Source: Sutcliffiella horikoshii DSM 8719
Lineage (GTDB): Bacteria > Bacillota > Bacilli > Bacillales > Bacillaceae_I
NCBI GenBank assembly: GCA_001648575.1
Contig: LQXN01000054.1
Location: forward strand, 1 to 64,000
Direction: 5' to 3'
Length of the DNA: 64,000 nt
Under the pieces are notes generated by a model. It saw nothing but the letters and a program-made list of their open reading frames with translations, searched no databases and was not told the origin of the DNA. The first letter of the stretch is position 1. Every line of letters begins with the position of its first letter. The position numbers were made by a program, and so were the translations under genes. Below, piece after piece: positions 1 to 64,000 of the stretch.

Positions 1-275
1 TGCCAAAAAGTATTTAAAGTAAAGATAACCACAGACCTTAGAAAATACACCGCACCTGCGCGTGGGTCGAAGACCTGGAAGAACATCTTTAAACGGCGAA
101 CTGCAGTGGAACGGGTTAATGCATACCTAAAGAATTTTATCAGCTAAACAATGTTCGTTATCGCACCGGAAAGCGTGCCAAAGTTCATTTTGATCTCGTA
201 ACGTTAGTTTATAACGCTGCAAAATTAGCGGCCGATCGTATTAATGCCTTATTAAATAGCCAGCAAGCTGTATAA
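1..275 (+). pseudogene. C-terminal remnant of a DDE transposase, frameshifted
   Basis: The fragment runs in from the left edge. Frame 1 reads a transposase C-terminus with RGSKTWKNIFKRRTAVERV and NAYLK. It hits a stop at about 148, but the homologous reading continues in frame 3 (YQLNNVRYRTGKRAKVHFD, then LVTLVYNAAKLAADRIN) to a TAA at 273-275. One base lost near 135 explains the shift. The R-x3-E-x6-K spacing fits the C-terminal signature of IS4-like DDE transposases. The exact IS family is not certain. The gene must be inactive because of the frameshift. Confidence 0.75.
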
Positions 276-293
276 AACCAAAAAAGTATAAGG

Positions 294-325
294 AATCATA
301 ATTCTGTATGTCTATGATTTTTTTA
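294..325 (+). terminator. intrinsic terminator after transposase remnant
   Basis: AATCATA and TATGATT form a 7-bp stem followed by a run of T on the plus strand, about 20 nt after the transposase stop. Confidence 0.6.
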
Positions 326-446
326 AAAGAGCAATTATGAAATTGATTCGTTTGTTTAATAATTTCTATATTAAAAATATTTTTGTTCATTTCGTTGCTC
401 TTTCCCACAAAAACTTAATAACAGGTTGATAGCCATAACGTATAAA

Positions 447-479
447 AAACACATGCCCTTCAGGTTAAGAGCATGTGCA
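447..479 (-). terminator. intrinsic terminator of the VOC gene
   Basis: On the minus strand GCACATGC pairs with GCATGTGT and is followed by TTTTTT, just downstream of the VOC-family stop codon. Confidence 0.75.
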
Positions 480-487
480 GACAAAGA

Positions 488-856
488 TTAGAGCCACTCC
501 AAAAACTCCAACCTGTTTCCGAATGGATCACCCACGTAAATTCTATTTGCACCAGGGAGATTGTCATCGACCGTGTAATCCACTCCATGTGACTTCAAAT
601 GTTTTTTCAGCTCTTCAATCTCCCGAACCTCAAAGGCAGGATGCGCTTTTTTTGCCGGCGAAAAGGGCTCTTCAACCCCTAGGTGAAGATGTACGGCCCC
701 TAAAGTAAACCACGCACCGCCCCTTTTTCTAAGCGGCTCGGGCTTTTCCACTTCTTCAAAGCCTAAAGTGTCCCTATAGAACCCTCGTGCTTTCTCCTCA
801 AGATCCTTCGGCATGGCAAGTTGAACATGGTCAATTTTATTAATGGTAAATGACAT
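488..856 (-). CDS. VOC superfamily (glyoxalase/bleomycin-resistance fold) protein
   Basis: A 122-residue single-domain protein of the vicinal-oxygen-chelate superfamily. The N-terminal half starts INKIDHVQLAMP and the C-terminal half ends IYVGDPFGNRLEFLEW, the usual second beta-alpha-beta module. Metal-ligand candidates are the His of DHVQLA, the His of VHLHL and the Glu of RLEFLE. Members are small metalloenzymes or binding proteins (glyoxalase, fosfomycin or bleomycin resistance, dioxygenases), and the substrate cannot be told here. An in-frame ATG lies 45 nt upstream, but the chosen ATG has GGAGGG 8 nt before it. The gene is monocistronic with its own terminator. Confidence 0.85.
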   Translation of the reverse strand: MSFTINKIDHVQLAMPKDLEEKARGFYRDTLGFEEVEKPEPLRKRGGAWFTLGAVHLHLGVEEPFSPAKKAHPAFEVREIEELKKHLKSHGVDYTVDDNLPGANRIYVGDPFGNRLEFLEWL

Positions 857-975
857 GTGTATCCCTCCTGGTTTGTTAGAATATACTTCCATCTTACTCA
901 AGTGGGACCATAATAGAAATGACTGTTATTTTATGAATTCCTATAAGCTTATCTTATTAGGGCGTTGAAGCTAAT

Positions 976-1263
976 TTATTCCTCATGGTCTTCTAGTTTT
1001 ACAAAGCGAACGGATAAATAAAACGTTCCGAGCGCCGTAAGGACTCCTGCACCAAACAAGATGCTTCCTATGATCACAAAATTATTGGTGTGGGTTTCGA
1101 CCCTCCTTTCATAGTTGCTTGTGTCTACCATGCCGCCAACGGTTTCCAACCAGGAATCCCCTATCGCCGTCCCGAATGTTACACTTAAAAACATTAATCC
1201 CAAGCCGACTATTACTAGAAGTGTGATGATGACTTTTAATTGTTTGATATGTTCGTAAGTCAT
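976..1263 (-). CDS. small two-helix membrane protein, unknown function
   Basis: A 95-residue protein with two predicted membrane helices: residues about 10-30 (VIITLLVIVGLGLMFLSVTF) and about 62-85 (FVIIGSILFGAGVLTALGTF). A polar loop between them contains NYERRVETHTNN. The C-terminus is acidic (KLEDHEE). A GGGAGGGG ribosome site lies 6 nt before the ATG. I do not recognise the family. It stands alone between the VOC gene and a small soluble gene. Confidence 0.7.
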   Translation of the reverse strand: MTYEHIKQLKVIITLLVIVGLGLMFLSVTFGTAIGDSWLETVGGMVDTSNYERRVETHTNNFVIIGSILFGAGVLTALGTFYLSVRFVKLEDHEE

Positions 1264-1338
1264 ACATTTACCCCTCCCTTCATATGAATCCCATTTAGTA
1301 GGTCTACGAAGCAGCTAACAAAAAGTTCCCAAATTTTA

Positions 1339-1367
1339 AAGGTGGCGCCATATGTGCACCACCTTTG
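1339..1367 (-). terminator. stem-loop terminator of the 59-residue gene
   Basis: AAAGGTGG and CCACCTTT form a long stem directly after the stop of the minus-strand gene at 1372. The T-tract is short (TTTAAAATTT). Confidence 0.55.
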
Positions 1368-1371
1368 ATCT

Positions 1372-1551
1372 TTATTCTTGTTGTCTACGGGCTAGAATCT
1401 TTGTCTTCCATTCCTCTAACATCTTTTTGCAGACACGTACTTCTCGGAATGTTTGGGCTTGAGCAATATGTTGCTTTAATTGATAGAGTTCCAATAATTC
1501 TTCCTTTGTCAAATCACTGCCTCGAATAGGGAAAGGGATTAAGTCACCCAC
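1372..1551 (-). CDS. small soluble hypothetical protein (MGDLIPFP start)
   Basis: A 59-residue protein read from a GTG start: MGDLIPFPIRGSDL followed by a charged helical region that ends KTILARRQQE-like. An upstream GTG would add 18 residues, but the chosen GTG has GAGGTGAT 5 nt before it and the resulting MGDLIPFP start resembles other small Bacillus cytosolic proteins. The residues LTKEELLELYQLKQH suggest a helical bundle. Function is unknown. It lies just downstream of the zinc-ribbon relic. Confidence 0.6.
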   Translation of the reverse strand: MGDLIPFPIRGSDLTKEELLELYQLKQHIAQAQTFREVRVCKKMLEEWKTKILARRQQE

Positions 1552-1614
1552 CTGTATCACCTCAAAACAGTTTATGCCGGTAGTGTGGCAGGAGTGTGCT
1601 ATCACACTATTAGA

Positions 1615-1740
1615 TTAATCATAGATCTCCTTCCATTTCATCATGACTTCTTGACACCTTTTGGGATAACTAAAGCTTTCCCTCTTATAAAACCGCTGCT
1701 CTCCCAGTGAAAATTCAAATCGCTCCCCACATATCCATAC
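1615..1740 (-). pseudogene. relic of a zinc-ribbon protein (zf-trcl-like C-terminus)
   Basis: The minus strand reads CGERFEFSLGEQRFYKR, then SFSYPKRCQEVMMKW and a TAA. This is clearly related to the C-terminus of the protein encoded at 21554-22315 (CGDRFIFSLGEQQFYKN, GYSHPKRCKKC). The first Cys of each CxxC pair member is damaged: the first pair reads VWIC instead of CWGC, and the final Cys of PKRCKKC is lost. No proper start was found. It overlaps the neighbouring terminator only if a GTG at 1770 is used. It is best read as a decayed copy of the RQC/zinc-ribbon gene. Confidence 0.6.
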
Positions 1741-1742
1741 AA

Positions 1743-1768
1743 TAAAAATGAGCCGGTTTGTCCGGCTC
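1743..1768 (-). terminator. intrinsic terminator of the ABC permease operon
   Basis: On the minus strand GAGCCGG-ACAAA-CCGGCTC is followed by ATTTTTATT, 12 nt after the permease stop. Confidence 0.85.
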
Positions 1769-1779
1769 ACCCAATTTTC

Positions 1780-4362
1780 TTATATATTCTCCTGTTTCAA
1801 TCCATCAATAATGTTCTCTTTTCTGACTTTGGAGATGGAATATAGCATGGCCGAGCTGACGATGATGAAAATGGCCGCTATCACAAACAAGATATCAAGC
1901 CATGGCAGGCTAAACCCGTATTCGAATGTTTCATTTACAGAGCGATGTATTAAATACATGACACCGATACTGATAGGCAAACCAATCATGAGGGAATTGA
2001 CTCCATAAAAGATGCTTTCGTAATTGATCATTTTGTTAAAGCCTTTCGGGGTCATCCCGACAGACTTCAGCATCGCAAATTCTCTCTTTCGTAAGGAAAT
2101 GCCGGTGGAAATCGTATTAAAGATATTGGCAATGGATATCAAAGAAATCAATGCAATGAATCCATAGGTGAATACCGATAAGAACATGATCATTTGTTGT
2201 TCCCGCTCTCTGTTTTGAAAGACGTTATATATATACATGGAAGAGGGGACGACTTCTTCGAGTGCTTCCTGGGTCTTCATTGGATCACTGCTATTCATGT
2301 AAAGGTAGGATTGCACCTCATTACGTGCCTTGTCATGGAGGATAGCATCAAAGGTTTCCATTGGTACCACTATATCCAAGCCGCCAATCCTTGCTGTATT
2401 AGTTCCCATTGGGAGCTCATCTGTCAGTGCACCGACTTCAATTTCCGCAAGCTTGGTATGCTCGTTTGTTTCATAATCGGGAAATTGAAGGTCGAATCTC
2501 TCACCTGATTTGGTGTTGATCGATTTTGTTTCCACAAACTTGGATGCTTCGTAATCCTGGAAAGATATTTTTTCAATAATGATGGCCTTCGGGTCTTCTA
2601 AATCCTGGTAGGTTTTTGCATCCGTCCCGACTTTATCGGCATACTCCTGAAAACTGCTTTCACTTAACCCATATACATTCACGTAATATGGATATTTGCC
2701 ATCTTGAAGTTCAATATTTTCTTTTTCGATAACCGCGATTAACTCTTTAGTAAATTTATCTTCCTCTATTAATGATGTTAACTGAACCGTCTTTTGGAGA
2801 CTATAACCCGTTACACCTTCTGTATGAACCAAGGACTCAAGGTCGGAAATATCTCCATTGCTTCCTGAAACTAAAATATCAAAATCGGTTCCAGCCTGGG
2901 ACATTTCCACAGACCTGCTCAAATTATTCGTGAAAAACGATACAGATAAGAAAAGGATGATACTGATGACGAGTGAAAAGAGTGTTGCATAGTATCTTTT
3001 TTTGTTCCTTTTTACATTCTTCAATCCGATTTCCGCTTCCAGGCCGAATATTTTTCTGACCAGTTTGGAGGTTTTGACGCCTTTACCTGTCAGCTTAAAA
3101 TCCTGAGTCTGGCGGATTGCATCAATGGCTGAGACCTTGGATGCTTTTCGGGCAGGCATATAGGTGGAAACAAAAATCGTAGCACTTGAAATCAAGCAGG
3201 CAACCAGGACGGAAGCCGGTGTGACCACTAGCTCAAGATTTACATCTGTTCCCAAAGCACCAGCCAAATAACTGTTGATGAATAGAAAGGTGACTGCTAT
3301 ACCGCCAATCCCAGCTAAGACACCGATCGGGATACTGATCAACCCAATTACTGCACCTTCAAAAAAGACCGAATTTCGTTTTTGCTTTTTGGTTGCCCCC
3401 ACACTTGAAAGCATACCCAAATGTCTCGCCCGTTCGGAAACACTGATTGCAAAAGCATTATAAATCAGCGATACCGAACCAATCACGATGACTACCATGA
3501 TGATGCCTACCAATGAATACATGGTCGTATGGAGATTATCATTATCTGTGATGCCATGATAGCGGAGCAGTTCATCATTGAAACCCACCCCGACAATATC
3601 ATTTTGTTGTGCCAGTTGTTCCGCTTGCTTGAAAATGGAGCGATTCAAGTCCTTCACCACCACAACCGCATCAACATCCACTTCTTGAGTCATTTTTTCC
3701 TGATCGATATAGTTGATCACCGTGTATCCAGGTGCCCACGGAAACTCCCAAGATGGCCTTTCGATTGTTCCCACTACGGTGAATATTTCTGTGGTATGGA
3801 TCTCCAGCTTTTCACGAACTCCCTCTTCCCCTCTTTGAATGGAATAGTTCTGTAACAGAGGGGCTGGTTCACCTTCCACCACGCGATTGCCAATTTCAAC
3901 GGTCAATTCTGAGCCGATTTCATAGGTAATCCCTGCGTCTTTAGCAATATGATCAGAAACGACCACTTCATTTGCTGCTTTAGGAAGGCGGCCACTGCTC
4001 AACTCGATAGGAAATTGTTCCAAGCCTTCTGTATTATAGCCTTTGAAGAAAAGATAAGGTTTATCTTCTAGCACGCTTCCCTCCAACGTTGCATATCCCA
4101 TGTCGCTTGAAAGAATCAGATTTTCTGTGTTCTCATCCTCTTCGATGGCTTTTATTTGATCACTGGTGACACTCTTATATTGAACATGCCACTCGCCATT
4201 TTCTGCGATGGTTTGTCTTTTCAAAAGATCTAGAAAAGAGACCCCAAGCGTGGCGACAGCCATCACCATCGCGACCGAGATGATGACCCCGATGATGGTG
4301 ACCATCGTCCTTCTCTTATTTTTCTTCAGATGCCTTATAGTCAGTTTGTTGATGATGTTCAT
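1780..4362 (-). CDS. FtsX-like ABC transporter permease
   Basis: An 860-residue permease with two FtsX/MacB-type core domains. The first membrane helix is at residues about 18-40, followed by a large extracytoplasmic domain to about 270. Helices follow around 280-400, including SLIYNAFAISVSERARHLGM, then a junction with ARKASKVSAIDAIRQ. The second half repeats the plan (helix about 455-475, outer domain to about 730, helices to the end) and contains SIANIFNTISTGISLRKREF. These proteins export or sense peptides and lipids rather than importing solutes. The start overlaps the ATPase stop by 4 nt (ATGA), so the two are translationally coupled. The two-component genes just upstream suggest regulation by envelope stress or a peptide antibiotic. 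Confidence 0.9.
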   Translation of the reverse strand: MNIINKLTIRHLKKNKRRTMVTIIGVIISVAMVMAVATLGVSFLDLLKRQTIAENGEWHVQYKSVTSDQIKAIEEDENTENLILSSDMGYATLEGSVLEDKPYLFFKGYNTEGLEQFPIELSSGRLPKAANEVVVSDHIAKDAGITYEIGSELTVEIGNRVVEGEPAPLLQNYSIQRGEEGVREKLEIHTTEIFTVVGTIERPSWEFPWAPGYTVINYIDQEKMTQEVDVDAVVVVKDLNRSIFKQAEQLAQQNDIVGVGFNDELLRYHGITDNDNLHTTMYSLVGIIMVVIVIGSVSLIYNAFAISVSERARHLGMLSSVGATKKQKRNSVFFEGAVIGLISIPIGVLAGIGGIAVTFLFINSYLAGALGTDVNLELVVTPASVLVACLISSATIFVSTYMPARKASKVSAIDAIRQTQDFKLTGKGVKTSKLVRKIFGLEAEIGLKNVKRNKKRYYATLFSLVISIILFLSVSFFTNNLSRSVEMSQAGTDFDILVSGSNGDISDLESLVHTEGVTGYSLQKTVQLTSLIEEDKFTKELIAVIEKENIELQDGKYPYYVNVYGLSESSFQEYADKVGTDAKTYQDLEDPKAIIIEKISFQDYEASKFVETKSINTKSGERFDLQFPDYETNEHTKLAEIEVGALTDELPMGTNTARIGGLDIVVPMETFDAILHDKARNEVQSYLYMNSSDPMKTQEALEEVVPSSMYIYNVFQNREREQQMIMFLSVFTYGFIALISLISIANIFNTISTGISLRKREFAMLKSVGMTPKGFNKMINYESIFYGVNSLMIGLPISIGVMYLIHRSVNETFEYGFSLPWLDILFVIAAIFIIVSSAMLYSISKVRKENIIDGLKQENI

Positions 4363-5042
4363 GGACGAATCACCTCATCCCGGGACACTTTTCCATCATT
4401 GATTTCAATGACACGATCAGCCTGCAGGGCAATCCTTTCATCATGGGTGATGACGATAAGAGTTTGGTTATAGGTTTTATTGAACATTTTCAATAGCTCC
4501 ATGATCTCGCCGCTATTTTTACTATCAAGATTCCCTGTTGGTTCATCTGCCAGAATGATTGCCGGATTGCTGATGAGCGCCCTGCCGATGGATACACGTT
4601 GCTGTTGTCCCCCGGAAAGCTGATTTGGCAAGTGATTCAGACGATGGTCCAATCCAAGCGTGGACGCAATATCACTGAATTGTTTCTGGTCCACTTTGTG
4701 TTCATCCAACAGTAATGGCAATGTCATGTTCTCTTCCACTGTCAAGATCGGGATCAGATTATAAAACTGATAGATCAATCCGATCTGCCTGCGTCTGAAG
4801 ATCGCAAGCTGCGTTTCATTCAATTGATAGATATCGGTGTTATCGACAAGCACCTTCCCACTTGATGGTCTGTCCACTCCCCCGAGTAAATGAAGAAGCG
4901 TTGATTTACCAGATCCTGATGGACCGATGATTGCGACAAACTCTCCTTTTTTTACCGAAAATGATACATCATCCAATGCCTTTACCGCTGTATCTCCCTT
5001 ACCATAAACCTTAGACAGATTTTTTATTTGTAAAATGCTCAT
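4359..5042 (-). CDS. ABC transporter ATP-binding protein (LolD/MacB type)
   Basis: A 227-residue ATPase. Walker A is GPSGSGKSTLL at about 39-49, the Q-loop is in GLIYQFYNL, the signature is LSGGQQQRVSIGRAL at about 140-154, Walker B is IILADEPTGNLD and the H-loop is VITHD. The GLIYQFYNLIP and GNLD sequences are typical of ATPases that serve FtsX-type permeases. A GGAGGG ribosome site precedes the ATG. It powers the permease encoded immediately downstream. Confidence 0.95.
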   Translation of the reverse strand: MSILQIKNLSKVYGKGDTAVKALDDVSFSVKKGEFVAIIGPSGSGKSTLLHLLGGVDRPSSGKVLVDNTDIYQLNETQLAIFRRRQIGLIYQFYNLIPILTVEENMTLPLLLDEHKVDQKQFSDIASTLGLDHRLNHLPNQLSGGQQQRVSIGRALISNPAIILADEPTGNLDSKNSGEIMELLKMFNKTYNQTLIVITHDERIALQADRVIEINDGKVSRDEVIRP

Positions 5043-5131
5043 TGCATTCCCTCCATATTTTTAATTGTAGCCTCAGTATATCTGCCTAAGATGACTTTAA
5101 AGTGACTTCCATTATGACAATTTAGTCACTT

Positions 5132-5173
5132 AAGGGGACAGGTTCATGTCCCACCGGACGAACCTATCCCCTT
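5132..5173 (-). terminator. long stem-loop after the histidine kinase gene
   Basis: AAGGGGACAGGTTC pairs with GAACCTATCCCCTT with one mismatch, and the loop itself contains a GTCCC/GGAC dyad. It lies 4 nt after the kinase stop and before the ATPase gene. No T-tract follows, so it may be a REP-like palindrome or an mRNA-stabilising hairpin that lets the kinase and transporter genes be expressed at different levels. Confidence 0.55.
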
Positions 5174-5177
5174 ATTG

Positions 5178-6185
5178 TCAGGTACGAGCCTTGTTATAAA
5201 ACTTAATATGGAATGCGGTCCCTTTGCCTTGTTCACTTCTGACCTCTATATCCCCTTGCTGGCCGGTGATGATGCTATATGCCATGGCAAGCCCAATGCC
5301 AACGCTGTCTTCACCTGCATTTTTCCCTTTATAAAAACGCCTGAAAATATAAGGGAGGTCTTCCTTGGGAATTCCATGCCCATTATCTTTTACTTGTATC
5401 TCTGTATAGAGCGGATTCTCTGAAAATGAAATGGAAACTTGGCCGCCTTCAGAAGTATGTTCCACACAGTTTTTTAAAATATTGATCAATGCCTCCGCTG
5501 TCCAGTGGGTATCCCCAGTAAAAGTGACAGACTCGTCCCCTTCCACCAACAAAGTCTGCTCCTTTATATCCATCGGAATCAACACCGGCTGCACAGCCCT
5601 TTCGATAAGGTCCCTGACTGAAACTTTGTCTTTTTTAAAGCTGACAGTACCTGCATCAATTTTTGATAATTTTAGTAGAGAAGATACAAGCCACTCGATT
5701 CTCTCCAATTGAACACGGATGTTCTGGGTGAATTCGGCCCGCTTCGATTCATCCAGTTGATTTCCGCTGAGCAGGTCCGCCATGACCATCATCGAGGTAA
5801 GCGGGGTTTTCAATTGATGGGAGATATCTGAAATCGCATTCGTCAATTTGACTTTATCCTCTTCCAAGTAGGAGCTCTGCTCGGAAAGCATCAAAGTGAC
5901 TTTATAAATATCGCTTTTTAGAATACTCAGTTCGCCCTCATGATTGTCGCGGACATCCAAATTATAATCGCCATTGCTGATCTGCCGTAAATACCCAGAC
6001 AGTTTTTCAATTTCCCTGTATCTCCACTTGGTGAAACCCACACTGCAAGCAATAAGCAGTACGGTTGTAATCAGAACAAACATCGCTGCAGATATGGACA
6101 AGAAGTAAGCCGCTGCCCAGCTGAGTACAATGCCGATCAAAATCATGACGATAAGGTATAATCGGATTTCTCTGTTTCGCCACAT
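5178..6185 (-). CDS. sensor histidine kinase (intramembrane-sensing type)
   Basis: A 335-residue kinase. Two N-terminal membrane helices (about 8-30 and 34-54) are separated by only a few residues, so there is almost no extracellular sensor, as in BceS/GraS-like intramembrane-sensing kinases that rely on an ABC transporter for input. A HAMP-like linker follows, then the H-box DISHQLKTPLTSM with the phosphoacceptor His, an N-box (LINILKNCVEHT), G1 (VKDNGHGIPKEDL) and G2 (GIGLAMAYSI). An in-frame ATG 30 nt upstream lies inside the regulator gene. The ATG chosen follows the regulator stop by 1 nt. It presumably phosphorylates the adjacent regulator. Confidence 0.92.
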   Translation of the reverse strand: MWRNREIRLYLIVMILIGIVLSWAAAYFLSISAAMFVLITTVLLIACSVGFTKWRYREIEKLSGYLRQISNGDYNLDVRDNHEGELSILKSDIYKVTLMLSEQSSYLEEDKVKLTNAISDISHQLKTPLTSMMVMADLLSGNQLDESKRAEFTQNIRVQLERIEWLVSSLLKLSKIDAGTVSFKKDKVSVRDLIERAVQPVLIPMDIKEQTLLVEGDESVTFTGDTHWTAEALINILKNCVEHTSEGGQVSISFSENPLYTEIQVKDNGHGIPKEDLPYIFRRFYKGKNAGEDSVGIGLAMAYSIITGQQGDIEVRSEQGKGTAFHIKFYNKART

Positions 6186-6186
6186 A

Positions 6187-6873
6187 TCACTGTCCCGCCT
6201 TGTAGCCCATGCCACGCACGGTTCTGATAATCACGGGATTCTGAGGGTTGTCCTCCAACTTTTCCCGCAAACGCTTGATGTAAACGGTCAGCGTATTGTC
6301 GTTGACAAAATCCCCTGCCACATCCCATATCCGATCAAGAAGTTGAGCTCTTGTCAGCACCTGCCCGATATGGTTGGCAAAGATCATCAATAACCTGTAC
6401 TCCAATGCAGTAAGCAGGACCTCTTCCCCGTTTTTGAATACTTTGCCTTCCAATGTATTGATGCGGATATTTTCAATATCTATGTAGTTTTTTGCCTGTT
6501 CAGGCTGCTTATGGTAGCGCCGTAAGACCGACTTGATGCGGGAAAGGAGCTCACGGACCCTGAACGGCTTCGTAATATAATCGTCCGCTCCCATATCAAG
6601 ACCCATCACCACATTTACCTCATCATCAAGGGCCGTTAGAAAAATAACCGGTTTGTCCTGGAGCTTTTTCACCTGGCCGCAAAGGTCATAGCCGCTTCCA
6701 TCAGGCAAAGACAAATCAAATAAGCATAAATCTATCCTATCAAGACTATTGCCAATCGCCGACTCAGCCGATTTGACATCATGGCAAAGAATCGTCTCAT
6801 ACCCCTCCTGGCGAAGCGAATACTCCAACCCAGCAGCAATCGTCCTATCGTCCTCCACTAATAAAACTCTCAT
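6187..6873 (-). CDS. OmpR/PhoB-family response regulator
   Basis: A 228-residue regulator. The receiver domain (1 to about 115) has the acidic pair EDD at the N-terminus, the phosphoacceptor Asp in LCLFDLSLPDGSG, Thr in VIFLTALDDE and Lys in DYITKPF. The C-terminal winged helix contains LTALEYRLLMIFANHIGQVL and VNDNTLTVYIKRLREKLED. An ATG 36 nt upstream gives a longer product, but MRVLLVEDD is the family's usual start. It pairs with the downstream kinase and probably controls the transporter operon. A paired-motif repeat lies 131 nt upstream. Confidence 0.93.
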   Translation of the reverse strand: MRVLLVEDDRTIAAGLEYSLRQEGYETILCHDVKSAESAIGNSLDRIDLCLFDLSLPDGSGYDLCGQVKKLQDKPVIFLTALDDEVNVVMGLDMGADDYITKPFRVRELLSRIKSVLRRYHKQPEQAKNYIDIENIRINTLEGKVFKNGEEVLLTALEYRLLMIFANHIGQVLTRAQLLDRIWDVAGDFVNDNTLTVYIKRLREKLEDNPQNPVIIRTVRGMGYKAGQ

Positions 6874-6989
6874 TTCAAACACCCTAACCGTAGCCTTTTC
6901 TTCTATCATATTTTAACTCTTGCTTCGCGTCAAAAATCGCTTTAACACAACAAAGTGTTTTTTGTCACTAAGCAAGGAAGTATTTTTGC

Positions 6990-7102
6990 AATATAGTCCG
7001 CAGAAATAGTCGATATTTCCCGGGACATTAAAAAAAGCTTTAAATCAATATTTGTATTTTCTTTAATCAAACGTTTGTTTGAAAAGAATTACTTAAATAT
7101 AG
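6990..7102 (+). repeat. paired-motif intergenic element, copy A
   Basis: AATATAG is followed by AATAGTCGAT (7005-7014), then 48 nt of unrelated sequence, then TTAATCAAACGTTTGTTT (7063-7080) and AAATATAG. The same two motifs at the same spacing recur at 12989, 22707 and 37691, all in the same orientation. Here the AATAGTCGAT end is 131 nt upstream of the response-regulator start. The function is unknown. A TetR-type dyad is one possible reading of the second motif. Confidence 0.75.
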
Positions 7103-7169
7103 TTTTCTGTAGAAGTTGGACTTTTCGTGATTTATTGATAGAACACGGCTCGATTCTCAATCCCCCCTC

Positions 7170-7694
7170 TTATTCTACCTCTTCTATTTCCACCTCTAAT
7201 CTATACTCTTCCGCTAATTCAGTGAACATGGTTTCATGCTCTTCAAATATGGCTATATATTCTTCGTAGAGCAGGTCTCCTTTTTCCAACAAGCTTTCGT
7301 CTCCATCATAATATCCTTCTGCATAGGCGGAATAGGCTTCTAAGAGTTTCTTATGGGCCGCAATCAATTTATCATGGGATGGTTGCAACTCTTCCATCGT
7401 AAGCTCTATCGCCTCTGTATCTACAACCACTTTTTCAAGTGCAGGAATGGTCTTCTCTGTTAAAAATGTGTGAGCACGATCCAAATCCTCTTCTCCAAAA
7501 ACAAATTCATCTGCTGCAATTTCCGCCTCCGCTCCAGATTGGATGACTGGATTGCTTTCCTCAATGTAAGCGATGATCTCATCTTGCGCCTCAGCCTGTC
7601 CATTCATTTTGTCAACAATTTGGCTGCAAGCGGTCAACGCATTTACTACTAACAATAAACTTACAACTAACAGAATTCTTCTTAATATGTTCAT
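7170..7694 (-). CDS. probable lipoprotein, unknown function
   Basis: A 174-residue protein with a lipoprotein signal: MNILRR, a hydrophobic stretch, and the lipobox LTAC with Cys near 23. The mature part is acidic and predicted helical, with ELQPSHDKLIAAHKKLLEAY and a C-terminus rich in Glu (YRLEVEIEEVE). AAGGAG lies 9 nt before the chosen ATG; an ATG 9 nt upstream touches the ribosome site and is rejected. Related lipoproteins of this shape occur in bacilli without an assigned role. It follows the terminator of the ECF/ABC operon, so it is probably separately transcribed. Confidence 0.8.
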   Translation of the reverse strand: MNILRRILLVVSLLLVVNALTACSQIVDKMNGQAEAQDEIIAYIEESNPVIQSGAEAEIAADEFVFGEEDLDRAHTFLTEKTIPALEKVVVDTEAIELTMEELQPSHDKLIAAHKKLLEAYSAYAEGYYDGDESLLEKGDLLYEEYIAIFEEHETMFTELAEEYRLEVEIEEVE

Positions 7695-7842
7695 TTCTTC
7701 CATCTCCTTCCTTTCTTATCTTAGCAGGGATGCTTTCTAAGATATAGCCTTTTTTCTTTAGTCTATGAATTTACTCAACTTGGAGATTTTAGAGGCGCTT
7801 TGGGGGCAGTGAAGGAGCTTTGAAGGTATATTATTCCCAATT

Positions 7843-7892
7843 GAAAGAAGAGCCGGAATCCTTCTCCCCATCAGGACTCTGGCTCTTCTTTT
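7843..7892 (-). terminator. terminator of the ECF/ABC operon
   Basis: On the minus strand AAGAAGAGCCAGAGTCC pairs with GGATTCCGGCTCTTCTT, a long stem 2 nt after the permease stop. The following T-rich tail is short. Confidence 0.75.
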
Positions 7893-7894
7893 AC

Positions 7895-10800
7895 TTAAAA
7901 ACGGATCATGTATCCTGCACCTGTATGATTATTTCTAAATAGGAAACCAAACCCCTGAGTATTCTCAGGTACTTTAAACTCAATGATTGCACGGACTTTC
8001 CCATTTTTGTTTCCCCATAATATTTGTTTCTCATCAAAGCCTTGTGATTCAAGTAATCTAGTTTCGACCGGCCAGTACCTCTCCCCTTCCGCATGAAGGG
8101 TGAAGTCATGTTTTAACGACATTCCATATAACGTATGTTCCTCAAGTATCTCAAATGTAAATTCTATTGCAATATTTTTCATCCCCGGTTCTTGAGGTGC
8201 TTCACTAACAACCTCTTTTGCGGAGTAATCTAGAAGTTTTTTCATGGATGTATCAAGTGAGGATTGTGACGAATCAAATTCCAAGGTGTACTCTACTTGT
8301 GTTTCAATTACAGGTTCTTTTTTTGAAGGAACTGCTTCAGGATTTTTATCAGTTAAATCGTCCCTTTCCAAAACACTCCCGGTGGTATAATCTTCATTCG
8401 GGATGATTTCCGCGCTGGACTCTGCTAATTTCAAATTGGATGCGACATTTACCACCATGAATGAGAAAGTTACCACTAGGAGAGAGATACTCGCAACTAT
8501 GGTCCACCTCATCCGTTTTTCTGTTACTTTGCGATTTGTAAGAATTCCGGCCATTCCATGGTTAGGGACGATTCTTACTCCCTTTTCTGCGGGAAGCAGG
8601 GTCCCCATTATCCCAATCACTACCGGAATCAATCCAGTCGCAACTATAAATCCTATTTCTTCTGTCGGAAACCCGCCATAGAAGACAAATATCAGATAAA
8701 TGGATAAAGATATTCCAATACATGCTGCAAACAAACCACTGAACATACCTTCCGCTAAAATCAGCTTACGAATACTCCACCTCTTCCATCCGATAGCTTG
8801 TAGTAAAGATATCTCCTCTTGCCTTTCAGATACATTTTGCCACATGATTTCGGATGTTGTTAGAATGGCGATGATCAAGGCAATGATGATTGCAGCATAA
8901 TGGGATGGGCCAATTTCCAATGCTGCATATTCACCTAATAAAGAGGTGTACATGATGCCTTTCAGCCGGAAAGTGATATACAAGAAAAACGCCAAGAGGG
9001 CAGTTGGCAAACCGATCGAAATGACGGAAAGGATGCTCCTCTTCCACTTACCAATAAAATGGTTGAATGCCATCCGATAGATGCCTCTTGCTTGAAACAG
9101 ACGTTTACCTTGAATGGATATTTCTCCTTGGCGCATTGCCTCATACGGTGATATTTTCTGAGAAAGCATCATCGGAATAATCGAACCGATCATATAGATG
9201 ATAAATCCGATTAGTCCCGTGATAATAAAACGGTATAGTGGAATGGTTGAATCATTTGAAAGATAAATAATCCCCAACATGATCCATGATATAACAGCAA
9301 CAAACAAACCAATTATGACAGCTTCTAAGAACAATAACCGCTTTAGCTGACCTGGCCGCCAGCCAATGGAAAGCAAAACAGCAAATTCCTTTCGCCTTGC
9401 TAGAAGGTTTACAATTCCAGAAGACCATACATACACAATGGCTACCGCTATCACACTGGAAAGAACGCCAGCATAACCAACTTTGGTTTCTCGGAAGATA
9501 GAAATGGAGGAGCCTATGTTCACCCATGGTTGTTGAATCCAACCAATCTCCTCTTCCCCATTTATTCCAGGGATGTAAGTTAAGGCAAGCTGCGGAGATG
9601 ATCCCATTGTGATATCTGTTATCAAACCTGTTTTCTCTTCAATTTCTGCTGCTATTTTATTTAAGGTTTCCTGGCTTGTTACACTTAAATCGGAAACACC
9701 AGCCACTTTGATACGAATAGAGGAAATGGGTTTATCTCCGAGTAATTTTTCTGCAGCCTCAATGGTCGTCAGCATTCCAGGTGGATTGGATAAAAAACTA
9801 TAAGGGTCACCGTCAGGCTTTAATTGTTTGGGAGGATTCATTGGATTGCCAGCAGAGTCTATCACAAATTCCGCGGTTGCCGGACGATAGGTCTCCATAG
9901 GAAGTTCATTCATTGGATCCATGGAAATAGCGAGATTGCTAGCATCGTAAAATCCAATCCAATTTGGTTTAATCTTTGGTAAATCCAAAAACTCCTCTGC
10001 CATAACTTTAGGTTCTCTATAAGATTCTAAATTTCGATAAACTCCAACTGCATCCTCTCCATTTACAATTGGTGCAACCTGATAGGAATATGGCCAGCGG
10101 TCGATAGAAGGACTAGTAATTTCCTGATACTCAATTGGTGTTGGCTTGAATACGATGCCAGAAAGTGTAGTATTTTTCGCGGCTTCATTGTGGAGTTCCC
10201 CTGTTACCCAATCCACCCCGGTCATGTTACGGACAAATTCACGGAATACCTCTTCGGCCGTGATGGTGAAAGAATGTTTCTCTTTTCCCTCCACCGTATC
10301 CAAATATTCTTCCCCGCCCTGTTCCTTAACCGATTCCATCAACTTATCGGCATTTTCATTATTGATAGGAATATCCAGGCGTTCAAACTGAATAGTTTCT
10401 ATTTTATCAACGAAGGCCTGACGGTTCACGATGATCGGGAATTCGTGGTACCCCTCACTATGATTAAACGTATACTCATCCGTATTTTTAAAATACCTAC
10501 TTGTACCTAAATCCATGATAGCCCCATCCAATCCGACTAATTTCGCTTCTTGGTCAGGGTCAATTCCAGCCAGGAGCGCATGGGAGTAGACAGTTAAATC
10601 TTGGTATGGTGCTGCCACCCCATATTCTGGACCTTCTTTATGGATATCCCATACATTCATTGGAAAATAGTAATTATTCACAGTGGTATCTTGTTTAAAG
10701 CCGTTATCAATAGTGGTGGTAGTTTTCCTCCTGTATATTCCGTTTTCGTCAAGCTCCACCTTTCCAAAGTTCACATTATAGTCAGCATAACCAATCATCG

Positions 10801-11122
10801 CAATCGGAGCAGCAACTTCAATTCCTTCGATGTTCTTGATCATTTGGTATTGCTCTATGCTAATACCGCCACTTAAACCACTTAAGTAGTTGGGCACTAA
10901 TAATTTTTTCTTCTCTGTCAGGCTTTTTGCCCCTTCCGGCCTGACAACAATATCATAGGAAGCAGACCACCGTTGCTGCAAAGTCTCCACTATTGTCCCT
11001 TTATTCGCATCTGACAATCCGATAAGGTAAGTAAGACCACCACTAATGATAAACGCCCCGATAACTAACAGCAGAAACCTTTCTTTTCTCCTCCACCAAT
11101 TCTGCCAAATAAATCGGATCAT
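7895..11122 (-). CDS. large FtsX-like ABC permease
   Basis: A 1075-residue permease. Helix 1 is at about 14-36 (FLLLVIGAFIISGGLTYLIG), followed by an extracytoplasmic domain of about 500 residues. The first FtsX core spans about 555-700 and contains NLLARRKEFAVLLSIGWRPG. The second core spans about 710-900 and contains WQNVSERQEEISLLQAIGWK. After a last helix (about 905-930) a further outer domain of about 145 residues ends the protein. This is larger than typical MacB/BceB proteins because of the C-terminal domain. The start overlaps the ATPase stop by 4 nt. Co-transcription with an ECF sigma factor suggests an envelope-stress exporter; the substrate is unknown. Confidence 0.88.
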   Translation of the reverse strand: MIRFIWQNWWRRKERFLLLVIGAFIISGGLTYLIGLSDANKGTIVETLQQRWSASYDIVVRPEGAKSLTEKKKLLVPNYLSGLSGGISIEQYQMIKNIEGIEVAAPIAMIGYADYNVNFGKVELDENGIYRRKTTTTIDNGFKQDTTVNNYYFPMNVWDIHKEGPEYGVAAPYQDLTVYSHALLAGIDPDQEAKLVGLDGAIMDLGTSRYFKNTDEYTFNHSEGYHEFPIIVNRQAFVDKIETIQFERLDIPINNENADKLMESVKEQGGEEYLDTVEGKEKHSFTITAEEVFREFVRNMTGVDWVTGELHNEAAKNTTLSGIVFKPTPIEYQEITSPSIDRWPYSYQVAPIVNGEDAVGVYRNLESYREPKVMAEEFLDLPKIKPNWIGFYDASNLAISMDPMNELPMETYRPATAEFVIDSAGNPMNPPKQLKPDGDPYSFLSNPPGMLTTIEAAEKLLGDKPISSIRIKVAGVSDLSVTSQETLNKIAAEIEEKTGLITDITMGSSPQLALTYIPGINGEEEIGWIQQPWVNIGSSISIFRETKVGYAGVLSSVIAVAIVYVWSSGIVNLLARRKEFAVLLSIGWRPGQLKRLLFLEAVIIGLFVAVISWIMLGIIYLSNDSTIPLYRFIITGLIGFIIYMIGSIIPMMLSQKISPYEAMRQGEISIQGKRLFQARGIYRMAFNHFIGKWKRSILSVISIGLPTALLAFFLYITFRLKGIMYTSLLGEYAALEIGPSHYAAIIIALIIAILTTSEIMWQNVSERQEEISLLQAIGWKRWSIRKLILAEGMFSGLFAACIGISLSIYLIFVFYGGFPTEEIGFIVATGLIPVVIGIMGTLLPAEKGVRIVPNHGMAGILTNRKVTEKRMRWTIVASISLLVVTFSFMVVNVASNLKLAESSAEIIPNEDYTTGSVLERDDLTDKNPEAVPSKKEPVIETQVEYTLEFDSSQSSLDTSMKKLLDYSAKEVVSEAPQEPGMKNIAIEFTFEILEEHTLYGMSLKHDFTLHAEGERYWPVETRLLESQGFDEKQILWGNKNGKVRAIIEFKVPENTQGFGFLFRNNHTGAGYMIRF

Positions 11123-11811
11123 CGGGAGATACCAACTTTATCCGAAATAACGGCCCCATCCTTCATGGTGATGATTCGATTCGCCTTCTCGGCAAGGTGC
11201 GGATCATGTGTTACAAATAAAACACCACAACCTTCTTCAGCATGTAAAACTCTTAACAAATCATATATTCTTTCTCCAGTCTCCGTATCAAGGTTTCCAG
11301 TAGGTTCATCCGCTAATAACCAGCTTGGTTTATGTACCAACGCCCTCGCAATTGCGACACGTTGCTGTTGACCTCCTGACAGTTGGGAAGGCAGTGAATG
11401 AAGCTTGTCTATCAGTCCTACTTGTTCTAGAACCTCTTTGGCGCGCTTTTCTTTATGGTATGGAACTTTTCGAGCAAATAGTGGAGTGAGGACATTTTCA
11501 AGGGAAGTTAAGGTAGGAAGTAGCTGGAACTGTTGAAAGATGAATCCTATTTCTTGGAAACGGAAGTCTGCGATAAAACTTTTTCGTTTCGATAAAATTT
11601 CTGCACCGTCATAAGAAATTTGACCTTCTGTTGGTTTATCCAACGTTCCTATTAAACTTAATAATGTTGATTTACCAGATCCAGAAGGACCAATAATAGC
11701 AGTGAACTCCCCCTTTTCAAATGTCAAATCAGTTTCTCTTAGTGCCACCGTTCTTGTTCCGTCCCCTTCAAACGATTTTTCTACACCTTTGCAAATTATC
11801 TTTCTAATCAC
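11119..11811 (-). CDS. ABC transporter ATP-binding protein
   Basis: A 230-residue ATPase with Walker A GPSGSGKSTLLSLIG, Q-loop in GFIFQQFQLLP, signature LSGGQQQRVAIARAL, Walker B WLLADEPTGNLD and H-loop FVTHDPH. It starts with GTG, preceded by GGGGG and a short spacer. It is the energy subunit for the large FtsX permease downstream and lies 24 nt after the anti-sigma-like gene, in the same operon. Confidence 0.95.
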   Translation of the reverse strand: MIRKIICKGVEKSFEGDGTRTVALRETDLTFEKGEFTAIIGPSGSGKSTLLSLIGTLDKPTEGQISYDGAEILSKRKSFIADFRFQEIGFIFQQFQLLPTLTSLENVLTPLFARKVPYHKEKRAKEVLEQVGLIDKLHSLPSQLSGGQQQRVAIARALVHKPSWLLADEPTGNLDTETGERIYDLLRVLHAEEGCGVLFVTHDPHLAEKANRIITMKDGAVISDKVGISR

Positions 11812-11835
11812 CTACATTCCCCCTTCTCCAATTAT

Positions 11836-12357
11836 CTATTTTTTCATCTTATCAATTTCTTTCTCTGCCAAAAGAAATGCTTTATTTTCATCTCTTTCAT
11901 GGGCTAGGTTGTACATGATCGTGTATGTATCCCCCTCCATATGGAATGCTAGATTTAATATGTCTTCACCTATTTTTTTGTAGTAAATAATGACATCTCC
12001 ATATTCCCTTTGGTTATAATCTTCATATTTTATTTCTGCTGGAATGACATTTATCGTTGCTACCCACACATTTTCATTTTGATGACTTGTCGTGTAGTAT
12101 TCTTGAGTTTTATCACTGTTATAATTAAGTTGTTTTTGTTCTGTCATTGTCGGAATTATAGACAATGCCAGAATACCAACCAACAATGCGCTAGCGAGGG
12201 TTAAAATAAATGGGCGATACGAGGCTTTTTGTTTTCTTAAAGTATTAGCTACTCTATGTTTGGTCCGTTCTTTATTTTCCTGACTTCTATCCAATGCATC
12301 CAGACTAGAAAAGTCCTCATCGGCTATTGGGAAATCATTTTGCCTGTTTTTGTTCAC
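11836..12357 (-). CDS. probable anti-sigma factor, single-pass membrane protein
   Basis: A 173-residue protein. The first 50 residues are polar and cytoplasmic (FPIADEDFSSLDALDRSQEN, then KERTKHRVANTLRKQK). One membrane helix lies at about 52-72 (ILTLASALLVGILALSII), followed by an outer domain of about 100 residues. This plan, and its position directly after an ECF sigma gene with a 23-nt overlap, is that of a transmembrane anti-sigma factor. No zinc-binding HxxxCxxC motif is present. It starts at a GTG with GGGAGGGG before it. The role as anti-sigma is inferred from layout, not from a diagnostic motif. Confidence 0.7.
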   Translation of the reverse strand: MNKNRQNDFPIADEDFSSLDALDRSQENKERTKHRVANTLRKQKASYRPFILTLASALLVGILALSIIPTMTEQKQLNYNSDKTQEYYTTSHQNENVWVATINVIPAEIKYEDYNQREYGDVIIYYKKIGEDILNLAFHMEGDTYTIMYNLAHERDENKAFLLAEKEIDKMKK

Positions 12358-12862
12358 CTTGTACCCCTCCCTTTTTTTGTTGAATTTCCAACTCTGTTTT
12401 TAACGCTTCCAATGCACGTAAAAGGGTTGATTTGACTTTACTTTTAGACCAACCTAAAGCTTCAGCCGTTTCATCAATGGAAAGCGATTGAATCTTCCTT
12501 AAAATGATGACTTCACGATAAGTAAGCTTCAATTTATTAATTGCTATATATAATTCACGAACGGTTTCTTCCTTTACCAAGAGTTCCTCAGGCATCTCTT
12601 TGGCTTCAAATCCATTATTCTTTGTCATAGAATAGAATCGGATTTTTTTCTTCCTCCGCCAATAATCATAAGTCACATTCCGTGCAATGGAGACGAGCCA
12701 TGTATAATGACTGGCATTTCCCCTATAATTATTTAAGGCACTTTCCACCCTGACAAATGTATCATGTGTCAGATCCTCTGCCACTTCCTCACTTCCCACC
12801 ATTAACAAAATGAATCGAAAAATCCTATCGCTATATTCCATATATAATGCTTCCCAAGTCAT
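12335..12862 (-). CDS. ECF-type RNA polymerase sigma factor
   Basis: A 175-residue sigma-70-family protein. Region 2 spans about 8-72, with EEVAEDLTHDTFVRV and the promoter-melting YTWLVSIARNVTYDYWRRKK. Region 4 spans about 110-165, with LTYREVIILRKIQSLSIDET and a helix-turn-helix AEALGWSKSKVKSTLLRALE. There is no region 1 or 3, as usual for ECF factors. GGAGGT lies 6 nt before the chosen ATG; a GTG 6 nt upstream abuts the Shine-Dalgarno and is rejected. It probably drives its own operon, including the ABC exporter. Confidence 0.92.
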   Translation of the reverse strand: MTWEALYMEYSDRIFRFILLMVGSEEVAEDLTHDTFVRVESALNNYRGNASHYTWLVSIARNVTYDYWRRKKKIRFYSMTKNNGFEAKEMPEELLVKEETVRELYIAINKLKLTYREVIILRKIQSLSIDETAEALGWSKSKVKSTLLRALEALKTELEIQQKKGGVQGEQKQAK

Positions 12863-12894
12863 ATACACACCTCCAGTTTGGGATATTCATACAA

Positions 12895-12922
12895 TAGTCG
12901 AATGAAAATTTAAAAAGTTGCA
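12895..12922 (-). promoter_or_regulatory. candidate ECF-type promoter for the sigma operon
   Basis: On the minus strand TGCAACTTTT is followed 16 nt after AAC by CGACTA. The AAC/CG pattern resembles ECF promoters (AAC in the -35 region, CG in the -10 region), which fits autoregulation. It ends about 32 nt before the sigma start codon. Confidence 0.4.
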
Positions 12923-12988
12923 CTTATTTTATCACTTTTCAAAATCCACATGTAAAATATTCCAAAACAAAAGCAAAGAAAGTTTCCC

Positions 12989-13101
12989 AATATAGCACGC
13001 AGAAATAGTCGATGTACGGCATAACTGTATGAATTGCAGCAGGACAATATCAAAATTTCATTTAATCAAACGTTTGTTTTAAATTTACTACATAAATATA
13101 G
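12989..13101 (+). repeat. paired-motif intergenic element, copy B
   Basis: AATATAG, then AATAGTCGAT (13004-13013), 48 nt, then TTAATCAAACGTTTGTTT (13062-13079), then AAATATAG. Like copy A it is 113 nt from first to last AATATAG. The AATAGTCGAT end is 141 nt upstream of the ECF sigma start. The 48-nt middle differs from that of the other copies. Confidence 0.75.
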
Positions 13102-13231
13102 TGTTTATATTCAAGCACTCTCTTATAGAAAAGCTGTTTTGTATACTTTGATGCTGTTTCGTTATATTACTTACTATCGTGCTCTTTCCCCTGTTTTGTT
13201 AAGAACACTGCTTGTAAATTTCTATAGAAAA

Positions 13232-13257
13232 AGACACATGGAAAATTCCATGCGTCT
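13232..13257 (-). terminator. gene-distal copy of the surface-protein terminator
   Basis: The 26-nt stem-loop (AGACGCATGG...CCATGTGTCT on the minus strand) is followed by TTTTTC. It is a one-mismatch copy of the stem-loop at 13699-13724. The T-tract is present only here, on the far side of the inserted repeat from the gene it would terminate. Confidence 0.75.
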
Positions 13258-13698
13258 AAGTGTGTAGACAAAGATATACTCGAGTTATAAATTCCCTGTT
13301 GATCGAAGTGGAAGGAACGTAGACTCCAGCGGGACAATAAAGGGACAGGTAAGACCCCGCAACGGAGGAGGCCACTGAAAAACCCAATAACTAATCTTAT
13401 TTTCAATTTCTAGCTGTTGATTGGAGCAATAGGTGAAGACTCCTGCGGGGGGATAGCGACATTCTTGAGACCCCGCAGGGCGTAGCCCGAGGAGGCTCAA
13501 GGTCGCCCCGCGGAAAGCGAAGCCGTTTGCGGAAATCAACAGCGGTTTGAAACAGATAACTAAAATATTCTACTTTTTCAATGGCCTCAGGCGGAGTGAG
13601 GAGGCTTACGGACCGCCCACTGGAAAGCGAAGTTCCTGCAGCGAAGATCAACCGTCCCATCAGATAACCTAACTAATTTATAGTTCGTCAACGGTCAG
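13258..13698 (+). mobile_element. terminator-associated repeat, type 1, copy 1 (interrupted)
   Basis: Its ends are AAGTGTGTAGACAAAG at the left and TTCGTCAACGGTCAG at the right, matching the inverted ends of the other copies. The body has the type-1 landmarks: GTTGATCGAAGTGGAAGG, ACTCCAGCGGGAC, AAGACCCCGC, GAGGAGGCTTACGGACCGCC, GGAAAGCGAAG and GATCAAC. The body is split by a type-2 element at 13368-13588; without it the element is about 220 bp. It is flanked by 26-nt stem-loop copies (13232-13257 and 13699-13724). The short ORFs across it are chance. Confidence 0.8.
13368..13588 (+). mobile_element. nested type-2 repeat inside copy 1
   Basis: It begins GAGGCCACTGAAAAA and ends TTTTTCAATGGCCTC, a 15-bp inverted pair with one mismatch. 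The body is of a second subfamily: ATTGGAGCAATAGGTGAAGA, ACTCCTGCGGGG, GAGACCCCGCAGG, GAGGAGGCTC and GCGGAAATCAACAGCGGTTT. It interrupts the type-1 sequence between CGCAACGGAG and TGAGGAGG, and a related GGCGGAG at the right junction suggests a short target duplication. The nesting shows that type 2 arrived after type 1. Confidence 0.75.
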
Positions 13699-13724
13699 AG
13701 ACACATGGAAAATTCCATGTGTCT
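13699..13724 (-). repeat. gene-proximal copy of the terminator stem-loop
   Basis: The 26-nt stem-loop AGACACATGG...CCATGTGTCT lies 10 nt after the surface-protein stop. On the minus strand no T-tract follows; the repeat begins at once. It pairs with the copy at 13232-13257. Confidence 0.8.
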
Positions 13725-13734
13725 CCTTTTAAAC

Positions 13735-16700
13735 CTATATCACTCTTCTTCTCTTTCTCACAAACACCAAGCACCCTACTCCTATTAGCAGTAGAATAAA
13801 CCCGATAACATATATGTCATATAGATTACTAGCTGTGTTCGGAAGCTTTTCTCCACTCTGGTTTTTCTTTCCGTCCCCTTTACCAGGCACTCCCGGGTTG
13901 TTCACTTTAACAGGTTCTGATGGTTTTCCAGGCTCTCCTGGTTTTGGGTCAACTGGATTCGGCTTACTTGGATCCGTCCCCGGTTTAGCCGGATTACTTG
14001 GTCCTCCAGGATCACCCGGTGTCCCCGGCCCACCCGGATTACCTGGATTACCCGGGTTACCCGGATTGCCAGGATTAGTCGGGTCTGGCGTCGATGGAAC
14101 GTCCGTCGCCACACCTTTCGTAAAGGTCCAGATATCTGAAGTTGTTTGTCCAGTATGCTCATCTTCCACTACTACATACCACCAGTAGCGCTCATTTTCT
14201 TCAAGTCCTTCCCAGACCATTTCCGCTACACTTCCGCTCTCAACAGCCTCTTGGTTGCCGATTTCGACTTCTGTGTAGACATTCACTGCAAAATAGTCAG
14301 TTGCCACGCGCTTTTCTTTTGGCTGAAGGTCGAGCTCTAATATAAACTCGTCCTTGCCAGGGTAGTTTTCTGTATCATAATAATTATATTGATCTAAATA
14401 TGGAGAATAGGTGTTCACGATGATTCGGTTATTATCCATATCAAAATGCAGCAGGCGCATGAAGCCTTGGCCACCTTCCGGACCTGCCTGATAGTCGGCA
14501 AGCATTTGATAGACGTGGCGGTCAGGTACTCCATCTCCATCATCATCCACTTCATCGATCAGTGTTTGAGCCTCATGATAATGACCACTCAACACAGCAA
14601 TGACATTCTCATTTGGTAATACAACTTGTTCATACAGCTTGTCACCAAGCGGATGACGGACACCCGTCGCCTGCAAGTACTCGTGGAAACTTAAGATCGC
14701 CATTCGGTCTGGATGGGCAGCAAGCACCTCATTCATCCAGGCTATTCCCTCGTCTTCCACACCCCAGCCAAGATAGACCATAATATAGTCATTTCCATTG
14801 GCAGATATAAGGTCATAATGTCCGCGGTTATTTTCATAAGAACCGCCATAGTATGGCTTATCTTCAAAGCGGTCCGCACCGAAGTATTTGTAATACTCCG
14901 TGTAGTCATTGGTCTTATGGTCCACATCATGATTTCCTGCAAGCACGCCATATGGAATGTTTGATTCATCCAGGACACCCATAAAACGATCTGCATAGAT
15001 CCATTGGTATTCCTGATTGGCCGTATTCACAAGGTCTCCTGTGTGGAATACGTATTTGATTTTCATTTCCTCTTTCTTTTCTGCGATCCAGTTCGTCTGT
15101 CTTTCAAAAATGTGAGGATAGCTCTCCGCATAATACTGCGTATCTGTCATCCAGACAAAGGTATAATCGTAATCCTCAGAAGAGGCCGGTATTTCATCTT
15201 GGACGAGCACGTTGATGTTTTGGTCTTTAACAAAGTCGGTTACAGCCACCTCACCCTGCAAACCAAAATCCTCTGTGCCGGCAATTTTGTAATCAACAAT
15301 CTGCCATTTTTGAGTCGTGTGGTTCCATGCATACATGGTCACCTTTCTGCCCTCAAGAGAGTTCCCTTTCCATACAAGTTCGATCGTGTCCCCTTCTTGA
15401 ATGGAAGAATCCACTGTCACATCAAAACGGTGGTACGGGAATTCAGTGGAGGAGTCGGTGATAAGGTATTCACCATCCTCTGTTGATACAAGAGCAATGT
15501 CCTCTTCTGTGAAAGCTTCCTCGCCATCTGGAACCATCGTTTGTGGCGGTTCTATCTCATTGCTGTTTTTAAAGCCCTTCATGCGATCATTTTGTGTTGC
15601 TTCATACTTGTACCCGCCGTAGAAAGTAACATCCAAGTCATCATCGGTCGGATCGGCTACTTTCACCTTCAATGTCGGGTCTCCATCGACAGGTGTTTGG
15701 GCATCGTCAGCCGGGGAGACAAGCTCTGGCTTAAACGGATTTTCATTTACGACTGAAAAATGCACGATCTTGATCGCTTCATTTCCAGCCTCATCCACTG
15801 CAACAACTTTTAACGAGTGCTCACCGGCAGAAAGCTTGGAAGAAGCCGTTTCATATGGCGTGGCAATCTCCTTGTCATCGAGTAGTGCCTTCACTTCTTT
15901 TACACCAGCAATGGCATCAGTAGCAGACACATCGATGGTAAAAGCACCTTTGTATTCCTTTCCTTCCTCTAAGGAAGTGGTGATGCTAGGGGCTGTATTA
16001 TCTACCAGTACGTTCGTTACAATTTCCTCATCTTTGTCGATGGCGGAAATCACATGCTCGCCATCCTCAGCGGTAGTCGTATCCCACTTATACGACTTGG
16101 ACGGAGCCTGTTCTCCCGTGATGGTAAAAGTAAAGTCTTCAAAAATCCGGTAGGTTCCATCATCCCCCATGTCGAACACTTGGGCCGGGTCATTTTTCAC
16201 CGGATCGCGAAGAATGGTTCCATCGGCCAAGACAAGACGGACGTTCTTTAAGTTGTAATCATCACGATTGTCCAGTGATTCCAAGTCAAAAGGAGAAGCC
16301 TTGTTCCCCGCTCGGATCGTGATGGTATTGTCGCCAAGCTCCAGTTTATCCGGATGGATCGGAACGGTGATCGTCTGCCATTCATTAATCCAATCATCGA
16401 AAATGTGCAGGATTTCATCTCCCATGGTGACACCATTTTGGAAAAAGGTATTGATTCCGCTCACCTCAAAGGCAAAATAGGAGGTGTGTTCGACAGCTTG
16501 GAATGTATCCCCTTCCACTTCCGCTCCATCTATCAGAAGTTTCACATCTTCCGGAGCATCCGTGCTGGAAGTCCCTTTCAGGATCTTTTCCCCAGCTAGG
16601 ATCTCCCCTTCTTTTACATTCAAACGGAGGCTTGAGAAATCAAGTTCTGATGTGACATTCACCCGATACTTCTCGGTTGTCACTTCATTCGTTCCATCTG

Positions 16701-19689
16701 ATATTTCAAAATAATACTCCACATACTCTTTGGCAATAATCTCTGGTGAGTACACCGTATGGTGGTAAAGCAAATCATTGTAATCCTTGATCAGAATAGC
16801 CTGTGAAAACTCTTCCTGATCATTTGTGCGGTAAAACAACCGAACCGTCTTCACTTCTTTGTCGTCCTGTGCGTCCACGATAATTTCTATATTCTCTGTC
16901 TGGTCGACCTCGGTTACTTTTGTTAAGTTTTCATAGGTCGGTGGGACGTGATCCGCTTCAAGCTGCACGGTTTCAACAGGTACCTGTGAAGGATCGACCT
17001 TACCAGGCGTTGCTGCTTTCTCCGCTGCACTGATCTTGACCATTTGTGTAGAGCCATCCAGCGGATAACGATATAAAACCGCCATATCAGGTGCTGTATC
17101 CTTCACATTCGGAACATCATTATAATAAGCGACCGCTAATTCCTTTTTAGAATTTGTAGCAACAACTAGTCCTCGCATCGCCGCATTGGCCATGCCATCG
17201 CTGTAGATGCGCACGATATTTTGATCCTCCACCAAATCAGAACCATAGTTGGCATTAAAGTCGGCCACAGTCTGATTGCGGTTTTGCGCATTGATGATCC
17301 AGAACACAAGCGTTTCTTTTGAAGGAATGACCACATCATCCGGAATGGATGGCCACACCACATCTGTTGCGCTCTCTGCCCCGTAACGATAATAAATCTT
17401 GTAATCTTTAAAATTCAGATCCTGATTCGTATTATTATAAATTTCGATAAACTCATATCCATCCGCCGACCCGACATTCGTCGAATCCGGAACCACTTCT
17501 GTCACCAAGAATGGCGGCAGGGATTGATAATCAACCTCGGATTGTTCTACCGAAATCGTAAATTCTTCCGTTTTGGACACATTCCATCCGTCCGTCGCCT
17601 CGATATAATACACCATATCCCCTGCTACCTCTGCCCCAGGGATCTCGGCTGTGTAAACAGATGAACTTCCAGAACCAGGATTCATCGATAAGGAGGTAAA
17701 TGTTTCGTCTCCTTGCTTTTTGTAAAATAAGGTTGCAAAAGGTTTTGCCATATTGTCAGTAATCGTCGCTTCTATGCGGATTGCCGAATACGTATTGCCA
17801 GATATGACCGGCTTATGCTCCACCACTGGCGCTTCTGTATCTTCCGGTATTTCTTCCAGGTCCACAGGCTTTGTCGGCACCTGGTTCGTTTTTACCGTTC
17901 CTGGCGTCGGTGCTGCTAATACCTCCAGCTTTTCCATCGCCGTTCCACTTGACGGAAACAGGTAATCGATCCCCGCCCCGTCATTGTCATTCTCAGTGCC
18001 AAGGTAGCTCGCTGAAACAACCTCCGCACCTTCTGCATCCTTCAGTACAAGTGCACGATTGCCACCATTCGCAAACCCAGGGAACACATCCCTGAATTCC
18101 ACCACCTGGTCACGGTTTAGCTCCAGTCCAAAGTTTTCATTAAAATCAGCAAGCGTCCTGTTGCCGTTGTTATACCAAAATACAACATGCCCTTGAGGCT
18201 CAATGATCGCTGCAGGAACCTGAAATGGCAGCTCATTTCCCGTGTCTGTATACCTGTAGACAAAAGAATAGTTTGCAAGATTCATTGGTTGATTTGTATT
18301 GTTATATACTTCGAAAAACTCATAGTAATCCGTCCCGCCGCCTTTGGAGTTCGGGGACAGCTCTGTAATCAGGACCTGCAGCTCACTGTATGTTTCCTCT
18401 GGTACATCTACCATGATGGTGGACGGTTCAGAGGATGCTGTGTTGGTCCCATCTGTTGCTTCTATGTAATAAGTGATTGGTGCATCCACCTTAGAAGCCG
18501 GGATTTCGGCGATGTACGTTGATGTCGCCTCTTGCAGTTGCATACTGACGCTTGTAAAGTTTCCCTCTGACTCTTTTTTATAAAAAAGTGTCGCGGCAGT
18601 CACGCCAACGTCATCCGCTATCGTTGCCTGAACGGGGATGGCAGTGAACCTTTCCGCTTCCGTGATCATTGTGTGCTCAATAACCGGCGGTGTTTGATCA
18701 ACAACTGGAGCTTCCTCTTCCTCCACTGTCACAGGATGCGCAGGAACTTGAACGGCATCAATCGATCCAGGTGTCGGTAACGCAAGAACTGCATGCTTGT
18801 CCATCACCGTTCCGCTAGATGGATATTTATACTCGATCCCTGCCCCATTGTTATCATTTTCCGTTCCAAGATAACTGGCAGAAACCAATCCCTTCCCTTG
18901 CTTATCCTTTATCACCAATGCGCGGTTTCCGCCATTCGCAAAGCCAGGGAAGGCATCCTTAAAAGAAACCACCTGCTTTTCTGTCAGCGCTAAACCATAA
19001 TTCTGGTTAAAGTCAGCTAAGATGCGGTCTCCATTGTTATACCAAAACACAAGGGTTTCCTGTGATTCAATCGTCGTTTCAGGGACAGCGAAAGGAATTT
19101 CCCTTCCAGTATCCGTATATGTATAGATAAAATTCAGATTCGCTGTAGATATCGCCTGATCTGTATTATTGTAGAGCTCAAAGTACTCATAATAATCAGT
19201 TCCAGCACCAGCTGAATTGGGAGAAATCTCTGTGATGAGTAGATGTGGGAGCAGGTTATAATCCAGCTCTTCTGTGATGGTTTCTTCTTCCGGTTGTTGC
19301 ACTTCAGTAGAATCTTCTGGTTGCTCTGTTTCCGTTGATTCATCGTTTTCTTCCTGATTGGAAGATGAGGCAGCTTCTGTTTGTTGTTCTTCTTTTACCT
19401 GCTCTTCCTTTAAGGGTTTTTCAACTTCAATTGAAGGTTCTTCCGTTACCTCCTCTTCCACCGGTTCCACTTCAGGTGGCTTCGGTTCTGTCCGTTCATC
19501 TTCAGGAGGATCTGTCACTTCCTCCGGCTCTGTTACCTCTGTCTCTTCTACAGTAGGTGTCACCGGCACTTCACCCTCCGCCTTTACCACCATGAGCGGC
19601 ACTATCGGCTGAAAGCTCGTACCTATAATTGCAAAAATCATCAAACAAGACAACAGTTTCCTAGCAAACTTCCACTTCACTTTCTTCAT
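13735..19689 (-). CDS. LPXTG-anchored surface protein with lamin-tail domains and metallophosphoesterase domain
   Basis: A 1984-residue wall protein. Order: signal peptide (about 1-38), a Glu/Pro/Thr-rich stretch (about 40-140), lamin-tail domain 1 (from about 148, LLITEISPNSAG), domain 2 (from about 438, VLITELSPNSKG), domain 3 (from about 728, FLVTEVVPDSTN), Ig-like segments between and after them, a calcineurin-like phosphoesterase (about 1510-1720), a Pro-Gly repeat stalk with GNPGNPGNPGNPG (about 1865-1930), and a sortase signal LPNTA at about 1948 followed by a helix and RKRRR. Phosphoesterase motifs are VWMTDTQYY, HTGDLVN, AGNHDVDH, LSFHEY and SGHYHE. GGAGG lies 6 nt before the chosen ATG; a start 30 nt upstream is less likely. 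Domains 1 and 2 are near-duplicates. The likely role is extracellular phosphate-ester or nucleic-acid cleavage; the substrate is unknown. Confidence 0.9.
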   Translation of the reverse strand: MKKVKWKFARKLLSCLMIFAIIGTSFQPIVPLMVVKAEGEVPVTPTVEETEVTEPEEVTDPPEDERTEPKPPEVEPVEEEVTEEPSIEVEKPLKEEQVKEEQQTEAASSSNQEENDESTETEQPEDSTEVQQPEEETITEELDYNLLPHLLITEISPNSAGAGTDYYEYFELYNNTDQAISTANLNFIYTYTDTGREIPFAVPETTIESQETLVFWYNNGDRILADFNQNYGLALTEKQVVSFKDAFPGFANGGNRALVIKDKQGKGLVSASYLGTENDNNGAGIEYKYPSSGTVMDKHAVLALPTPGSIDAVQVPAHPVTVEEEEAPVVDQTPPVIEHTMITEAERFTAIPVQATIADDVGVTAATLFYKKESEGNFTSVSMQLQEATSTYIAEIPASKVDAPITYYIEATDGTNTASSEPSTIMVDVPEETYSELQVLITELSPNSKGGGTDYYEFFEVYNNTNQPMNLANYSFVYRYTDTGNELPFQVPAAIIEPQGHVVFWYNNGNRTLADFNENFGLELNRDQVVEFRDVFPGFANGGNRALVLKDAEGAEVVSASYLGTENDNDGAGIDYLFPSSGTAMEKLEVLAAPTPGTVKTNQVPTKPVDLEEIPEDTEAPVVEHKPVISGNTYSAIRIEATITDNMAKPFATLFYKKQGDETFTSLSMNPGSGSSSVYTAEIPGAEVAGDMVYYIEATDGWNVSKTEEFTISVEQSEVDYQSLPPFLVTEVVPDSTNVGSADGYEFIEIYNNTNQDLNFKDYKIYYRYGAESATDVVWPSIPDDVVIPSKETLVFWIINAQNRNQTVADFNANYGSDLVEDQNIVRIYSDGMANAAMRGLVVATNSKKELAVAYYNDVPNVKDTAPDMAVLYRYPLDGSTQMVKISAAEKAATPGKVDPSQVPVETVQLEADHVPPTYENLTKVTEVDQTENIEIIVDAQDDKEVKTVRLFYRTNDQEEFSQAILIKDYNDLLYHHTVYSPEIIAKEYVEYYFEISDGTNEVTTEKYRVNVTSELDFSSLRLNVKEGEILAGEKILKGTSSTDAPEDVKLLIDGAEVEGDTFQAVEHTSYFAFEVSGINTFFQNGVTMGDEILHIFDDWINEWQTITVPIHPDKLELGDNTITIRAGNKASPFDLESLDNRDDYNLKNVRLVLADGTILRDPVKNDPAQVFDMGDDGTYRIFEDFTFTITGEQAPSKSYKWDTTTAEDGEHVISAIDKDEEIVTNVLVDNTAPSITTSLEEGKEYKGAFTIDVSATDAIAGVKEVKALLDDKEIATPYETASSKLSAGEHSLKVVAVDEAGNEAIKIVHFSVVNENPFKPELVSPADDAQTPVDGDPTLKVKVADPTDDDLDVTFYGGYKYEATQNDRMKGFKNSNEIEPPQTMVPDGEEAFTEEDIALVSTEDGEYLITDSSTEFPYHRFDVTVDSSIQEGDTIELVWKGNSLEGRKVTMYAWNHTTQKWQIVDYKIAGTEDFGLQGEVAVTDFVKDQNINVLVQDEIPASSEDYDYTFVWMTDTQYYAESYPHIFERQTNWIAEKKEEMKIKYVFHTGDLVNTANQEYQWIYADRFMGVLDESNIPYGVLAGNHDVDHKTNDYTEYYKYFGADRFEDKPYYGGSYENNRGHYDLISANGNDYIMVYLGWGVEDEGIAWMNEVLAAHPDRMAILSFHEYLQATGVRHPLGDKLYEQVVLPNENVIAVLSGHYHEAQTLIDEVDDDGDGVPDRHVYQMLADYQAGPEGGQGFMRLLHFDMDNNRIIVNTYSPYLDQYNYYDTENYPGKDEFILELDLQPKEKRVATDYFAVNVYTEVEIGNQEAVESGSVAEMVWEGLEENERYWWYVVVEDEHTGQTTSDIWTFTKGVATDVPSTPDPTNPGNPGNPGNPGNPGGPGTPGDPGGPSNPAKPGTDPSKPNPVDPKPGEPGKPSEPVKVNNPGVPGKGDGKKNQSGEKLPNTASNLYDIYVIGFILLLIGVGCLVFVRKRRRVI

Positions 19690-19859
19690 CACTAACCTCC
19701 ACCAAACTATTTTGAACATTTAAAATTTTACAGATGGATTGTTAAGTGAGTATGAAGGTGTTGTAAAATTTGTTGATATTTGGCTAAAATTGTTGAGACT
19801 TCCTATTCATCATCTTCAGAAGAAACGAGCTCCGGCTTTATTTAAAGTCATAAATAAAA

Positions 19860-19884
19860 ATGGTTTTTAAGTCTGGAAACCACT
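19860..19884 (-). terminator. gene-distal copy of the carD terminator
   Basis: A 25-nt stem-loop (AGTGGTTTCC...AAAACCAT on the minus strand) followed by TTTTTATTT. It matches 20095-20119 except for four changes, mostly in the loop. The repeat copy 2 lies between the two. Confidence 0.7.
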
Positions 19885-20094
19885 CAGTGTATAGACAAAA
19901 CCTCAGAATAATGAAATTTCCTAATTGATCGCAGTGGAAGGAGCGAAGACTCCCGCGGGAGGAAGAGACATGTAAGACCCCGCAGGCGTAGCCGAGGAGG
20001 CTTACGGACCGCCCGCAGGAAAGCGTAGCTCCTGTAACGAAGATCAATTGTTCCAACTGATAACTTAACTAGTTTATAGTTTTCAACAGTCTGA
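19885..20094 (+). mobile_element. terminator-associated repeat, type 1, copy 2
   Basis: This is 210 bp long. The left end is CAGTGTATAGACAAAA and the right end TTTTCAACAGTCTGA. The body holds TTGATCGCAGTGGAAGGAGC, GACTCCCGCGGGAGG, AAGACCCCGCAGGCGTAGCC and GAGGAGGCTTACGGACCGCC, and closes with GATCAATTGTTCCAACTG. It is flanked by matching 25-nt stem-loops. Relative to carD transcription it is inverted. No credible ORF is present. Confidence 0.85.
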
Positions 20095-20119
20095 ATGGTT
20101 TCCTCGTCTGGAAACCACT
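20095..20119 (-). repeat. gene-proximal copy of the carD terminator stem-loop
   Basis: The 25-nt stem-loop (GGTTTCC and GGAAACC arms) lies on the carD side of repeat copy 2, without a T-tract on the minus strand. It is the partner of 19860-19884. Confidence 0.75.
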
Positions 20120-20264
20120 TTTGTTGTTGATTATATGGTGTTACTGTCAAAATGGAATAAGTTGCAGAAATAACAAAAGAGGTTAATGCTCCAAAAGTGA
20201 GTTTAAGAAGTAGAGTGAGTGTCTTTGAACTTTAAAAAATTATTTACTTTCCTAAAAGTTAACT

Positions 20265-20726
20265 TTAAGAAAAGCTATTTATTTGATTTTCAGTGATTCC
20301 TTTAATTAATCTCAGTTCACTAATCAAAAATTCCTTTGCATTAATCAGCATTCTTTTTTCGCTTGAATTAAGTGCTTTCTCTTTCTTTATACGCAGTAGA
20401 TCACGTACAACTTCAGCACCATCTTGTATTTTGCCTGTTTTGATTTTTTCCGTGTTCAATTTGAATCTTTGTTTCCACGGCATTAATCTATCTGATTCTC
20501 CATGCTGGAAAATGTGCATGATGTGTTTCAATGCAATGATGTCAGTAACAGGGCGTACACTGGAATTTAATATTTTCCCCGTAGGAATCATGATTTGCAT
20601 ATTGCTGATTAACATTCTTATGACATAATACTGTTGTTTTTCCCCTGAGATTTCCTTTTCTTCTATGCCTTTAATTATACCTACTCCGTGCATTGGATAA
20701 ACAATGTTATCGCCAATTTGAAACAA
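20265..20726 (-). CDS. carD: CarD-like RNA-polymerase-binding transcription regulator (YdeB type)
   Basis: A 153-residue protein. The N-terminal RNAP-interacting (RID, TRCF-like) domain begins MFQIGDNIVYPMHGVGIIKG and runs to about 65. The C-terminal helical domain contains LMPWKQRFKLNTEKIKTG and VVRDLLRIKKEKALNSSEKR. CarD proteins bind the RNAP beta subunit and stabilise open complexes. The start is a TTG with GGAGGT 6 nt upstream; the ATG 15 nt earlier overlaps that Shine-Dalgarno and is rejected, and MFQIGDNIVYPMHG matches the B. subtilis homologue. It is divergent from cspC. Confidence 0.88.
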   Translation of the reverse strand: MFQIGDNIVYPMHGVGIIKGIEEKEISGEKQQYYVIRMLISNMQIMIPTGKILNSSVRPVTDIIALKHIMHIFQHGESDRLMPWKQRFKLNTEKIKTGKIQDGAEVVRDLLRIKKEKALNSSEKRMLINAKEFLISELRLIKGITENQINSFS

Positions 20727-20925
20727 ATAATCCACCTCCATAGTTTGTATTCCTTCTTAACCTTAACACATATATTATTTTTTTAAAAATTTTAATAATA
20801 TCATAATTTTATTTTCATCGTCAACTATTTTATCTAAGAAATCATAAAAAGTAGTAGAAATTAAGTCGAATTACCAAAAAAGGGAAAAACTCAGTATGTA
20901 ACCCATAAAATTTACTATTATTAAT

Positions 20926-21071
20926 TTGCAATTCTTTTCATTTCCTGATATGATTAAGAGAATTATTTTTGTTCGGTGTAAAGGATAGTATGAATATTAA
21001 CTTTTCAACTTGATCTACTTTGACCAAGGATAGTAATACAATGTGTGATAACGCACTAGGAGGCAACAAAA
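20926..21071 (+). promoter_or_regulatory. cspC promoter and long leader
   Basis: TTGCAA (20926-20931), a 17-nt spacer and TATGAT (20949-20954) form a good sigma-A promoter. Transcription would begin near 20961, leaving a leader of about 110 nt before cspC, as is usual for cold-shock mRNAs that change structure with temperature. GGAGG stands 11 nt before the ATG. Confidence 0.6.
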
Positions 21072-21272
21072 ATGGAACAAGGTACAGTAAAATGGTTTAA
21101 TGCAGAAAAAGGTTTTGGCTTTATCGAACGCGAAAATGGAGACGATGTATTCGTACACTTCTCCGCTATCCAAAGTGATGGCTTCAAATCTTTAGACGAA
21201 GGTCAAAAAGTAACTTTTGACGTTGAGCAAGGTGCTCGTGGAGCTCAAGCTTCTAACGTTCAAAAAGCTTAA
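21072..21272 (+). CDS. cspC: cold-shock protein CspC
   Basis: A 66-residue CSD-fold protein that binds single-stranded RNA and DNA. RNP1 is KGFGFIER at about 13-20 and RNP2 is VFVHFSAI at about 26-33. The sequence [20 protein letters not shown] matches CspC rather than CspB or CspD of B. subtilis. It acts as an RNA chaperone or antiterminator in cold and stationary phase. It is monocistronic, with a long leader and a strong terminator. Confidence 0.95.
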
Positions 21273-21287
21273 TATTAAGCCTTAAAA

Positions 21288-21319
21288 ACAGGCCCTCTAT
21301 GTAGAGGGCCTGTTTTTTT
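21288..21319 (+). terminator. cspC intrinsic terminator
   Basis: ACAGGCCCTCTA and TAGAGGGCCTGT form a perfect stem followed by TTTTTTT. It is intact and not duplicated. Confidence 0.95.
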
Positions 21320-21329
21320 ATGTTTTTCT

Positions 21330-21489
21330 GAAATCGCAGGAACAGGTTCCTCAACCAGCGGGCGGTCCGTAAGCCTCCTCACAACGCTTCAGGGGTCTTA
21401 CCAGTCCCTACCTCCCGCAGGAGTCTACACTCCTTCCACTACAATCAACAGGGAATTTATAACTCGAAAAGAGCTTTGTCTACACACTG
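21330..21489 (-). mobile_element. terminator-associated repeat, type 1, truncated copy 7
   Basis: On the minus strand it begins CAGTGTGTAGACAAAG next to the stem-loop at 21490 and proceeds through GTTGATTGTAGTGGAAGG, ACTCCTGCGGGAGG, AAGACCCC and GAGGCTTACGGACCGCCC. The far end is lost near 21340, so there is no second terminal repeat and no second stem-loop copy. Confidence 0.7.
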
Positions 21490-21520
21490 AGGACTACTTC
21501 CTATGAAAGGGAGTAGTCCT
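21490..21520 (-). repeat. terminator stem-loop abutting repeat copy 7
   Basis: AGGACTACTCCC pairs with GGAAGTAGTCCT. It lies 33 nt after the zinc-ribbon gene stop and directly abuts the repeat end CAGTGTG. There is no T-tract; the presumed distal copy is gone. Confidence 0.65.
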
Positions 21521-21553
21521 GTATTCACTCACTTAAACCTTTAATGTATCTAA

Positions 21554-22315
21554 TTACAAGTAGAATTCGTTATTCTCATCATCCCGGCACTTTTTACATC
21601 TTTTAGGGTGCGAATAGCCCTTGTTCTTATAAAACTGTTGCTCTCCTAGTGAAAATATAAATCGATCTCCACATCCCCAACATTTTAATAACAAGTCAGA
21701 TGGCTCCACTCCCTTAAGAGCTTCCTCAATAGATTCTGTTCTTTCCCGAACAGTTGAAAAATTAACGTGCTCGTTTCCGTTCAATACATCTATCGTTTTC
21801 CGGATTTCTTCCCTTACCTTTTTATAATCAACCTTTTCCCATAACTCCAAATACGGGATAAATGCTTGCTCTCCAGACTCTTTTATTTTCTGAAGCAACA
21901 ATAGAATCATCCCTCTATTGCGATCCTTTAAATAACTCATGTCAGGATTTTGTTTTCCCTTGCGGACCCATTCCCGCCATTCATTCAATAGTTCATCTGC
22001 GTATTGATCGGACTCGATATGCCAGCCGCGCTCTGTGTAAACAATCATTGGCAGTTTCCCGGAGTACTGTATTTCTAGAAAATCGCAATCTATCATCCAA
22101 TCAATTTTCTTCATTATATCGTTGATTTTTTCTGCTTTAAAATAACCATAGGTCGGACATTTATCCAACTCCAGTTCCAGGACCTTCTTCTCCTTTGAAC
22201 CTTTCAAAATTTTCGCAAGTAGTGTCCTTCCCCCACTAGCAATTATTTCATCTGCTGCCCTTAAAATAGCTTTAATTTCTTCATGAGATAATGAATCGAC
22301 CTTTGTTTTCATCAA
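21554..22315 (-). CDS. RQC-like winged-helix protein with C-terminal zinc ribbon
   Basis: A 253-residue protein. The N-terminal 90 residues (HEEIKAILRAADEIIASGGR and TLLAKILKGSKEKKV, then LDKCPTYGYFK) resemble the RecQ-C-terminal (RQC) winged helix found in small stand-alone DNA-binding proteins. Residues about 205-245 hold a zinc ribbon: CWGCGDRFIFSLGEQQFY and HPKRCKKCRDD, with four Cys. The start overlaps the upstream gene stop by 4 nt. DNA binding is inferred from the two domains; no enzyme motif is seen. A decayed copy of its C-terminus lies at 1615-1740. Confidence 0.75.
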   Translation of the reverse strand: MMKTKVDSLSHEEIKAILRAADEIIASGGRTLLAKILKGSKEKKVLELELDKCPTYGYFKAEKINDIMKKIDWMIDCDFLEIQYSGKLPMIVYTERGWHIESDQYADELLNEWREWVRKGKQNPDMSYLKDRNRGMILLLLQKIKESGEQAFIPYLELWEKVDYKKVREEIRKTIDVLNGNEHVNFSTVRERTESIEEALKGVEPSDLLLKCWGCGDRFIFSLGEQQFYKNKGYSHPKRCKKCRDDENNEFYL

Positions 22316-22587
22316 AACGGCAAATCCTCCTCATCATACCACCAGTCTTCGGAAACAACCGGTTTTTCCAGTTTATTTGGTGTCAGGACCTTTCCAAATT
22401 TCTCCTCATATAAATCACGAATCCAAACCTTAACTGGCGCTTTCCATTTCTGACTAGGTGCAGGGATATTTTTTATTAAACCCTTTGGAGTCATCCCCAA
22501 CTCCTTCGCCATTTGTATATCACTCGCATTCAACCGGCATCTCTTTTTAGCCTCTGCCCAAGCTTGCGAATTCTGTTTTTTCTTCAT
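22312..22587 (-). CDS. hypothetical protein, partner of the RQC/zinc-ribbon protein
   Basis: A 91-residue basic protein. KRCRLNASDIQMAKELGMTP and KGLIKNIPAPSQKWK suggest a short DNA- or RNA-binding helical region, and the C-terminus is acidic and aromatic (VVSEDWWYDEEDLPF). GGGGAG lies 6 nt before the ATG. It is translationally coupled to the downstream RQC-like gene, so the two probably act together. I do not know its function. Confidence 0.7.
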   Translation of the reverse strand: MKKKQNSQAWAEAKKRCRLNASDIQMAKELGMTPKGLIKNIPAPSQKWKAPVKVWIRDLYEEKFGKVLTPNKLEKPVVSEDWWYDEEDLPF

Positions 22588-22706
22588 GACAAACTCCCCT
22601 TGTTTACATCTTTACCAAGAAAGAAATAATTTAAGTCCTTACTCCCACTAATTTATTTAACCTTTCCACTAAGTTCAATAGTAGATTTACTCTCTAAGAT
22701 TATTTA

Positions 22707-22812
22707 ACTATAGCATGCAAATATAGTCGATGTATGCCGACGCATTCTTATACCTTTATAAAATAGTATTTAAATTTCATTTAATCAAACGTTTGTTTGA
22801 AATTTACTATTC
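22707..22812 (+). repeat. paired-motif intergenic element, copy C
   Basis: CTATAGCATGC leads to ATAGTCGAT (22723-22731), then 49 nt, then TTAATCAAACGTTTGTTTGA (22781-22800) and AAATTTACTA. The first motif is about 135 nt upstream of the small gene at 22587. The interval has no similarity to the other copies. Confidence 0.75.
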
Positions 22813-23067
22813 GATAAGCTTCGAGAGTTTTATAATCGTACTCATTCTTTCTTTAAGTCTAAGCTAGTTCATAGTAAAAAGACAAATACGAAAACTCCAC
22901 GATCTCAATGGTGCTCTCTATATGCTATATTAGCGAAAAAAACTCTACCTCGACTAAAAACATTTAAAATTCTAGATGGTTTACAATAAAATACGAACAT
23001 TTTATTATTTACATAACAATAAAGTTCGTTTATAATCAAATTTGTGTTGAAGTTACTTATAAAGTTT

Positions 23068-23136
23068 CATTCGTATATTCTTAGTGATATGGTCTAAGAG
23101 TTTCTACTAGGAGCCGTAAAATCCTAACTACGAATG
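23068..23136 (+). ncRNA. purine riboswitch aptamer, guanine class
   Basis: P1 is a perfect 8-bp CATTCGTA/TACGAATG. P2 is CTTAG/CTAAG with the GATATGG loop and junction, and P3 is TAGGA/TCCTA around GCCGTAAA. The core TTTCTAC is present. The specificity base in AACTACG is C, which pairs with guanine; adenine aptamers have T there. It lies about 100 nt before guaC. Confidence 0.93.
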
Positions 23137-23160
23137 GGTAGGATTGCTCTGCCCATTTTT
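23134..23160 (+). terminator. riboswitch-controlled terminator in the guaC leader
   Basis: ATGGGTAG pairs with CTGCCCAT, followed by TTTTT. An alternative pairing joins AATCCTA of the aptamer (23120-23126) to TAGGATT (23139-23145) and would break both P3/P1 and the terminator. Ligand binding should therefore favour termination (an OFF switch). Confidence 0.8.
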
Positions 23161-23233
23161 AGTGTGGATTTTTTTATTGCGTTAAGATTTTATTGAACTT
23201 TACTATGAAAATTATTTTTTAGGAGTGTGTCTC

Positions 23234-24217
23234 ATGGAAAATGTATTTGATTATGAAGATATTCAGTTAGTCCCAAATAAATGTGTGGTAAACAGCCGTT
23301 CTGAATGTGATACAACAGTGACACTTGGAGGCCGTCAATTTAAGCTTCCTGTTGTGCCAGCAAATATGCAGACGATCATTGATGAAAAGATTGCCCTGTA
23401 TCTTGCTGAAAATAACTACTTTTACATCATGCACCGCTTTGAGCCACAAAAGCGTCAGGCATTCATCGGGAACATGCATGCAAAAGGCCTTTACGCTTCC
23501 ATCAGTGTCGGGGTGAAAGAAGAAGAATATTCCTTCGTTGAAGAGCTTGCAGCAGCAGGTCTTACTCCTGAATACATCACGATCGACATTGCCCATGGGC
23601 ATTCCAATGCTGTCATCAATATGATCCAGCATATTAAAAAACACCTGCCAGAAAGCTTTGTCATTGCCGGTAATGTCGGTACTCCTGAAGCTGTGCGCGA
23701 GCTGGAACATGCCGGCGCAGATGCAACAAAAGTGGGAATCGGACCTGGTAAAGTATGTATCACGAAAATCAAAACTGGATTCGGAACTGGAGGCTGGCAG
23801 TTAGCGGCACTTCGCTTATGTGCAAAAGCTGCAAGCAAACCGATCATTGCCGATGGCGGAATCCGTACACACGGTGATATCGCGAAATCCGTACGTTTTG
23901 GTGCAACGATGGTCATGATTGGCTCCCTTTTTGCAGGCCATGAAGAATCACCAGGAGAAACTACCGAAGTAAACGGAAAGCTGGTTAAAGAATATTTCGG
24001 CTCTGCTTCTGAATTCCAAAAAGGCGAAAAGAAAAACGTAGAAGGTAAAAAGATGTTCGTTGAGCATAAAGGTGCCTTACAGGATACATTAACGGAAATG
24101 GAACAAGACCTTCAATCCTCCATCTCTTACGCTGGCGGAACGACTTTAGACTCGATCCGTCACGTAGATTATGTGATTGTGAAGAACTCCATTTTTAATG
24201 GGGATAAGGTATATTAA
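23234..24217 (+). CDS. guaC: GMP reductase
   Basis: A 327-residue IMPDH/GMPR-family TIM barrel that converts GMP to IMP and ammonia with NADPH, recycling guanine nucleotides. It lacks the CBS insert of IMP dehydrogenase. The catalytic Cys lies in GPGKVCITK, phosphate-binding motifs are [15 protein letters not shown] and [15 protein letters not shown], and the flap is [19 protein letters not shown]. The ATG follows AGGAG by 8 nt; an ATG-like start 9 nt upstream is too close to it. Expression is controlled by the guanine riboswitch and terminator in its leader. Confidence 0.96.
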
Positions 24218-24236
24218 GGTTTAGGGGAAAGACATG

Positions 24237-24280
24237 GCAGCATATTTAATCTGGCGGGGTTAGATATGCTGTTTTTATTT
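24237..24280. terminator. terminator between guaC and the convergent membrane-protein gene
   Basis: GCAGCATAT-TTAA and TTAG-ATATGCTG form a stem followed by TTTTTATTTT on the plus strand. It can serve guaC, and weakly the convergent gene at 24283. Confidence 0.8.
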
Positions 24281-24282
24281 TA

Positions 24283-24825
24283 TCAACTAATTCTATTTTG
24301 ATAATGATCAACACTAAAGCTGAACACTACTTTAATCATAAATAGCATGCTGATAATCAGCATATATGATTCCATCCCAAGCATTGGGGTAACCCCTATA
24401 CCGATACATAATAACAAGCCCGCCACAAAAATCTGATTAGCTCCTTTTATGGAAATTACGATAAAAGAACAGATTACAGTATAGATCCAAACTAAAGTAA
24501 CAGCTAAACTCGATGTACCTAATAAGAATCCAACAAAAAGTAGATGCACATGAATCAATATGAATATAATTTGTTTCTTTTTGTCTTTTGCATAGTAATT
24601 ACTCGTAGACTTGGTGAAGTTTGCGATGCATCCACATAAAATATCAAATATTATCAGGAAAGCCAGGATTTTTCGCCAAGATGCTACCTCGTACGAATTG
24701 TTAGAGTAATAAATATATAATATTGATGTAAATATTACTCCAAAGAAAAATATAGCTGCTAATTGAAGTATGTTTTGCCTTTCCCCAAAGACCTCATGCA
24801 AATAAGCAGGAATTTTAATATTCAT
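24283..24825 (-). CDS. polytopic membrane protein, unknown function
   Basis: A 180-residue hydrophobic protein with about five or six membrane helices: around 20-40 (LQLAAIFFFGVIFTSILYIY), 52-70, 85-103 (QIIFILIHVHLLFVGFLL), 105-128, 132-145 and 150-170. The basic loop YYAKDKKKQ suggests the cytoplasmic side. GGGG precedes the ATG. No family recognised. It converges with guaC. Confidence 0.7.
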   Translation of the reverse strand: MNIKIPAYLHEVFGERQNILQLAAIFFFGVIFTSILYIYYSNNSYEVASWRKILAFLIIFDILCGCIANFTKSTSNYYAKDKKKQIIFILIHVHLLFVGFLLGTSSLAVTLVWIYTVICSFIVISIKGANQIFVAGLLLCIGIGVTPMLGMESYMLIISMLFMIKVVFSFSVDHYQNRIS

Positions 24826-24919
24826 TCATATGCCCCTTAAAGTTAGTTATTTTTATAATATATGGTTTCATTTTATATTCATACAAGAAGTAATAATAGA
24901 GAAGTAATTATAACTGATG

Positions 24920-25139
24920 CAATGTATAGACAAAGATATTTTTCCTTCAGGAATATGCATTATCCTTATTGATCGTAGTGGAAGGCGCGCAGACTCCAGC
25001 GGGGTGGAGGAACAGATAAGACCCCGCAACAGAGTGAGGAGGCTTACGGACCGCCCGCTGGAAAGCGAAGCGCCTGGAACGAAGATCAACTGTTCCAAAT
25101 GATAACCTAACTAGTGTATATTTATTTGCTACACACTGG
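24920..25139 (+). mobile_element. terminator-associated repeat, type 1, copy 6
   Basis: The left end is AATGTATAGACAAAG and the right end TTGCTACACACTGG. The body contains TTGATCGTAGTGGAAGGCGC, GACTCCAGCGGGG, AAGACCCCGCAACAGAGTG, GAGGAGGCTTACGGACCGCC and GGAACGAAGATCAACTG. It is the only full copy not lying between two obvious terminator stem-loops; it sits between divergent genes. The flanks (AGTAATTATAACTGATG, AGCTATTACAACTATTG) are only weakly alike. Confidence 0.8.
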
Positions 25140-25316
25140 AACAGCTATTACAACTATTGTTCTACGGGTGGTCTATTAGATTTCAATGGTTACTTAGTAT
25201 TCAAGAGGGGAGAAATTTGTTGTTTCTTGACTATTTCTGTCGAAACTATTTCCATTTTAGTTAGTTTCATCCATGATAATTCTTATAGTGAATTTTCCTA
25301 TCTAATGGAGGTAATC

Positions 25317-25514
25317 ATGGTGACGGTAATTGAAAGATTACTATGTATTATTGAATATCGCAAAGAAGAATTAACTAATTTAAGCTTGATTAAAGGAACT
25401 CACGATCCGAGTATTATTAAACTAAGCCAGGAATTAGATAAGTTAATCTATAAATATCAAAAATTAAATTTGTTCTCTAATTCTCAGATGTCAATACATC
25501 TTACAAAAAAGTAA
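25317..25514 (+). CDS. Spo0E-like aspartyl-phosphate phosphatase
   Basis: A 65-residue helical protein, MVTVIERLLCIIEYRKEELT then the motif SQELDKLIYKYQ. The SQELD signature and the two-helix size are those of Spo0E-family phosphatases, which dephosphorylate Spo0A~P and delay sporulation. GGAGG lies 6 nt before the chosen ATG. Earlier starts would add 30 residues with no ribosome site. It is monocistronic. Confidence 0.85.
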   Translation: MVTVIERLLCIIEYRKEELTNLSLIKGTHDPSIIKLSQELDKLIYKYQKLNLFSNSQMSIHLTKK

Positions 25515-25530
25515 TTGATATAAAAGTCAA

Positions 25531-25562
25531 AGAGCTGCTTGATATTATATATCAGCAGCTCT
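25531..25562 (-). terminator. gene-distal copy of the mmsA terminator
   Basis: A 32-nt stem-loop with AGAGCTGCTGATAT and CAAGCAGCTCT arms on the minus strand, followed by TTGACTTTTAT. It differs by one base from 25772-25803. Convergent spo0E-like transcription could also use it. Confidence 0.7.
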
Positions 25563-25771
25563 CGGATACAGTTGATAAACTTTATATATTTTTAGAATTG
25601 AAAGTAACTGTTGATTTTCGTTCCAGGCGCTTCGCTTTCCTGCGGGCGGTCCGGAAGCCTCCTCAGGCTTTCGCCTTGCGGGGTCTTCCATGTCCCTTCC
25701 TCCCGCGGGAGTCTTCGCGCCTTCCACTACAATCAACTGGGTAATGGGTATTCTTTATTGTCTTCACAGTG
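25563..25771 (-). mobile_element. terminator-associated repeat, type 1, copy 4
   Basis: This is 209 bp. On the minus strand it begins CACTGTGAAGACAATAAAG and ends GTTTATCAACTGTATCCG. The body has GTTGATTGTAGTGGAAGGCG, GACTCCCGCGGGAGG, AAGACCCCGCAAGGCG, GAGGAGGCTTCCGGACCGCC and GAAAATCAACAG. It lies exactly between two 32-nt copies of the mmsA terminator stem-loop. Confidence 0.87.
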
Positions 25772-25803
25772 AGAGCTGCATGATATTATATATCAGCAGC
25801 TCT
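25772..25803 (-). repeat. gene-proximal copy of the mmsA terminator stem-loop
   Basis: A 32-nt stem-loop starting 10 nt after the mmsA stop, abutting the repeat end CACTGTG with no T-tract. It is the partner of 25531-25562. Confidence 0.8.
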
Positions 25804-25812
25804 TCTGTCTTT

Positions 25813-27270
25813 TTACCAACGGGCGGTCAGCATTTTTCTTCTTGTATAAAATTCTACTCCGTCTGAACCATTAGCATGAAGATCGCCGTAGAAGGAGTTT
25901 TTCCAGCCGGAAAATGGGAAGAAGGCCATTGGGGCAGGAACACCTATGTTGACACCAAGCATGCCGACTTCAATGTTTTCTCTAAAATAACGGACACTGC
26001 TCCCATTTTGGGTAAATAAGCATGCACCGTTTCCAAAATCAGACTTGTTGGTAAGCTCGATTGCTTCCTCTAAGTTCTTTACGCGAACGATGGATAGGAC
26101 CGGGGCAAAGATCTCTTCCTTCCAGATTTTCATAGTCGGTTGAACATTATCAAAAATAGTCGGGCCGATAAAGTAACCCTTTTCGTGATAGGCTTCGTCT
26201 TTGCGGCCATCGCGGATGAGGGAAGCGCCTTCTTGTTCGCCACTCTCGATATAGCTGCTTGTACGGTCTTTATTTTCCTGGCGGATTACTGGACCTAAGA
26301 AGACATCCTCGTCCATTCCGTTTCCAATGGTCAGCTGGCTTGCCTCATTATTCAATCTCGCAACAAGCTCATCCGCAACAGAGTCCACCGCAACTACAAC
26401 GGAGCACGCCATGCACCTTTCCCCTGCAGAACCGTATGCAGCACCAATGATTTCTTTCACAGCAATCTCAAGATCCGCATCCGGCATGACGATGGAGTGA
26501 TTTTTCGCACCGGCAAGCGCCTGAACTCGTTTGCCTTTTGCTGTCGCAGATTTATAAATATATTCTGCAACTGGCTGGGAGCCAACAAAAGAAATGGCAG
26601 GTACATCGTTATGGTCAATTAGGCTGTTCACTACATCATGGGCACCATGTACAATATTGAATACGCCAGAAGGCAGGCCAGCTTCCGTAAATAATTCTGC
26701 CAGGCGATTCGCTAAGATTGGCGTTCTTTCTGATGGCTTTAGAACAAATGTATTTCCACAGGCAATGGCAAGGGGGAACATCCAGCAAGGAACCATCATC
26801 GGAAAGTTAAAAGGTGTAATGCCGCCAATGACCCCAACAGGATAACGGTACATGCCGGATTCAATATTTGTTGCGATATCTGGAAGTTGCTTACCCATCA
26901 TCAGGGACGGGGCACCTGCAGCGAATTCCACACATTCTATGCCACGTTGTACTTCGCCGTATGCTTCTTTAAAGCTTTTTCCGTTTTCCTGTGTGATCAA
27001 TTTCGCTAACTCATCCCAGTTGTCTATTAAGAGCTGCTGATACTTGAACAACACTCTTGCTCTCTTCGGAACCGGCGTTTTACTCCAGGTCTTGAAGGCT
27101 TCTTTTGCTGCTTGAACAGCTTTGTCCACATCCAATTTAGTGGATATCGGTGTATGTGCAAGCACCTCGCCAGTTGCAGGATTTGGGACAGCGTCGAATT
27201 TTTCCGTATTGGCGTCCACCCATTCCCCATTGATAAAGTTTTTTAATTTGTTTTGTGTTGTTGTTGTCAT
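25813..27270 (-). CDS. mmsA: CoA-acylating methylmalonate-semialdehyde dehydrogenase
   Basis: A 485-residue aldehyde dehydrogenase of the MmsA/IolA group, which oxidises malonate or methylmalonate semialdehyde with NAD+ and CoA to acetyl- or propionyl-CoA. NAD-binding [33 protein letters not shown], the catalytic Cys in [11 protein letters not shown] and the [10 protein letters not shown] segment are all present. The usual general-base Glu is replaced in [15 protein letters not shown] (Asn), as in CoA-acylating members. It lies 35 nt after the alcohol dehydrogenase gene and shares its sigma-54 promoter. Together they could take an alcohol through a semialdehyde to an acyl-CoA; the in vivo substrate is not shown. 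Confidence 0.93.
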
Positions 27271-27305
27271 CTTTCATTTCCCCTTTCACCTTTAGAATCT
27301 ATGAA

Positions 27306-28502
27306 TTAGACTTTCTCTTCCTCAGTGGCAAGTTGATAGTCATAGCAAACATGGTACAGTTCTGCCAACTCCACCTGGGTCGGCACTCTTGGGTTATTTG
27401 CCGGGCTCCCAGAGTCGATTGCGTCTGTTGTCATTTTTGCCACGGCAAGCTGAAATGCTTCTTCATCGATTCCCCAGCCTCTCAAATTAGGAATCTGTAA
27501 TTTTAAGCAAAGCTCTTTAATAGATTGAACCGCAATCTCAGCTGCATCCTTATTGGAAAGGCTTTCATTATTAGGGTTGAAAATCCTTCCGATATCAGCC
27601 AAGCGGTCCACACATGCATCTTGACTGAATTCCAATACCGCAGGCAACAGCATGGCATTTGATATTCCATGTGGCACATGGAACAGCGCCCCTATTGGTC
27701 GGCTCATGCCATGCACTAGACATACAGATGCGTTGGAGAATGCCATTCCAGCCTGAAGCGCCCCCAGACTCATCGCCTCACGCGCATCGATATTTCCCCC
27801 ATCCTTGTAAGCGGTTAAAATATTCTCCACGATCAACCTCATAGCTGACAGGGCTATCGTGTCTGTCATCGGATGTGCTTTTTTGGACAGATAAGCTTCC
27901 ACAGCATGACTCAGGGCGTCCACTCCAGTTGCTGATGTTACATGTTTTGGTGAAGATAAGGTCAGCAAAGGATCGACAATTGCCACATTTGGCATAAAAG
28001 CAGGCTGTTTGATCATCATTTTGACTTCAGTGGAAGAACTCGTGATCACCGTAACATCTGTCGCCTCAGAGCCTGTCCCAGCTGTCGTCGGTATCGCAAT
28101 ATGAGGAACCGGTGCTTGCATTGCGAGCTTCTTTCCACCCATATAGTCGCCAATATAGCCCCCGTTCGTCACAAGAACCGCAATGGCCTTTGCCGTATCG
28201 ATACAGCTTCCTCCACCAACAGAGATGACCAAATCACATTGTTCTTTTTGAAAGATTTCTAACGCTTCTGCTACATAATCATCGGTTGGCTCGGACGCAA
28301 TTCCAAGGTATACGACATTTTGAACATCTGATGCTTCCAAATACTCTCTGCATTCATTGATATATCCCAGTTGGTCCATTATTCGATCACTAATGATCAA
28401 AGCCTTGCTTCCTCTTTGTGCAGCTTCCACTCCAACCTTTTCATAAGAGCCTCTTCCATAAAAAATAGCTTCCGGAACACGAAAAATTGCTGGTTTCTCC
28501 AT
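27306..28502 (-). CDS. iron-containing alcohol dehydrogenase
   Basis: A 398-residue group III dehydrogenase. The Rossmann part has the GGGSCIDTAKAIAVLV nucleotide-binding motif, and HIAIPTTAGTGSEAT follows. The metal site uses the Asp of DALSHAVEAYLS with His in the same helix, plus HGMSRPIGALFHVPHG. These enzymes reduce or oxidise primary alcohols and hydroxyacids such as 4-hydroxybutyrate or 1,3-propanediol. The ATG follows AAAGGGGTGG; a GTG 12 nt upstream is rejected. It is the first gene of the sigma-54 operon. Confidence 0.93.
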   Translation of the reverse strand: MEKPAIFRVPEAIFYGRGSYEKVGVEAAQRGSKALIISDRIMDQLGYINECREYLEASDVQNVVYLGIASEPTDDYVAEALEIFQKEQCDLVISVGGGSCIDTAKAIAVLVTNGGYIGDYMGGKKLAMQAPVPHIAIPTTAGTGSEATDVTVITSSSTEVKMMIKQPAFMPNVAIVDPLLTLSSPKHVTSATGVDALSHAVEAYLSKKAHPMTDTIALSAMRLIVENILTAYKDGGNIDAREAMSLGALQAGMAFSNASVCLVHGMSRPIGALFHVPHGISNAMLLPAVLEFSQDACVDRLADIGRIFNPNNESLSNKDAAEIAVQSIKELCLKLQIPNLRGWGIDEEAFQLAVAKMTTDAIDSGSPANNPRVPTQVELAELYHVCYDYQLATEEEKV

Positions 28503-28540
28503 TGAACTTTCCACCCCTTTTGTTCTGTCACTCTCATACT

Positions 28541-28557
28541 TGCAAAAAGCGTGCCAA
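28541..28557 (-). promoter_or_regulatory. sigma-54 (-24/-12) promoter of adh-mmsA
   Basis: On the minus strand TTGGCACGCTTTTTGCA matches TTGGCAC-N5-TTGCA exactly. The start site would be about 28530, leaving a leader of about 27 nt before the dehydrogenase ATG. Confidence 0.92.
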
Positions 28558-28597
28558 CATGGAAACCCTTACATTCCGGAGTTTTATAATCATACAA

Positions 28598-28647
28598 GTG
28601 TAGCCCCTACACTACAGGTGTAGATATATTGTAGCGAAATCACTACA
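28598..28647. promoter_or_regulatory. upstream activator sites for the sigma-54 regulator
   Basis: Two dyads, GTGTAGCCCCTACAC (28598-28612, perfect 15-bp palindrome apart from the centre) and TGTAGCGAAATCACTACA (28630-28647), share TGTAG/CTACA arms. They lie 40-90 bp upstream of the -24 box and right beside the regulator gene's 3' end, where an enhancer is expected. Confidence 0.75.
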
Positions 28648-28653
28648 CTCTCC

Positions 28654-30444
28654 TCACACGATTCCGTGTTTTCTTAGTTTCTGATAAAGAGTTGTTCGAT
28701 GGATTCCAAGCAATTCTGCAGCCTTGGATTTATTTCCACCAGCTTTCTTTAGTGCCTCATGAATTAATTCCGACTCTTTTTTGTTTCCCAAAAATTTTGC
28801 TTCTTCAAGAAAGCCCCGTTCCTCCTTCGGTTTCGTCGTTTCCAAGCGTTTCAACATATCTGGCAAATGATCATACTCAATCACCTTACCGTCTACAAGT
28901 GTCACCAGTTGCTCGATCGTGTTCACCATCTCCCTGATGTTTCCCCGCCAAGAATATTTAACAAAGGTATTCACTGCTTCAGACGTGAAAATTTTAGCCG
29001 GCATCTGATAACGTTCACATATTTCTCTCAAGTAATAAATCAAAAGGACCGGTATATCCTTTTTCCTTTCACGGAGCGGAGGGATATGCAACTGGATTAT
29101 ATTAAGCCGGTAGTAAAGATCCTCACGAAATTTCCCCGATTCAATCAATTGCTTTAGGTTGCGGTTGGTCGCAGCAATGACCCTTGCATTGATTTGAATC
29201 TTTTTCAGACCCCCTACCCGCTCCGCTTCCTTCTCCTGAAGCACCCGCAATAGCTTTGTCTGCATCACAAGCGGCATATCTCCAATTTCATCGAGAAATA
29301 TCGTCCCGTTGTCGGCAAGCTCGAATTTCCCCGGTTTCCCGCCCTTTCTTGCTCCGGTAAATGCCCCTTCTTCATAGCCAAATAGTTCCGATTCAAAGAG
29401 ATGCTCTGGAATGGCCCCACAATTCACACTAATGAACGGACCTGTTGAAAAGGGACTGAGATGGTGTATGCTTTTAGCAAACATCTCCTTTCCCGTTCCG
29501 CTCTCACCAGTAATCAAGACCGTAGCTGCGGTCCTTGCCGCCTTACGAGCCAGCCTTTTGACTTCCATCACACCATCACTTGTACCAATTATTTGATCAA
29601 TCGTGATTCGGCTGTCTTTTTCCTGTTTTTTAGTCAGCAAGTCTTGTTCCTTTTCCTGATTTCCCTGCAGCTTTTCATAGATTTTATATACTTCTGTCAC
29701 TCCTTCAAATATAAGCATCCCAATAGCCCCAGCAATCCTGCCATCCTGCCAAAGAGGAATCCGATGGACGACCATGTCATGCCCTTGAATGTTTTGGAGA
29801 ACCCCCCTTTCTGCAATTCCCGTTTTCACGGTCTCATGCAGATGGGTATTATCAATTACTTCTGTCACATGCCTCCCGATGGCCTCCTCACGCGAAATTC
29901 CCGTAAACCGGCTATATGCTTCATTAAATTCTTGCAAAATACCATTTTCATCGACTACCGCGATCCCCTCATACGCCGTTTCTAAAATGGCCCCAAGAGC
30001 CCCTGTTGAATGTTGTTGATTCAGTTTATACATATATTTGGACACCCCATCGAGTATATCCCTCGCTGTCAGGATGCCGACAAGCTTGCCGCTTTTATCC
30101 ATCACAGGAAACTGATCATATGGAAGTGATAATATTTGAAGAATGGACTCATCCGGATGGACAATAGCGAGATTTGCCTTTGGAATGCTGCTGATTAATT
30201 CTTCCCCGCCATTACCCTGAGCAAAATAATGAAGGAGTTTTCTCGAAGTAATTATGTTGATTAAATGATTGGCTTCATCCACTACAGGCAGGCTATCCAT
30301 TCGAAAATGCACCATCATCTCCGCAGCCTCTCGCAATGTCTTACCTGGATAAATAGTATAAGGGCTTGGCGTCATCCAATTTTTCACTTGAAAAAGATCT
30401 TCTTGTTGAAAATGCAGCCTTTCATCTAACCTTGATAGAGTCAT
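28654..30444 (-). CDS. sigma-54-dependent activator with CBS pair, PAS and AAA+ domains
   Basis: A 596-residue enhancer-binding protein. Two CBS domains (about 18-135) come first, with MTPSPYTIYPGKTLREAAEM. A PAS domain follows (about 145-255, with EAYSRFTGISREEAIGRHV). The AAA+ domain (about 285-520) has Walker A GESGTGKEMF, the sigma-54 contact loop EEGAFTGARKG and Walker B GTIFLDEIGDM. The C-terminal Fis-type HTH is NKSKAAELLGIHRTTLYQKL. CBS domains suggest adenosine-nucleotide sensing and the PAS a small ligand. It lies upstream of, and in line with, the adh-mmsA operon that it presumably activates. Confidence 0.93.
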   Translation of the reverse strand: MTLSRLDERLHFQQEDLFQVKNWMTPSPYTIYPGKTLREAAEMMVHFRMDSLPVVDEANHLINIITSRKLLHYFAQGNGGEELISSIPKANLAIVHPDESILQILSLPYDQFPVMDKSGKLVGILTARDILDGVSKYMYKLNQQHSTGALGAILETAYEGIAVVDENGILQEFNEAYSRFTGISREEAIGRHVTEVIDNTHLHETVKTGIAERGVLQNIQGHDMVVHRIPLWQDGRIAGAIGMLIFEGVTEVYKIYEKLQGNQEKEQDLLTKKQEKDSRITIDQIIGTSDGVMEVKRLARKAARTAATVLITGESGTGKEMFAKSIHHLSPFSTGPFISVNCGAIPEHLFESELFGYEEGAFTGARKGGKPGKFELADNGTIFLDEIGDMPLVMQTKLLRVLQEKEAERVGGLKKIQINARVIAATNRNLKQLIESGKFREDLYYRLNIIQLHIPPLRERKKDIPVLLIYYLREICERYQMPAKIFTSEAVNTFVKYSWRGNIREMVNTIEQLVTLVDGKVIEYDHLPDMLKRLETTKPKEERGFLEEAKFLGNKKESELIHEALKKAGGNKSKAAELLGIHRTTLYQKLRKHGIV

Positions 30445-30503
30445 GCTAGCCCATCCTTCCGTTGTAATTTTCTAAATTATAACATTTTTCCGGTTTATAA
30501 AAT

Positions 30504-30535
30504 AAAAAAACACCATCCTATGAAGAAAATGGTGT
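30504..30535 (-). terminator. minus-strand intrinsic terminator upstream of the activator gene
   Basis: ACACCAT and ATGGTGT form a stem followed on the minus strand by TTTTTTTATTTT. It would stop read-through entering the activator gene. The rest of 30536-30740 holds no gene I can support. Confidence 0.65.
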
Positions 30536-30756
30536 TAGATTGATTGTTATAGCTTTAAAATGTCTTATTTAATGTTCAGTCCCCTCTCTCCAACTTCTGT
30601 CGGGGCGGAGATTTGCACACTCTGCCTAGCGCTTTTATATTTGGGAATACCGTTATGAGGAGAATACTACTGATATCATGGAGCTGGCGTAGCAATATGG
30701 TGACCTTGCAAAATGGTATATACTATTAATGAAATCCACGTAAAAGGAGATAAATT

Positions 30757-31290
30757 ATGAAGCATAACCGAAAGGTCATTGTATATATTGCAACCAGCCT
30801 GGACGGCTATATCGCAACAAAAGAGGAATCCGTCCATTGGTTAGATGAAACAGAAGCAGCGGGAGATAACGGATTTGCAGCGTTTTACGAAACCATTGAT
30901 ACGGTCATCATGGGGAAAAATACATACGATTGGGTGGTAAATCAAGAGCTAGAGGAGTTTCCATATAAGGGGATGACTTGCTATGTGTACACAAGCTCTG
31001 ACACAGCTGTCAACAATGAGGATGTTACCTTCGTTCAAGGGGAGGTCAGCGAACTTATCCAACAACTTCAACGACAGCCGGGTAAAAATATCTGGATTGT
31101 CGGTGGCGGCGAGCTGCTGCATCACTATATCAAGGAGAACCTGGTCGATGAATATATCATCACCATCGCACCAATCATTCTTGGGAGCGGCATTCCGTTA
31201 TTCAAAGAACTCCAAAGCAATATTCATCTTCAACTAGAGCAAGTGAAAAAGTATGCCCAGTTTGCGGAGCTGCACTTTCTAAAAAAATAA
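30757..31290 (+). CDS. dihydrofolate reductase family protein (RibD C-terminal fold)
   Basis: A 177-residue protein of the DHFR/RibD_C family seen in bacilli as YyaP/YwjB-type proteins. VIVYIATSLDGYIATKEESV gives the N-terminal strand and loop, TVIMGKNTYDWV the second motif and IWIVGGGELLHHYIKENLVD the NADP-binding GGG, then EYIITIAPIILGSGIPLFKE. Such proteins bind NADPH, but the natural substrate of stand-alone members is mostly unknown. AAGGAG lies 7 nt before the ATG. It is a single plus-strand gene between two minus-strand units. Confidence 0.9.
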   Translation: MKHNRKVIVYIATSLDGYIATKEESVHWLDETEAAGDNGFAAFYETIDTVIMGKNTYDWVVNQELEEFPYKGMTCYVYTSSDTAVNNEDVTFVQGEVSELIQQLQRQPGKNIWIVGGGELLHHYIKENLVDEYIITIAPIILGSGIPLFKELQSNIHLQLEQVKKYAQFAELHFLKK

Positions 31291-31323
31291 TTGCAGATTA
31301 CACTTAGTGATCGGGTATGCTGT

Positions 31324-31992
31324 TTATTCTTCCTGATCACTAACGTCTTGCGATTTCTTTTCATTCACCTTATCCTTCATTTCATCAAACTTCTCTTTTA
31401 AATCCTCTGTTAGTTCATCTGGTAAAATTCCTTTTCCGTAAGTGGGACCAATGTTTAGGCTTCCGCTTAAGTCTTTTACACCAAGTTGGGCAATGTTATT
31501 GTATAATTCATATTTATCGATCATCATATGATCCACGTTTATTTCTTGGAACACAATAGGCTGTTTGTCCAAGGATGATTGGTCTTCCACTTTCCTATTT
31601 AATTGTTCCATCTGCTTCATTAGTTGTTTATTTTGCAATTGTTCTTTCTGTAATTGTGTTTCGGTTTCGGATAATCTTCTTTCGAGTGTGATCAGTTTTT
31701 CATTCATTTTTTTAAATTCTTTTTCTTGCTGTTCCATTTTTGTATGTAAAATCGCCTCTATTCTTTTAAATAGAAGCTGATCATTTTTGCCTTCACTTTT
31801 TCTGAAAAAAGCCTTTTCTCCATCTTTTTCAACTTTATTATCATATCGCAATGCGGAAAGATCACCCTCTAATTTCAAAAGTCTCTTTATATGAACCTCT
31901 AATGTATTCACTCTTTTGAACTCTTTTTCCATGTGTTCCATTCTCTTGCTCAGCTTCTCTTTTCCGCTAGTCCAAAATATGCGTCTTCTCAT
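31324..31992 (-). CDS. GerPC-like spore coat protein with long coiled coil
   Basis: A 222-residue protein. Residues about 15-140 form a charged coiled coil (KEFKRVNTLEVHIKRLLKLE; QQEKEFKKMNEKLITLERRL). The C-terminal third contains DKYELYNNIAQLGVKDLSGS and LNIGPTYGKGI, which resembles the C-terminus of GerPC-type proteins. GerP proteins let germinants pass the spore coat. A TTG start 60 nt upstream would overlap the preceding gene; the ATG used follows GGTGAT. It is the last gene of the coat operon. Confidence 0.7.
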   Translation of the reverse strand: MRRRIFWTSGKEKLSKRMEHMEKEFKRVNTLEVHIKRLLKLEGDLSALRYDNKVEKDGEKAFFRKSEGKNDQLLFKRIEAILHTKMEQQEKEFKKMNEKLITLERRLSETETQLQKEQLQNKQLMKQMEQLNRKVEDQSSLDKQPIVFQEINVDHMMIDKYELYNNIAQLGVKDLSGSLNIGPTYGKGILPDELTEDLKEKFDEMKDKVNEKKSQDVSDQEE

Positions 31993-32020
31993 TCGTGCAT
32001 CACCACACTCTTTTAAAATA

Positions 32021-32488
32021 CTATTCGATATCCAATATTTCTTCTCGTTCAAATTTTTTAGGATAGGTGACTACGATTAACCCATGATTAAACTTCGCCC
32101 TTAATGGACTGTCTTCTGTTAAATCCGGCAATTCAATGGACCGCTGAAACTCTCCGTACATCCGTTCTTTTAAAATGGTTTTGTCAGGAGTGAAAGGTAA
32201 AAATGAGTTTCCTTTTATCGTTAATTTGTTTCCGCTAACGGTCAATTGAACATCTTTTTTCTCTAGACCGGGTATTTCGATTAAAAGGACAATCTGTGAT
32301 TGGATGATATACATATCAATAAGCGGGAAATCCTTCTCCTGCCTGGATGGTGGCAGCGGGCTTTCTTCATCTGAGGGATCCTGCATAAATGAGTCCGCTG
32401 ACTTGTGTTCAAAAACATTCGACCAGAAATCACCCACCTGGTATTTCTGCGCAATTTCCATCCACTGTTTTAATTTATCCACATCCAA
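32021..32488 (-). CDS. Hsp20/alpha-crystallin-like spore protein, second copy
   Basis: A 155-residue protein. The N-terminal half is Ser/Asp-rich and the C-terminal half is a small-heat-shock fold (IVLLIEIPGLEKKDVQLTVS, GNKLTIKGNSF, then a FNHGLIVVTYPKK strand). The C-terminal IxI/V anchor is weak (REEILDIE). Coat proteins CotM and CotP of B. subtilis have this fold. The start is a TTG with GGAGGGG 8 nt upstream. The position within a gerP-like operon points to a coat role instead of general chaperoning. Confidence 0.75.
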   Translation of the reverse strand: MDVDKLKQWMEIAQKYQVGDFWSNVFEHKSADSFMQDPSDEESPLPPSRQEKDFPLIDMYIIQSQIVLLIEIPGLEKKDVQLTVSGNKLTIKGNSFLPFTPDKTILKERMYGEFQRSIELPDLTEDSPLRAKFNHGLIVVTYPKKFEREEILDIE

Positions 32489-32585
32489 GGATTTCCCCTC
32501 CTTCAGGCACAATCCACCTCTATAATATTATTTATATTGTAAAATTCACGAATCATTCCTTTGGAAAGGTCAAAGGAAATCTGTA

Positions 32586-33092
32586 TCAGTCTAAATCAGG
32601 CACCTCTATTTCTGTAAATTGCAAATCGATCGCCTTTGGGATTTTCAGCTGCAGAAGTCCATCTCGATACATGATTTTGGCCCCATTCCTTTTTACAATA
32701 GCCGGGAGTATCACGGTGTGTTGATTATTGGTGGTTGGGTAACCGTTGATGGTAACTTGATTGGATGTATAAGATACCTTTATTTGTTTTATTGCGGTTT
32801 TGTCTGGTACCGGTATTTTTACATATACATCATCCAAGGTCTCCACTACTGAAGCATCCAACCCATCGTTTGATGAACCTGGTTCATGCCAATCTTGCTT
32901 GTTGTCTTTTCTTTCTCCGTTATACTCCTGATTTGGATGTAAGTTACTTGTGATGATGTCCAACGGATTTGCCATGGATTTTTGGATGGAGTCCTGTATA
33001 TATTTTTGAATGTCATTTGATTGATTGCTGCTTTGTTTTAACCAATCATCCATGCCGTTTGAAAAAGGAAATTTCGACATAAATGGGAACAT
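32586..33092 (-). CDS. Hsp20/alpha-crystallin-like spore protein, first copy
   Basis: A 168-residue protein. The N-terminal region (SKFPFSNGMDDWLKQSSNQS) is Asn/Gln/Ser-rich and the C-terminal half (from about 88) has the alpha-crystallin pattern: DDVYVKIPVPDKTAIKQIKV, QVTINGYPTT, then YRDGLLQLKIPKA. GGAGG lies 7 nt before the ATG. It is 20 nt downstream of a GerPA/PF-like gene and clearly co-transcribed. Confidence 0.8.
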   Translation of the reverse strand: MFPFMSKFPFSNGMDDWLKQSSNQSNDIQKYIQDSIQKSMANPLDIITSNLHPNQEYNGERKDNKQDWHEPGSSNDGLDASVVETLDDVYVKIPVPDKTAIKQIKVSYTSNQVTINGYPTTNNQHTVILPAIVKRNGAKIMYRDGLLQLKIPKAIDLQFTEIEVPDLD

Positions 33093-33113
33093 ACTAAAAC
33101 CTCCATTATACGT

Positions 33114-33356
33114 TTATAGTTGATTTGCTATCGGCAAAGATGGATTGGCAATCTGATCTTGATCACTAACATCCGGGTCAAACACACAGTTGGCAATCCA
33201 AGAAGTGTTCGGGGAAAAATCTCCAGCCGACAAGCTGATCCCACTATTTTTTGAGTTTGCTGTATGACTGTTATGAACTGCAGCTCCAAAGCTCACACTC
33301 CCGTTGTTGCATACAGTATTAGTTTTGACATTAATGATATTGAAAAAATACGGCAT
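33114..33356 (-). CDS. GerPA/GerPF-family spore germination protein
   Basis: An 80-residue protein. NIINVKTNTVCNNGSVSFGA and HNSHTANSKNSG match the GerPA/GerPF family, short coat proteins needed for germinant access. The tail carries a DPDVSDQDQ segment shared with the gene before it. GAGGTG lies 8 nt before the ATG. Confidence 0.88.
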   Translation of the reverse strand: MPYFFNIINVKTNTVCNNGSVSFGAAVHNSHTANSKNSGISLSAGDFSPNTSWIANCVFDPDVSDQDQIANPSLPIANQL

Positions 33357-33385
33357 CTATTTTCACCTCATTTTCATCCATGAAA

Positions 33386-33628
33386 CTAGAGTTGCTTTGC
33401 ATTCACAACAGCTGGATTTGCAATATCTGTTTGATCATTCACATCAGGATCAATAAACACATTCTCCATTCCTGAGCTTGACGGTGCAAGATCTCCATAT
33501 GAAGCATTCTTCCCTTGAGATTTAGAATTTGCTGTATGCGCATTGTGAAACGATTCACCGATATTAACAGAGCCATTGTTCGTAATATTATTGACCTTCA
33601 TGTTATAAATATTGATGACTGTCGGCAT
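33386..33628 (-). CDS. GerPA/GerPF-family spore germination protein, first in operon
   Basis: An 80-residue paralogue of the next gene: MPTVINIYNMKVNNITNNGS, then NIGESFHNAHTANSKSQGKN and FIDPDVNDQTDIANP. The ATG 7 nt after GGAGG is preferred over the ATG 6 nt upstream. It follows a sigma-K-type promoter, so expression is expected in the mother cell late in sporulation. Confidence 0.88.
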   Translation of the reverse strand: MPTVINIYNMKVNNITNNGSVNIGESFHNAHTANSKSQGKNASYGDLAPSSSGMENVFIDPDVNDQTDIANPAVVNAKQL

Positions 33629-33655
33629 ACCCATTCCTCCTCTCTTTGATTCTTA

Positions 33656-33685
33656 TAGTCTATGCATCCGTTAGGCTGAATGGTG
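33656..33685 (-). promoter_or_regulatory. sigma-K-type promoter of the coat operon
   Basis: On the minus strand CACC, a 17-nt spacer and CATAGACTA fit the sigma-K pattern (AC in the -35 box, CATAnnnTA at -10). It ends about 28 nt before the first GerP-like start codon. Confidence 0.7.
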
Positions 33686-33756
33686 CTTGAACATGGTGAG
33701 GAAGGTACGGGGAGCTATGATAAAGGGATTTTCAAGATGCCGCTGTTTAACACCGC

Positions 33757-33908
33757 TGTTGATTTCCGCACTAGGCTTCGCTTTCCTAGGGGCGCTGCTG
33801 GAGCCTCCTCGGCTTCGCCTGTGGGGTCTCCACCTAGCGCTATCTCCCTAAGGAGTCTTCGCCTATTGCTCCAATCATCAGCTAGGTGGTTGCAATAGAG
33901 CTTTCAAT
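33757..33908 (-). mobile_element. type-2 repeat, partial copy near corA
   Basis: On the minus strand it begins ATATTGAAAGC and runs through GATTGGAGCAATAGGCGAAG, ACTCCTTAGGGAGATAGCG, GAGACCCCACAGGCGAAGCC, GAGGAGGCTC, GGAAAGCGAAGCC and GCGGAAATCAACAGCGGTGT. This is the subfamily of the nested element at 13368. It starts right after the intact corA terminator. Its far end is not recognisable. Confidence 0.65.
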
Positions 33909-33910
33909 AT

Positions 33911-33949
33911 AAAAAAGCGAGTATAAAACCTGATGGGTTTTGTACTCGC
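33911..33949 (-). terminator. corA intrinsic terminator
   Basis: GCGAGTACAAAACC pairs with GGTTTTATACTCGC and is followed on the minus strand by TTTTTTATA. It is single and intact although a type-2 repeat begins right after it. Confidence 0.92.
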
Positions 33950-33964
33950 TTCATGCTATATAGT

Positions 33965-34924
33965 CTACTTAAACCAGCCTTTCCACTTAAACCAAATAAA
34001 CAAGCTTACCCCCATCACGGCCATGAATCCAAGTGCGACAAAGTACCCGTAGTGAAAGGTCAGCTCGGGCATGTTTTGAAAGTTCATCCCGTAGATTCCC
34101 GCAATAAAAGTCAATGGTGCGAAGATTGAGGTGATGATGGTAAGGACCTTCATGACATTGTTGGATTGATGGGAGTTCAAGGAAAGGTAATTATCCCGAA
34201 TGTCCGCCGTCAATTCCCGGTTGGAAGTGATCATGTCAGAGAGCTTCAGAAGGTGATCATAAATATCCGCGAAGTACTCTTTCCTCTTCATCACCCCATC
34301 CAGGCGATGAGTATTGAGCATGCGGTACAGCAGATCCCGCATCGGGTTGATGGTATGTCGAAGGTCCAATAAAGAATACCTTGTATCGAAAAGCTCTTCC
34401 ATCAGCTGATTCATCGATTTATCCTGGGTGTTTGCCTCAATATTGTCCAGCTGATCCTCCAGGATATAAAGGAACGGAAAATAATTATCGACAATGTTGT
34501 CAAGAATCTCATAAAACACATAATATTCATCCCAGTTTCCCACATCTTTTGGCGCCTTGTCCAAGCTCCCCCACACCTCCTCCACCTCTTTAGAAGGTGC
34601 CTGGTGAAAGCTCACGACATAATTTCCTCCTAAGAAAAAATTCACTTCCTCTTTATGAAGTTCGTCTTCTCTTTGTTGAATACTGTGCGTTACGAAAAAA
34701 GTATGATCCTCATAATGATCAAGCTTCGGCCGCTGTAGTCTATGTATACAATCCTCTATCGCCAATGGGTGGAAGTGGAAAGTACTGTCCAAATGCCTTA
34801 TTTCCTCTTCCGTCGGCTGGTTGAAGTCAACCCAGATCCATTTGTAGGCGTTTATATCGAGGTTATTGATGGTTAGGTTTTTGGTGATTTGATGATCCCT
34901 TGTCATTCCGGCTATTCTTATCAT
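33965..34924 (-). CDS. corA: CorA-family magnesium/divalent-cation transporter
   Basis: A 319-residue protein. The large N-terminal cytoplasmic domain (to about 255) ends in the long stalk helix (ELTADIRDNYLSLNSHQSNN). Two C-terminal helices follow, at about 262-280 with the pore signature YGMNFQNMPE and at about 293-312 (YFVALGFMAVMGVSLFIWF), and then a basic tail. The pentameric channel imports Mg2+ and possibly Co2+ or Ni2+. GAGGG lies 9 nt before the ATG. It is monocistronic. Confidence 0.95.
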   Translation of the reverse strand: MIRIAGMTRDHQITKNLTINNLDINAYKWIWVDFNQPTEEEIRHLDSTFHFHPLAIEDCIHRLQRPKLDHYEDHTFFVTHSIQQREDELHKEEVNFFLGGNYVVSFHQAPSKEVEEVWGSLDKAPKDVGNWDEYYVFYEILDNIVDNYFPFLYILEDQLDNIEANTQDKSMNQLMEELFDTRYSLLDLRHTINPMRDLLYRMLNTHRLDGVMKRKEYFADIYDHLLKLSDMITSNRELTADIRDNYLSLNSHQSNNVMKVLTIITSIFAPLTFIAGIYGMNFQNMPELTFHYGYFVALGFMAVMGVSLFIWFKWKGWFK

Positions 34925-35129
34925 ATGGCTTTTCCCTCACATTCTTATAGGGTTTTTATACCCAGATTTGTGGGGTTTTAAAAGTGTGGGCTGAGGGGAC
35001 GCAGACCCATTTTGGTGCATTTCAACGTATTGGACGACACTTCTTTTGTAAATATATGGATTATCGATCATTTAAAGTGATTTATTGTATACTTGAACGG
35101 TTTTATTGAATACTTCTGTAAGCGTAAAA

Positions 35130-35161
35130 GGATCCACACCTGTAATTGTAGGTATGGATCC
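35130..35161 (-). terminator. terminator at the end of IS66 tnpC
   Basis: GGATCCATACCT and AGGTGTGGATCC form a stem followed by TTTTAC on the minus strand, inside the left end of the element. Confidence 0.75.
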
Positions 35162-35173
35162 TTTATCATTATG

Positions 35174-36748
35174 TTATTCAGTTTTAGTAAGGTAACAATT
35201 TGCCGGTAGTGTAGATGCCCATGGGACTAAATTTTCGAGCTCTTTGCTGTCCTTTATATCTATATTTGGTAAAGTTTCAAATAGATATATTAGATATTGA
35301 AGGACATTTAAGTTGTTTTCTTTTGCTGTTTCTATCACGGTGTATACTAATGCACTGGACTTTGCCCCTTTGGAGGAATTGGAAAATAGCCAGTTTTTCC
35401 GTCCAATCACAAAAGGCTTGATGCTTCTTTCGGCTAAATTATTATCAATGTCTAGTCGTCCATCATTAAATGGCTCTTCCAACTGTTTCTGTAAATTAAG
35501 TGAATATTGAATGGCTTCCCCAAGTTTACTTTTAGGTAATACCTCGGATTTTACTTTCTTTAGCCAAATGAAATAAGCCTTCACCAAAGGGATACTTTGC
35601 TCCTGGCGTATCTTGAGTCTGTCCTCCGGACTTTCGGAAGTAATCTGCTTCTCGATTTTATAGATGGCACCTATTTTTTGTAGTGCTTGCTCTGTAATCG
35701 TAAGTTTGCCGGATGGTGATGGTGGTTTGCTAGTTGAAACCTTCACATCATGAAACTTCCTCCGGGCATGAGCCCAACAACCAGAGAGGGTAATATTTGG
35801 CAAACCTGCATAGCCTTTATACCCATCCACATGCATCTTCCCCTTAAAGCCTTCTAGAAAACGCTTAGGATGTTTAGCTGCACGAGTTGTCTGATAGTCG
35901 AAGAACACACACTTTGGACCCTCGCGACCCGTTCGATATAACCACATGTAAGATTTCGAAGAAGTCGAACGATCCTTTTCTTGAAGAACCTGAAGTGTTG
36001 TCTCATCTGCATGAAGTACTCCTTGCTTCAAAAGGGTTTTTCTCATTTGTTGCGCCAGTGGCTCTAACCAATTTTCGGCAACATACAGTATCCAATTGGA
36101 AAGCGTTTGTCTGGATAGAGGCACTCCTAATTGTTCCCACTGTTTTTCCTGTCGGTATAGTGGTACACCAGCCATATATTTTTGAGTTAGTACATAGGCG
36201 ACCGCGGAAGGGGAAGCCATACTTTTCGGAAAAACCGGATTAGGAATTGGTGTTTGAATGATGGGAGTATGAATATTCTCCTTTTCACATGAACGACAAG
36301 CATAGACATCCCGTTCATGCTGAATGATTTTCACTTCAGCTGGGATAATCTTTATTTCTCTGCGAATCTCCTTTTTCATCACATGAAAATCATTTCCGCA
36401 ACTCGAACAAGCCTGCTCTTCTTTTGGCAGGTCATAGGTAATGATTTCAACGGGAAGATCTTTCGTAAGCGTTTTTCTCGGGGATTTTTTCTTTGTTGAA
36501 GGAAGGTCTTCTTCTTCCTCTTCTGTGGTAGAATTGGCGGTAATCTCCGCCTCATTAAAGAGGGGAAGTTCAAATTGGCCATTAGGAGCTTTTTCGCTGG
36601 AAGCACCAAATTCCTGGTGTTTCTTTAAACGGAATTGCTCTTCATACCAGGCGACCAAGGCTTTTAATTCCTCGTTCTGCTTTTCAAGAGCCTTCATCCG
36701 ATTTTCTTGTGTAGTTTGGTTGGTGGAAGGTGTCAGTAAATGTCTCAT
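35174..36748 (-). CDS. tnpC: IS66 transposase TnpC
   Basis: A 524-residue DDE transposase. A leucine-rich coiled coil lies at the N-terminus (KALEKQNEELKALVAWYEEQ), then a zinc-binding region (CSSCGNDF, CRSCEKEN), then the catalytic domain with HADETTLQVL (first Asp), HVDGYKGYAGLP (second Asp) and GRLDIDNNLAERSIKPFVIG (Glu). A C-terminal IS66 domain ends LVPWASTLPANC. It is full length for the family. Confidence 0.96.
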   Translation of the reverse strand: MRHLLTPSTNQTTQENRMKALEKQNEELKALVAWYEEQFRLKKHQEFGASSEKAPNGQFELPLFNEAEITANSTTEEEEEDLPSTKKKSPRKTLTKDLPVEIITYDLPKEEQACSSCGNDFHVMKKEIRREIKIIPAEVKIIQHERDVYACRSCEKENIHTPIIQTPIPNPVFPKSMASPSAVAYVLTQKYMAGVPLYRQEKQWEQLGVPLSRQTLSNWILYVAENWLEPLAQQMRKTLLKQGVLHADETTLQVLQEKDRSTSSKSYMWLYRTGREGPKCVFFDYQTTRAAKHPKRFLEGFKGKMHVDGYKGYAGLPNITLSGCWAHARRKFHDVKVSTSKPPSPSGKLTITEQALQKIGAIYKIEKQITSESPEDRLKIRQEQSIPLVKAYFIWLKKVKSEVLPKSKLGEAIQYSLNLQKQLEEPFNDGRLDIDNNLAERSIKPFVIGRKNWLFSNSSKGAKSSALVYTVIETAKENNLNVLQYLIYLFETLPNIDIKDSKELENLVPWASTLPANCYLTKTE

Positions 36749-36785
36749 ACTATATTATCCGACACCTTCTGTTTGTTTCTGTCCA

Positions 36786-37145
36786 TCAAACAACCTTCGC
36801 ACCCGTAACTTTAGGGAAAACTTTTCCGTCTTCCAAGGTTAAGCCTTCTAACATCCATCTCAACTGACGAGGATTGATGGAAGTGGTTTGGTCCTCAGGC
36901 CCATTGGGCCAATGGAACGTACCGTTCTCCAGGCGGCGATAATACAACCAAAAGCCATTATGATCCCAGTGTAAAATCTTTACTCTGTCACAAGTTCGGT
37001 TACAAAATATAAAGAGGTTTGAGGAACAAGGTTCCAGCTGAAACGTCTCTTGAACTTTTGCGGCCAAGCCATCGATGGATAACCTCATGTCTGTTACTCC
37101 ATGAGCGAGGTATATGCCCTTAATTGTTCCTGGATTAATGAACAT
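36786..37145 (-). CDS. tnpB: IS66 accessory protein TnpB
   Basis: A 119-residue protein of the IS66 Orf2 family (not the Cas12-related TnpB). GIYLAHGVTDMRLSIDGLAA, LFIFCNRTCDRVKILHWDHN and FWLYYRRLENGTFHWP are typical. GGAGGTG lies 8 nt before the ATG, which overlaps the end of tnpA. It is required for IS66 transposition. Confidence 0.95.
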   Translation of the reverse strand: MFINPGTIKGIYLAHGVTDMRLSIDGLAAKVQETFQLEPCSSNLFIFCNRTCDRVKILHWDHNGFWLYYRRLENGTFHWPNGPEDQTTSINPRQLRWMLEGLTLEDGKVFPKVTGAKVV

Positions 37146-37488
37146 TTTTCAGCACCTCCACAATCTCCTGAAGTAATTCTTGGTCAAAGCCTGATTGGAC
37201 TTCAATTCGATAATCATTTACATATACATTCAGAGAAGAAGAAGGGATTTCCATAGAAAGAGTAGACCAGGTTACCTCTTTTTCCATGAAATTGCTTCTT
37301 TTGACCTCATCAGGGAAAAGTCTTTCTCTTGCCCAAATAAATTTTTGGTAAGTGATTTCTTCATCTTCATAAGCTCTAATCCATTCCGCAATAGACATAC
37401 CGCTTCTACGCCACTCTTCGATGATGCGAATCCAGTTCTGATCTTTCTCATCTAAGGAAGTGGGTTGGGAATTATTTTTTATATCCAT
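37135..37488 (-). CDS. tnpA: IS66 accessory protein TnpA
   Basis: A 117-residue HTH-like protein. WIRIIEEWRRSGMSIAEWIR carries the helix-turn-helix that likely binds the IS ends. The ATG after AAAGGGG is preferred; an upstream start adds 23 residues with no ribosome site. It overlaps tnpB by 11 nt. Confidence 0.88.
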   Translation of the reverse strand: MDIKNNSQPTSLDEKDQNWIRIIEEWRRSGMSIAEWIRAYEDEEITYQKFIWARERLFPDEVKRSNFMEKEVTWSTLSMEIPSSSLNVYVNDYRIEVQSGFDQELLQEIVEVLKNVH

Positions 37489-37690
37489 ATCATAACCCCT
37501 TTCTTTGTTAATTGGATTATGCCATGGATGAAACGGGGGTGAAAGGTGTCTTTGCATTGACGCTTACAATACTTCTGGGCTTTTATTGAATAATTCTTCT
37601 AGTTTATTGACTAATTCATCTTTTCTCGGCTCAATTGAAAAGATGGCTAACTCACAGTCTCCTCATACCATAGGAAACTATCAATATATC

Positions 37691-37803
37691 AATATACCAT
37701 GCGAAAATAGTCGATATTGCTCGTACTGCTCTCATCCTCTTAATAACAACATTAAATTTTGGGTTAAACAAACGCTTGTTTAAAAATTATTATATGTAGA
37801 AAA
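37691..37803 (+). repeat. paired-motif intergenic element, copy D
   Basis: AATATACCATGC leads to AATAGTCGAT (37706-37715), then 48 nt, then TTAAACAAACGCTTGTTTAA (37764-37783), a nearly perfect 20-bp dyad. The dyad differs in sequence from copies A-C but keeps the arms AAACAA/TTGTTT. The split small ORF begins about 55 nt downstream on the minus strand. Confidence 0.7.
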
Positions 37804-37884
37804 TTTTCCTGCAGAGCGTTCAGGTTTAGAAGGACGGCCCTACTTTCACAAACTATTTTGAGGTACTTTTAGCAGTAGGTTGAA

Positions 37885-38307
37885 TCATTCTACATGCTCT
37901 AATTCCTCTAACATTTTGTTTGTTAAAAAACTAATCTGATAGATATTATCCTTACTTTCCACCCAATAATCATAAGTAACATCTGGTTCACTTTCAAAAA
38001 CAACACCAATATAGTATGGGTTTCGATGTTTATAGCCGTCCTGACGGTGAGGGACAGTGGATATCGTCCATTCTTCATCTGGATAATGCTCTTCTAAGTA
38101 TGGTCTTAGTAATTGCACCTTCTTATCAATTTGTGCATCGATCCAAAAAGGACGAGTGACATAAAATATACAATAAGCTACCAATACAACCAATGCTACT
38201 AACCAACCAGCTTTTCGCCATCTGCCTTTTTGAAAGAGTGCAACAATTAGGATTGAGACAATTATGCCACCGACAAACATTAATTCTATTATTTCTGTTG
38301 GATGCAT
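37885..38307 (-). CDS. membrane-anchored protein, DUF3139-like
   Basis: A 140-residue protein with two membrane helices (about 7-25 and 33-50) and a soluble C-terminal domain (AQIDKKVQLLRPYLEEHYPD, EEWTISTVPHR, then YWVESKDNIYQISFLTNK). The plan resembles DUF3139-type proteins of bacilli, with a signal-like helix and a small outer domain. GAGGGGGG lies 12 nt before the ATG. Function is unknown. Confidence 0.65.
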   Translation of the reverse strand: MHPTEIIELMFVGGIIVSILIVALFQKGRWRKAGWLVALVVLVAYCIFYVTRPFWIDAQIDKKVQLLRPYLEEHYPDEEWTISTVPHRQDGYKHRNPYYIGVVFESEPDVTYDYWVESKDNIYQISFLTNKMLEELEHVE

Positions 38308-38341
38308 GAAACCTATCCCCCCTCTACTATGCCTCTCCCGC

Positions 38342-39049
38342 CTAAATAGTCATCTTCCAACTTGACTGCGCCAGCCAATTTTCCTGCTCTTTATAATCAG
38401 GCGATATTTTTCCTACAAGCCGCCAGAAGGAGCGGTCGTGATTGAGATGAATCATATGGCACATTTCGTGTACTACTACATAATCGATTACTTTCATGGG
38501 AGCCATCGCCAACTTCCAATTGAACGTTAACTGTAATTGGGAATCACAGGTACCCCATGTACTCTTACTATCAGATATACGGATAGACCGTGGTTTTACT
38601 TTAAAGTTACTTTGATAGGATCTTACACTCTTCTCCACTATAGCTTTGCATTGCTGGTAATAAAATCTCTTTAACGCTTGTTTTATCCTTCCGTCCTCCA
38701 CCTGTTTCACATATACATGTATATGTTTCTCATCAAAAACGACATAATCTTGTTCAATAGTAGTATCTTGATAAACCTTTACAGGATAGGAGTTTCCTAA
38801 ATAAAGAATTCTCTCCTCTTGACCGTATTCCTTTTCCTGCTGTCCAAGCAGTCTGTCCTTCATTTCCTTTGATTTTTCTTGTATCAGTTCCCACCTTTCT
38901 TCCAGCAATTGAATCACTTTTTCATCCGGCGTACCTTTAGGAGCCAGGACCTCAACATTTCCATAAACGTCCATACGAATGGCAATGGATTTGCGATTTT
39001 TGTATTTTATCTCAAAATGGATGGTTTCTCCTGAATATGTATGTATCAT
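38342..39049 (-). CDS. YgjP/WLM-like zinc metallopeptidase (DUF45, M48-like)
   Basis: A 235-residue protein. The C-terminal half has the zinc site VVHEMCHMIHLNHDRSFW, giving HExxH and a third His. SIRISDSKSTWGTCDSQLQL and FNWKLAMAPMKVIDYVVVHE precede it, as in the DUF45 family. GGGTGAT lies 5 nt before the chosen ATG, 18 nt inside the longest frame. It is a cytosolic peptidase-like protein of unknown substrate. Confidence 0.9.
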   Translation of the reverse strand: MIHTYSGETIHFEIKYKNRKSIAIRMDVYGNVEVLAPKGTPDEKVIQLLEERWELIQEKSKEMKDRLLGQQEKEYGQEERILYLGNSYPVKVYQDTTIEQDYVVFDEKHIHVYVKQVEDGRIKQALKRFYYQQCKAIVEKSVRSYQSNFKVKPRSIRISDSKSTWGTCDSQLQLTFNWKLAMAPMKVIDYVVVHEMCHMIHLNHDRSFWRLVGKISPDYKEQENWLAQSSWKMTI

Positions 39050-39147
39050 TTTATCACCCTGCATCATTTACTTTTCCAAGTAATTATATTTGATTTTGCC
39101 TGGAAAAAGTAGCGGGGATTAATTCCTTATCCCAACATGAAAAATAA

Positions 39148-39192
39148 ACATAGAGGCTCTCCATTGTTAAATAAACCTATGGAAAGCCTCAT
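39148..39192 (-). terminator. terminator of the NmrA-like gene
   Basis: GAGGCTTTCCAT and ATGGAGAGCCTC form a stem of two 5-6-bp arms around a mismatch on the minus strand, then TATGTTTATTTTTC. Confidence 0.7.
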
Positions 39193-39219
39193 TAAATTTT
39201 ATATTATCATTCTAAGTGT

Positions 39220-40083
39220 TTAAGAGATCCCATTAACAATTTGATTGAGTCCGTCACTAATTGGTGTAGCTGGACGACCAAGAAGTTTTTGGAAGTCATT
39301 GCTTTCGACTTCAAGCGTACCTTCTCTAATGCCTGCTTGAATTTCCACAAGAAAAGGAATAAGAAAATCTGGTACACCCGCACCTTTCATTATGTCTGCA
39401 TAAATATTGTCATCCACTTGTTGTATAGGTACTTCTTTACCCAATACATTTCCAAGAGCTGATACAATCTCTTCTTGTGTTAATAGTTTTCCAGAAAGCT
39501 CGTAAATAGTGTTTTCGTGCCCATTACCAGTCAATACCGCAACCGCAGCATCTGCATAATCTTGTTGTAATGCCCATCCTACCTTACCATTTCCTGCTGA
39601 TGTCACCCAAGGAGCACCTGCTAGAACACCTTGAATACTTGAAATTTCATTTTCCAAATACCAATTATTTCTTAAAAAAGAATAAGGAATACCTGTTTTC
39701 ATGATAGCTTCTTCTGTTGCTTTATGCGTTGGAGCAAGGATGTTTTCACTTTCCTTAGCGTTCGCTATGCTAGTATAGGCAATAAATTTCACTCCAGCAC
39801 GCTCAGCCGCAGCTATTGCATTCGCGTGTTGTCGTATTCTTGTTTCATTATCCCCATCCGCAGAGATAATCAGCAAGCGATCAACGCCAGCAAAAGCCGC
39901 ATCTAGTGTTTCTGGATAATCAAAATCTCCTTTTCGGACATCTACTCCTCGAGCCTGTAACCCTTCTGCTTTCTCTGGATTACGAACACTAACAGCTAAT
40001 TGGTTTTCTGGTACCTTTTTTAATAAAGCCTCTACAATTTTAGAACCTAATTTTCCTGTTGCTCCTGTAACTAACATTTTCAT
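39220..40083 (-). CDS. NmrA/SDR-type NAD(P)H:quinone oxidoreductase (YtfG/QorB-like)
   Basis: A 287-residue atypical SDR. The cofactor site is VTGATGKLGSKIVEALL (GxxGxxG), and DVRKGDFDYPETLDAAFAGV, FIAYTSIANAKES and PYSFLRNNWYLEN are typical of QorB/NmrA-type proteins that reduce quinones or azo dyes. GGAGG lies 9 nt before the ATG. Rrf2 and HxlR-type regulators of redox and aldehyde stress are nearby, but no direct link is visible. Confidence 0.88.
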   Translation of the reverse strand: MKMLVTGATGKLGSKIVEALLKKVPENQLAVSVRNPEKAEGLQARGVDVRKGDFDYPETLDAAFAGVDRLLIISADGDNETRIRQHANAIAAAERAGVKFIAYTSIANAKESENILAPTHKATEEAIMKTGIPYSFLRNNWYLENEISSIQGVLAGAPWVTSAGNGKVGWALQQDYADAAVAVLTGNGHENTIYELSGKLLTQEEIVSALGNVLGKEVPIQQVDDNIYADIMKGAGVPDFLIPFLVEIQAGIREGTLEVESNDFQKLLGRPATPISDGLNQIVNGIS

Positions 40084-40129
40084 ATGTTATTCCTCCATAT
40101 ACTTTTCATTTTAATAGTGTACTTTTACG

Positions 40130-40152
40130 GATTCTCTTGAAAGAGAGGAGCT
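40130..40152 (-). repeat. gene-distal stem-loop copy beside repeat copy 5
   Basis: On the minus strand AGCTCCTCT-CTTTCA-AGAGAATC, a two-mismatch copy of the stem-loop at 40365-40388. The mismatches damage the stem and no T-tract remains. Confidence 0.65.
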
Positions 40153-40364
40153 TAGATTGATGACAAACCCTTATCATCTTTAGAAATCGCATTTTCTTGT
40201 TGATCTTCGTTCCAGGAGCTTCGCTTTCCTGCGGGCGGTCCGGGAGCCTCCTCGGCTTCGCCTGCGGGGTCTCCCATGTCCCTTCCTCCCGCGGGAGTCT
40301 CTGCTCCTTCCACTACAATCAACAGGGGATTATTAACTAGAAAATAACTTTGTCTACACACTGG
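40153..40364 (-). mobile_element. terminator-associated repeat, type 1, copy 5
   Basis: About 212 bp. On the minus strand it begins CCAGTGTGTAGACAAAG and ends TTTGTCATCAATCTA. The body has GTTGATTGTAGTGGAAGGAG, GACTCCCGCGGGAGG, GAGACCCCGCAGGCGAAGCC, GAGGAGGCTCCCGGACCGCC and GGAACGAAGATCAACAAG. It lies between the two stem-loop copies after the LLM gene. Confidence 0.85.
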
Positions 40365-40388
40365 GATCCTCTTGAAAGAGAGGATCTT
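40365..40388 (-). repeat. gene-proximal terminator stem-loop beside repeat copy 5
   Basis: GATCCTCT-CTTTCA-AGAGGATC, an 8-bp perfect stem, 57 nt after the LLM-oxidoreductase stop and abutting the repeat end. Confidence 0.75.
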
Positions 40389-40445
40389 TATTGTACTTAT
40401 TCTTAGATCCCTAATACATCAGCTCTATTGTACGAATGCTCTAAT

Positions 40446-41393
40446 CTATTGTTTAAATGCAGGAAACTGAGGTACCACCTTCTCTCCTAATTCATTAATG
40501 ACATCCTCTGCCGGACGTTGACCATATTTTAAATTCAAAATAACATGATTAACTCCAATTTCCTGTAAGCGATTCAGAAATTCAATTAAAAATTTGTATC
40601 CGCTCCTAAACCCAAGGTGCATAGGAGTGGGACCTTCATCCGGATCTTTTGCTAAATCAATATAAAGCGATTGAGAAAATGGCTGGAAATCATACGTTAA
40701 GGAACGCCAATCATCAATGAGTTTAGCTTGTACATCAATATTTCGCGGGTAACTAATCCAACCATCACTGTTTTTTGCTATCCACTCTAGTGACTGCCCT
40801 GAGCGACCTGTCACGAAAACAGGAATATCTGATAATACTGGTTTTGGCAAGAGGTCTCCTTTTTCTAATCCAACTCTTTGTGAGTTGATCTTTGGGAATG
40901 ACTGCTTCCATGCCTCTTTCATAACAAAAAAAGACTCTTGAAATAATTCGCTTCGTTTTTCTTGGTTAACTTTATATGCAGAAAATTCAATAGGCCGGTC
41001 CCCAGTTGCAATACCCAAAAGAAGCCTTTGATTGGATATTTGATCTACAGATGCAGCGGATTTCGCTAGATCAAGTGGATGACGTAGTGTCGTCACAATG
41101 CTCCCTGTCCCTAATGCAATCTCATTTGTTTGAGCAGCTAAGTAGCCTAGAAAAACCCAAGGATCATATATTTGACCAACATCACCAAAGGTCGGGTCAT
41201 TCAACGGAACATCTCTAACAAATAGAGAAGAGAAATTAGCCTCCTCAGCTATTCGAGCAAGATCTATCTGATGCTTTAAATCCATGACCGGGATGCTTCC
41301 CTTATATGCTTCTAAAGGAAAGAATAACCCAAGTGAAAGTTTGTTTTCTTGGAATGTGCGTGAATAACCATTGTGTTTTTCAAATTTATTCAT
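40446..41393 (-). CDS. LLM-class (luciferase-like) flavin oxidoreductase
   Basis: A 315-residue TIM-barrel protein of the bacterial luciferase family. LGLFFPLEAYKGSIPVMDLK, then the LARIAEEANFSSLFVRDVPL motif, LGTGSIVTTLRHPLDLAKSA and LLLGIATGDRPIEFSAY are characteristic of the subgroup found near Rrf2/MarR-type regulators in bacilli. It uses FMN or F420-like flavins. An aldehyde or thiol substrate is possible but unproven. Ribosome site AGGGT lies 10 nt from the ATG. Confidence 0.88.
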   Translation of the reverse strand: MNKFEKHNGYSRTFQENKLSLGLFFPLEAYKGSIPVMDLKHQIDLARIAEEANFSSLFVRDVPLNDPTFGDVGQIYDPWVFLGYLAAQTNEIALGTGSIVTTLRHPLDLAKSAASVDQISNQRLLLGIATGDRPIEFSAYKVNQEKRSELFQESFFVMKEAWKQSFPKINSQRVGLEKGDLLPKPVLSDIPVFVTGRSGQSLEWIAKNSDGWISYPRNIDVQAKLIDDWRSLTYDFQPFSQSLYIDLAKDPDEGPTPMHLGFRSGYKFLIEFLNRLQEIGVNHVILNLKYGQRPAEDVINELGEKVVPQFPAFKQ

Positions 41394-41463
41394 ACTTTTT
41401 AACCCTACCCTTTCATAACTAACTATCAGTTTTCCTATGTGATTAACTGAACTTCCCAGTTAA

Positions 41464-41637
41464 TTATGCAGTTCCTTGCTTTACTGAATTTGGATTTACG
41501 ACATGATATTTGCCCCCACTCTGTAAAAAAAACATGAATGGTCGTAATTCGGAATGACCACATTTAGGACAATAACCACTTTCTTTTGTTATCGTTAGGC
41601 ATCTGTCGCAAACGTGTCTATGTTTTGCATTTGACAT
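41464..41637 (-). CDS. 57-residue zinc-ribbon protein
   Basis: A short protein with two Cys pairs, HVCDRCLTIT and GYCPKCGHSE, spaced as in a treble-clef or rubredoxin-like ribbon, then LRPFMFFLQSGGKYHVV. An in-frame ATG 6 nt upstream is an equally possible start because AAAGGT lies 10 nt before it. The coding frame has no stops and the Cys pairs are unlikely by chance. It sits between the LLM gene and an Rrf2 regulator. Function is unknown; a metal-binding or nucleic-acid-binding accessory role is likely. Confidence 0.65.
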   Translation of the reverse strand: MSNAKHRHVCDRCLTITKESGYCPKCGHSELRPFMFFLQSGGKYHVVNPNSVKQGTA

Positions 41638-41819
41638 AACCATATATTTATCATACCTTTCTTTATTTTATTGAATGAAACCTTAAAGGATTTAGCGAAG
41701 TCAACTGAACTTAAAATAGTTACAGTTTATACAAAAGGAAACTTAAATCACCTAACTAAAATAGCATTTATCATCTGTAACAAAAAATATTACATTTAGA
41801 CCAAAAATAAAACAACTTA

Positions 41820-42236
41820 TTAATATTGTTTTATTTTCTTTAAGATGGATGCAATGGAAGTACGATCGAGGTACGCTGAAAAATATTGATCGGTTTCCTC
41901 AAAGACCTCATCCATCACAAGTTGAATATTAGAAGCAACCACACATTCCTCTTCAGGATCTCCGGAGCACCAATTGGGTTTAATCGTTGCACCTGACACT
42001 GAGCGGTAGATTTGCCCCAATGTAATCTCATCAGGATCTTTTTGAAGAATGTAGCCTCCTCCTATTCCTTCCTTTGTTCGTACAAATCCATGGTTACGCA
42101 AACAACTCATTATTTTACGAATTCTTGCTGGATTTGTGGAAACATTGTCCGCAATCTTTTGACTACTTGCCATATGATCAGGCAAATGCGCTAAAAGAAC
42201 TAAGCTATGAACGGCTATCGTAAATTCACTATTCAC
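41820..42236 (-). CDS. Rrf2-family transcriptional regulator
   Basis: A 138-residue regulator. The winged HTH is ASSQKIADNVSTNPARIRK then SCLRNHGFVRTKEGIGGGY. Only one Cys pair region (NWCSGDPEEECVVA) is present rather than the three clustered Cys of IscR, so a cluster is not assured; YwnA-like members have such a layout. It starts at GTG with AGGAAG 9 nt upstream. It probably acts on the nearby LLM or quinone-reductase genes or on itself. Confidence 0.88.
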   Translation of the reverse strand: MNSEFTIAVHSLVLLAHLPDHMASSQKIADNVSTNPARIRKIMSCLRNHGFVRTKEGIGGGYILQKDPDEITLGQIYRSVSGATIKPNWCSGDPEEECVVASNIQLVMDEVFEETDQYFSAYLDRTSIASILKKIKQY

Positions 42237-42340
42237 TGGATTTCACTTCCTCTTGGAACCTGTACTGTAATAATAATTAATACAGTTTAAAAAGTCAATG
42301 AAATGATCAGTTGCTTTAATTCCAATTTTTAGTAGGAATT

Positions 42341-42374
42341 AAAAAAAGGTTGACCACCTTGACCGGAGTCAACC
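42341..42374 (-). terminator. hxlR intrinsic terminator
   Basis: GGTTGACTCC and GGTGGTCAACC arms on the minus strand, followed by TTTTTTT. Confidence 0.88.
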
Positions 42375-42408
42375 ATAAATCACCAATGAAAATTTACCTA
42401 ATTGACTC

Positions 42409-42759
42409 TTATCTTATTAAGGGGTTCAACCCAGCAGTTTCCATATAATCTTTTCCCCAATTATACATAGCATCGAGAATCGGCATCAAACTTCTTCCTT
42501 GTTCAGTAAGGGAGTATTCTACTTTTGGAGGAACCACGGGATAGACTTCGCGGTTTACAATCAAGTCTTCTTCCAGTTCTCGCAATTGATTGACTAGCAT
42601 CCTCTGCGTGATCCCTGGCATAAGAGCTTTCAATTCACCAAATCGCTTCGTTCCCTCTTTTCCTAGATGCCATAGTATAAGCATCTTCCATTTACCACCG
42701 ATAACGGAAAGAGTTAATTCTTTTTCACAATTAAACACCTTTTCCTCCATTCGCGACAT
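42409..42759 (-). CDS. hxlR: HxlR-family regulator, formaldehyde-responsive activator
   Basis: A 116-residue HxlR-type winged-helix protein closely matching B. subtilis Hxl[41 protein letters not shown], then [20 protein letters not shown]. Cys10 of FNCEKEL is the conserved Cys that reacts with formaldehyde in the B. subtilis protein. HxlR activates hxlAB there. GGAGGTGATG lies before the ATG. An operator half-copy of the hxlA and zwf sites lies 30-70 nt upstream. Confidence 0.93.
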
Positions 42760-42791
42760 TTCACATCACCTCCATATTTATTATAGTCCAT

Positions 42792-42831
42792 AGTATACTT
42801 TTTTCACTAAATAATATATAAGTCCGTACTT
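42792..42831. promoter_or_regulatory. HxlR-type operator at the hxlR promoter
   Basis: AGTATACTTTTTTCACTA and AAGTCCGTACTT with the same internal order as the hxlA operator at 45626. It is oriented away from hxlR, opposite to its orientation at zwf and hxlA. AAGTNCGNACTT is a dyad. Confidence 0.65.
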
Positions 42832-42879
42832 GTTATATCCTTCCATACAACATATTCATTGTTTTCATTACCATCTAAC

Positions 42880-42910
42880 AACTAACAGATGTATTTCTGT
42901 TAGTTTTTTT
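42880..42910 (+). terminator. plus-strand intrinsic terminator overlapping the gnd stop
   Basis: AACTAACAGA and TCTGTTAGTT form a 10-bp stem followed by TTTTTT on the plus strand. No plus-strand gene precedes it. On the minus strand it lacks a T-tract but may still stabilise the gnd 3' end. Confidence 0.6.
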
Positions 42911-43793
42911 CAACACCATGTCCACCAAATTCGTTTCTTAATGCAGCTACTACTTTACCTGTAAAAGTATCATTATCTAATGAACGGTAACGCATCAAAA
43001 GCGACATTGCGATAACAGGAGTGGCTGCTTGTAAATCTAAAGCTGTTTCAACTGTCCATTTCCCTTCACCAGAAGAGTGCATAATCCCTTTAATTTCATC
43101 TAGATTTGCATCTTTTGAAAATGCACGTTCAGTCAATTCCATGAGCCATGAACGAATAACGGAACCGTTATTCCACACTCTAGCCACTTTTTCGTAGTCA
43201 AAATCGAATTCGCTCTTTTCTAATACCTCGAATCCTTCACCGATTGCTGCCATCATACCGTATTCAATTCCATTGTGGACCATTTTTAAGAAATGGCCGC
43301 TCCCTGCTTTACCAGCATAGATATATCCGTTTTCGACAGCTGTATCCTTAAAAATAGGTTCCACGATTCTCCAGGCTTCAGGGTCTCCACCAATCATATA
43401 ACATGCTCCATTACGAGCACCTTCCATTCCACCAGAAGTGCCGGCATCCATGAAGTGAATCCCTACTTCCTTTAGCTGGTTGTATCGGCGGATGGATTCC
43501 TTATAATGAGAATTCCCAGCTTCAATTACGATATCCCCAGCACTTAATAATGGTGTCATTTCATCAATTACCGAATCCACTACAGCATGAGGAACCATAA
43601 TCCATACAATTCTTGGTTTTTCTAATGATTCAACAAGTTCTTTTAAATCAGATGTACCTTGAGCACCGTGGTTCTTCATTTCTTCAACGGAACTTCTATT
43701 TACATCGAATGCTACTACTTCGTGCTTGTTATCAATTAAATTTTGACCTAAGTTCAATCCCATTTTTCCTAATCCAATTAATCCAACTTTCAT
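42900..43793 (-). CDS. gnd: decarboxylating 6-phosphogluconate dehydrogenase, short NAD-type (YqeC-like)
   Basis: A 297-residue enzyme, the short form of 6PGDH. The Rossmann motif is GLIGLGKMGLNLGQNL, the substrate region VIEAGNSHYKESIRRYNQ, the catalytic DAGTSGGMEGARNGACYMIG, and the catalytic KMVHNGIEYGMM. It forms ribulose-5-phosphate and CO2. In the dissimilatory RuMP cycle this regenerates the formaldehyde acceptor and releases CO2. AGGAGG lies 9 nt before the ATG; an ATG 6 nt earlier is too close. It is co-transcribed with zwf. Confidence 0.92.
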   Translation of the reverse strand: MKVGLIGLGKMGLNLGQNLIDNKHEVVAFDVNRSSVEEMKNHGAQGTSDLKELVESLEKPRIVWIMVPHAVVDSVIDEMTPLLSAGDIVIEAGNSHYKESIRRYNQLKEVGIHFMDAGTSGGMEGARNGACYMIGGDPEAWRIVEPIFKDTAVENGYIYAGKAGSGHFLKMVHNGIEYGMMAAIGEGFEVLEKSEFDFDYEKVARVWNNGSVIRSWLMELTERAFSKDANLDEIKGIMHSSGEGKWTVETALDLQAATPVIAMSLLMRYRSLDNDTFTGKVVAALRNEFGGHGVEKN

Positions 43794-43841
43794 GTTCATT
43801 TCCTCCTAAGATAATCTAAAAATATACTTCATTTTTTATTA

Positions 43842-45299
43842 CTACCACCATTTATATCCTTCCTCTGCCAATAATCGATGGGAAGCATCTGGTCCTGTTG
43901 ACCCTGATGGATATATTTGAAGGGGAATTGTATTTTCCTCAAAAGCCTCTAAGATGGGCTGTACCCATTTCCAAGACAATTCTACTTCTTTCCAATGCGC
44001 AAAGAATGTTGAGTCGCCACGCATTGCATCGTAAATTAAACGCTCATACGCTTCAGGAACATCTGCTTGTTTAGAAGAAAAATCAACACTGACTGGTTCG
44101 ATTTTTCCATTGTTTAATGGATTTTTACTATTTAATTGTAATGAAACACTTTCGTTTGGATTGATTTCAATCACTAAAAGATTTGGGGCAGTTTCTTCTT
44201 CTTGAGTCCTGTATAAATCCTTTGATGTATTTTTGAATTCAATCACAATTCTGGTGGATTTCTCTGTCATTCTTTTTCCTGTACGGATATAGAAAGGAAC
44301 CCCTCTCCAAAAATCATCATCCACATATAGACGGGCAGCCACAAATGTGTCAATTAGTGAAGAAGGAGCAACATCAGGTTCTCCTGTATATCCAACAACT
44401 GGTTTTCCTTGGATTTCACCAGGAGCATATTGGCCTCGAATCACATGATTCACCACATCCTCTTTCTTTAATGGACGCAGTGATTCTATTATTTTTCTCT
44501 TTTCATTGCGGATCTCTTCTGCACTTATTTGTTTTGGCAGCTGCATTGCTGTCATCATCAACATTTGCAGCATATGGTTTTGAAACATGTCGCGAATAGC
44601 CCCGGCATTATCATAATAACCAGCTCTCTCTTCAACCCCAACTGTTTCGGCTGAAGTAATTTGCACATTTGCAACGTATCGGTTGTTCCATAATGCTTGA
44701 AGCACTGGATTTGCAAACCCTAACGCTTCCAGGTTTTGTACCATTGGTTTTCCAAGATAGTGGTCGATGCGAAATATTTCTTCTTCATCGAAAGCTTTGC
44801 TTAGTTTATCGTTTAATTCTTGAGCTGATTTTAAGTCATGCCCAAAAGGTTTTTCGATAATTAGACGTTTCCAACCATTAGTAGAACCTAGACCACTCTC
44901 TTTAATGTTGGAAGCAATCACATTAAAAAGCTCTGGAGCAACAGATAGGTAGAACATACGATTTTCTGGAATATTCAATTCTTCTTCACGTTGTTTAACG
45001 AGTTCAAGTAATCCTTTATATCCTTCAGCCTTGATAGCATCTACATGGCTATAACGAAAGGCACGGATAAACACTTCAAGGTTTGAATCGTCATGTAGTG
45101 ATCGTCTAGAAAATCCTTTTAAAGAATCTTTCACATGTTTTTGGAAATCAGTATCTGATAATTCTCCTCTGCCCACCCCGATAATGGAGATGGGCAGAGG
45201 TAATTTTTTATCCAAAAATAAATTATATAGAGCAGGGAAGATTTTTCTTTTTGCTAAGTCCCCTGTCGCCCCAAATAAGACAAATGTCATTGCCTCCAT
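43842..45299 (-). CDS. zwf: glucose-6-phosphate 1-dehydrogenase
   Basis: A 485-residue enzyme with NADP motif FGATGDLAKRKIFPALYNL, substrate loop RIDHYLGKPMVQNLEAL and the CRGD-like region KPFGHDLKSAQEL. It oxidises glucose-6-phosphate and yields NADPH for the oxidative branch. With HxlA, HxlB, phosphoglucose isomerase (elsewhere) and Gnd it closes a formaldehyde-to-CO2 cycle. GGAGG lies 9 nt before the ATG. An HxlR-type operator lies 83 nt upstream. Confidence 0.97.
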   Translation of the reverse strand: MEAMTFVLFGATGDLAKRKIFPALYNLFLDKKLPLPISIIGVGRGELSDTDFQKHVKDSLKGFSRRSLHDDSNLEVFIRAFRYSHVDAIKAEGYKGLLELVKQREEELNIPENRMFYLSVAPELFNVIASNIKESGLGSTNGWKRLIIEKPFGHDLKSAQELNDKLSKAFDEEEIFRIDHYLGKPMVQNLEALGFANPVLQALWNNRYVANVQITSAETVGVEERAGYYDNAGAIRDMFQNHMLQMLMMTAMQLPKQISAEEIRNEKRKIIESLRPLKKEDVVNHVIRGQYAPGEIQGKPVVGYTGEPDVAPSSLIDTFVAARLYVDDDFWRGVPFYIRTGKRMTEKSTRIVIEFKNTSKDLYRTQEEETAPNLLVIEINPNESVSLQLNSKNPLNNGKIEPVSVDFSSKQADVPEAYERLIYDAMRGDSTFFAHWKEVELSWKWVQPILEAFEENTIPLQIYPSGSTGPDASHRLLAEEGYKWW

Positions 45300-45382
45300 T
45301 TAACCTACCTCCAAAAATTTCAGTATTTCGTGAAACATTGTTGCAACAAGATGTAAGTATAATACCTACATTTCTCAAATGG

Positions 45383-45427
45383 AAGTACGCACTTTTTATT
45401 TAAATAGTGTTAAAAAAATTACATACT
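45383..45427 (-). promoter_or_regulatory. HxlR-type operator upstream of zwf
   Basis: On the minus strand AGTAT, CACTATTTAAATAA and AAGTGCGTACTT appear in the order of the hxlA operator, with about 6 extra nt in the T-tract. AAGTGCGTACTT is a 12-bp dyad. Confidence 0.7.
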
Positions 45428-45625
45428 AACAAAATGTATACTATAAGAAATAAACTCTTCTATTTAAGTGTTAAAAAAATTAAAAGCCAGGGTGAGGATC
45501 CTCTCCTTGGCCACAAACATATATGATATTAATTTTTTGAGAACAGTTTTTTTATGTGTTGAAGCTTTGGGCATAATAAGCGGGCTATTTAAACGGGAGG
45601 TGTCACAAACAGCGATTGGTCTTAC

Positions 45626-45666
45626 AGTATACTTTTTAGCACTATGTAAATTAAAAGTGCGTACTT
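45626..45666 (+). promoter_or_regulatory. HxlR-type operator upstream of hxlA
   Basis: AGTATACTTTTTAGCACTA and AAGTGCGTACTT, near-identical (inverted) to the zwf copy and aligned with the hxlR copy. It ends 141 nt before hxlA. The gap 45668-45807 holds the promoter and leader; the rest of 45300-45807 has no gene I support. Confidence 0.75.
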
Positions 45667-45807
45667 TTAATATTTAATCATACGTTATATACTTGCAATT
45701 GTTCAGTGAGAGGCCATGATATTCCTTATTACTTGCAGGTAGATAGTGCACTATAAGGAGAAGTTATCGCTGTTCAAAAATAAAAAAAATTATAGGAGTG
45801 AATATAG

Positions 45808-46440
45808 ATGGAATTACAATTAGCATTAGATTTAGTAAATATTCCAGAAGCAATTGAGTTAGTTAAAGAAGTGGAGGATCACATTGATATCGTCGAAATC
45901 GGCACACCGGTTGTAATCAATGAAGGACTTCATGCAGTAAAAGCAGTAAAAGAAGCATTCCCTAACTTAAAGGTATTAGCAGACCTTAAAATCATGGATG
46001 CAGCTGGTTATGAAGTAATGAAAGCTTCTGAAGCAGGTGCTGATATCGTGACAATTCTTGGAACTGCTGAAGATATGTCCATTAAAGGTGCTGTGGAAGA
46101 AGCGAAAAAACAAGGTAAAAAAATCCTTGTTGATATGATTGCGGTTAAAGACCTTGCTGGTCGTGCAAAAGAAGTGGACGCTATGGGCGTTGATTATATT
46201 TGTGTTCATACTGGCTACGATCTTCAAGCAGTTGGAAAGAACTCTTTTGAAGATTTACAAACCATCAAAAGTGTTGTAAAAAATGCTAAAACTGCAATCG
46301 CAGGTGGTATTAAGTTAGAAACACTTCCAGAAGTCATCAAAGTACAACCAGACCTTGTCATTGTAGGTGGCGGGATTACTGGCCAAGCTGATAAAAAAGC
46401 TGCTGCTGCCAAAATGCAACAAATGATTAACCAAGGGTAA
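45808..46440 (+). CDS. hxlA: 3-hexulose-6-phosphate synthase
   Basis: A 210-residue orotidine-decarboxylase-fold enzyme that joins formaldehyde to ribulose-5-phosphate. The LALDLVNIPEAIELVKEVED strand-helix, EIGTPVVINEGL, ADLKIMDAAGYEV (Asp-x-Lys-x-x-Asp catalytic motif) and VDYICVHTGYDLQA are present. GGAG lies 11 nt before the ATG. It is co-transcribed with hxlB 8 nt downstream. Confidence 0.97.
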   Translation: MELQLALDLVNIPEAIELVKEVEDHIDIVEIGTPVVINEGLHAVKAVKEAFPNLKVLADLKIMDAAGYEVMKASEAGADIVTILGTAEDMSIKGAVEEAKKQGKKILVDMIAVKDLAGRAKEVDAMGVDYICVHTGYDLQAVGKNSFEDLQTIKSVVKNAKTAIAGGIKLETLPEVIKVQPDLVIVGGGITGQADKKAAAAKMQQMINQG

Positions 46441-46448
46441 TTCAAATC

Positions 46449-47006
46449 ATGAATACAACTCAATACCTAGCTGAAATCATAAAAGAGTTAAATCGCTCCG
46501 TAGATTTAATTTCGAATGATGAAGCTGAAAAACTAGTTAATGGGATTCTTGAATCAAAAAAAATCTTTGTTGCTGGCGCAGGTAGATCTGGATTTATGGC
46601 CAAATCATTCGCCATGCGAATGATGCACATGGGGATAGATGCCTATGTGATTGGCGAAACAGTAACCCCTAACTTTGAAGAAGATGACATCTTAATCATT
46701 GGATCAGGTTCAGGAGAAACAAAAGGTTTAGTTTCCATGGCTGAGAAGGCAAAAAGCATCGGTGGGACTATTGCAGCTGTAACGATTTTCCCTGAGTCCA
46801 CTATTGGACAATTAGCGGATATCACCATTAAGTTGCCTGGCTCACCTAAAGATCAGTCAGAGAGTGACTTTAAGACGATTCAACCAATGGGCTCATTATT
46901 TGAGCAAACACTTTTACTATTTTACGACGCTGTGATTCTTCGGTTCATGGAGAAAAAAGGGTTGGATACCAATAAAATGTACGGTAAACACGCCAACTTA
47001 GAATAG
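46449..47006 (+). CDS. hxlB: 6-phospho-3-hexuloisomerase
   Basis: A 185-residue SIS-domain isomerase that turns hexulose-6-phosphate into fructose-6-phosphate. SIS core FVAGAGRSGFMAKSFAMRMM and ILIIGSGSGETKGLVSMAEK, then the C-terminal PMGSLFEQTLLLFYDAVIL. It follows hxlA by 8 nt and ends before a strong terminator. Confidence 0.97.
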   Translation: MNTTQYLAEIIKELNRSVDLISNDEAEKLVNGILESKKIFVAGAGRSGFMAKSFAMRMMHMGIDAYVIGETVTPNFEEDDILIIGSGSGETKGLVSMAEKAKSIGGTIAAVTIFPESTIGQLADITIKLPGSPKDQSESDFKTIQPMGSLFEQTLLLFYDAVILRFMEKKGLDTNKMYGKHANLE

Positions 47007-47033
47007 ATATATTATTCCTCGAGTTCTAAATAG

Positions 47034-47076
47034 GAAAGACCGCAACTGTTTTCATGCAAGTTTGCGGTCTTTCTGC
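47034..47076 (+). terminator. hxlAB terminator
   Basis: GAAAGACCGCAA and TTGCGGTCTTTC arms, with a short T-tract included in the stem. Confidence 0.85.
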
Positions 47077-47117
47077 TAGAATAAACTACTATTTGTAATT
47101 TTTTTAGGAGTGATAAA

Positions 47118-47837
47118 ATGATTTCTTTAAATGGAAAAACTGCAATAGTTACTGGCGCAGGAAGAGGCATTGGCCGAGCTACTGCTATCGCCTTAGCCAA
47201 AGAAGGCGTTCATTTAGGCCTAATCGGCTTAAGTATGTCTAATCTTGAAAAGGTAGCTGCTGAACTAGCACAATTTGATGTTAAGGTTTCTGCAGCAACA
47301 GCAGATGTGACCGATCTTGAATCCGTGACCCATGCTGTTGAACATATCAAATCAGACCTAGGCCCAATTGATATCCTAATCAACAATGCTGGTGTTGCTA
47401 AATTTGGTGGGTTCCTTGATCTAACACCAGAAGAATGGGAAAAAATCATCCAAGTCAATTTAATGGGTGTGTATAATGTAACAAGAGCAGCATTACCAGG
47501 AATGATCGAAAGAAAATCAGGAGATATCATCAATATTTCTTCATCTGCCGGCCAAAAAGGTGCTCCTGTTACAAGTGCTTACAGTGCTTCTAAATTCGCT
47601 GTATTAGGGCTAACAGAATCACTTATGCTAGAAGTAAGAAAACATAATGTCCGTGTCACTGCTTTAACACCGAGTACGGTCGTTACAGATTTAGCGATTG
47701 ATACAAATCTTGTTAAAGGCAATGAAGAAAACGTGATGCACCCAGAAGACCTTGCAGAATTAGTCGTGGCTAGTTTAAAATTCAATCCAAGAGTATTCGT
47801 TAAAACAGCTGGATTATGGTCTACAAATCCATCATAA
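47118..47837 (+). CDS. SDR-family 3-oxoacyl-ACP-reductase-like protein (YoxD-like)
   Basis: A 239-residue short-chain dehydrogenase. The cofactor motif is [24 protein letters not shown] is at [10 protein letters not shown], and the catalytic Ser and YxxxK are in [20 protein letters not shown]. It is closest in pattern to YoxD of B. subtilis, of unknown physiological substrate. AGGAG lies 9 nt before the ATG. It is separate from hxlAB by a terminator. Confidence 0.9.
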
Positions 47838-47839
47838 AA

Positions 47840-47865
47840 AGAAGCAGATCCTATGGTCTGCTTCT
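47840..47865 (+). repeat. gene-proximal stem-loop copy after yoxD-like gene
   Basis: A 26-nt stem-loop AGAAGCAGAT...GTCTGCTTCT starting 3 nt after the stop and abutting the repeat; no T-tract. Confidence 0.85.
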
Positions 47866-48075
47866 CAGTGTGTAGACAAAGTTCAAATATAATAAATTTC
47901 TCTAGTTGATTGCAGTGGAAGGCGCGAAGACTCCCGCGGGAGGAAGGGACATGTAAGACCCCGCAGGCGTAGCCGAGGAGGCTTACGGACCGCCCGCAGG
48001 AAAGCGGAGCGCCTGGAACGAAAATCAACTGTTCCAACAGATAACTTAACTATTTCTTAGTTTGTCAACAGTCTG
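47866..48075 (+). mobile_element. terminator-associated repeat, type 1, copy 3
   Basis: This is 210 bp, the clearest example. The left end is CAGTGTGTAGACAAAG and the right end TTTGTCAACAGTCTG. The body is GTTGATTGCAGTGGAAGGCG, GACTCCCGCGGGAGG, AAGACCCCGCAGGCGTAGCC, GAGGAGGCTTACGGACCGCC, CGGAGCGCC and GAAAATCAACTGTTCC. It separates two 26-nt copies of the terminator stem-loop of the upstream gene. Confidence 0.9.
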
Positions 48076-48106
48076 AGAAGCAGATTCTATGGTCTGCTTC
48101 TTTTTC
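48076..48106 (+). terminator. gene-distal terminator copy of the yoxD-like gene
   Basis: The stem-loop AGAAGCAGAT...GTCTGCTTCT (one base different from the proximal copy) followed by TTTTTCTTT. Only this copy carries the T-tract. Confidence 0.85.
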
Positions 48107-48285
48107 TTTAGTTCGTACAAAATACCATATGTATGACTGAACAAAGGCCAATACTTTCTCTAAGATTGTTTTCTGTGCTAAGCGTATAGTATAAGCATTT
48201 GACCGTGTAGGAAAAAAAAGAAAAAAGGGCGAGTAACCGCTAAATTCACTTGGCGGTTTTTTGGTTTTTACGTCTTTTTCTGATG

Positions 48286-48314
48286 GTATAAATTGGCTGA
48301 AACAGAACATAATA
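48286..48314 (+). promoter_or_regulatory. sigma-G-type promoter of the ger operon
   Basis: GTATA, a 17-nt spacer and CATAATA match the sigma-G pattern (gHATR and CATnnTA). It ends 45 nt before the first ger ORF, as expected for forespore-expressed germinant receptors. Confidence 0.75.
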
Positions 48315-48359
48315 TCAATGGTGTAAATACATAATTATCTTATTAGGAGATTGATGTTT

Positions 48360-49835
48360 ATGTTTAAGAAGTGGACGAGTTCAGGGGTAGGTAATAACAC
48401 AGAGCAAGCCCTAAATACACCTATCACACTAGAGAATATCCTTGATCGCGTAGACAATATGGAAGACGCTGAAATAATAGAACATCAATCCACTCATGTT
48501 TCGACAATTATACTGGTATACATAAGAACATTGATTGAAAACGAAAGGTTGAATGAATCTGTCATTCAACCATTACTGAGCTGCAGCAATGAAAATCAAT
48601 TGGAATGTATTTCCTCCTCCAAAATTACAGAAATTTTAACCCTGGAAGAGGCCGAAAAACAATTGATGCTGGGATCCATCCTTATTTTTGACACCAGTGT
48701 AAATAAATGGTGTTCAGTCGATCTTAAAGATCCATCAGGAAGAGGGATAGAAACCTCTGAAACAGAAACAATTCTTTATGGAGCAAAGGACAGTTTCACT
48801 GAAAACATAGAACAGAATATAGCATTGATTCGAAGAAGGCTGCCAATAACAGCCTTGAAAACAGAAAAATTCACGGTAGGATCACTCACTGAGACAAATG
48901 TTGTCTTAATGTATCTCGAAGGTATAACGAACCCTAAATTCATTACGATTGCCAGGGAGAAAATCAAAAATGTCAATTATGACCAAATTCTTGACTCCTC
49001 CCAACTAGCAGCTTTTATGGAAGATTACACACATACTGTCTTTCCACAATTTCAACAAACTGACCGTCCTGATGTGTGTGCCTTCGCACTTGGCGTTGGT
49101 AAACTTGTCATACTTGTCGATAATACACCGTTTGCTCTGAATGCTCCAATCACCTTTTTCCATTTATTCCAATCACCTGAAGATTATATTAATCGTTGGA
49201 TTGTTGCAAGCTTCTTGCGGATCATAAGATATTTAAGTTTCATGCTCTCCTTACTGATGGTTCCACTATATGTCGCGTTAACGACACATCATTATCAGAT
49301 GATTCCCTTGCAAATTTTATTCGTCCTTGTGGATACGAGAAGTCAATTGCCACTAAGCCCGTTTTGGGAATCGCTCATTATGTTGGTGACAATTGAAATT
49401 ATTAAAGAAGCAAGTCTAAGAATGCCTACGAAATCTGGTCAAACATTAGGTGTCATCGGTGGTATTGTCATTGGACAGGCAGCTGTAGAAGCAGGGTTCG
49501 CTAGTCAAGTTCTGATCGTTTTGGTAGGTATTTCTGCAATCGCTTCGTTTCTAGTGCCGAATTATTTGATGTCCAAAGCCAACACTTTTATACAGTTCAT
49601 ACTATTGATCCTTGCTTCTTTTCTTGGAGTAATGGGCATTTTCATGGGCATGCTTTTACTTTTTGTCCATATGAACGCACTTACTTCCTTGAAACAGCCA
49701 TATTTAGTCCCTGTGGCACCTTTTTATGGAAAAGATTGGATTGATCTATTTATTCGTGGACCATTGAAATGGATGAAAACAAGGCCAGAGTCTCTTCATC
49801 CTTTACAGAAATGGCGTTATAGCCGAAGGAGATAA
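48360..49835 (+). CDS. GerA-type spore germination protein, A subunit
   Basis: A 491-residue A subunit of a Ger germinant receptor. The soluble N-terminal domain (to about 255) ends with LILVDNTPFALNAPITFFHL, and five to six membrane helices follow, with the conserved MPTKSGQTLGVIGGIVIGQA and the tail PLKWMKTRPESLHP. It works in the spore inner membrane with B and C. The ATG after AGGAG with 10-nt spacing is used; upstream ATG or TTG starts sit closer. It is first in the operon. Confidence 0.93.
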   Translation: MFKKWTSSGVGNNTEQALNTPITLENILDRVDNMEDAEIIEHQSTHVSTIILVYIRTLIENERLNESVIQPLLSCSNENQLECISSSKITEILTLEEAEKQLMLGSILIFDTSVNKWCSVDLKDPSGRGIETSETETILYGAKDSFTENIEQNIALIRRRLPITALKTEKFTVGSLTETNVVLMYLEGITNPKFITIAREKIKNVNYDQILDSSQLAAFMEDYTHTVFPQFQQTDRPDVCAFALGVGKLVILVDNTPFALNAPITFFHLFQSPEDYINRWIVASFLRIIRYLSFMLSLLMVPLYVALTTHHYQMIPLQILFVLVDTRSQLPLSPFWESLIMLVTIEIIKEASLRMPTKSGQTLGVIGGIVIGQAAVEAGFASQVLIVLVGISAIASFLVPNYLMSKANTFIQFILLILASFLGVMGIFMGMLLLFVHMNALTSLKQPYLVPVAPFYGKDWIDLFIRGPLKWMKTRPESLHPLQKWRYSRRR

Positions 49836-49840
49836 TCCCA

Positions 49841-50956
49841 TTGACTGAATTTTCATTGTTCGAGAAAACCTCTTCGTATGACGGTGTTTATATGACTTTT
49901 ATGGTCAACAGGATCCAAATGCTATATTTTGCGATCATCATGCCAGTTTTTCTCATATACCCCTATATGATTTGGGTGATTGTCATCGTAGGCGGACTAT
50001 CACAGGTCAGTATATTCATGTTATCGAAATGGTTTACTTCCAAGTATGCATCCAAAGGCTACGAAGGTTTTGTAGATCTTTTCGGTGAGCGTATGGTACG
50101 GTTACTTTCTTTCATCGGAATCGGTTTCATTTTATTAAAAGTAACAGTAATCACACTCGGATATGTAGAAGTAGTACAACATTTTATCTTCCCTTCATTG
50201 AATACGAATTGGATGATCCTTTTCATTTTGCTTATTTGCTGGTATATTGCTTCACTAGGGATGGACAGTACGATCCGTTTCATCGTCATCGCTTTTTTGT
50301 TTACAGCTCCAATGTTCTTGTTATTATTGAACTTCCCTTTTCAGCCTTTTGCCACTATACATGATCTATTTCCGTTAATACCATATGAATGGACGATGAA
50401 ATCATGGAAAAGTGTGCTGTTTATATGGTCCGCCTTTTCTGGGCCAGAATATTTGGTTTTACTTGCACCTTGGTTCAATACGAGAGAAAAAATCCTCAAA
50501 TACATGACGATTGGAAATACATTTACCGTTTTTGAATATGTGTTTATATTCATTGCCTCTTTGTTTTTTTTCGGATCACATTATCTTAGAGAAAACAAAT
50601 TGCCGTTGATGGAAATGATACGCTACCTGAATTCTCCAGTGTTTGAGCGAATTGATATAATATTTATCTCTGTATACTTATTTCACTTTGTATTCGCCAT
50701 ATCAATCTTCCTGTTACTTTTTTATGGTGCCATTCGTATCACTCTGAAAAAATCGAAAGGTCAAACGACTCGATCAGGATTTGCATTATGTTGTTCCATA
50801 TTTATCCTTTGTTTAATGCTACTAAATGAATTATTTTGGAAAAATGCAACTGATCAAAACATTTTGTTGGAACTAGAGATATGGGCAGGAGCACTCACTT
50901 ATTTATTCGTACCATTACTTCTTTTCCTCTCTTTAAAGCGAAAGGTCCGTGACTAG
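49841..50956 (+). CDS. GerA-type spore germination protein, B subunit (permease)
   Basis: A 371-residue amino-acid-permease-like B subunit with about 10 helices, the likely germinant-binding protein. It begins MTEFSLFEKTSSYDGVYMTF at a TTG with AAGGAG 9 nt upstream. LSFIGIGFILLKVTVITLGY and LVLLAPWFNTREKILKYMTI are typical. It is coupled to the C gene, which starts 2 nt after its stop. Confidence 0.93.
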   Translation: MTEFSLFEKTSSYDGVYMTFMVNRIQMLYFAIIMPVFLIYPYMIWVIVIVGGLSQVSIFMLSKWFTSKYASKGYEGFVDLFGERMVRLLSFIGIGFILLKVTVITLGYVEVVQHFIFPSLNTNWMILFILLICWYIASLGMDSTIRFIVIAFLFTAPMFLLLLNFPFQPFATIHDLFPLIPYEWTMKSWKSVLFIWSAFSGPEYLVLLAPWFNTREKILKYMTIGNTFTVFEYVFIFIASLFFFGSHYLRENKLPLMEMIRYLNSPVFERIDIIFISVYLFHFVFAISIFLLLFYGAIRITLKKSKGQTTRSGFALCCSIFILCLMLLNELFWKNATDQNILLELEIWAGALTYLFVPLLLFLSLKRKVRD

Positions 50957-50957
50957 T

Positions 50958-52043
50958 ATGAAACATAAACATATCAAAATACATTTCGTCATTTTAGTTA
51001 ATATAATCTTTCTATCAAGTTGTTCGCCTATTGCAGAAAAAAACCTGATTGAAGAAATTGCACCTGTGACTTTTTGGTCGATTCAGAAAGGGGAGGAGGA
51101 GCACTACAGATTGAGCACGTTGATACCTCCCCTTGTAAAAGAAAAGAAACGCCTTTTGACTGTCCAAGTCGACTTGTTAAAAGAAGGCATGAAGGGGTTT
51201 AATTTAAAGTATTATAGAGAATTGAAAGTTGGACAACTCCGAATGCTGTTGATCAGTGATGAAATTGCAAAAGAAGGGATCATTCCATTGATTGATACGA
51301 TTTTGACAGATCCTGATATTTCTAACCGTTTGTATCTAGTCATTGTCAAAGGGGATTTTGATGAGTACATCAACAGTCAACTTGGAGCGCAAGAAGACCT
51401 GGATTACTATCTCTATCGAATGTTCAAGCATTACGATGGTCAAGGCAAGTTGACCGTTGTGAATTTGCATGAATTCATGAAAGCTCTCCATTCACCAGCG
51501 AATTCTCCTGTAGTGCCTGTATTTGAAGCTAGTAGTGGTAATTTCCAATATCAAGGTACTGGCATTTTTAAAAATGACCAATTGATTGAAACCACGAACT
51601 ACATGGAAGAGCAAATATACCAGCTTATCGGCAACGATCACTTTTTAAAGTATTTTCCGATCCGTGACTTATCTTTGGTTCTAGGCCATGTGACAGCCGA
51701 TGTCAATTGGTATATGGATAAGACATATTCTGAACTGAAGCTCACCGTTCAATTGAACGGACGGCTTGACGAGATTGCCAGGGAACATAACTTACTCACC
51801 CCGGATGAATTTTCAAAATTAGAGACGGAAATTGAATTGTATTTAGAAGAACAGACTACCAAGTTTATAAAAAAGCTTCAAGAAAATAAGGTTGATCCTT
51901 TCCAATTAAGAATGTATACCTTGAAACCTTTCTCAAAACCTCTTAATGGGGAGGAATGGTCAAACAGATGGGAACAGATGGAGCTCACAGTCGATTATGA
52001 CCTTAAAATCCAACCGCTAACAGATATCAAAACTGATGAATGA
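50958..52043 (+). CDS. Ger(x)C spore germination lipoprotein, C subunit
   Basis: A 361-residue lipoprotein. The signal ends in the lipobox LSSCSP with Cys near residue 23. The rest matches Ger(x)C: YYRELKVGQLRMLLISDEIA, then a C-terminal domain with LTVQLNGRLDEIAREHNLLT and LELYLEEQTTKFIKKLQEN. The short distance after gerB and AAAGG support the ATG at 50958; a GTG 9 nt upstream is less likely. Confidence 0.93.
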   Translation: MKHKHIKIHFVILVNIIFLSSCSPIAEKNLIEEIAPVTFWSIQKGEEEHYRLSTLIPPLVKEKKRLLTVQVDLLKEGMKGFNLKYYRELKVGQLRMLLISDEIAKEGIIPLIDTILTDPDISNRLYLVIVKGDFDEYINSQLGAQEDLDYYLYRMFKHYDGQGKLTVVNLHEFMKALHSPANSPVVPVFEASSGNFQYQGTGIFKNDQLIETTNYMEEQIYQLIGNDHFLKYFPIRDLSLVLGHVTADVNWYMDKTYSELKLTVQLNGRLDEIAREHNLLTPDEFSKLETEIELYLEEQTTKFIKKLQENKVDPFQLRMYTLKPFSKPLNGEEWSNRWEQMELTVDYDLKIQPLTDIKTDE

Positions 52044-52104
52044 AAGTGTGGACCCATAGATAGCCAAATCCTGATAATCCAGCACAAACATATAACCATT
52101 TCAC
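52027..52104 (-). CDS. possible 25-residue membrane peptide
   Basis: The minus strand reads GTG-initiated KWLYVCAGLSGFGYLWVHTF then IHQF and TGA. The composition looks like one membrane helix. The ribosome site is poor. It overlaps the 3' end of the C-subunit gene on the other strand. It may be real or chance. Confidence 0.25.
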   Translation of the reverse strand: MKWLYVCAGLSGFGYLWVHTFIHQF

Positions 52105-52110
52105 TTAAGC

Positions 52111-52194
52111 CTATTCCATCGTACCGACCGTATCTGCATGGTAGATCCCGGACCCAGTAATCCTCCAGTTGGAATTGTAATAATACCTGTTCAT
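52111..52194 (-). CDS. possible 27-residue peptide with strong ribosome site
   Basis: ATG AAC AGG follows AGGGGAGG by 7 nt. The product MNRYYYNSNWRITGSGIYHA ends DTVGTME and TAG. It is too short for a homology call. It lies 6 nt upstream of the 25-residue frame, so the two could be a mini-operon convergent with the ger operon. Confidence 0.35.
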   Translation of the reverse strand: MNRYYYNSNWRITGSGIYHADTVGTME

Positions 52195-52332
52195 ACTAGC
52201 GCCTCCCCTGCACACATATGATTGTTACAACTAACCTATGCTGGGCGCTGTACACATGTTCAGCCCACAACATCGTACAGGCACTTAATGGATCTATGGG
52301 TTATACACTAGAGGGAGAGGAGTGTGTCAGCT

Positions 52333-52542
52333 ATGCCTTGGCAACAAAAAATACCGTACTTAATGAATCAGCCTATTGGGGTTTCGTTTCTGGATGGGAC
52401 TGGGACTTCGGGGGTTTTATGTGGGGTCTCTGGCGGGAAGCTATTGGTGATGGAATACTTATATCAGGCGCAGTTTGCGTTGAAGCAGTATGATGTGTTT
52501 ACGGTGCAGGATATACATGGGTATCCGGGGTGTGCTGGTTAG
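52333..52542 (+). CDS. small conserved protein (PWQQKIPYLMNQPIG type)
   Basis: A 69-residue protein. MPWQQKIPYLMNQPIGVSFL, then GTGTSGVLCGVSGGKLLVME, YLYQAQFALKQY and a C-terminus VFTVQDIHGYPGCAG. The pattern recurs in small bacillary proteins I take to be spore-associated, with Cys and Pro-rich ends. AGGAG lies 10 nt upstream of the ATG; a GTG 9 nt before is too close. It follows the ger operon in the same direction. Confidence 0.6.
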   Translation: MPWQQKIPYLMNQPIGVSFLDGTGTSGVLCGVSGGKLLVMEYLYQAQFALKQYDVFTVQDIHGYPGCAG

Positions 52543-52551
52543 GTTTTTGAA

Positions 52552-52592
52552 CAAAAATGCTTTCCATAGTTCAGTCAACTAGTGGAAAGCAT
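52552..52592 (-). terminator. terminator of the GH31 gene (bidirectional stem)
   Basis: ATGCTTTCCA and TGGAAAGCAT arms with AGT/ACT extension; on the minus strand TTTTTGTTC follows. The same stem may also serve the small gene ending at 52542. Confidence 0.85.
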
Positions 52593-52680
52593 CCTTATAG
52601 TTTATTTTTGTTAGAGTATCATTTATTAATCCTGCCCCCAATACTTTGACGAAACTGGGATCAGGCATCGTACTACTGAA

Positions 52681-55065
52681 TTACTTAATATAATCTTGGA
52701 AGTCTATTGGAATATGAATAGTATTACCGGAAATCAACTTACCATCACCCTGGGTTTTTTCATTAATTGACACTTCTATTTCGTTGTTTACTCCATGTAT
52801 AATGAAAACTGCATTTTTCCAATCCGGTTGATACTGATCCTGTTCGACAGTAATAGATATTTTAAGTTTATTATCTTTCAGTTCCGCTTGAAAGCCACAT
52901 TCAAAAAAGGAACCTTCTTCATAAGCAAACGTTTTGCCATCATCTTCATAATACGTAAACGAGGATGTTCCATTTTCTGTCGGATAAAAATGAACCGTCA
53001 ATTCCGTTTCTTCCGTTTCGGTGGAGTTCTTTACGGTTCCTTGAGTAATAATTGCCCCTTCTTTAATAAAGATAGGTAATATTTCAAGCTTTGCTTCTAC
53101 GAGGTGGTGTTTTCCACCTTCTAACTTTTCTTCTGTCCAATAATTCACCCATTTGCCTTCTGGTAAATAAACCACACGATGGTACGTATCTGGTGTCACA
53201 ATCGGAGCTACAATCATATCGGAACCAATCATAAATTGGTCTGATAAATTAAACGTATTTTCATCATGTGGATATTCAAGGACTAATGGACGCATTACCG
53301 GAACCCCTGTCACACTTGAATCTTTAAATAAAGTGTATAAGTATGGTAACCATACATACCTCTCTTGGATATATTTTTTAACCACTTTTTCATATTCTTC
53401 ACCAAAAGACCAAGGTTCTTGGCGGGCGGATCCTAATACACTGTGATTTCTAAAGTACGGTGTAAATGTCCCGAATTGTGTCCATCGTGCAAGTAATTGC
53501 CCATTCGAATCATGTGCAAAACCTCCAACATCTGGCCCACAGAATGGTACACCTGAAACACCTAAATTCATACACATTGGGATAGCCATTTGTAAGTGTT
53601 CCCAGAAGCTGCGATTATCTCCGGTCCAAACTGAAGCATATCGTTGAACACCAGCATAACCAGCACGTGTCAATAAAAATGGGCGCTGACCGTTTAACTG
53701 CTTTTTCATTCCATCATACGTCGCTTCGCCCATTAATAAGCCGTATACATTATGCAGTTCACGGTGGGTTTTGGGATCTCCATCATTTTCATGCATGACT
53801 TTAACATCCATCGTTTTTGTTTCATTAAAAACAGCTGGTTCATTCATGTCATTCCAAATACCTTCAATACCTAAGTTTGTATAGAACTTATGCTTTTCGC
53901 CCCACCACTGACGCACTTCACTACTTGTAAAATCAGGAAATCCACTTTTACCTGGCCACACATCACCATAATAAATATTGCCTTCGATATATTTACAGAA
54001 ACGGTCTCCCCTAATAGCTTCTTGATAGATATCGTATTCAGGGTCTTCTTTTACACCTGGATCTACAATGGGAACTACATGAATTCCAGCTTCCTTTAGA
54101 TCTTGAATTAACCCTTTTGGATTCGGAAATCGTTCTTCATCAAATGTAAAAACACGATAACCGTCCATATAATGAATATCTAAGTAAATGGCATCGAGAG
54201 GAATATCTTTTTCCTTAAATATGTTTACTAATTCCCTTACTTCTTTTTCTGATTCGTAACTATAACGAGATTGATGATAGCCTAGAGCCCACTTTGGAGG
54301 AATTGGCATCTTTCCTGTAATTTCTGTGTACTGCCCGAGAACCGCTTTGGGCGTAGGACCAGCAAATACATAATAATCAAGCTGTCCTCCCTCAGCAGCA
54401 AAAGAATACGTTTCCTTAGACGACTTCATATCAAATACTGATTTATATGTATTATCAAAGAAAACACCATGTGCTATGCCATTTCTAATTGTCATGAAAT
54501 AAGGGATTGATTGATATAGTGCATCAATCTCAGGATTATGCGGTGCAAAAACATCGGAGTTCCACATTGTCATCTTTTCTCCACGTTTATCTAGAAAACT
54601 TGTTTTTTCACCAAATCCATAGTAGTGATCATCTTTGTTCATTTGTTTATAACATATCACTTCATTTTTTGCATTAAACCCCATACCAAATTCTTTTTCA
54701 CTTAAAATTAAACCGCCAGTATTATCAAAGATAGAGATTAAAAGTGGATCCTTATTGATTAATAAAGTAAGTTTTCCGCTTGAAATATGAATCTCATCTC
54801 CACCTTCTTGAACTGATACTTCACAGCTTTCTGGCTCCTTAACAACTGCAAAGCTAGATTTAAGGGAAGGTTTTTGTTTTGGATTCATGATAATTCTAAC
54901 AATATCATCTCGATAAAAAAGAATGGAAACAAATCCATATTTACAGTTTAGATGAAATTTATTTCCTTCTAATTCATAATTAATAATTGAACCTAAATTT
55001 TGATAGAGCTTATTCTTCTTCTTGTTATTATTTTCAGGTATAATGGCAAAACTTGTATCTTGCAT
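52681..55065 (-). CDS. GH31-family alpha-glucosidase
   Basis: A 794-residue cytosolic enzyme. An N-terminal beta domain (to about 230) precedes the TIM barrel. The nucleophile Asp lies in GIWNDMNEPAVF and the acid/base in ASVWTGDNRSFWEHL; PPKWALGYHQSRYSYESEKE is a family signature. The C-terminal part is beta-sandwich. It cleaves terminal alpha-glucose from maltodextrins or isomalto-oligosaccharides. No signal peptide. A LacI operator lies 18 nt upstream of the start, and AGGAGG precedes the ATG. Confidence 0.95.
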   Translation of the reverse strand: MQDTSFAIIPENNNKKKNKLYQNLGSIINYELEGNKFHLNCKYGFVSILFYRDDIVRIIMNPKQKPSLKSSFAVVKEPESCEVSVQEGGDEIHISSGKLTLLINKDPLLISIFDNTGGLILSEKEFGMGFNAKNEVICYKQMNKDDHYYGFGEKTSFLDKRGEKMTMWNSDVFAPHNPEIDALYQSIPYFMTIRNGIAHGVFFDNTYKSVFDMKSSKETYSFAAEGGQLDYYVFAGPTPKAVLGQYTEITGKMPIPPKWALGYHQSRYSYESEKEVRELVNIFKEKDIPLDAIYLDIHYMDGYRVFTFDEERFPNPKGLIQDLKEAGIHVVPIVDPGVKEDPEYDIYQEAIRGDRFCKYIEGNIYYGDVWPGKSGFPDFTSSEVRQWWGEKHKFYTNLGIEGIWNDMNEPAVFNETKTMDVKVMHENDGDPKTHRELHNVYGLLMGEATYDGMKKQLNGQRPFLLTRAGYAGVQRYASVWTGDNRSFWEHLQMAIPMCMNLGVSGVPFCGPDVGGFAHDSNGQLLARWTQFGTFTPYFRNHSVLGSARQEPWSFGEEYEKVVKKYIQERYVWLPYLYTLFKDSSVTGVPVMRPLVLEYPHDENTFNLSDQFMIGSDMIVAPIVTPDTYHRVVYLPEGKWVNYWTEEKLEGGKHHLVEAKLEILPIFIKEGAIITQGTVKNSTETEETELTVHFYPTENGTSSFTYYEDDGKTFAYEEGSFFECGFQAELKDNKLKISITVEQDQYQPDWKNAVFIIHGVNNEIEVSINEKTQGDGKLISGNTIHIPIDFQDYIK

Positions 55066-55082
55066 ATAACTTCCTCCTATAG

Positions 55083-55096
55083 GTTAACCGGTTAAC
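55083..55096. promoter_or_regulatory. LacI-type operator upstream of the GH31 gene
   Basis: GTTAACCGGTTAAC, a perfect 14-bp palindrome with a CCGG centre, also found at 62900. It lies between the regulator stop and the GH31 start. Confidence 0.8.
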
Positions 55097-55116
55097 TTGA
55101 CAAAGAATCAACAAAT

Positions 55117-56160
55117 TTAAATAGACTTTGTTGACTCTCTGATAATTAATTTAACTGGTAGTTCTACTGTTTTATTCTCAACCATTTGAGTTGAACTTCC
55201 GCCGTTATTTATAGATTTTAAAATTAAATCAGTAGCTACTTTCCCTTTATTAAAAATATCTTGGTTAATGGTAGTTAAGCTAGGTGAGATATATTCACAT
55301 ATACTCAAATCATCGAATCCGACAATTGAATAATCATCAGGGATATGTTTGTTGTTTTTTTGGAACGCTTTGATCATGCCAATTGCCAATATATCTGAAA
55401 CAGTTACAAACGCAGTGACTTCTTCCCCGCTATTCAGTATATGCTCTCCTACTTGAACCCCGTGTTCGAAGGTAATATCGTAACTTTCAAATACGAGTCG
55501 TTCATTAAATGAGATACCCGACTCTTTGAGCACTTTCTTAAATCCTTCAAATCGTTTAATATCGACCGGACTTAATGTAAGATTCGTACCCACAAATCCA
55601 ATATTTTTATGCCCCAATTCAACTAGGTGTTTTGTAGCTAAATAGCCGCCCAATTCATCATCAATTTTGACATTGTTATACTGATTCGTATATTCCTCGT
55701 AAGTATCGATCAACACTATCGGAATATCCAGTTTCTTCATTTCCCTATATAATCTTTCTGGGAAAATGCCTAAAATAATCAATCCATCTAAGTTTCTTTT
55801 AATTACCCACTCTCTACACTCTTCCGGGTTTCCAACACCAGTAATCATCGTATCAAAATTATTTTCCCTTGCGACCATTTCAACTCCGCTGAGAAAATCA
55901 TGATAATACTGGTTTTTTTTAAACATTGATGCAGGTGAATTCTCAATTAATGGAACCATTACTCCTACAATATTAGATTTCCTTTTAGATAAGCTAATAG
56001 CAGTGAAATCTGGGGAGTAGTTTAGTTCCTTGATTGAGGAAAGGACTTTTAATTTTGTCTCTTCAGATACTTTTTTCACACCATTCACTACATAAGAAAC
56101 GGTTGCATGGGAGACACCTGCATGTTTAGCTACATCGCGAATTGTTAATTTTTTATTCAT
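55117..56160 (-). CDS. LacI-family maltodextrin regulator
   Basis: A 347-residue repressor. The HTH is LTIRDVAKHAGVSHATVSYV followed by the hinge helix NGVKKVSEETK. The periplasmic-binding-like effector domain starts at about 60 (NIVGVMVPLIENSPASMF) and includes VGFDDLSICEYISPSLTTIN. GGAGGG lies 4-9 nt before the ATG. It presumably represses the flanking sugar genes through GTTAACCGGTTAAC sites, and its own gene through 56173. Confidence 0.93.
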   Translation of the reverse strand: MNKKLTIRDVAKHAGVSHATVSYVVNGVKKVSEETKLKVLSSIKELNYSPDFTAISLSKRKSNIVGVMVPLIENSPASMFKKNQYYHDFLSGVEMVARENNFDTMITGVGNPEECREWVIKRNLDGLIILGIFPERLYREMKKLDIPIVLIDTYEEYTNQYNNVKIDDELGGYLATKHLVELGHKNIGFVGTNLTLSPVDIKRFEGFKKVLKESGISFNERLVFESYDITFEHGVQVGEHILNSGEEVTAFVTVSDILAIGMIKAFQKNNKHIPDDYSIVGFDDLSICEYISPSLTTINQDIFNKGKVATDLILKSINNGGSSTQMVENKTVELPVKLIIRESTKSI

Positions 56161-56172
56161 TTCTCCCTCCAA

Positions 56173-56186
56173 GGTAACCGGTAAAC
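56173..56186. promoter_or_regulatory. LacI-type operator at the regulator gene
   Basis: GGTAACCGGTAAAC, a 14-bp imperfect version of GTTAACCGGTTAAC, 13 nt upstream of the regulator ATG. It suggests autoregulation. Confidence 0.7.
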
Positions 56187-56265
56187 AAGATATTAATGTT
56201 TATTCGATATGATATTTGTATTATAGCAAGAGAGAAAATTAAAAGTAATTATTCCGTAAAAAAAA

Positions 56266-57549
56266 TCATCCACTCTGAACTAAGATTAGAAATTCCCAAG
56301 GCTTCAATTCAATCATTTGATTCTGGCCCCAATCAAATTTGGATTCAGAAAAATAACATTGATAACTGCCATCAGATGAACTAGTAGTTAAAGTTGTAGA
56401 TGCATCAGCAGCTGACAAGTTCATTATCACCAGTAACTTATTTGCACCTTTTTCTCGTTCAAACGCCAGTATTTGCTCATTTCCACTTTCAAGAAATATT
56501 ACCGTTCCTCCAGAATTCCCATTCCAAAGGGCTTGGTTTTCTTTTTTCATGTGAATCAACTTCGTATAAAAGGACTGCATGGAAAGGTCTGACCAATCAA
56601 TTGTATCTTTCACAAAAAATTCCAACCTCTTATTAAGTCCTGCTTCCTCCCCAGAGTAGATTAATGGAATACCTGGTAAAGTAAAGGTTAAAACTGCCAT
56701 CGTTTTTTCCGATTCACCGTAAAGCTCGAAGGTAGTATTCCCTGAATTCATATCATGATTAGTAATAAAGTGCATCGGATATGTACCTTCAGGGTAAATC
56801 TCTTCTACATCAGCTAAATAATTCTTAATATCCTGTGCACTTTTCTTTCCATTAGCAATATCCTTTAAAATGTGAGTAAGCTGCCAACCATAGTTACAAT
56901 TAAATGCTTTCTCTAATAATTCATACATTTTATCGTCTTCAGCAAGCATAAATACCGGCTTGATTTTATCCAGTTCTTTTCTTGCCGTTTCCCAAAAATC
57001 CACAGGTACCCCGTTTGCGTAATCTGCACGATACCCGTCAACATTCACTTCCGCAACCCAATATTTCATTACATTTATCATCTCAGAACGCATGTCATTA
57101 TCTTCAAAATTTAATTGAGCAACATCTGGCCAGTGAAACTCTTGCGGATGGATTATCTCACCGTTACTATCGCATTGATACCAATGAGGCTTTTCCTCTA
57201 TCCATTTATGGTCCCATCCTGTGTGGTTTGCCACTAAGTCGAGTATGACTTTAAACCCCATTTCATGAGCTTTATCTACTAACCTTTTGAAGTCATTCAT
57301 TGTTCCGAATTCAGGATTAACCTTTTTATAATCTTGGACAGCGTAGTATGAACCTAATGTTCCATTACGCTTTTTTTCAGAAATAGGATGTATTGGCATA
57401 AACCAAAGAATATCAACACCCAAATTCTTAAGTCGAGGTAGATGAGTTTCAAAAGCTTCAAAGGTTCCTTCTGGTGTATATTGTCTTATATTGACCTCAT
57501 AAATCACTGCTTTTTCTAACCAATTTATCATTCGCGAATCAGGCAACAT
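56266..57549 (-). CDS. GH13 alpha-amylase-type enzyme, cytosolic
   Basis: A 427-residue compact GH13 enzyme without signal peptide. The barrel has DILWFMPIHPI, region I DLVANHTG, region II DGYRADYAN (nucleophile Asp), region III VFMLAEDDK (acid Glu) and region IV FITNHDMNS. GSSLGSYYAVQDYKK-type loops match its neighbour. Lacking the N-terminal CBM34, it is a maltogenic or dextrin-cleaving enzyme rather than a neopullulanase. AGGAAGTGAGAT lies before the ATG. Confidence 0.93.
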   Translation of the reverse strand: MLPDSRMINWLEKAVIYEVNIRQYTPEGTFEAFETHLPRLKNLGVDILWFMPIHPISEKKRNGTLGSYYAVQDYKKVNPEFGTMNDFKRLVDKAHEMGFKVILDLVANHTGWDHKWIEEKPHWYQCDSNGEIIHPQEFHWPDVAQLNFEDNDMRSEMINVMKYWVAEVNVDGYRADYANGVPVDFWETARKELDKIKPVFMLAEDDKMYELLEKAFNCNYGWQLTHILKDIANGKKSAQDIKNYLADVEEIYPEGTYPMHFITNHDMNSGNTTFELYGESEKTMAVLTFTLPGIPLIYSGEEAGLNKRLEFFVKDTIDWSDLSMQSFYTKLIHMKKENQALWNGNSGGTVIFLESGNEQILAFEREKGANKLLVIMNLSAADASTTLTTSSSDGSYQCYFSESKFDWGQNQMIELKPWEFLILVQSG

Positions 57550-57593
57550 TATATCTCACTTCCTAGTAACATTTTCTATAGAACAATTCCGTA

Positions 57594-59024
57594 TTATTTA
57601 TAAAAGATACGATATTCCCACGGTCCTAGCTGATATGTTTCTTCTTCTCCTAATGTTTCGCTTTGGTCCCCCTGAAATAGCTGGAACTCTCCTTCTAATC
57701 CAATTTCAACAGTGCCTTCAATATCCTCAGAGGATATATTCATAATTACGATAACCTTGCTATCATCCTTTTCTCTTATAAAAGCTAGGATACGGTCATC
57801 AGACGTATCTAGAAAGTTGATAGCTCCTCCAGCACTTCCATTCCATAAAGCTTGATTTTCCTTTTTCAATTGTATTAATTCTTTATAGAAGTCTTGCATC
57901 TTCATATCGGACCAGTCGATTTCGTCCTTCTCAAAAAACTCTAAACTTTTTTTATCTCCTGCTTCTTGTCCAGAGTATATTAGCGGAATACCAGGGACCA
58001 TGAAATACAATGCTGCCATCGCTTCGGACGCTTCACCAAGTCGCTCGTCAATTATTCCTTGCCAAGAATTTTCATCATGATTTGTAAGGAATTGCAAAGG
58101 ATACGTACCTTCGGGATACGCACTTTCTGCCCAAGCGAAATGCGATTTTACCGCTCTTGCACCTCTCTTACCATTTGCAATATCATTCATTATGTGATGA
58201 AAGCCCCAGCCCCAATTTACGAAAAAGGCTTCATTCAATAAATCAAAAACTCGATCATCCTCGGCTAACATGAATACAGGTTTAACCTCATTTAATTGAG
58301 CACTGATGTTCTCCCAAAAATCAACAGGCACACCTGATGCGTAGTCAGCCCGGAATCCATCAACATCGAATTCTTCTACCCAAAATAGCATAGTGTCCTT
58401 CATTTCTTGGCGCATATCATCATTTTCGAAATTTAATTGTGCAACATCAGTCCAATTAAATTCTTGTGGATGAATGATTTCCCCATTACTGTTTTGTTCG
58501 TACCAGTTTGGATTTTCATCAATCCATACATGATCCCAGCCTGTATGATTGGCGACCCAGTCTAAAATGACATACATGCCCATGTCATGCGCAGTATCGA
58601 CTAAATCTTTAAAGTCCTCCAATGTACCGAATTCGGGATTAACTTCTTTATAATCTTTCACTGCATAATATGACCCTAGCGTCCCAATTCTTTCTTCTTC
58701 CGCAATTGGGTGAATAGGCATAAGCCACAGAATGTCCACCCCTAGTTCTTGAAGACGGGGAAGATGATTTTTAAACGCTTCAAACGTCCCCTCTGGAGTA
58801 TACTGTCTAACATTCACCTCATAAATAACGGAATCCTTCGACCAGTCAGGAATCTTTGCATTGCTGGTTTTTTTTGGTTCATTGATCTCTTTTTCATCAA
58901 CTGATTCCTGATTTGTTTCTTCTTCATCCATACTGTTTTGCTCTGTAACAGACTGTTCATTTGCTTGACAAGCTACTAATGTTATAAGGAGTATCACAAG
59001 TAATAATTGTTTGATTTTAAACAT
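57594..59024 (-). CDS. GH13 alpha-amylase, extracellular lipoprotein
   Basis: A 476-residue paralogue of the downstream gene with a lipoprotein signal (MFKIKQLLLVILLITLVAC, lipobox LVAC at Cys19) and an acidic linker (EEETNQESVDEKEI). The catalytic regions DWVANHTG, DGFRADYASG, VFMLAEDDR and FLTNHDENS match those of the cytosolic enzyme. It is expected to act on the outer membrane face, cutting starch for the transporter. AAGGAG lies 7 nt before the ATG; a longer frame upstream lacks a ribosome site. Confidence 0.95.
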   Translation of the reverse strand: MFKIKQLLLVILLITLVACQANEQSVTEQNSMDEEETNQESVDEKEINEPKKTSNAKIPDWSKDSVIYEVNVRQYTPEGTFEAFKNHLPRLQELGVDILWLMPIHPIAEEERIGTLGSYYAVKDYKEVNPEFGTLEDFKDLVDTAHDMGMYVILDWVANHTGWDHVWIDENPNWYEQNSNGEIIHPQEFNWTDVAQLNFENDDMRQEMKDTMLFWVEEFDVDGFRADYASGVPVDFWENISAQLNEVKPVFMLAEDDRVFDLLNEAFFVNWGWGFHHIMNDIANGKRGARAVKSHFAWAESAYPEGTYPLQFLTNHDENSWQGIIDERLGEASEAMAALYFMVPGIPLIYSGQEAGDKKSLEFFEKDEIDWSDMKMQDFYKELIQLKKENQALWNGSAGGAINFLDTSDDRILAFIREKDDSKVIVIMNISSEDIEGTVEIGLEGEFQLFQGDQSETLGEEETYQLGPWEYRIFYK

Positions 59025-59130
59025 ATTTTCTCCTTTCATCCATTTATCAAATAAAGAGCAACGTATGACCATTGTGTTGTAATCATGAATCGTAAATCAG
59101 TCTATTATCGAGTAAATTTAATACTCAGCC

Positions 59131-59970
59131 TTAACCTTTATTCGCCCCTGCTCTTAATCCTTCTGTCAATGGTTTTTGAAGTACCATAAATAAAATCGTA
59201 ATAGGAATGGCAACCAGTACTGCCCCTGCTGCAAACGTAGTGAATTCTGTGTTCCCACGACCAGTGACCATTTCAAACAGGCCTACTGCTAACGTTTTAT
59301 TCGAATCAGATCTGAGTACTAACCTCGCAAAAATAAAGTCCATCCATGGTCCGATGAAATTCATCACAGCGATGAATACCATAATTGGAATAGATAAAGG
59401 CATGATGATTCTAAAGAAAATGGTTAAGTGTCCTGCTCCATCCATTTTTGCAGCCTCTTCTAGACTTCTGGGCATTCCATCGAAATATCCTTTTACCAGC
59501 CAAGCACCAAATGGAATCGATCCACCTGCATAGACCAATATTAATCCCCAATGATTATCTAAAAGATTAATTTGCAAAAGTAAAATATAGATGGCGATCA
59601 TAGCCATAAAGCTTGGGAACATTTGCAGAACCAAAATCGCCATTAACCCCGCTCTTCTACCAGGAAAACGAAAACGCGAAAAAGAATATGCAGCAGTCAA
59701 TATTAAGAAAGTTGATATAATCATATTCCAAAAGGCAATCTTTAACGTATTTGCATACCATCGTGCATAATCGGTTTCCGTAAATAAATAGACAAAATGA
59801 CTAAGTGATAAGTTATCTGGAATTAATTTTGTGGCATATAATGTATTACCAGGGTTTAATGAACCAATTACAACAAAGTAAACCGGAAACAAGATCAGGA
59901 TACTTGTAAGTACCAATATCCCATATGTGAAAAACATTCGGATGAAATTTTTGGTTTTTTTACTCATCAT
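59131..59970 (-). CDS. maltodextrin ABC permease, MalG type
   Basis: A 279-residue permease with six helices and the EAA loop EEAAKMDGAGHLTIFFRIIM. YGILVLTSILILFPVYFVVI gives the first helix. It overlaps the MalF stop by 4 nt. It is the second permease of the CUT1 transporter; the ATPase (MsmX-like) is not in the window. Confidence 0.95.
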   Translation of the reverse strand: MMSKKTKNFIRMFFTYGILVLTSILILFPVYFVVIGSLNPGNTLYATKLIPDNLSLSHFVYLFTETDYARWYANTLKIAFWNMIISTFLILTAAYSFSRFRFPGRRAGLMAILVLQMFPSFMAMIAIYILLLQINLLDNHWGLILVYAGGSIPFGAWLVKGYFDGMPRSLEEAAKMDGAGHLTIFFRIIMPLSIPIMVFIAVMNFIGPWMDFIFARLVLRSDSNKTLAVGLFEMVTGRGNTEFTTFAAGAVLVAIPITILFMVLQKPLTEGLRAGANKG

Positions 59971-61352
59971 CGCATCATATCCTCTTCTTTAAATGCTCGT
60001 GTTTTACTAAAGTTCCAAATGGAGAAAATCGCAACTACGATGAAAATCAACAATCCCACTGCTGAGGCAGTTGCAAATTGGCTATTTTCTAAAGTCATTT
60101 TATACATCCAACTAATCAAGATATCTGTCGATCCAGCATAACTATAATCTGGATTTGAAGGTCGTCCCTCCGTGAAAAGATAAATCATGTTAAAATTATT
60201 GAAATTATTAGCAAAACTCATGATAAGTAGAGGTGACGTTGAGAACATGACAATCGGAAAGGTAATACTACGAAACTTCTGCCAAGCATTTGCCCCATCA
60301 ATTTCCGCTGCCTCATATTGTTCTTTATCGATTCCAGTCATAACACCTGCCATTAGAATCATCCAGAATGGGAATCCAAACCACATATTAACCCCGATCA
60401 ATGTAATCTTTGCCCATGTTGGATCTGAGAAAAATGGAATTGCACTGAGGCCCCACTCTGCCAGAATCGGATAGTGATCAATTAAGTTATTAATGTATTT
60501 ATTTATCGGACCAAACTGTCCATTAAAAATATTCCGCATGATTAATATCATGACAAAGGCAGGAATTGCCCATGGTAAAATAAAAACACTACGCCAGAAC
60601 TTCTTGAATCTCACACCTTTGGACTCTATCAAAACAGCATAGAAAAAACCTAAAAAGAATGTAGTGAAGGTGGTAAGCACTGCCCAGAAAATCGTCCAAG
60701 TGAAAACACCATAAAACGTTCTGCTCCAGGCGCTCATACTAAATAAATTGATAAATGTTTGAAAACCAACCCAATCCACTAAATTTCTTGGTGGTAAATA
60801 ATTGGGTGCGGAATAGTTTGTAAATGCAATCATTACTGAAAATATCAAAGGCAAAACAGTTAAAAACAGTGTAAAAATAAAGGTAGGAGTTAAAAGGATA
60901 TAGGCAAATCCTTTTTCCCAGCTATTTTGAAGAGATTGTTTAATACCTAAAGGTAAAATCCCATTGTCTCTTTCTTTTCCGACCTTATAAGCATCACGTA
61001 CGCTAATAATGTAAATACATAAAACTATAAGTGCCATTAATAGAGCAATGATCCCTTCGATCATTAAGAAGATGGAATGATGGCCTTCAAAAACCACCCT
61101 CCCTCTTTCACGAAGCTGCGGTGTTTCTCCCAATGTCCGAAGACCCCACATCGCCCACATAAAGGGTTGGCTATAAAAAATAAGAATAAAAACCCATAAA
61201 CCAGAAAAAAATAGACCTTTTACAATTTGACGGTTGTAAAGTTGTCCCAGTCCCATAAAGAGCACCGATAAAAGAGAAGCTATAAAAGCTTTTGTTTTGA
61301 GAATATCTAAAAACGGCTTGTTTTCCTTTTTTATTTCTAGTGGGGTAGACAT
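59967..61352 (-). CDS. maltodextrin ABC permease, MalF type with extended N-terminus
   Basis: A 461-residue permease. Two to three extra N-terminal helices (about 20-45 and 95-120) precede the standard six-helix unit starting near 155 (YILLTPTFIFTLFLTVLPLI). The EAA loop is YEAAEIDGANAWQKFRSITF. MdxF-type proteins have this extension. GGAGGT lies 10 nt before the ATG. It is coupled to malG. Confidence 0.94.
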   Translation of the reverse strand: MSTPLEIKKENKPFLDILKTKAFIASLLSVLFMGLGQLYNRQIVKGLFFSGLWVFILIFYSQPFMWAMWGLRTLGETPQLRERGRVVFEGHHSIFLMIEGIIALLMALIVLCIYIISVRDAYKVGKERDNGILPLGIKQSLQNSWEKGFAYILLTPTFIFTLFLTVLPLIFSVMIAFTNYSAPNYLPPRNLVDWVGFQTFINLFSMSAWSRTFYGVFTWTIFWAVLTTFTTFFLGFFYAVLIESKGVRFKKFWRSVFILPWAIPAFVMILIMRNIFNGQFGPINKYINNLIDHYPILAEWGLSAIPFFSDPTWAKITLIGVNMWFGFPFWMILMAGVMTGIDKEQYEAAEIDGANAWQKFRSITFPIVMFSTSPLLIMSFANNFNNFNMIYLFTEGRPSNPDYSYAGSTDILISWMYKMTLENSQFATASAVGLLIFIVVAIFSIWNFSKTRAFKEEDMMR

Positions 61353-61378
61353 CCCTCTTTGTACCTCCTAATAAATCA

Positions 61379-61409
61379 TTTCCCAAGCTGGATCATCCAA
61401 CTTGGGAAA
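61379..61409 (-). promoter_or_regulatory. intercistronic stem-loop between binding protein and MalF
   Basis: TTTCCCAAG and CTTGGGAAA with an inner TGGAT/ATCCA form a nearly perfect 31-nt hairpin with no T-tract. It lies 11 nt after the binding-protein stop, where such hairpins raise the upstream message relative to the permease genes. Confidence 0.65.
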
Positions 61410-61419
61410 TATTATAAAA

Positions 61420-62724
61420 TTAATGATCTAATCTTTCGATCGACTCTTCAATTTGTTCGACTGATCGGTCTAAAATTTCCTTCACTTCACGATCTGTATT
61501 CCAAATACTTGTTAACGCATCAGCCATAGGACTCCATACAACTTCCATCTCAGAAATATTCGGCATTGGTACACTGTATTGTGCTTGTTCTAAGAATCCT
61601 GATAAAATTGGATCTGACAAAATAACATCGCTTTCCAGCAGGGCTAAGTGTGGTGGTAGCTGACTAGTCATTTCAAAGCGCTTCTCAAGCATTTCCTCAC
61701 TTGTTGCAAATTTTGCATAAAGAGCGGCTGCATCAGGATATTTCGTATAGGAATTCACAAAATATGATATGATTCCCGAGAAGTTTGTTGGACGTTCGCC
61801 ATTACTCAATAATGGAAATGGAGCCACTCCAAAATTAACTCCTGCATCCGTGTGTGCTCGTACATCCCAAGGTCCGGAAATTCGGAACATAACTTGATTC
61901 TCATTAAAAAGTGTTCCGATGATATCAGGGGTAATATCTTCCGAATTAAGTGGCAGACTTACCTCTCTTACTTCACGTAAAAATTCCCCTGCACGAACTG
62001 CCCCTTCGTTGTTTAAACCAATCTCGGTCGGGTCGGTGTTATCATTACCAAACACATAGCCACCAAATCCACCCAAAAATCCATAAACAAAGTAAAAATC
62101 ATTTGGCGGGAACATAATCCCATAATGATCCGTTCTAACATCCGTAAAATCCTTTGATAATTCCAATAATTCTTCAAATGTTTCAGGTACTTCTTCCACT
62201 AAATCTTTATTGTAATATAGTGCTGTGTTTTCAACAGCATAAGGATATCCGAATAAAGTATCTTCAAGCGTTGTACCTAATATTGCTGCATCAATGAAAT
62301 TTTCTTTATAATGCTCTGGAAAGAAATTTTCAACAATCAGACCTGCATTATCCATATTTCCTACATGATCATGTGGCGCGGTAAATACATCTGCACCAAG
62401 ACCTGCTGGGCCATCCGTTTGTAAAACACCTGGTGCTTCCGTATGAGACACCTCTTCAATCGTTACCGGAACACCATATTCCTCTGTGAATTTCTCGGCA
62501 ACATATTTTACCCACTCCCCATGTTCGTCACCACCACCCCATACAAGTAGCTCCGCACCCTCTTCTGGGGTAATTTCGATTTCCTCATGATTATCGGCAA
62601 CATTATTATCGTTTCCTGAATTACTTGGTGGCTGTGCATGCTGCGGCGGAGCCGAACAAGCTGCTAAGAGCCCAATTGATAAAACACCAGTCGCTAGTAC
62701 ATTAATAACATTTTTTATTTTCAT
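61420..62724 (-). CDS. maltodextrin-binding lipoprotein
   Basis: A 434-residue solute-binding protein. The signal ends in LLAACSAPP (lipobox LAAC, Cys near 23), and the mature protein has the bacterial ABC-binding-protein motifs LLVWGGGDEHGEWVKYVAEK and GADVFTAPHDHVGNM, then GYPYAVENTALYYNKDLVEE. It captures maltodextrins released by the lipoprotein amylase. GGAGG lies 8 nt before the ATG. Confidence 0.95.
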   Translation of the reverse strand: MKIKNVINVLATGVLSIGLLAACSAPPQHAQPPSNSGNDNNVADNHEEIEITPEEGAELLVWGGGDEHGEWVKYVAEKFTEEYGVPVTIEEVSHTEAPGVLQTDGPAGLGADVFTAPHDHVGNMDNAGLIVENFFPEHYKENFIDAAILGTTLEDTLFGYPYAVENTALYYNKDLVEEVPETFEELLELSKDFTDVRTDHYGIMFPPNDFYFVYGFLGGFGGYVFGNDNTDPTEIGLNNEGAVRAGEFLREVREVSLPLNSEDITPDIIGTLFNENQVMFRISGPWDVRAHTDAGVNFGVAPFPLLSNGERPTNFSGIISYFVNSYTKYPDAAALYAKFATSEEMLEKRFEMTSQLPPHLALLESDVILSDPILSGFLEQAQYSVPMPNISEMEVVWSPMADALTSIWNTDREVKEILDRSVEQIEESIERLDH

Positions 62725-62899
62725 CTTCCTATCCTCCATTTGAGCCAAGATTAAGTTTAAGAATATTGTTTCTACAAAGCTCGAATACCCAAATCAACTA
62801 TCCTAGTATTTGTTTCCCCCTTGAATCACTTATTGCCGGTTCTATCCGTTAACATATACACTGCGCATTAATTCATTATCACCTCCTTCACTGTGTGTG

Positions 62900-62913
62900 G
62901 TTAACCGGTTAAC
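62900..62913. promoter_or_regulatory. LacI-type operator for the transporter operon
   Basis: GTTAACCGGTTAAC, identical to 55083, in the gap between the partial GH13 stop and the binding-protein start (176 nt upstream of it). Confidence 0.8.
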
Positions 62914-62933
62914 TAGCTAATTAAGGGTTAACG

Positions 62934-64000
62934 TTAAGCAAGTTTAAGAATAGCAAATCCCCATGGGTTTAATTCCACCTCAGACATTTTTGGGAAAGGT
63001 TCATTGTTCCAAATATCTATTGATTTTCTATCGTTAAACTCATGTGGCAAGTCCACTTTAATTTTTTCACTTGAATTATTAATGGCTATTATAATAGTTT
63101 CTTGGGATGATTTTTTCGCATAAATAATATGATTTGTTTCTCTATTTGTTTCCATCACTTCTACCAGGCCTTTATTACCAAAAGCAGGATAGTTTTTTCG
63201 TAAAGCTATTAAACTTCGAAAAAAATTAAACAGTTCAGAATCCTGATCACTTTCATCCCACACCATACATTTTCGACAACCTGGATCGTTACCACCTGTT
63301 AAACCTATTTCATCCCCATAATATATACATGGTGTACCTATAAAAGAAAATTGTAACAGCAAGAGTAGTTTCAATTTATCTTTATTTCCCTCACAAATGG
63401 TCAAGATCCTTGGAGTATCATGACTCCCCAATAAGTTGAAGGCAACTTCATTCACATTTTGGGGATATGAAGTAAGAAGTTTTGTTAACTGCTGTTCAAA
63501 TTGTTTTGAATCTATTTCATTTTTTGCAATGAATTCCACTACAGCTTGAGTGAAAGGATAATTCATAACAGCATCAAATTGGTCTCCTTGTAACCAAGGC
63601 ATGGAGTCATGCCAAACTTCACCAAGTATATACACATCAGGTTTAATGGATTTAATTGTATTCCTGAACTCTCTCCAGAATTGATGATCAACTTCATTTG
63701 CAACATCTAAACGCCAACCGTCAATATCAAATTCCTCTACCCAATACCGGCCAACATTAAGTAAATATTCTTTTACTTCAGGGTTTGCAGTATTTAACTT
63801 AGGCATCTGATGTGTGAAAGCAAATGTATCATAATTTGGTTCAGGTAAAGGAATCACAGGAAATTCCCTCAAATGAAACCAATCTCTAAATTTAGATTTT
63901 TCTTGGTTCTCCAAAACATCTTGAAACTGTTCAAAATAAAAACCACTATGGTTGAATACAGCGTCAAGCATTACCCGTATCCCATTATCATGACAAACTT
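62934..64000 (-). CDS. GH13 neopullulanase/cyclomaltodextrinase, 5'-truncated by window edge
   Basis: The readable 355 residues run CHDNGIRVMLDAVFNHSGFY to the stop. Region I is DAVFNH, region II DGWRLDVANE (nucleophile), region III LGEVWHDS (acid) and region IV GSHDTPR, the pattern of neopullulanase/maltogenic amylase. The reading frame stays open to the right edge, so the N-terminal part, probably with a CBM34 domain, lies beyond. It would hydrolyse imported maltodextrins or cyclodextrins in the cytosol. Confidence 0.94.
   Translation of the reverse strand, partial: VCHDNGIRVMLDAVFNHSGFYFEQFQDVLENQEKSKFRDWFHLREFPVIPLPEPNYDTFAFTHQMPKLNTANPEVKEYLLNVGRYWVEEFDIDGWRLDVANEVDHQFWREFRNTIKSIKPDVYILGEVWHDSMPWLQGDQFDAVMNYPFTQAVVEFIAKNEIDSKQFEQQLTKLLTSYPQNVNEVAFNLLGSHDTPRILTICEGNKDKLKLLLLLQFSFIGTPCIYYGDEIGLTGGNDPGCRKCMVWDESDQDSELFNFFRSLIALRKNYPAFGNKGLVEVMETNRETNHIIYAKKSSQETIIIAINNSSEKIKVDLPHEFNDRKSIDIWNNEPFPKMSEVELNPWGFAILKLA

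Follow-up and report, generated by a model that had tools for sequence, protein, structure and literature searches.

The question raised by this locus is how a 210-bp repeat comes to lie, at unrelated sites, between two near-identical copies of whatever hairpin stands there. In the window, the 64-kb stretch of Sutcliffiella horikoshii DSM 8719 DNA that was analysed as a whole, the initial annotation described five such copies with inverted ends, and all five were present, with the ends that it gave (Table 1). The hairpin duplicates of copies 1–5 measure 26, 26, 34, 24, and 26 nt, that of copy 3 being 32 nt if two mismatched terminal bases are excluded. The element nested in copy 1 has ends identical to those of autonomous IS1182 clade B elements. 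At gathering score, an Rfam scan of the window placed no family over the repeat; its only matches in the window were a cspA thermoregulator and a purine riboswitch.

Table 1. Positions in the window of the five MITE copies, their flanking hairpin duplicates, and the nested element.
Feature	Position	Strand	Remark
Left hairpin duplicate, copy 1	13232..13257		25/26 identity to right duplicate
MITE copy 1, longer through nested element	13258..13698	+	441 bp
Nested 221-bp element inside copy 1, ends GAGGCCAYTGAAAAA	13368..13588		Ends of IS1182 clade B
Right hairpin duplicate, copy 1	13699..13724		Single hairpin at L046 empty site
Left hairpin duplicate, copy 2	19859..19884		22/26 identity to right duplicate
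MITE copy 2	19885..20093	+	
Right hairpin duplicate, copy 2	20094..20119		
Left hairpin duplicate, copy 3	25531..25564		31/34 identity to right duplicate
MITE copy 3, ends diverged	25565..25771	-	
Right hairpin duplicate, copy 3	25772..25805		
Left hairpin duplicate, copy 4	40129..40152		22/24 identity to right duplicate
MITE copy 4	40153..40363	-	
Right hairpin duplicate, copy 4	40364..40387		
Left hairpin duplicate, copy 5	47840..47865		25/26 identity to right duplicate
MITE copy 5, search query	47866..48075	+	
Right hairpin duplicate, copy 5, then T-tract	48076..48101		

The repeat belongs to an IS1182-family insertion sequence group, of which it is a non-autonomous MITE. It is short, has no transposase coding capacity, and carries terminal inverted repeats (CAGTGTGTAGACAAAG / CAGACTGTTGACAAAC) that match the ends of the local insertion sequence (CAGCTTGTAGACAAAG / CAGACCGTAGACAAAC) and those of intact ones; the IS-type end CAGCTTGTAGACAAAC occurs on some MITE copies (2 of 96 by an exact 16-nt tally). 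Genome-wide, 105 candidates were placed, six of which were dropped for poorly fitting ends (at least 10 mismatches), leaving 99 distinct copies. This number is a lower bound: 40 of 304 candidates were scored in one search, only exact end motifs were used in another, and a copy with a decayed right end (L011) and a partial copy (L187) are present in addition to the 99. The copies are 207–220 bp long, save the 441-bp copy with the nested element.

Direct repeats centred on a dyad and 18–39 nt long (median 26) flank 96 of the 99 copies at an end-anchored score of at least 11. Chance likeness of flanks was ruled out by control pairs of flanks taken from different copies (1247 pairs; mean -1.16, 99th percentile 5.3, maximum 24), which disposes of the idea that the flanks are no more alike than random pairs. 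The control maximum of 24 perhaps comes from tandem neighbours with a common hairpin. The hairpins differ from site to site in sequence and length, and at any one site the two are near-identical, loop included. The three misses comprise a copy with unlike hairpins at its two ends (L156), one with a hairpin on one side and a truncated copy adjoining the other (L131), and one with degenerate duplicates (20/28, L153). Only 31 of the 96 duplicate pairs are identical, and many of the insertions are therefore old.

The edges of the duplicates are symmetric about the dyad. Of the outermost seven symmetric positions, 5.91 on average pair at the true edges, compared with 2.30–2.34 when the centre is shifted by one base and 1.59–2.26 farther out; the symmetry is present in each length class (5.44–6.14 of 7, against 1.41–2.38 for a fixed 26-nt window). 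Compared with the average of 20 mononucleotide shuffles, every one of the 96 duplicates folds better. Complementarity continues for at least one base beyond the edges at 54 of the 96 sites, mostly as A-T pairs. The earlier view that the border of the duplicate is the border of the hairpin has to be relaxed: the edges are placed symmetrically, yet the outermost pair is not always where they lie. In genome G086, paralogous copies of one terminator received three insertions, with symmetric duplications of 22, 18, and 34 nt, so that one and the same hairpin was cut at three places along its stem.

A full-length relative with the same ends and a transposase had been called for, and such elements were found. 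Insertion sequences in relatives combine matching ends, with the clade A consensus CAG-N3-GT-N-GA-(C/G)-AAA, with an intact IS1182-family DDE transposase, and they too duplicate whole hairpins, the same target duplication as that of the MITE. Among 61 loci, 20 of the 23 autonomous elements with CAG-type ends had done so (L295, one of the 20, was judged by eye owing to an indel). In six multi-copy elements, the whole hairpin was duplicated at 22 of the 23 resolved copies; two of these loci (L352, L359) also belong to the 61-locus count, and L394 lies outside the resolved set. The duplicates of autonomous elements reach 42 nt. The exceptions have unlike hairpins at their two ends (L293, L314, L370) or no hairpin (L334). 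The transposase of L206 is intact, scoring 485.6 bits against NF033551 (cut-off 270) and exceeding the cut-offs of Pfam DDE_Tnp_1_6, DUF772, and DDE_Tnp_1. A search for solved structures resembling the transposase by sequence returned three matches, all of them ribosomal protein L13 (best E 0.29). The window's own genome yielded no intact clade A transposase: none of 13 matches rose above the cut-off, and the C4 element whose ends match is broken; present-day activity in this genome is therefore doubtful. This genome also has another IS1182-like element, represented by L031 and contig-end fragments, which lacks CAG ends.

Most probably, the MITE is joined by a clade A DDE transposase to a palindromic target in cruciform form, with duplication of the whole hairpin. 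The transposase, supplied in trans, would mobilise the MITE and join it to both strands of the palindrome, in most cases a transcription terminator; the joining points would be placed symmetrically, each on the 5' side of its hairpin arm, and fill-in of the single strands would leave a full hairpin at each end. The target may be recognised as a cruciform, with the hairpin extruded on both strands, which is the simplest target because the duplicated length tracks the hairpin and both edges lie equally far from the dyad. At the four-way junction, the attack points would lie side by side whatever the stem length, and the exact duplicate length would be set by partial extrusion or branch migration; the G086 pattern points to attack at this junction while the hairpin is only partly extruded. 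That extrusion happens in the cell is proposed here from sequence; similar products would result if the target were a single-stranded hairpin or a duplex with dyad symmetry.

The duplicate begins with A in 83 of the 96 cases and ends with T in 84, and a preference for certain bases where the element joins could therefore play a part. The same bias favours a reading in which the target is a dyad-symmetric duplex, bound without extrusion by a flexibly spaced transposase dimer that uses the edge A/T as its joining signal. However, the range of duplicate lengths (18–39 nt for the MITE, up to 42 nt for autonomous elements) means that the dimer must span one to four helical turns in either rotational phase, and the three stem positions cut in the G086 hairpin also speak against this reading, which we consider unlikely. 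Recognition of the hairpin as single-stranded DNA, for example on the lagging strand, with the duplication arising in replication, seems more doubtful still. Terminator hairpins do fold well as single strands, and the transposases of IS200/IS605 recognise hairpins in that state, but the enzyme here is a DDE transposase, a type for which the known cases involve joining to double-stranded DNA, and the orientation of the MITE relative to the T-tract is unbiased (25 with, 26 against, 45 symmetric).

Bacteria do have tandem terminators, and the MITE might merely have inserted between two hairpins already standing side by side, neither of them made by the insertion. The empty sites in relatives contradict this: 17 syntenic sites, representing four insertions, carry one hairpin each, and none carries the two that the initial annotation had named as evidence against duplication. 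One hairpin is found at the empty site of copy 1 (L046) and at all five fully syntenic empty sites of copy 5 (L222–L226); the copy 3 insertion is also present in G015 (L231), and the G005 site (L232) is empty. In another sequence at the copy 3 locus (L233), the element is absent and no hairpin is clearly visible. Copies 2 and 4 have no readable empty site, the candidate for copy 2 being matched on one side only and no syntenic one being found for copy 4 at L246–L248. Given also that the paired hairpins are near-identical, loop included, and unrelated across sites, insertion between pre-existing tandem terminators is very improbable. That the repeat brings the hairpin along from site to site, for which no supporting point was found, can be practically dismissed, contradicted as it is by hairpins unrelated in sequence and length between sites and by the lone hairpin of the empty sites, which matches the local duplicated one. 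The initial proposal, recognition and copying of the hairpin itself, is instead supported by the dyad-symmetric edges, the single-hairpin empty sites, and the transposase-bearing relatives.

Entry of IS1182 elements into terminator hairpins is already in print: ISCbo5 / ISBma2-like elements of C. botulinum group III and C. novyi-NT occupy gene-end hairpins at all sites but one, and some of the sites are described as 'slightly altered' between strains, with no mention of hairpin duplication in the accessible part of that report (PMC3098183). IS1272 / TnSha1 of staphylococci resembles clade A in transposase family and in its hairpin targets of unrelated sequence, often terminators, and is reported to show varying insertion positions on one stem for one target (A, A2) (PMC4923244; PMC5678879). 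However, according to the available text of these reports, IS1272 deletes the hairpin wholly or partly, without duplication (PMC4923244; PMC5678879), whereas the 210-bp MITE keeps and duplicates it at 96 of 99 copies, an outcome unlike IS1272-type replacement. Whole-hairpin duplication appears in the accessible part of PMC5678879 as the hypothetical 'pathway b' of a model figure, for which no example is given. Other bacterial MITEs are likewise short, non-autonomous, and share inverted ends with an IS, but a whole-hairpin duplication of variable length is not described in the available portion of a review of them (PMC10969869). Relative to the portions of the literature available, the observation of whole-hairpin duplication is new here, hairpin targeting by the IS1182 family being already known. 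No report of an observed whole-hairpin duplication was found in a search of sources other than ISfinder and subscription reviews. ISfinder reportedly lists long, variable duplications for IS1182, and an unpublicised record may exist. We know of no other bacterial MITE that duplicates a complete hairpin, of varying length, at its target.

With DDE transposases, the length of the target duplication is normally fixed and determined by the enzyme. Duplications that follow the hairpin suggest a moving enzyme that recognises DNA shape over sequence or fixed length, and they record, in readable form, how the DNA was structured when the element inserted. A hairpin-duplicating MITE tells more about mechanism than an ordinary one. 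It has long been asked whether cruciform extrusion of terminator hairpins takes place in living cells, and for this question 96 duplications in one genome provide a large natural data set. The duplication also explains how the MITE spreads without breaking genes, as it enters a stop signal and leaves a complete one with its T-tract.

Whole-hairpin duplication is the usual outcome of one transposase clade. Clade B (ends GAGGCCACTGAAAAA, ~490–545 aa), of the same family and also often found at hairpins, some of them within the core of the 210-bp MITE, instead duplicates 8–9 bp, often in or near the hairpin loop; this outcome corresponds to 'pathway c' of the model figure in the accessible part of PMC5678879. 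A first transposase tree had three rows with very long branches; for a second, rows were picked by ends and outcome, and L293, L314, and L334 were excluded. The tree suggests that the insertion outcome follows the transposase clade, yet L329, which duplicated its hairpin, groups with a different clade, where its branch is long. If outcome does follow clade, comparison of the clades could reveal the protein features that choose the attack point.

It is an evenly balanced proposal that IS1182-family DDE transposases target DNA shape and leave different scars by attacking the 5' feet of the hairpin (clade A), its loop (clade B), or its 3' feet (IS1272-like). If true, the three scars would be a duplicated whole hairpin, a duplication of 8–9 bp, and a lost hairpin, respectively; the clade A duplication length would be set by the extent of extrusion, with no fixed enzyme distance; and all three branches hypothesised in 2017, as far as the available text presents them (PMC5678879), would exist, each as the habit of one clade. 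Clade C resembles IS1272 in its ends and protein length (548 aa, primer with GAGGCTGAGAC, in the accessible part of PMC5678879), the tree being one without IS1272 itself. At 12 clade C loci, the element flanks showed no complementary stubs, with 5.5 of 12 flank positions complementary against 5.5 in the control; full removal of a hairpin would leave none. In the multi-copy region set, 60 regions were fetched, L396, L397, L398, L410, and L411 were excluded, and clade C pairs were assessed by flanks only. The clade C query matched 117 Staphylococcus plasmid records.

All five window copies of the ~210-bp repeat (MITE) proposed in the initial annotation were present with their flanking duplicates as described. 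The host is closely related to Sutcliffiella, as one protein encoded in the window shows 97-98% identity to S. horikoshii, B. tianshenii, and three similar records. A total of 99 distinct MITE copies with both ends recognisable were detected in the draft genome (4.68 Mb, 67 contigs), a lower bound because one search scored 40 of 304 candidates and the other accepted exact end motifs only. The exact motifs occur at 83 places in the genome and nowhere in the reversed control. Direct repeats of 18-39 nt (median 26) were found at 96 of the 99 copies, beginning exactly at one element end and finishing exactly at the other. The paired duplicates are identical in 31 of the 96 cases and have a mean identity of 0.95, and flanks paired across different copies gave far lower scores.

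The duplicated flank is itself a hairpin. Complementarity among the 7 outermost symmetric positions reaches 5.91 at the true edges and falls to ~2.3 once the centre is shifted by one base; this dyad symmetry is present in both short and long duplicates and is not reproduced by a fixed 26-nt window. All 96 duplicates fold better than their own shuffles, with mean energies of -13.7 and -2.5 kcal/mol, respectively. The left flanks are rich in A (4.76 of 8 positions; background 2.95) and the right flanks in T (4.62 of 8; background 2.68), as expected for terminators. The edge often coincides with the transition from the stable stem to the A/T tract: G-C pairs rise sharply from 2% at the edge to 43% one base inward, and the first base is A in 83/96 duplicates and the last is T in 84/96. 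The A preference at the first base may reflect the joining step or may be a general terminator property. Since complementarity extends beyond the edge in 54 of the 96 sites, the edge represents a symmetric point on the stem. The orientation of the MITE is free (25 along the T-tract, 26 against). After insertion, the T-tract is absent from the first hairpin and retained by the second, and the loss of the T-tract from the first hairpin may allow transcription to run through the MITE as an extension of the 3' end.

Syntenic sites without the MITE in related genomes agree with the claim that insertion copies the stem-loop to both sides, as 17 such empty sites carry one hairpin and none carries two. 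They cover four insertions, namely window copies 1, 3, and 5 and a copy elsewhere in the genome (L030). At the copy 5 site, exactly one hairpin was counted automatically in five relatives with both flanks conserved, and the right flank is missing in two more distant relatives. One hairpin is present at the copy 1 site in one relative (L046) and at the copy 3 site in G005; the copy 3 insertion is shared with G015, and the site in G014 has neither the element nor a clear hairpin. Both flanks and one hairpin were recognised at the L030 site in 10 of 13 relatives (six strictly, four with mismatches by eye), the remaining three containing other repeats.

Full-length relatives with matching ends and a transposase, which the initial annotation had suggested looking for, were also found, and their insertions likewise lie between duplicated hairpins. 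In the window's own genome, an IS remnant on contig C4 has ends nearly identical to those of the MITE. Its transposase gene is broken and it is flanked by a duplicated hairpin; C58 carries a partial copy of the same IS. IS relatives were detected in 12 of the 61 genomes searched. At the 30 IS loci that were read, nine elements that have both ends sit between hairpin copies; some of them are 1549-1550 bp long and encode transposases of 456-464 aa. The protein at L206 (genome G027) is an IS1182-family DDE transposase. The MITE or its core occurs in 31 of the 61 genomes, and all six full-length copies read from relatives are flanked by duplicated hairpins. The ~130-bp core (GTTGATYG...AATCAAC) also occurs without IS1182-type ends in G001, G003, G007, G008, and G013, and these end-less copies (L255-L259) lie close to terminators. 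The core may be an older repeat picked up by the MITE.

Coordinates of the elements and other features (window positions unless a contig is named)
Location	Feature	Ends
7-141	3' portion of a further IS1182-like transposase gene, at window start	
13258-13698	MITE copy 1	
13368-13588	Element nested in MITE copy 1	GAGGCCACTGAAAAAC / GAGGCCATTGAAAAAG, IS1182 clade B ends
20947-21317	Rfam match, cspA thermoregulator	
23051-23150	Rfam match, purine riboswitch	
47866-48075	MITE copy 5	
about 47902-48030	MITE core	
C4:393188-394685	IS remnant, ~1.5 kb	

The wider sample comprised 58 IS1182 transposase loci and three others. CAG-type ends, which define clade A, were found by pattern in 23 loci, with one chance match (L303) left out. 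Of these 23 elements, 20 duplicate the hairpin, over lengths of 19-42 nt and with one of the 20 scored by eye; two of the other three have unlike hairpins at their ends and one has no hairpin. Among six multi-copy elements, 22 of 23 resolved copies duplicate the hairpin (two already counted among the 20; L394 left out). Unlike end hairpins (L293, L314, L370, and the MITE L156) would result from recombination between two copies. Three copies in G086 occupy terminators of the same sequence, presumably following a 5S rRNA end, and their duplicates of 22, 18, and 34 nt are all symmetric, indicating that one hairpin can be cut at different heights. Tandem hairpin-element-hairpin-element-hairpin arrays and lone element ends adjoining a duplicated hairpin (L012, L141, L164; L024, L184, L145, L129) show that one hairpin is hit repeatedly.

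The other IS1182 clades leave different scars. Clade B elements, with ends GAGGCCACTGAAAAA, produce 8-9 bp duplications. After removal of two loci without ends, two repeats of a site, and two without duplication, 37 of 43 loci remained, and the flanks just outside the duplication pair at >=8 of 10 positions in 21 of them, compared with 10.7% of cross-paired controls. When six elements using GGACNGTCC-like sequence are set aside, the proportion is 19/31; 12 of these 31 loci, all within related repeat cores, cannot be counted as independent, and 13 of the other 19 pair. In a sister group of clade B (L326, L332, L413, L418, L429, L430) with ends GAGACCACTGAAAAAG and 9-bp duplications, GGACNGTCC or GAACCGTCC/GGACGGTTC, the target appears to be a fixed palindromic sequence. 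The nested element of copy 1 sits inside the MITE core, a location that autonomous clade B elements also enter in other genomes (L372-L380, L421-L423). Clade C elements (ends GGGGCTGTCCC or GAGGCTGGGACA, proteins of 490-630 aa) show no duplication, and no complementary stubs were found beside them at 12 loci. In a phylogeny of 57 selected proteins, three changes, the minimum possible, account for the four labels of outcome, and 19 of 20 clade A rows fall in one well-supported group, the exception (L329) having a long branch. As outcome labels and ends are not independent, the tree shows that outcome follows ancestry rather than which residues are causal.

The association of IS1182 elements with terminator hairpins is already known: ISCbo5 (PMC3098183) and IS1272 and TnSha1 (PMC4923244, PMC5678879) have been placed at such sites. 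However, IS1272 and TnSha1 are described there as deleting the hairpin, whereas the MITE and clade A elements duplicate it whole. In the literature covered, which excludes ISfinder and most reviews, no paper was found to describe duplication of a whole hairpin as an actual observation. In the most likely course, the transposase would pair the two element ends and capture a palindrome extruded on both strands, the element 3' ends would be joined to both 5' feet of the junction, and repair would copy both hairpin arms. This corresponds to branch b of the model in PMC5678879, in which branch a is put forward for IS1272, with b and c drawn as possibilities. Joining points 18-42 bp apart in the duplex would be neighbours in the cruciform, so the variable duplicate length would no longer be puzzling, and the G086 duplicates fit a junction able to migrate.

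Pieces of the IS1182-like transposase gene at the window start also lie at several contig ends (C4, C31, C49, C53, C57, and C67), and this element probably broke the assembly.
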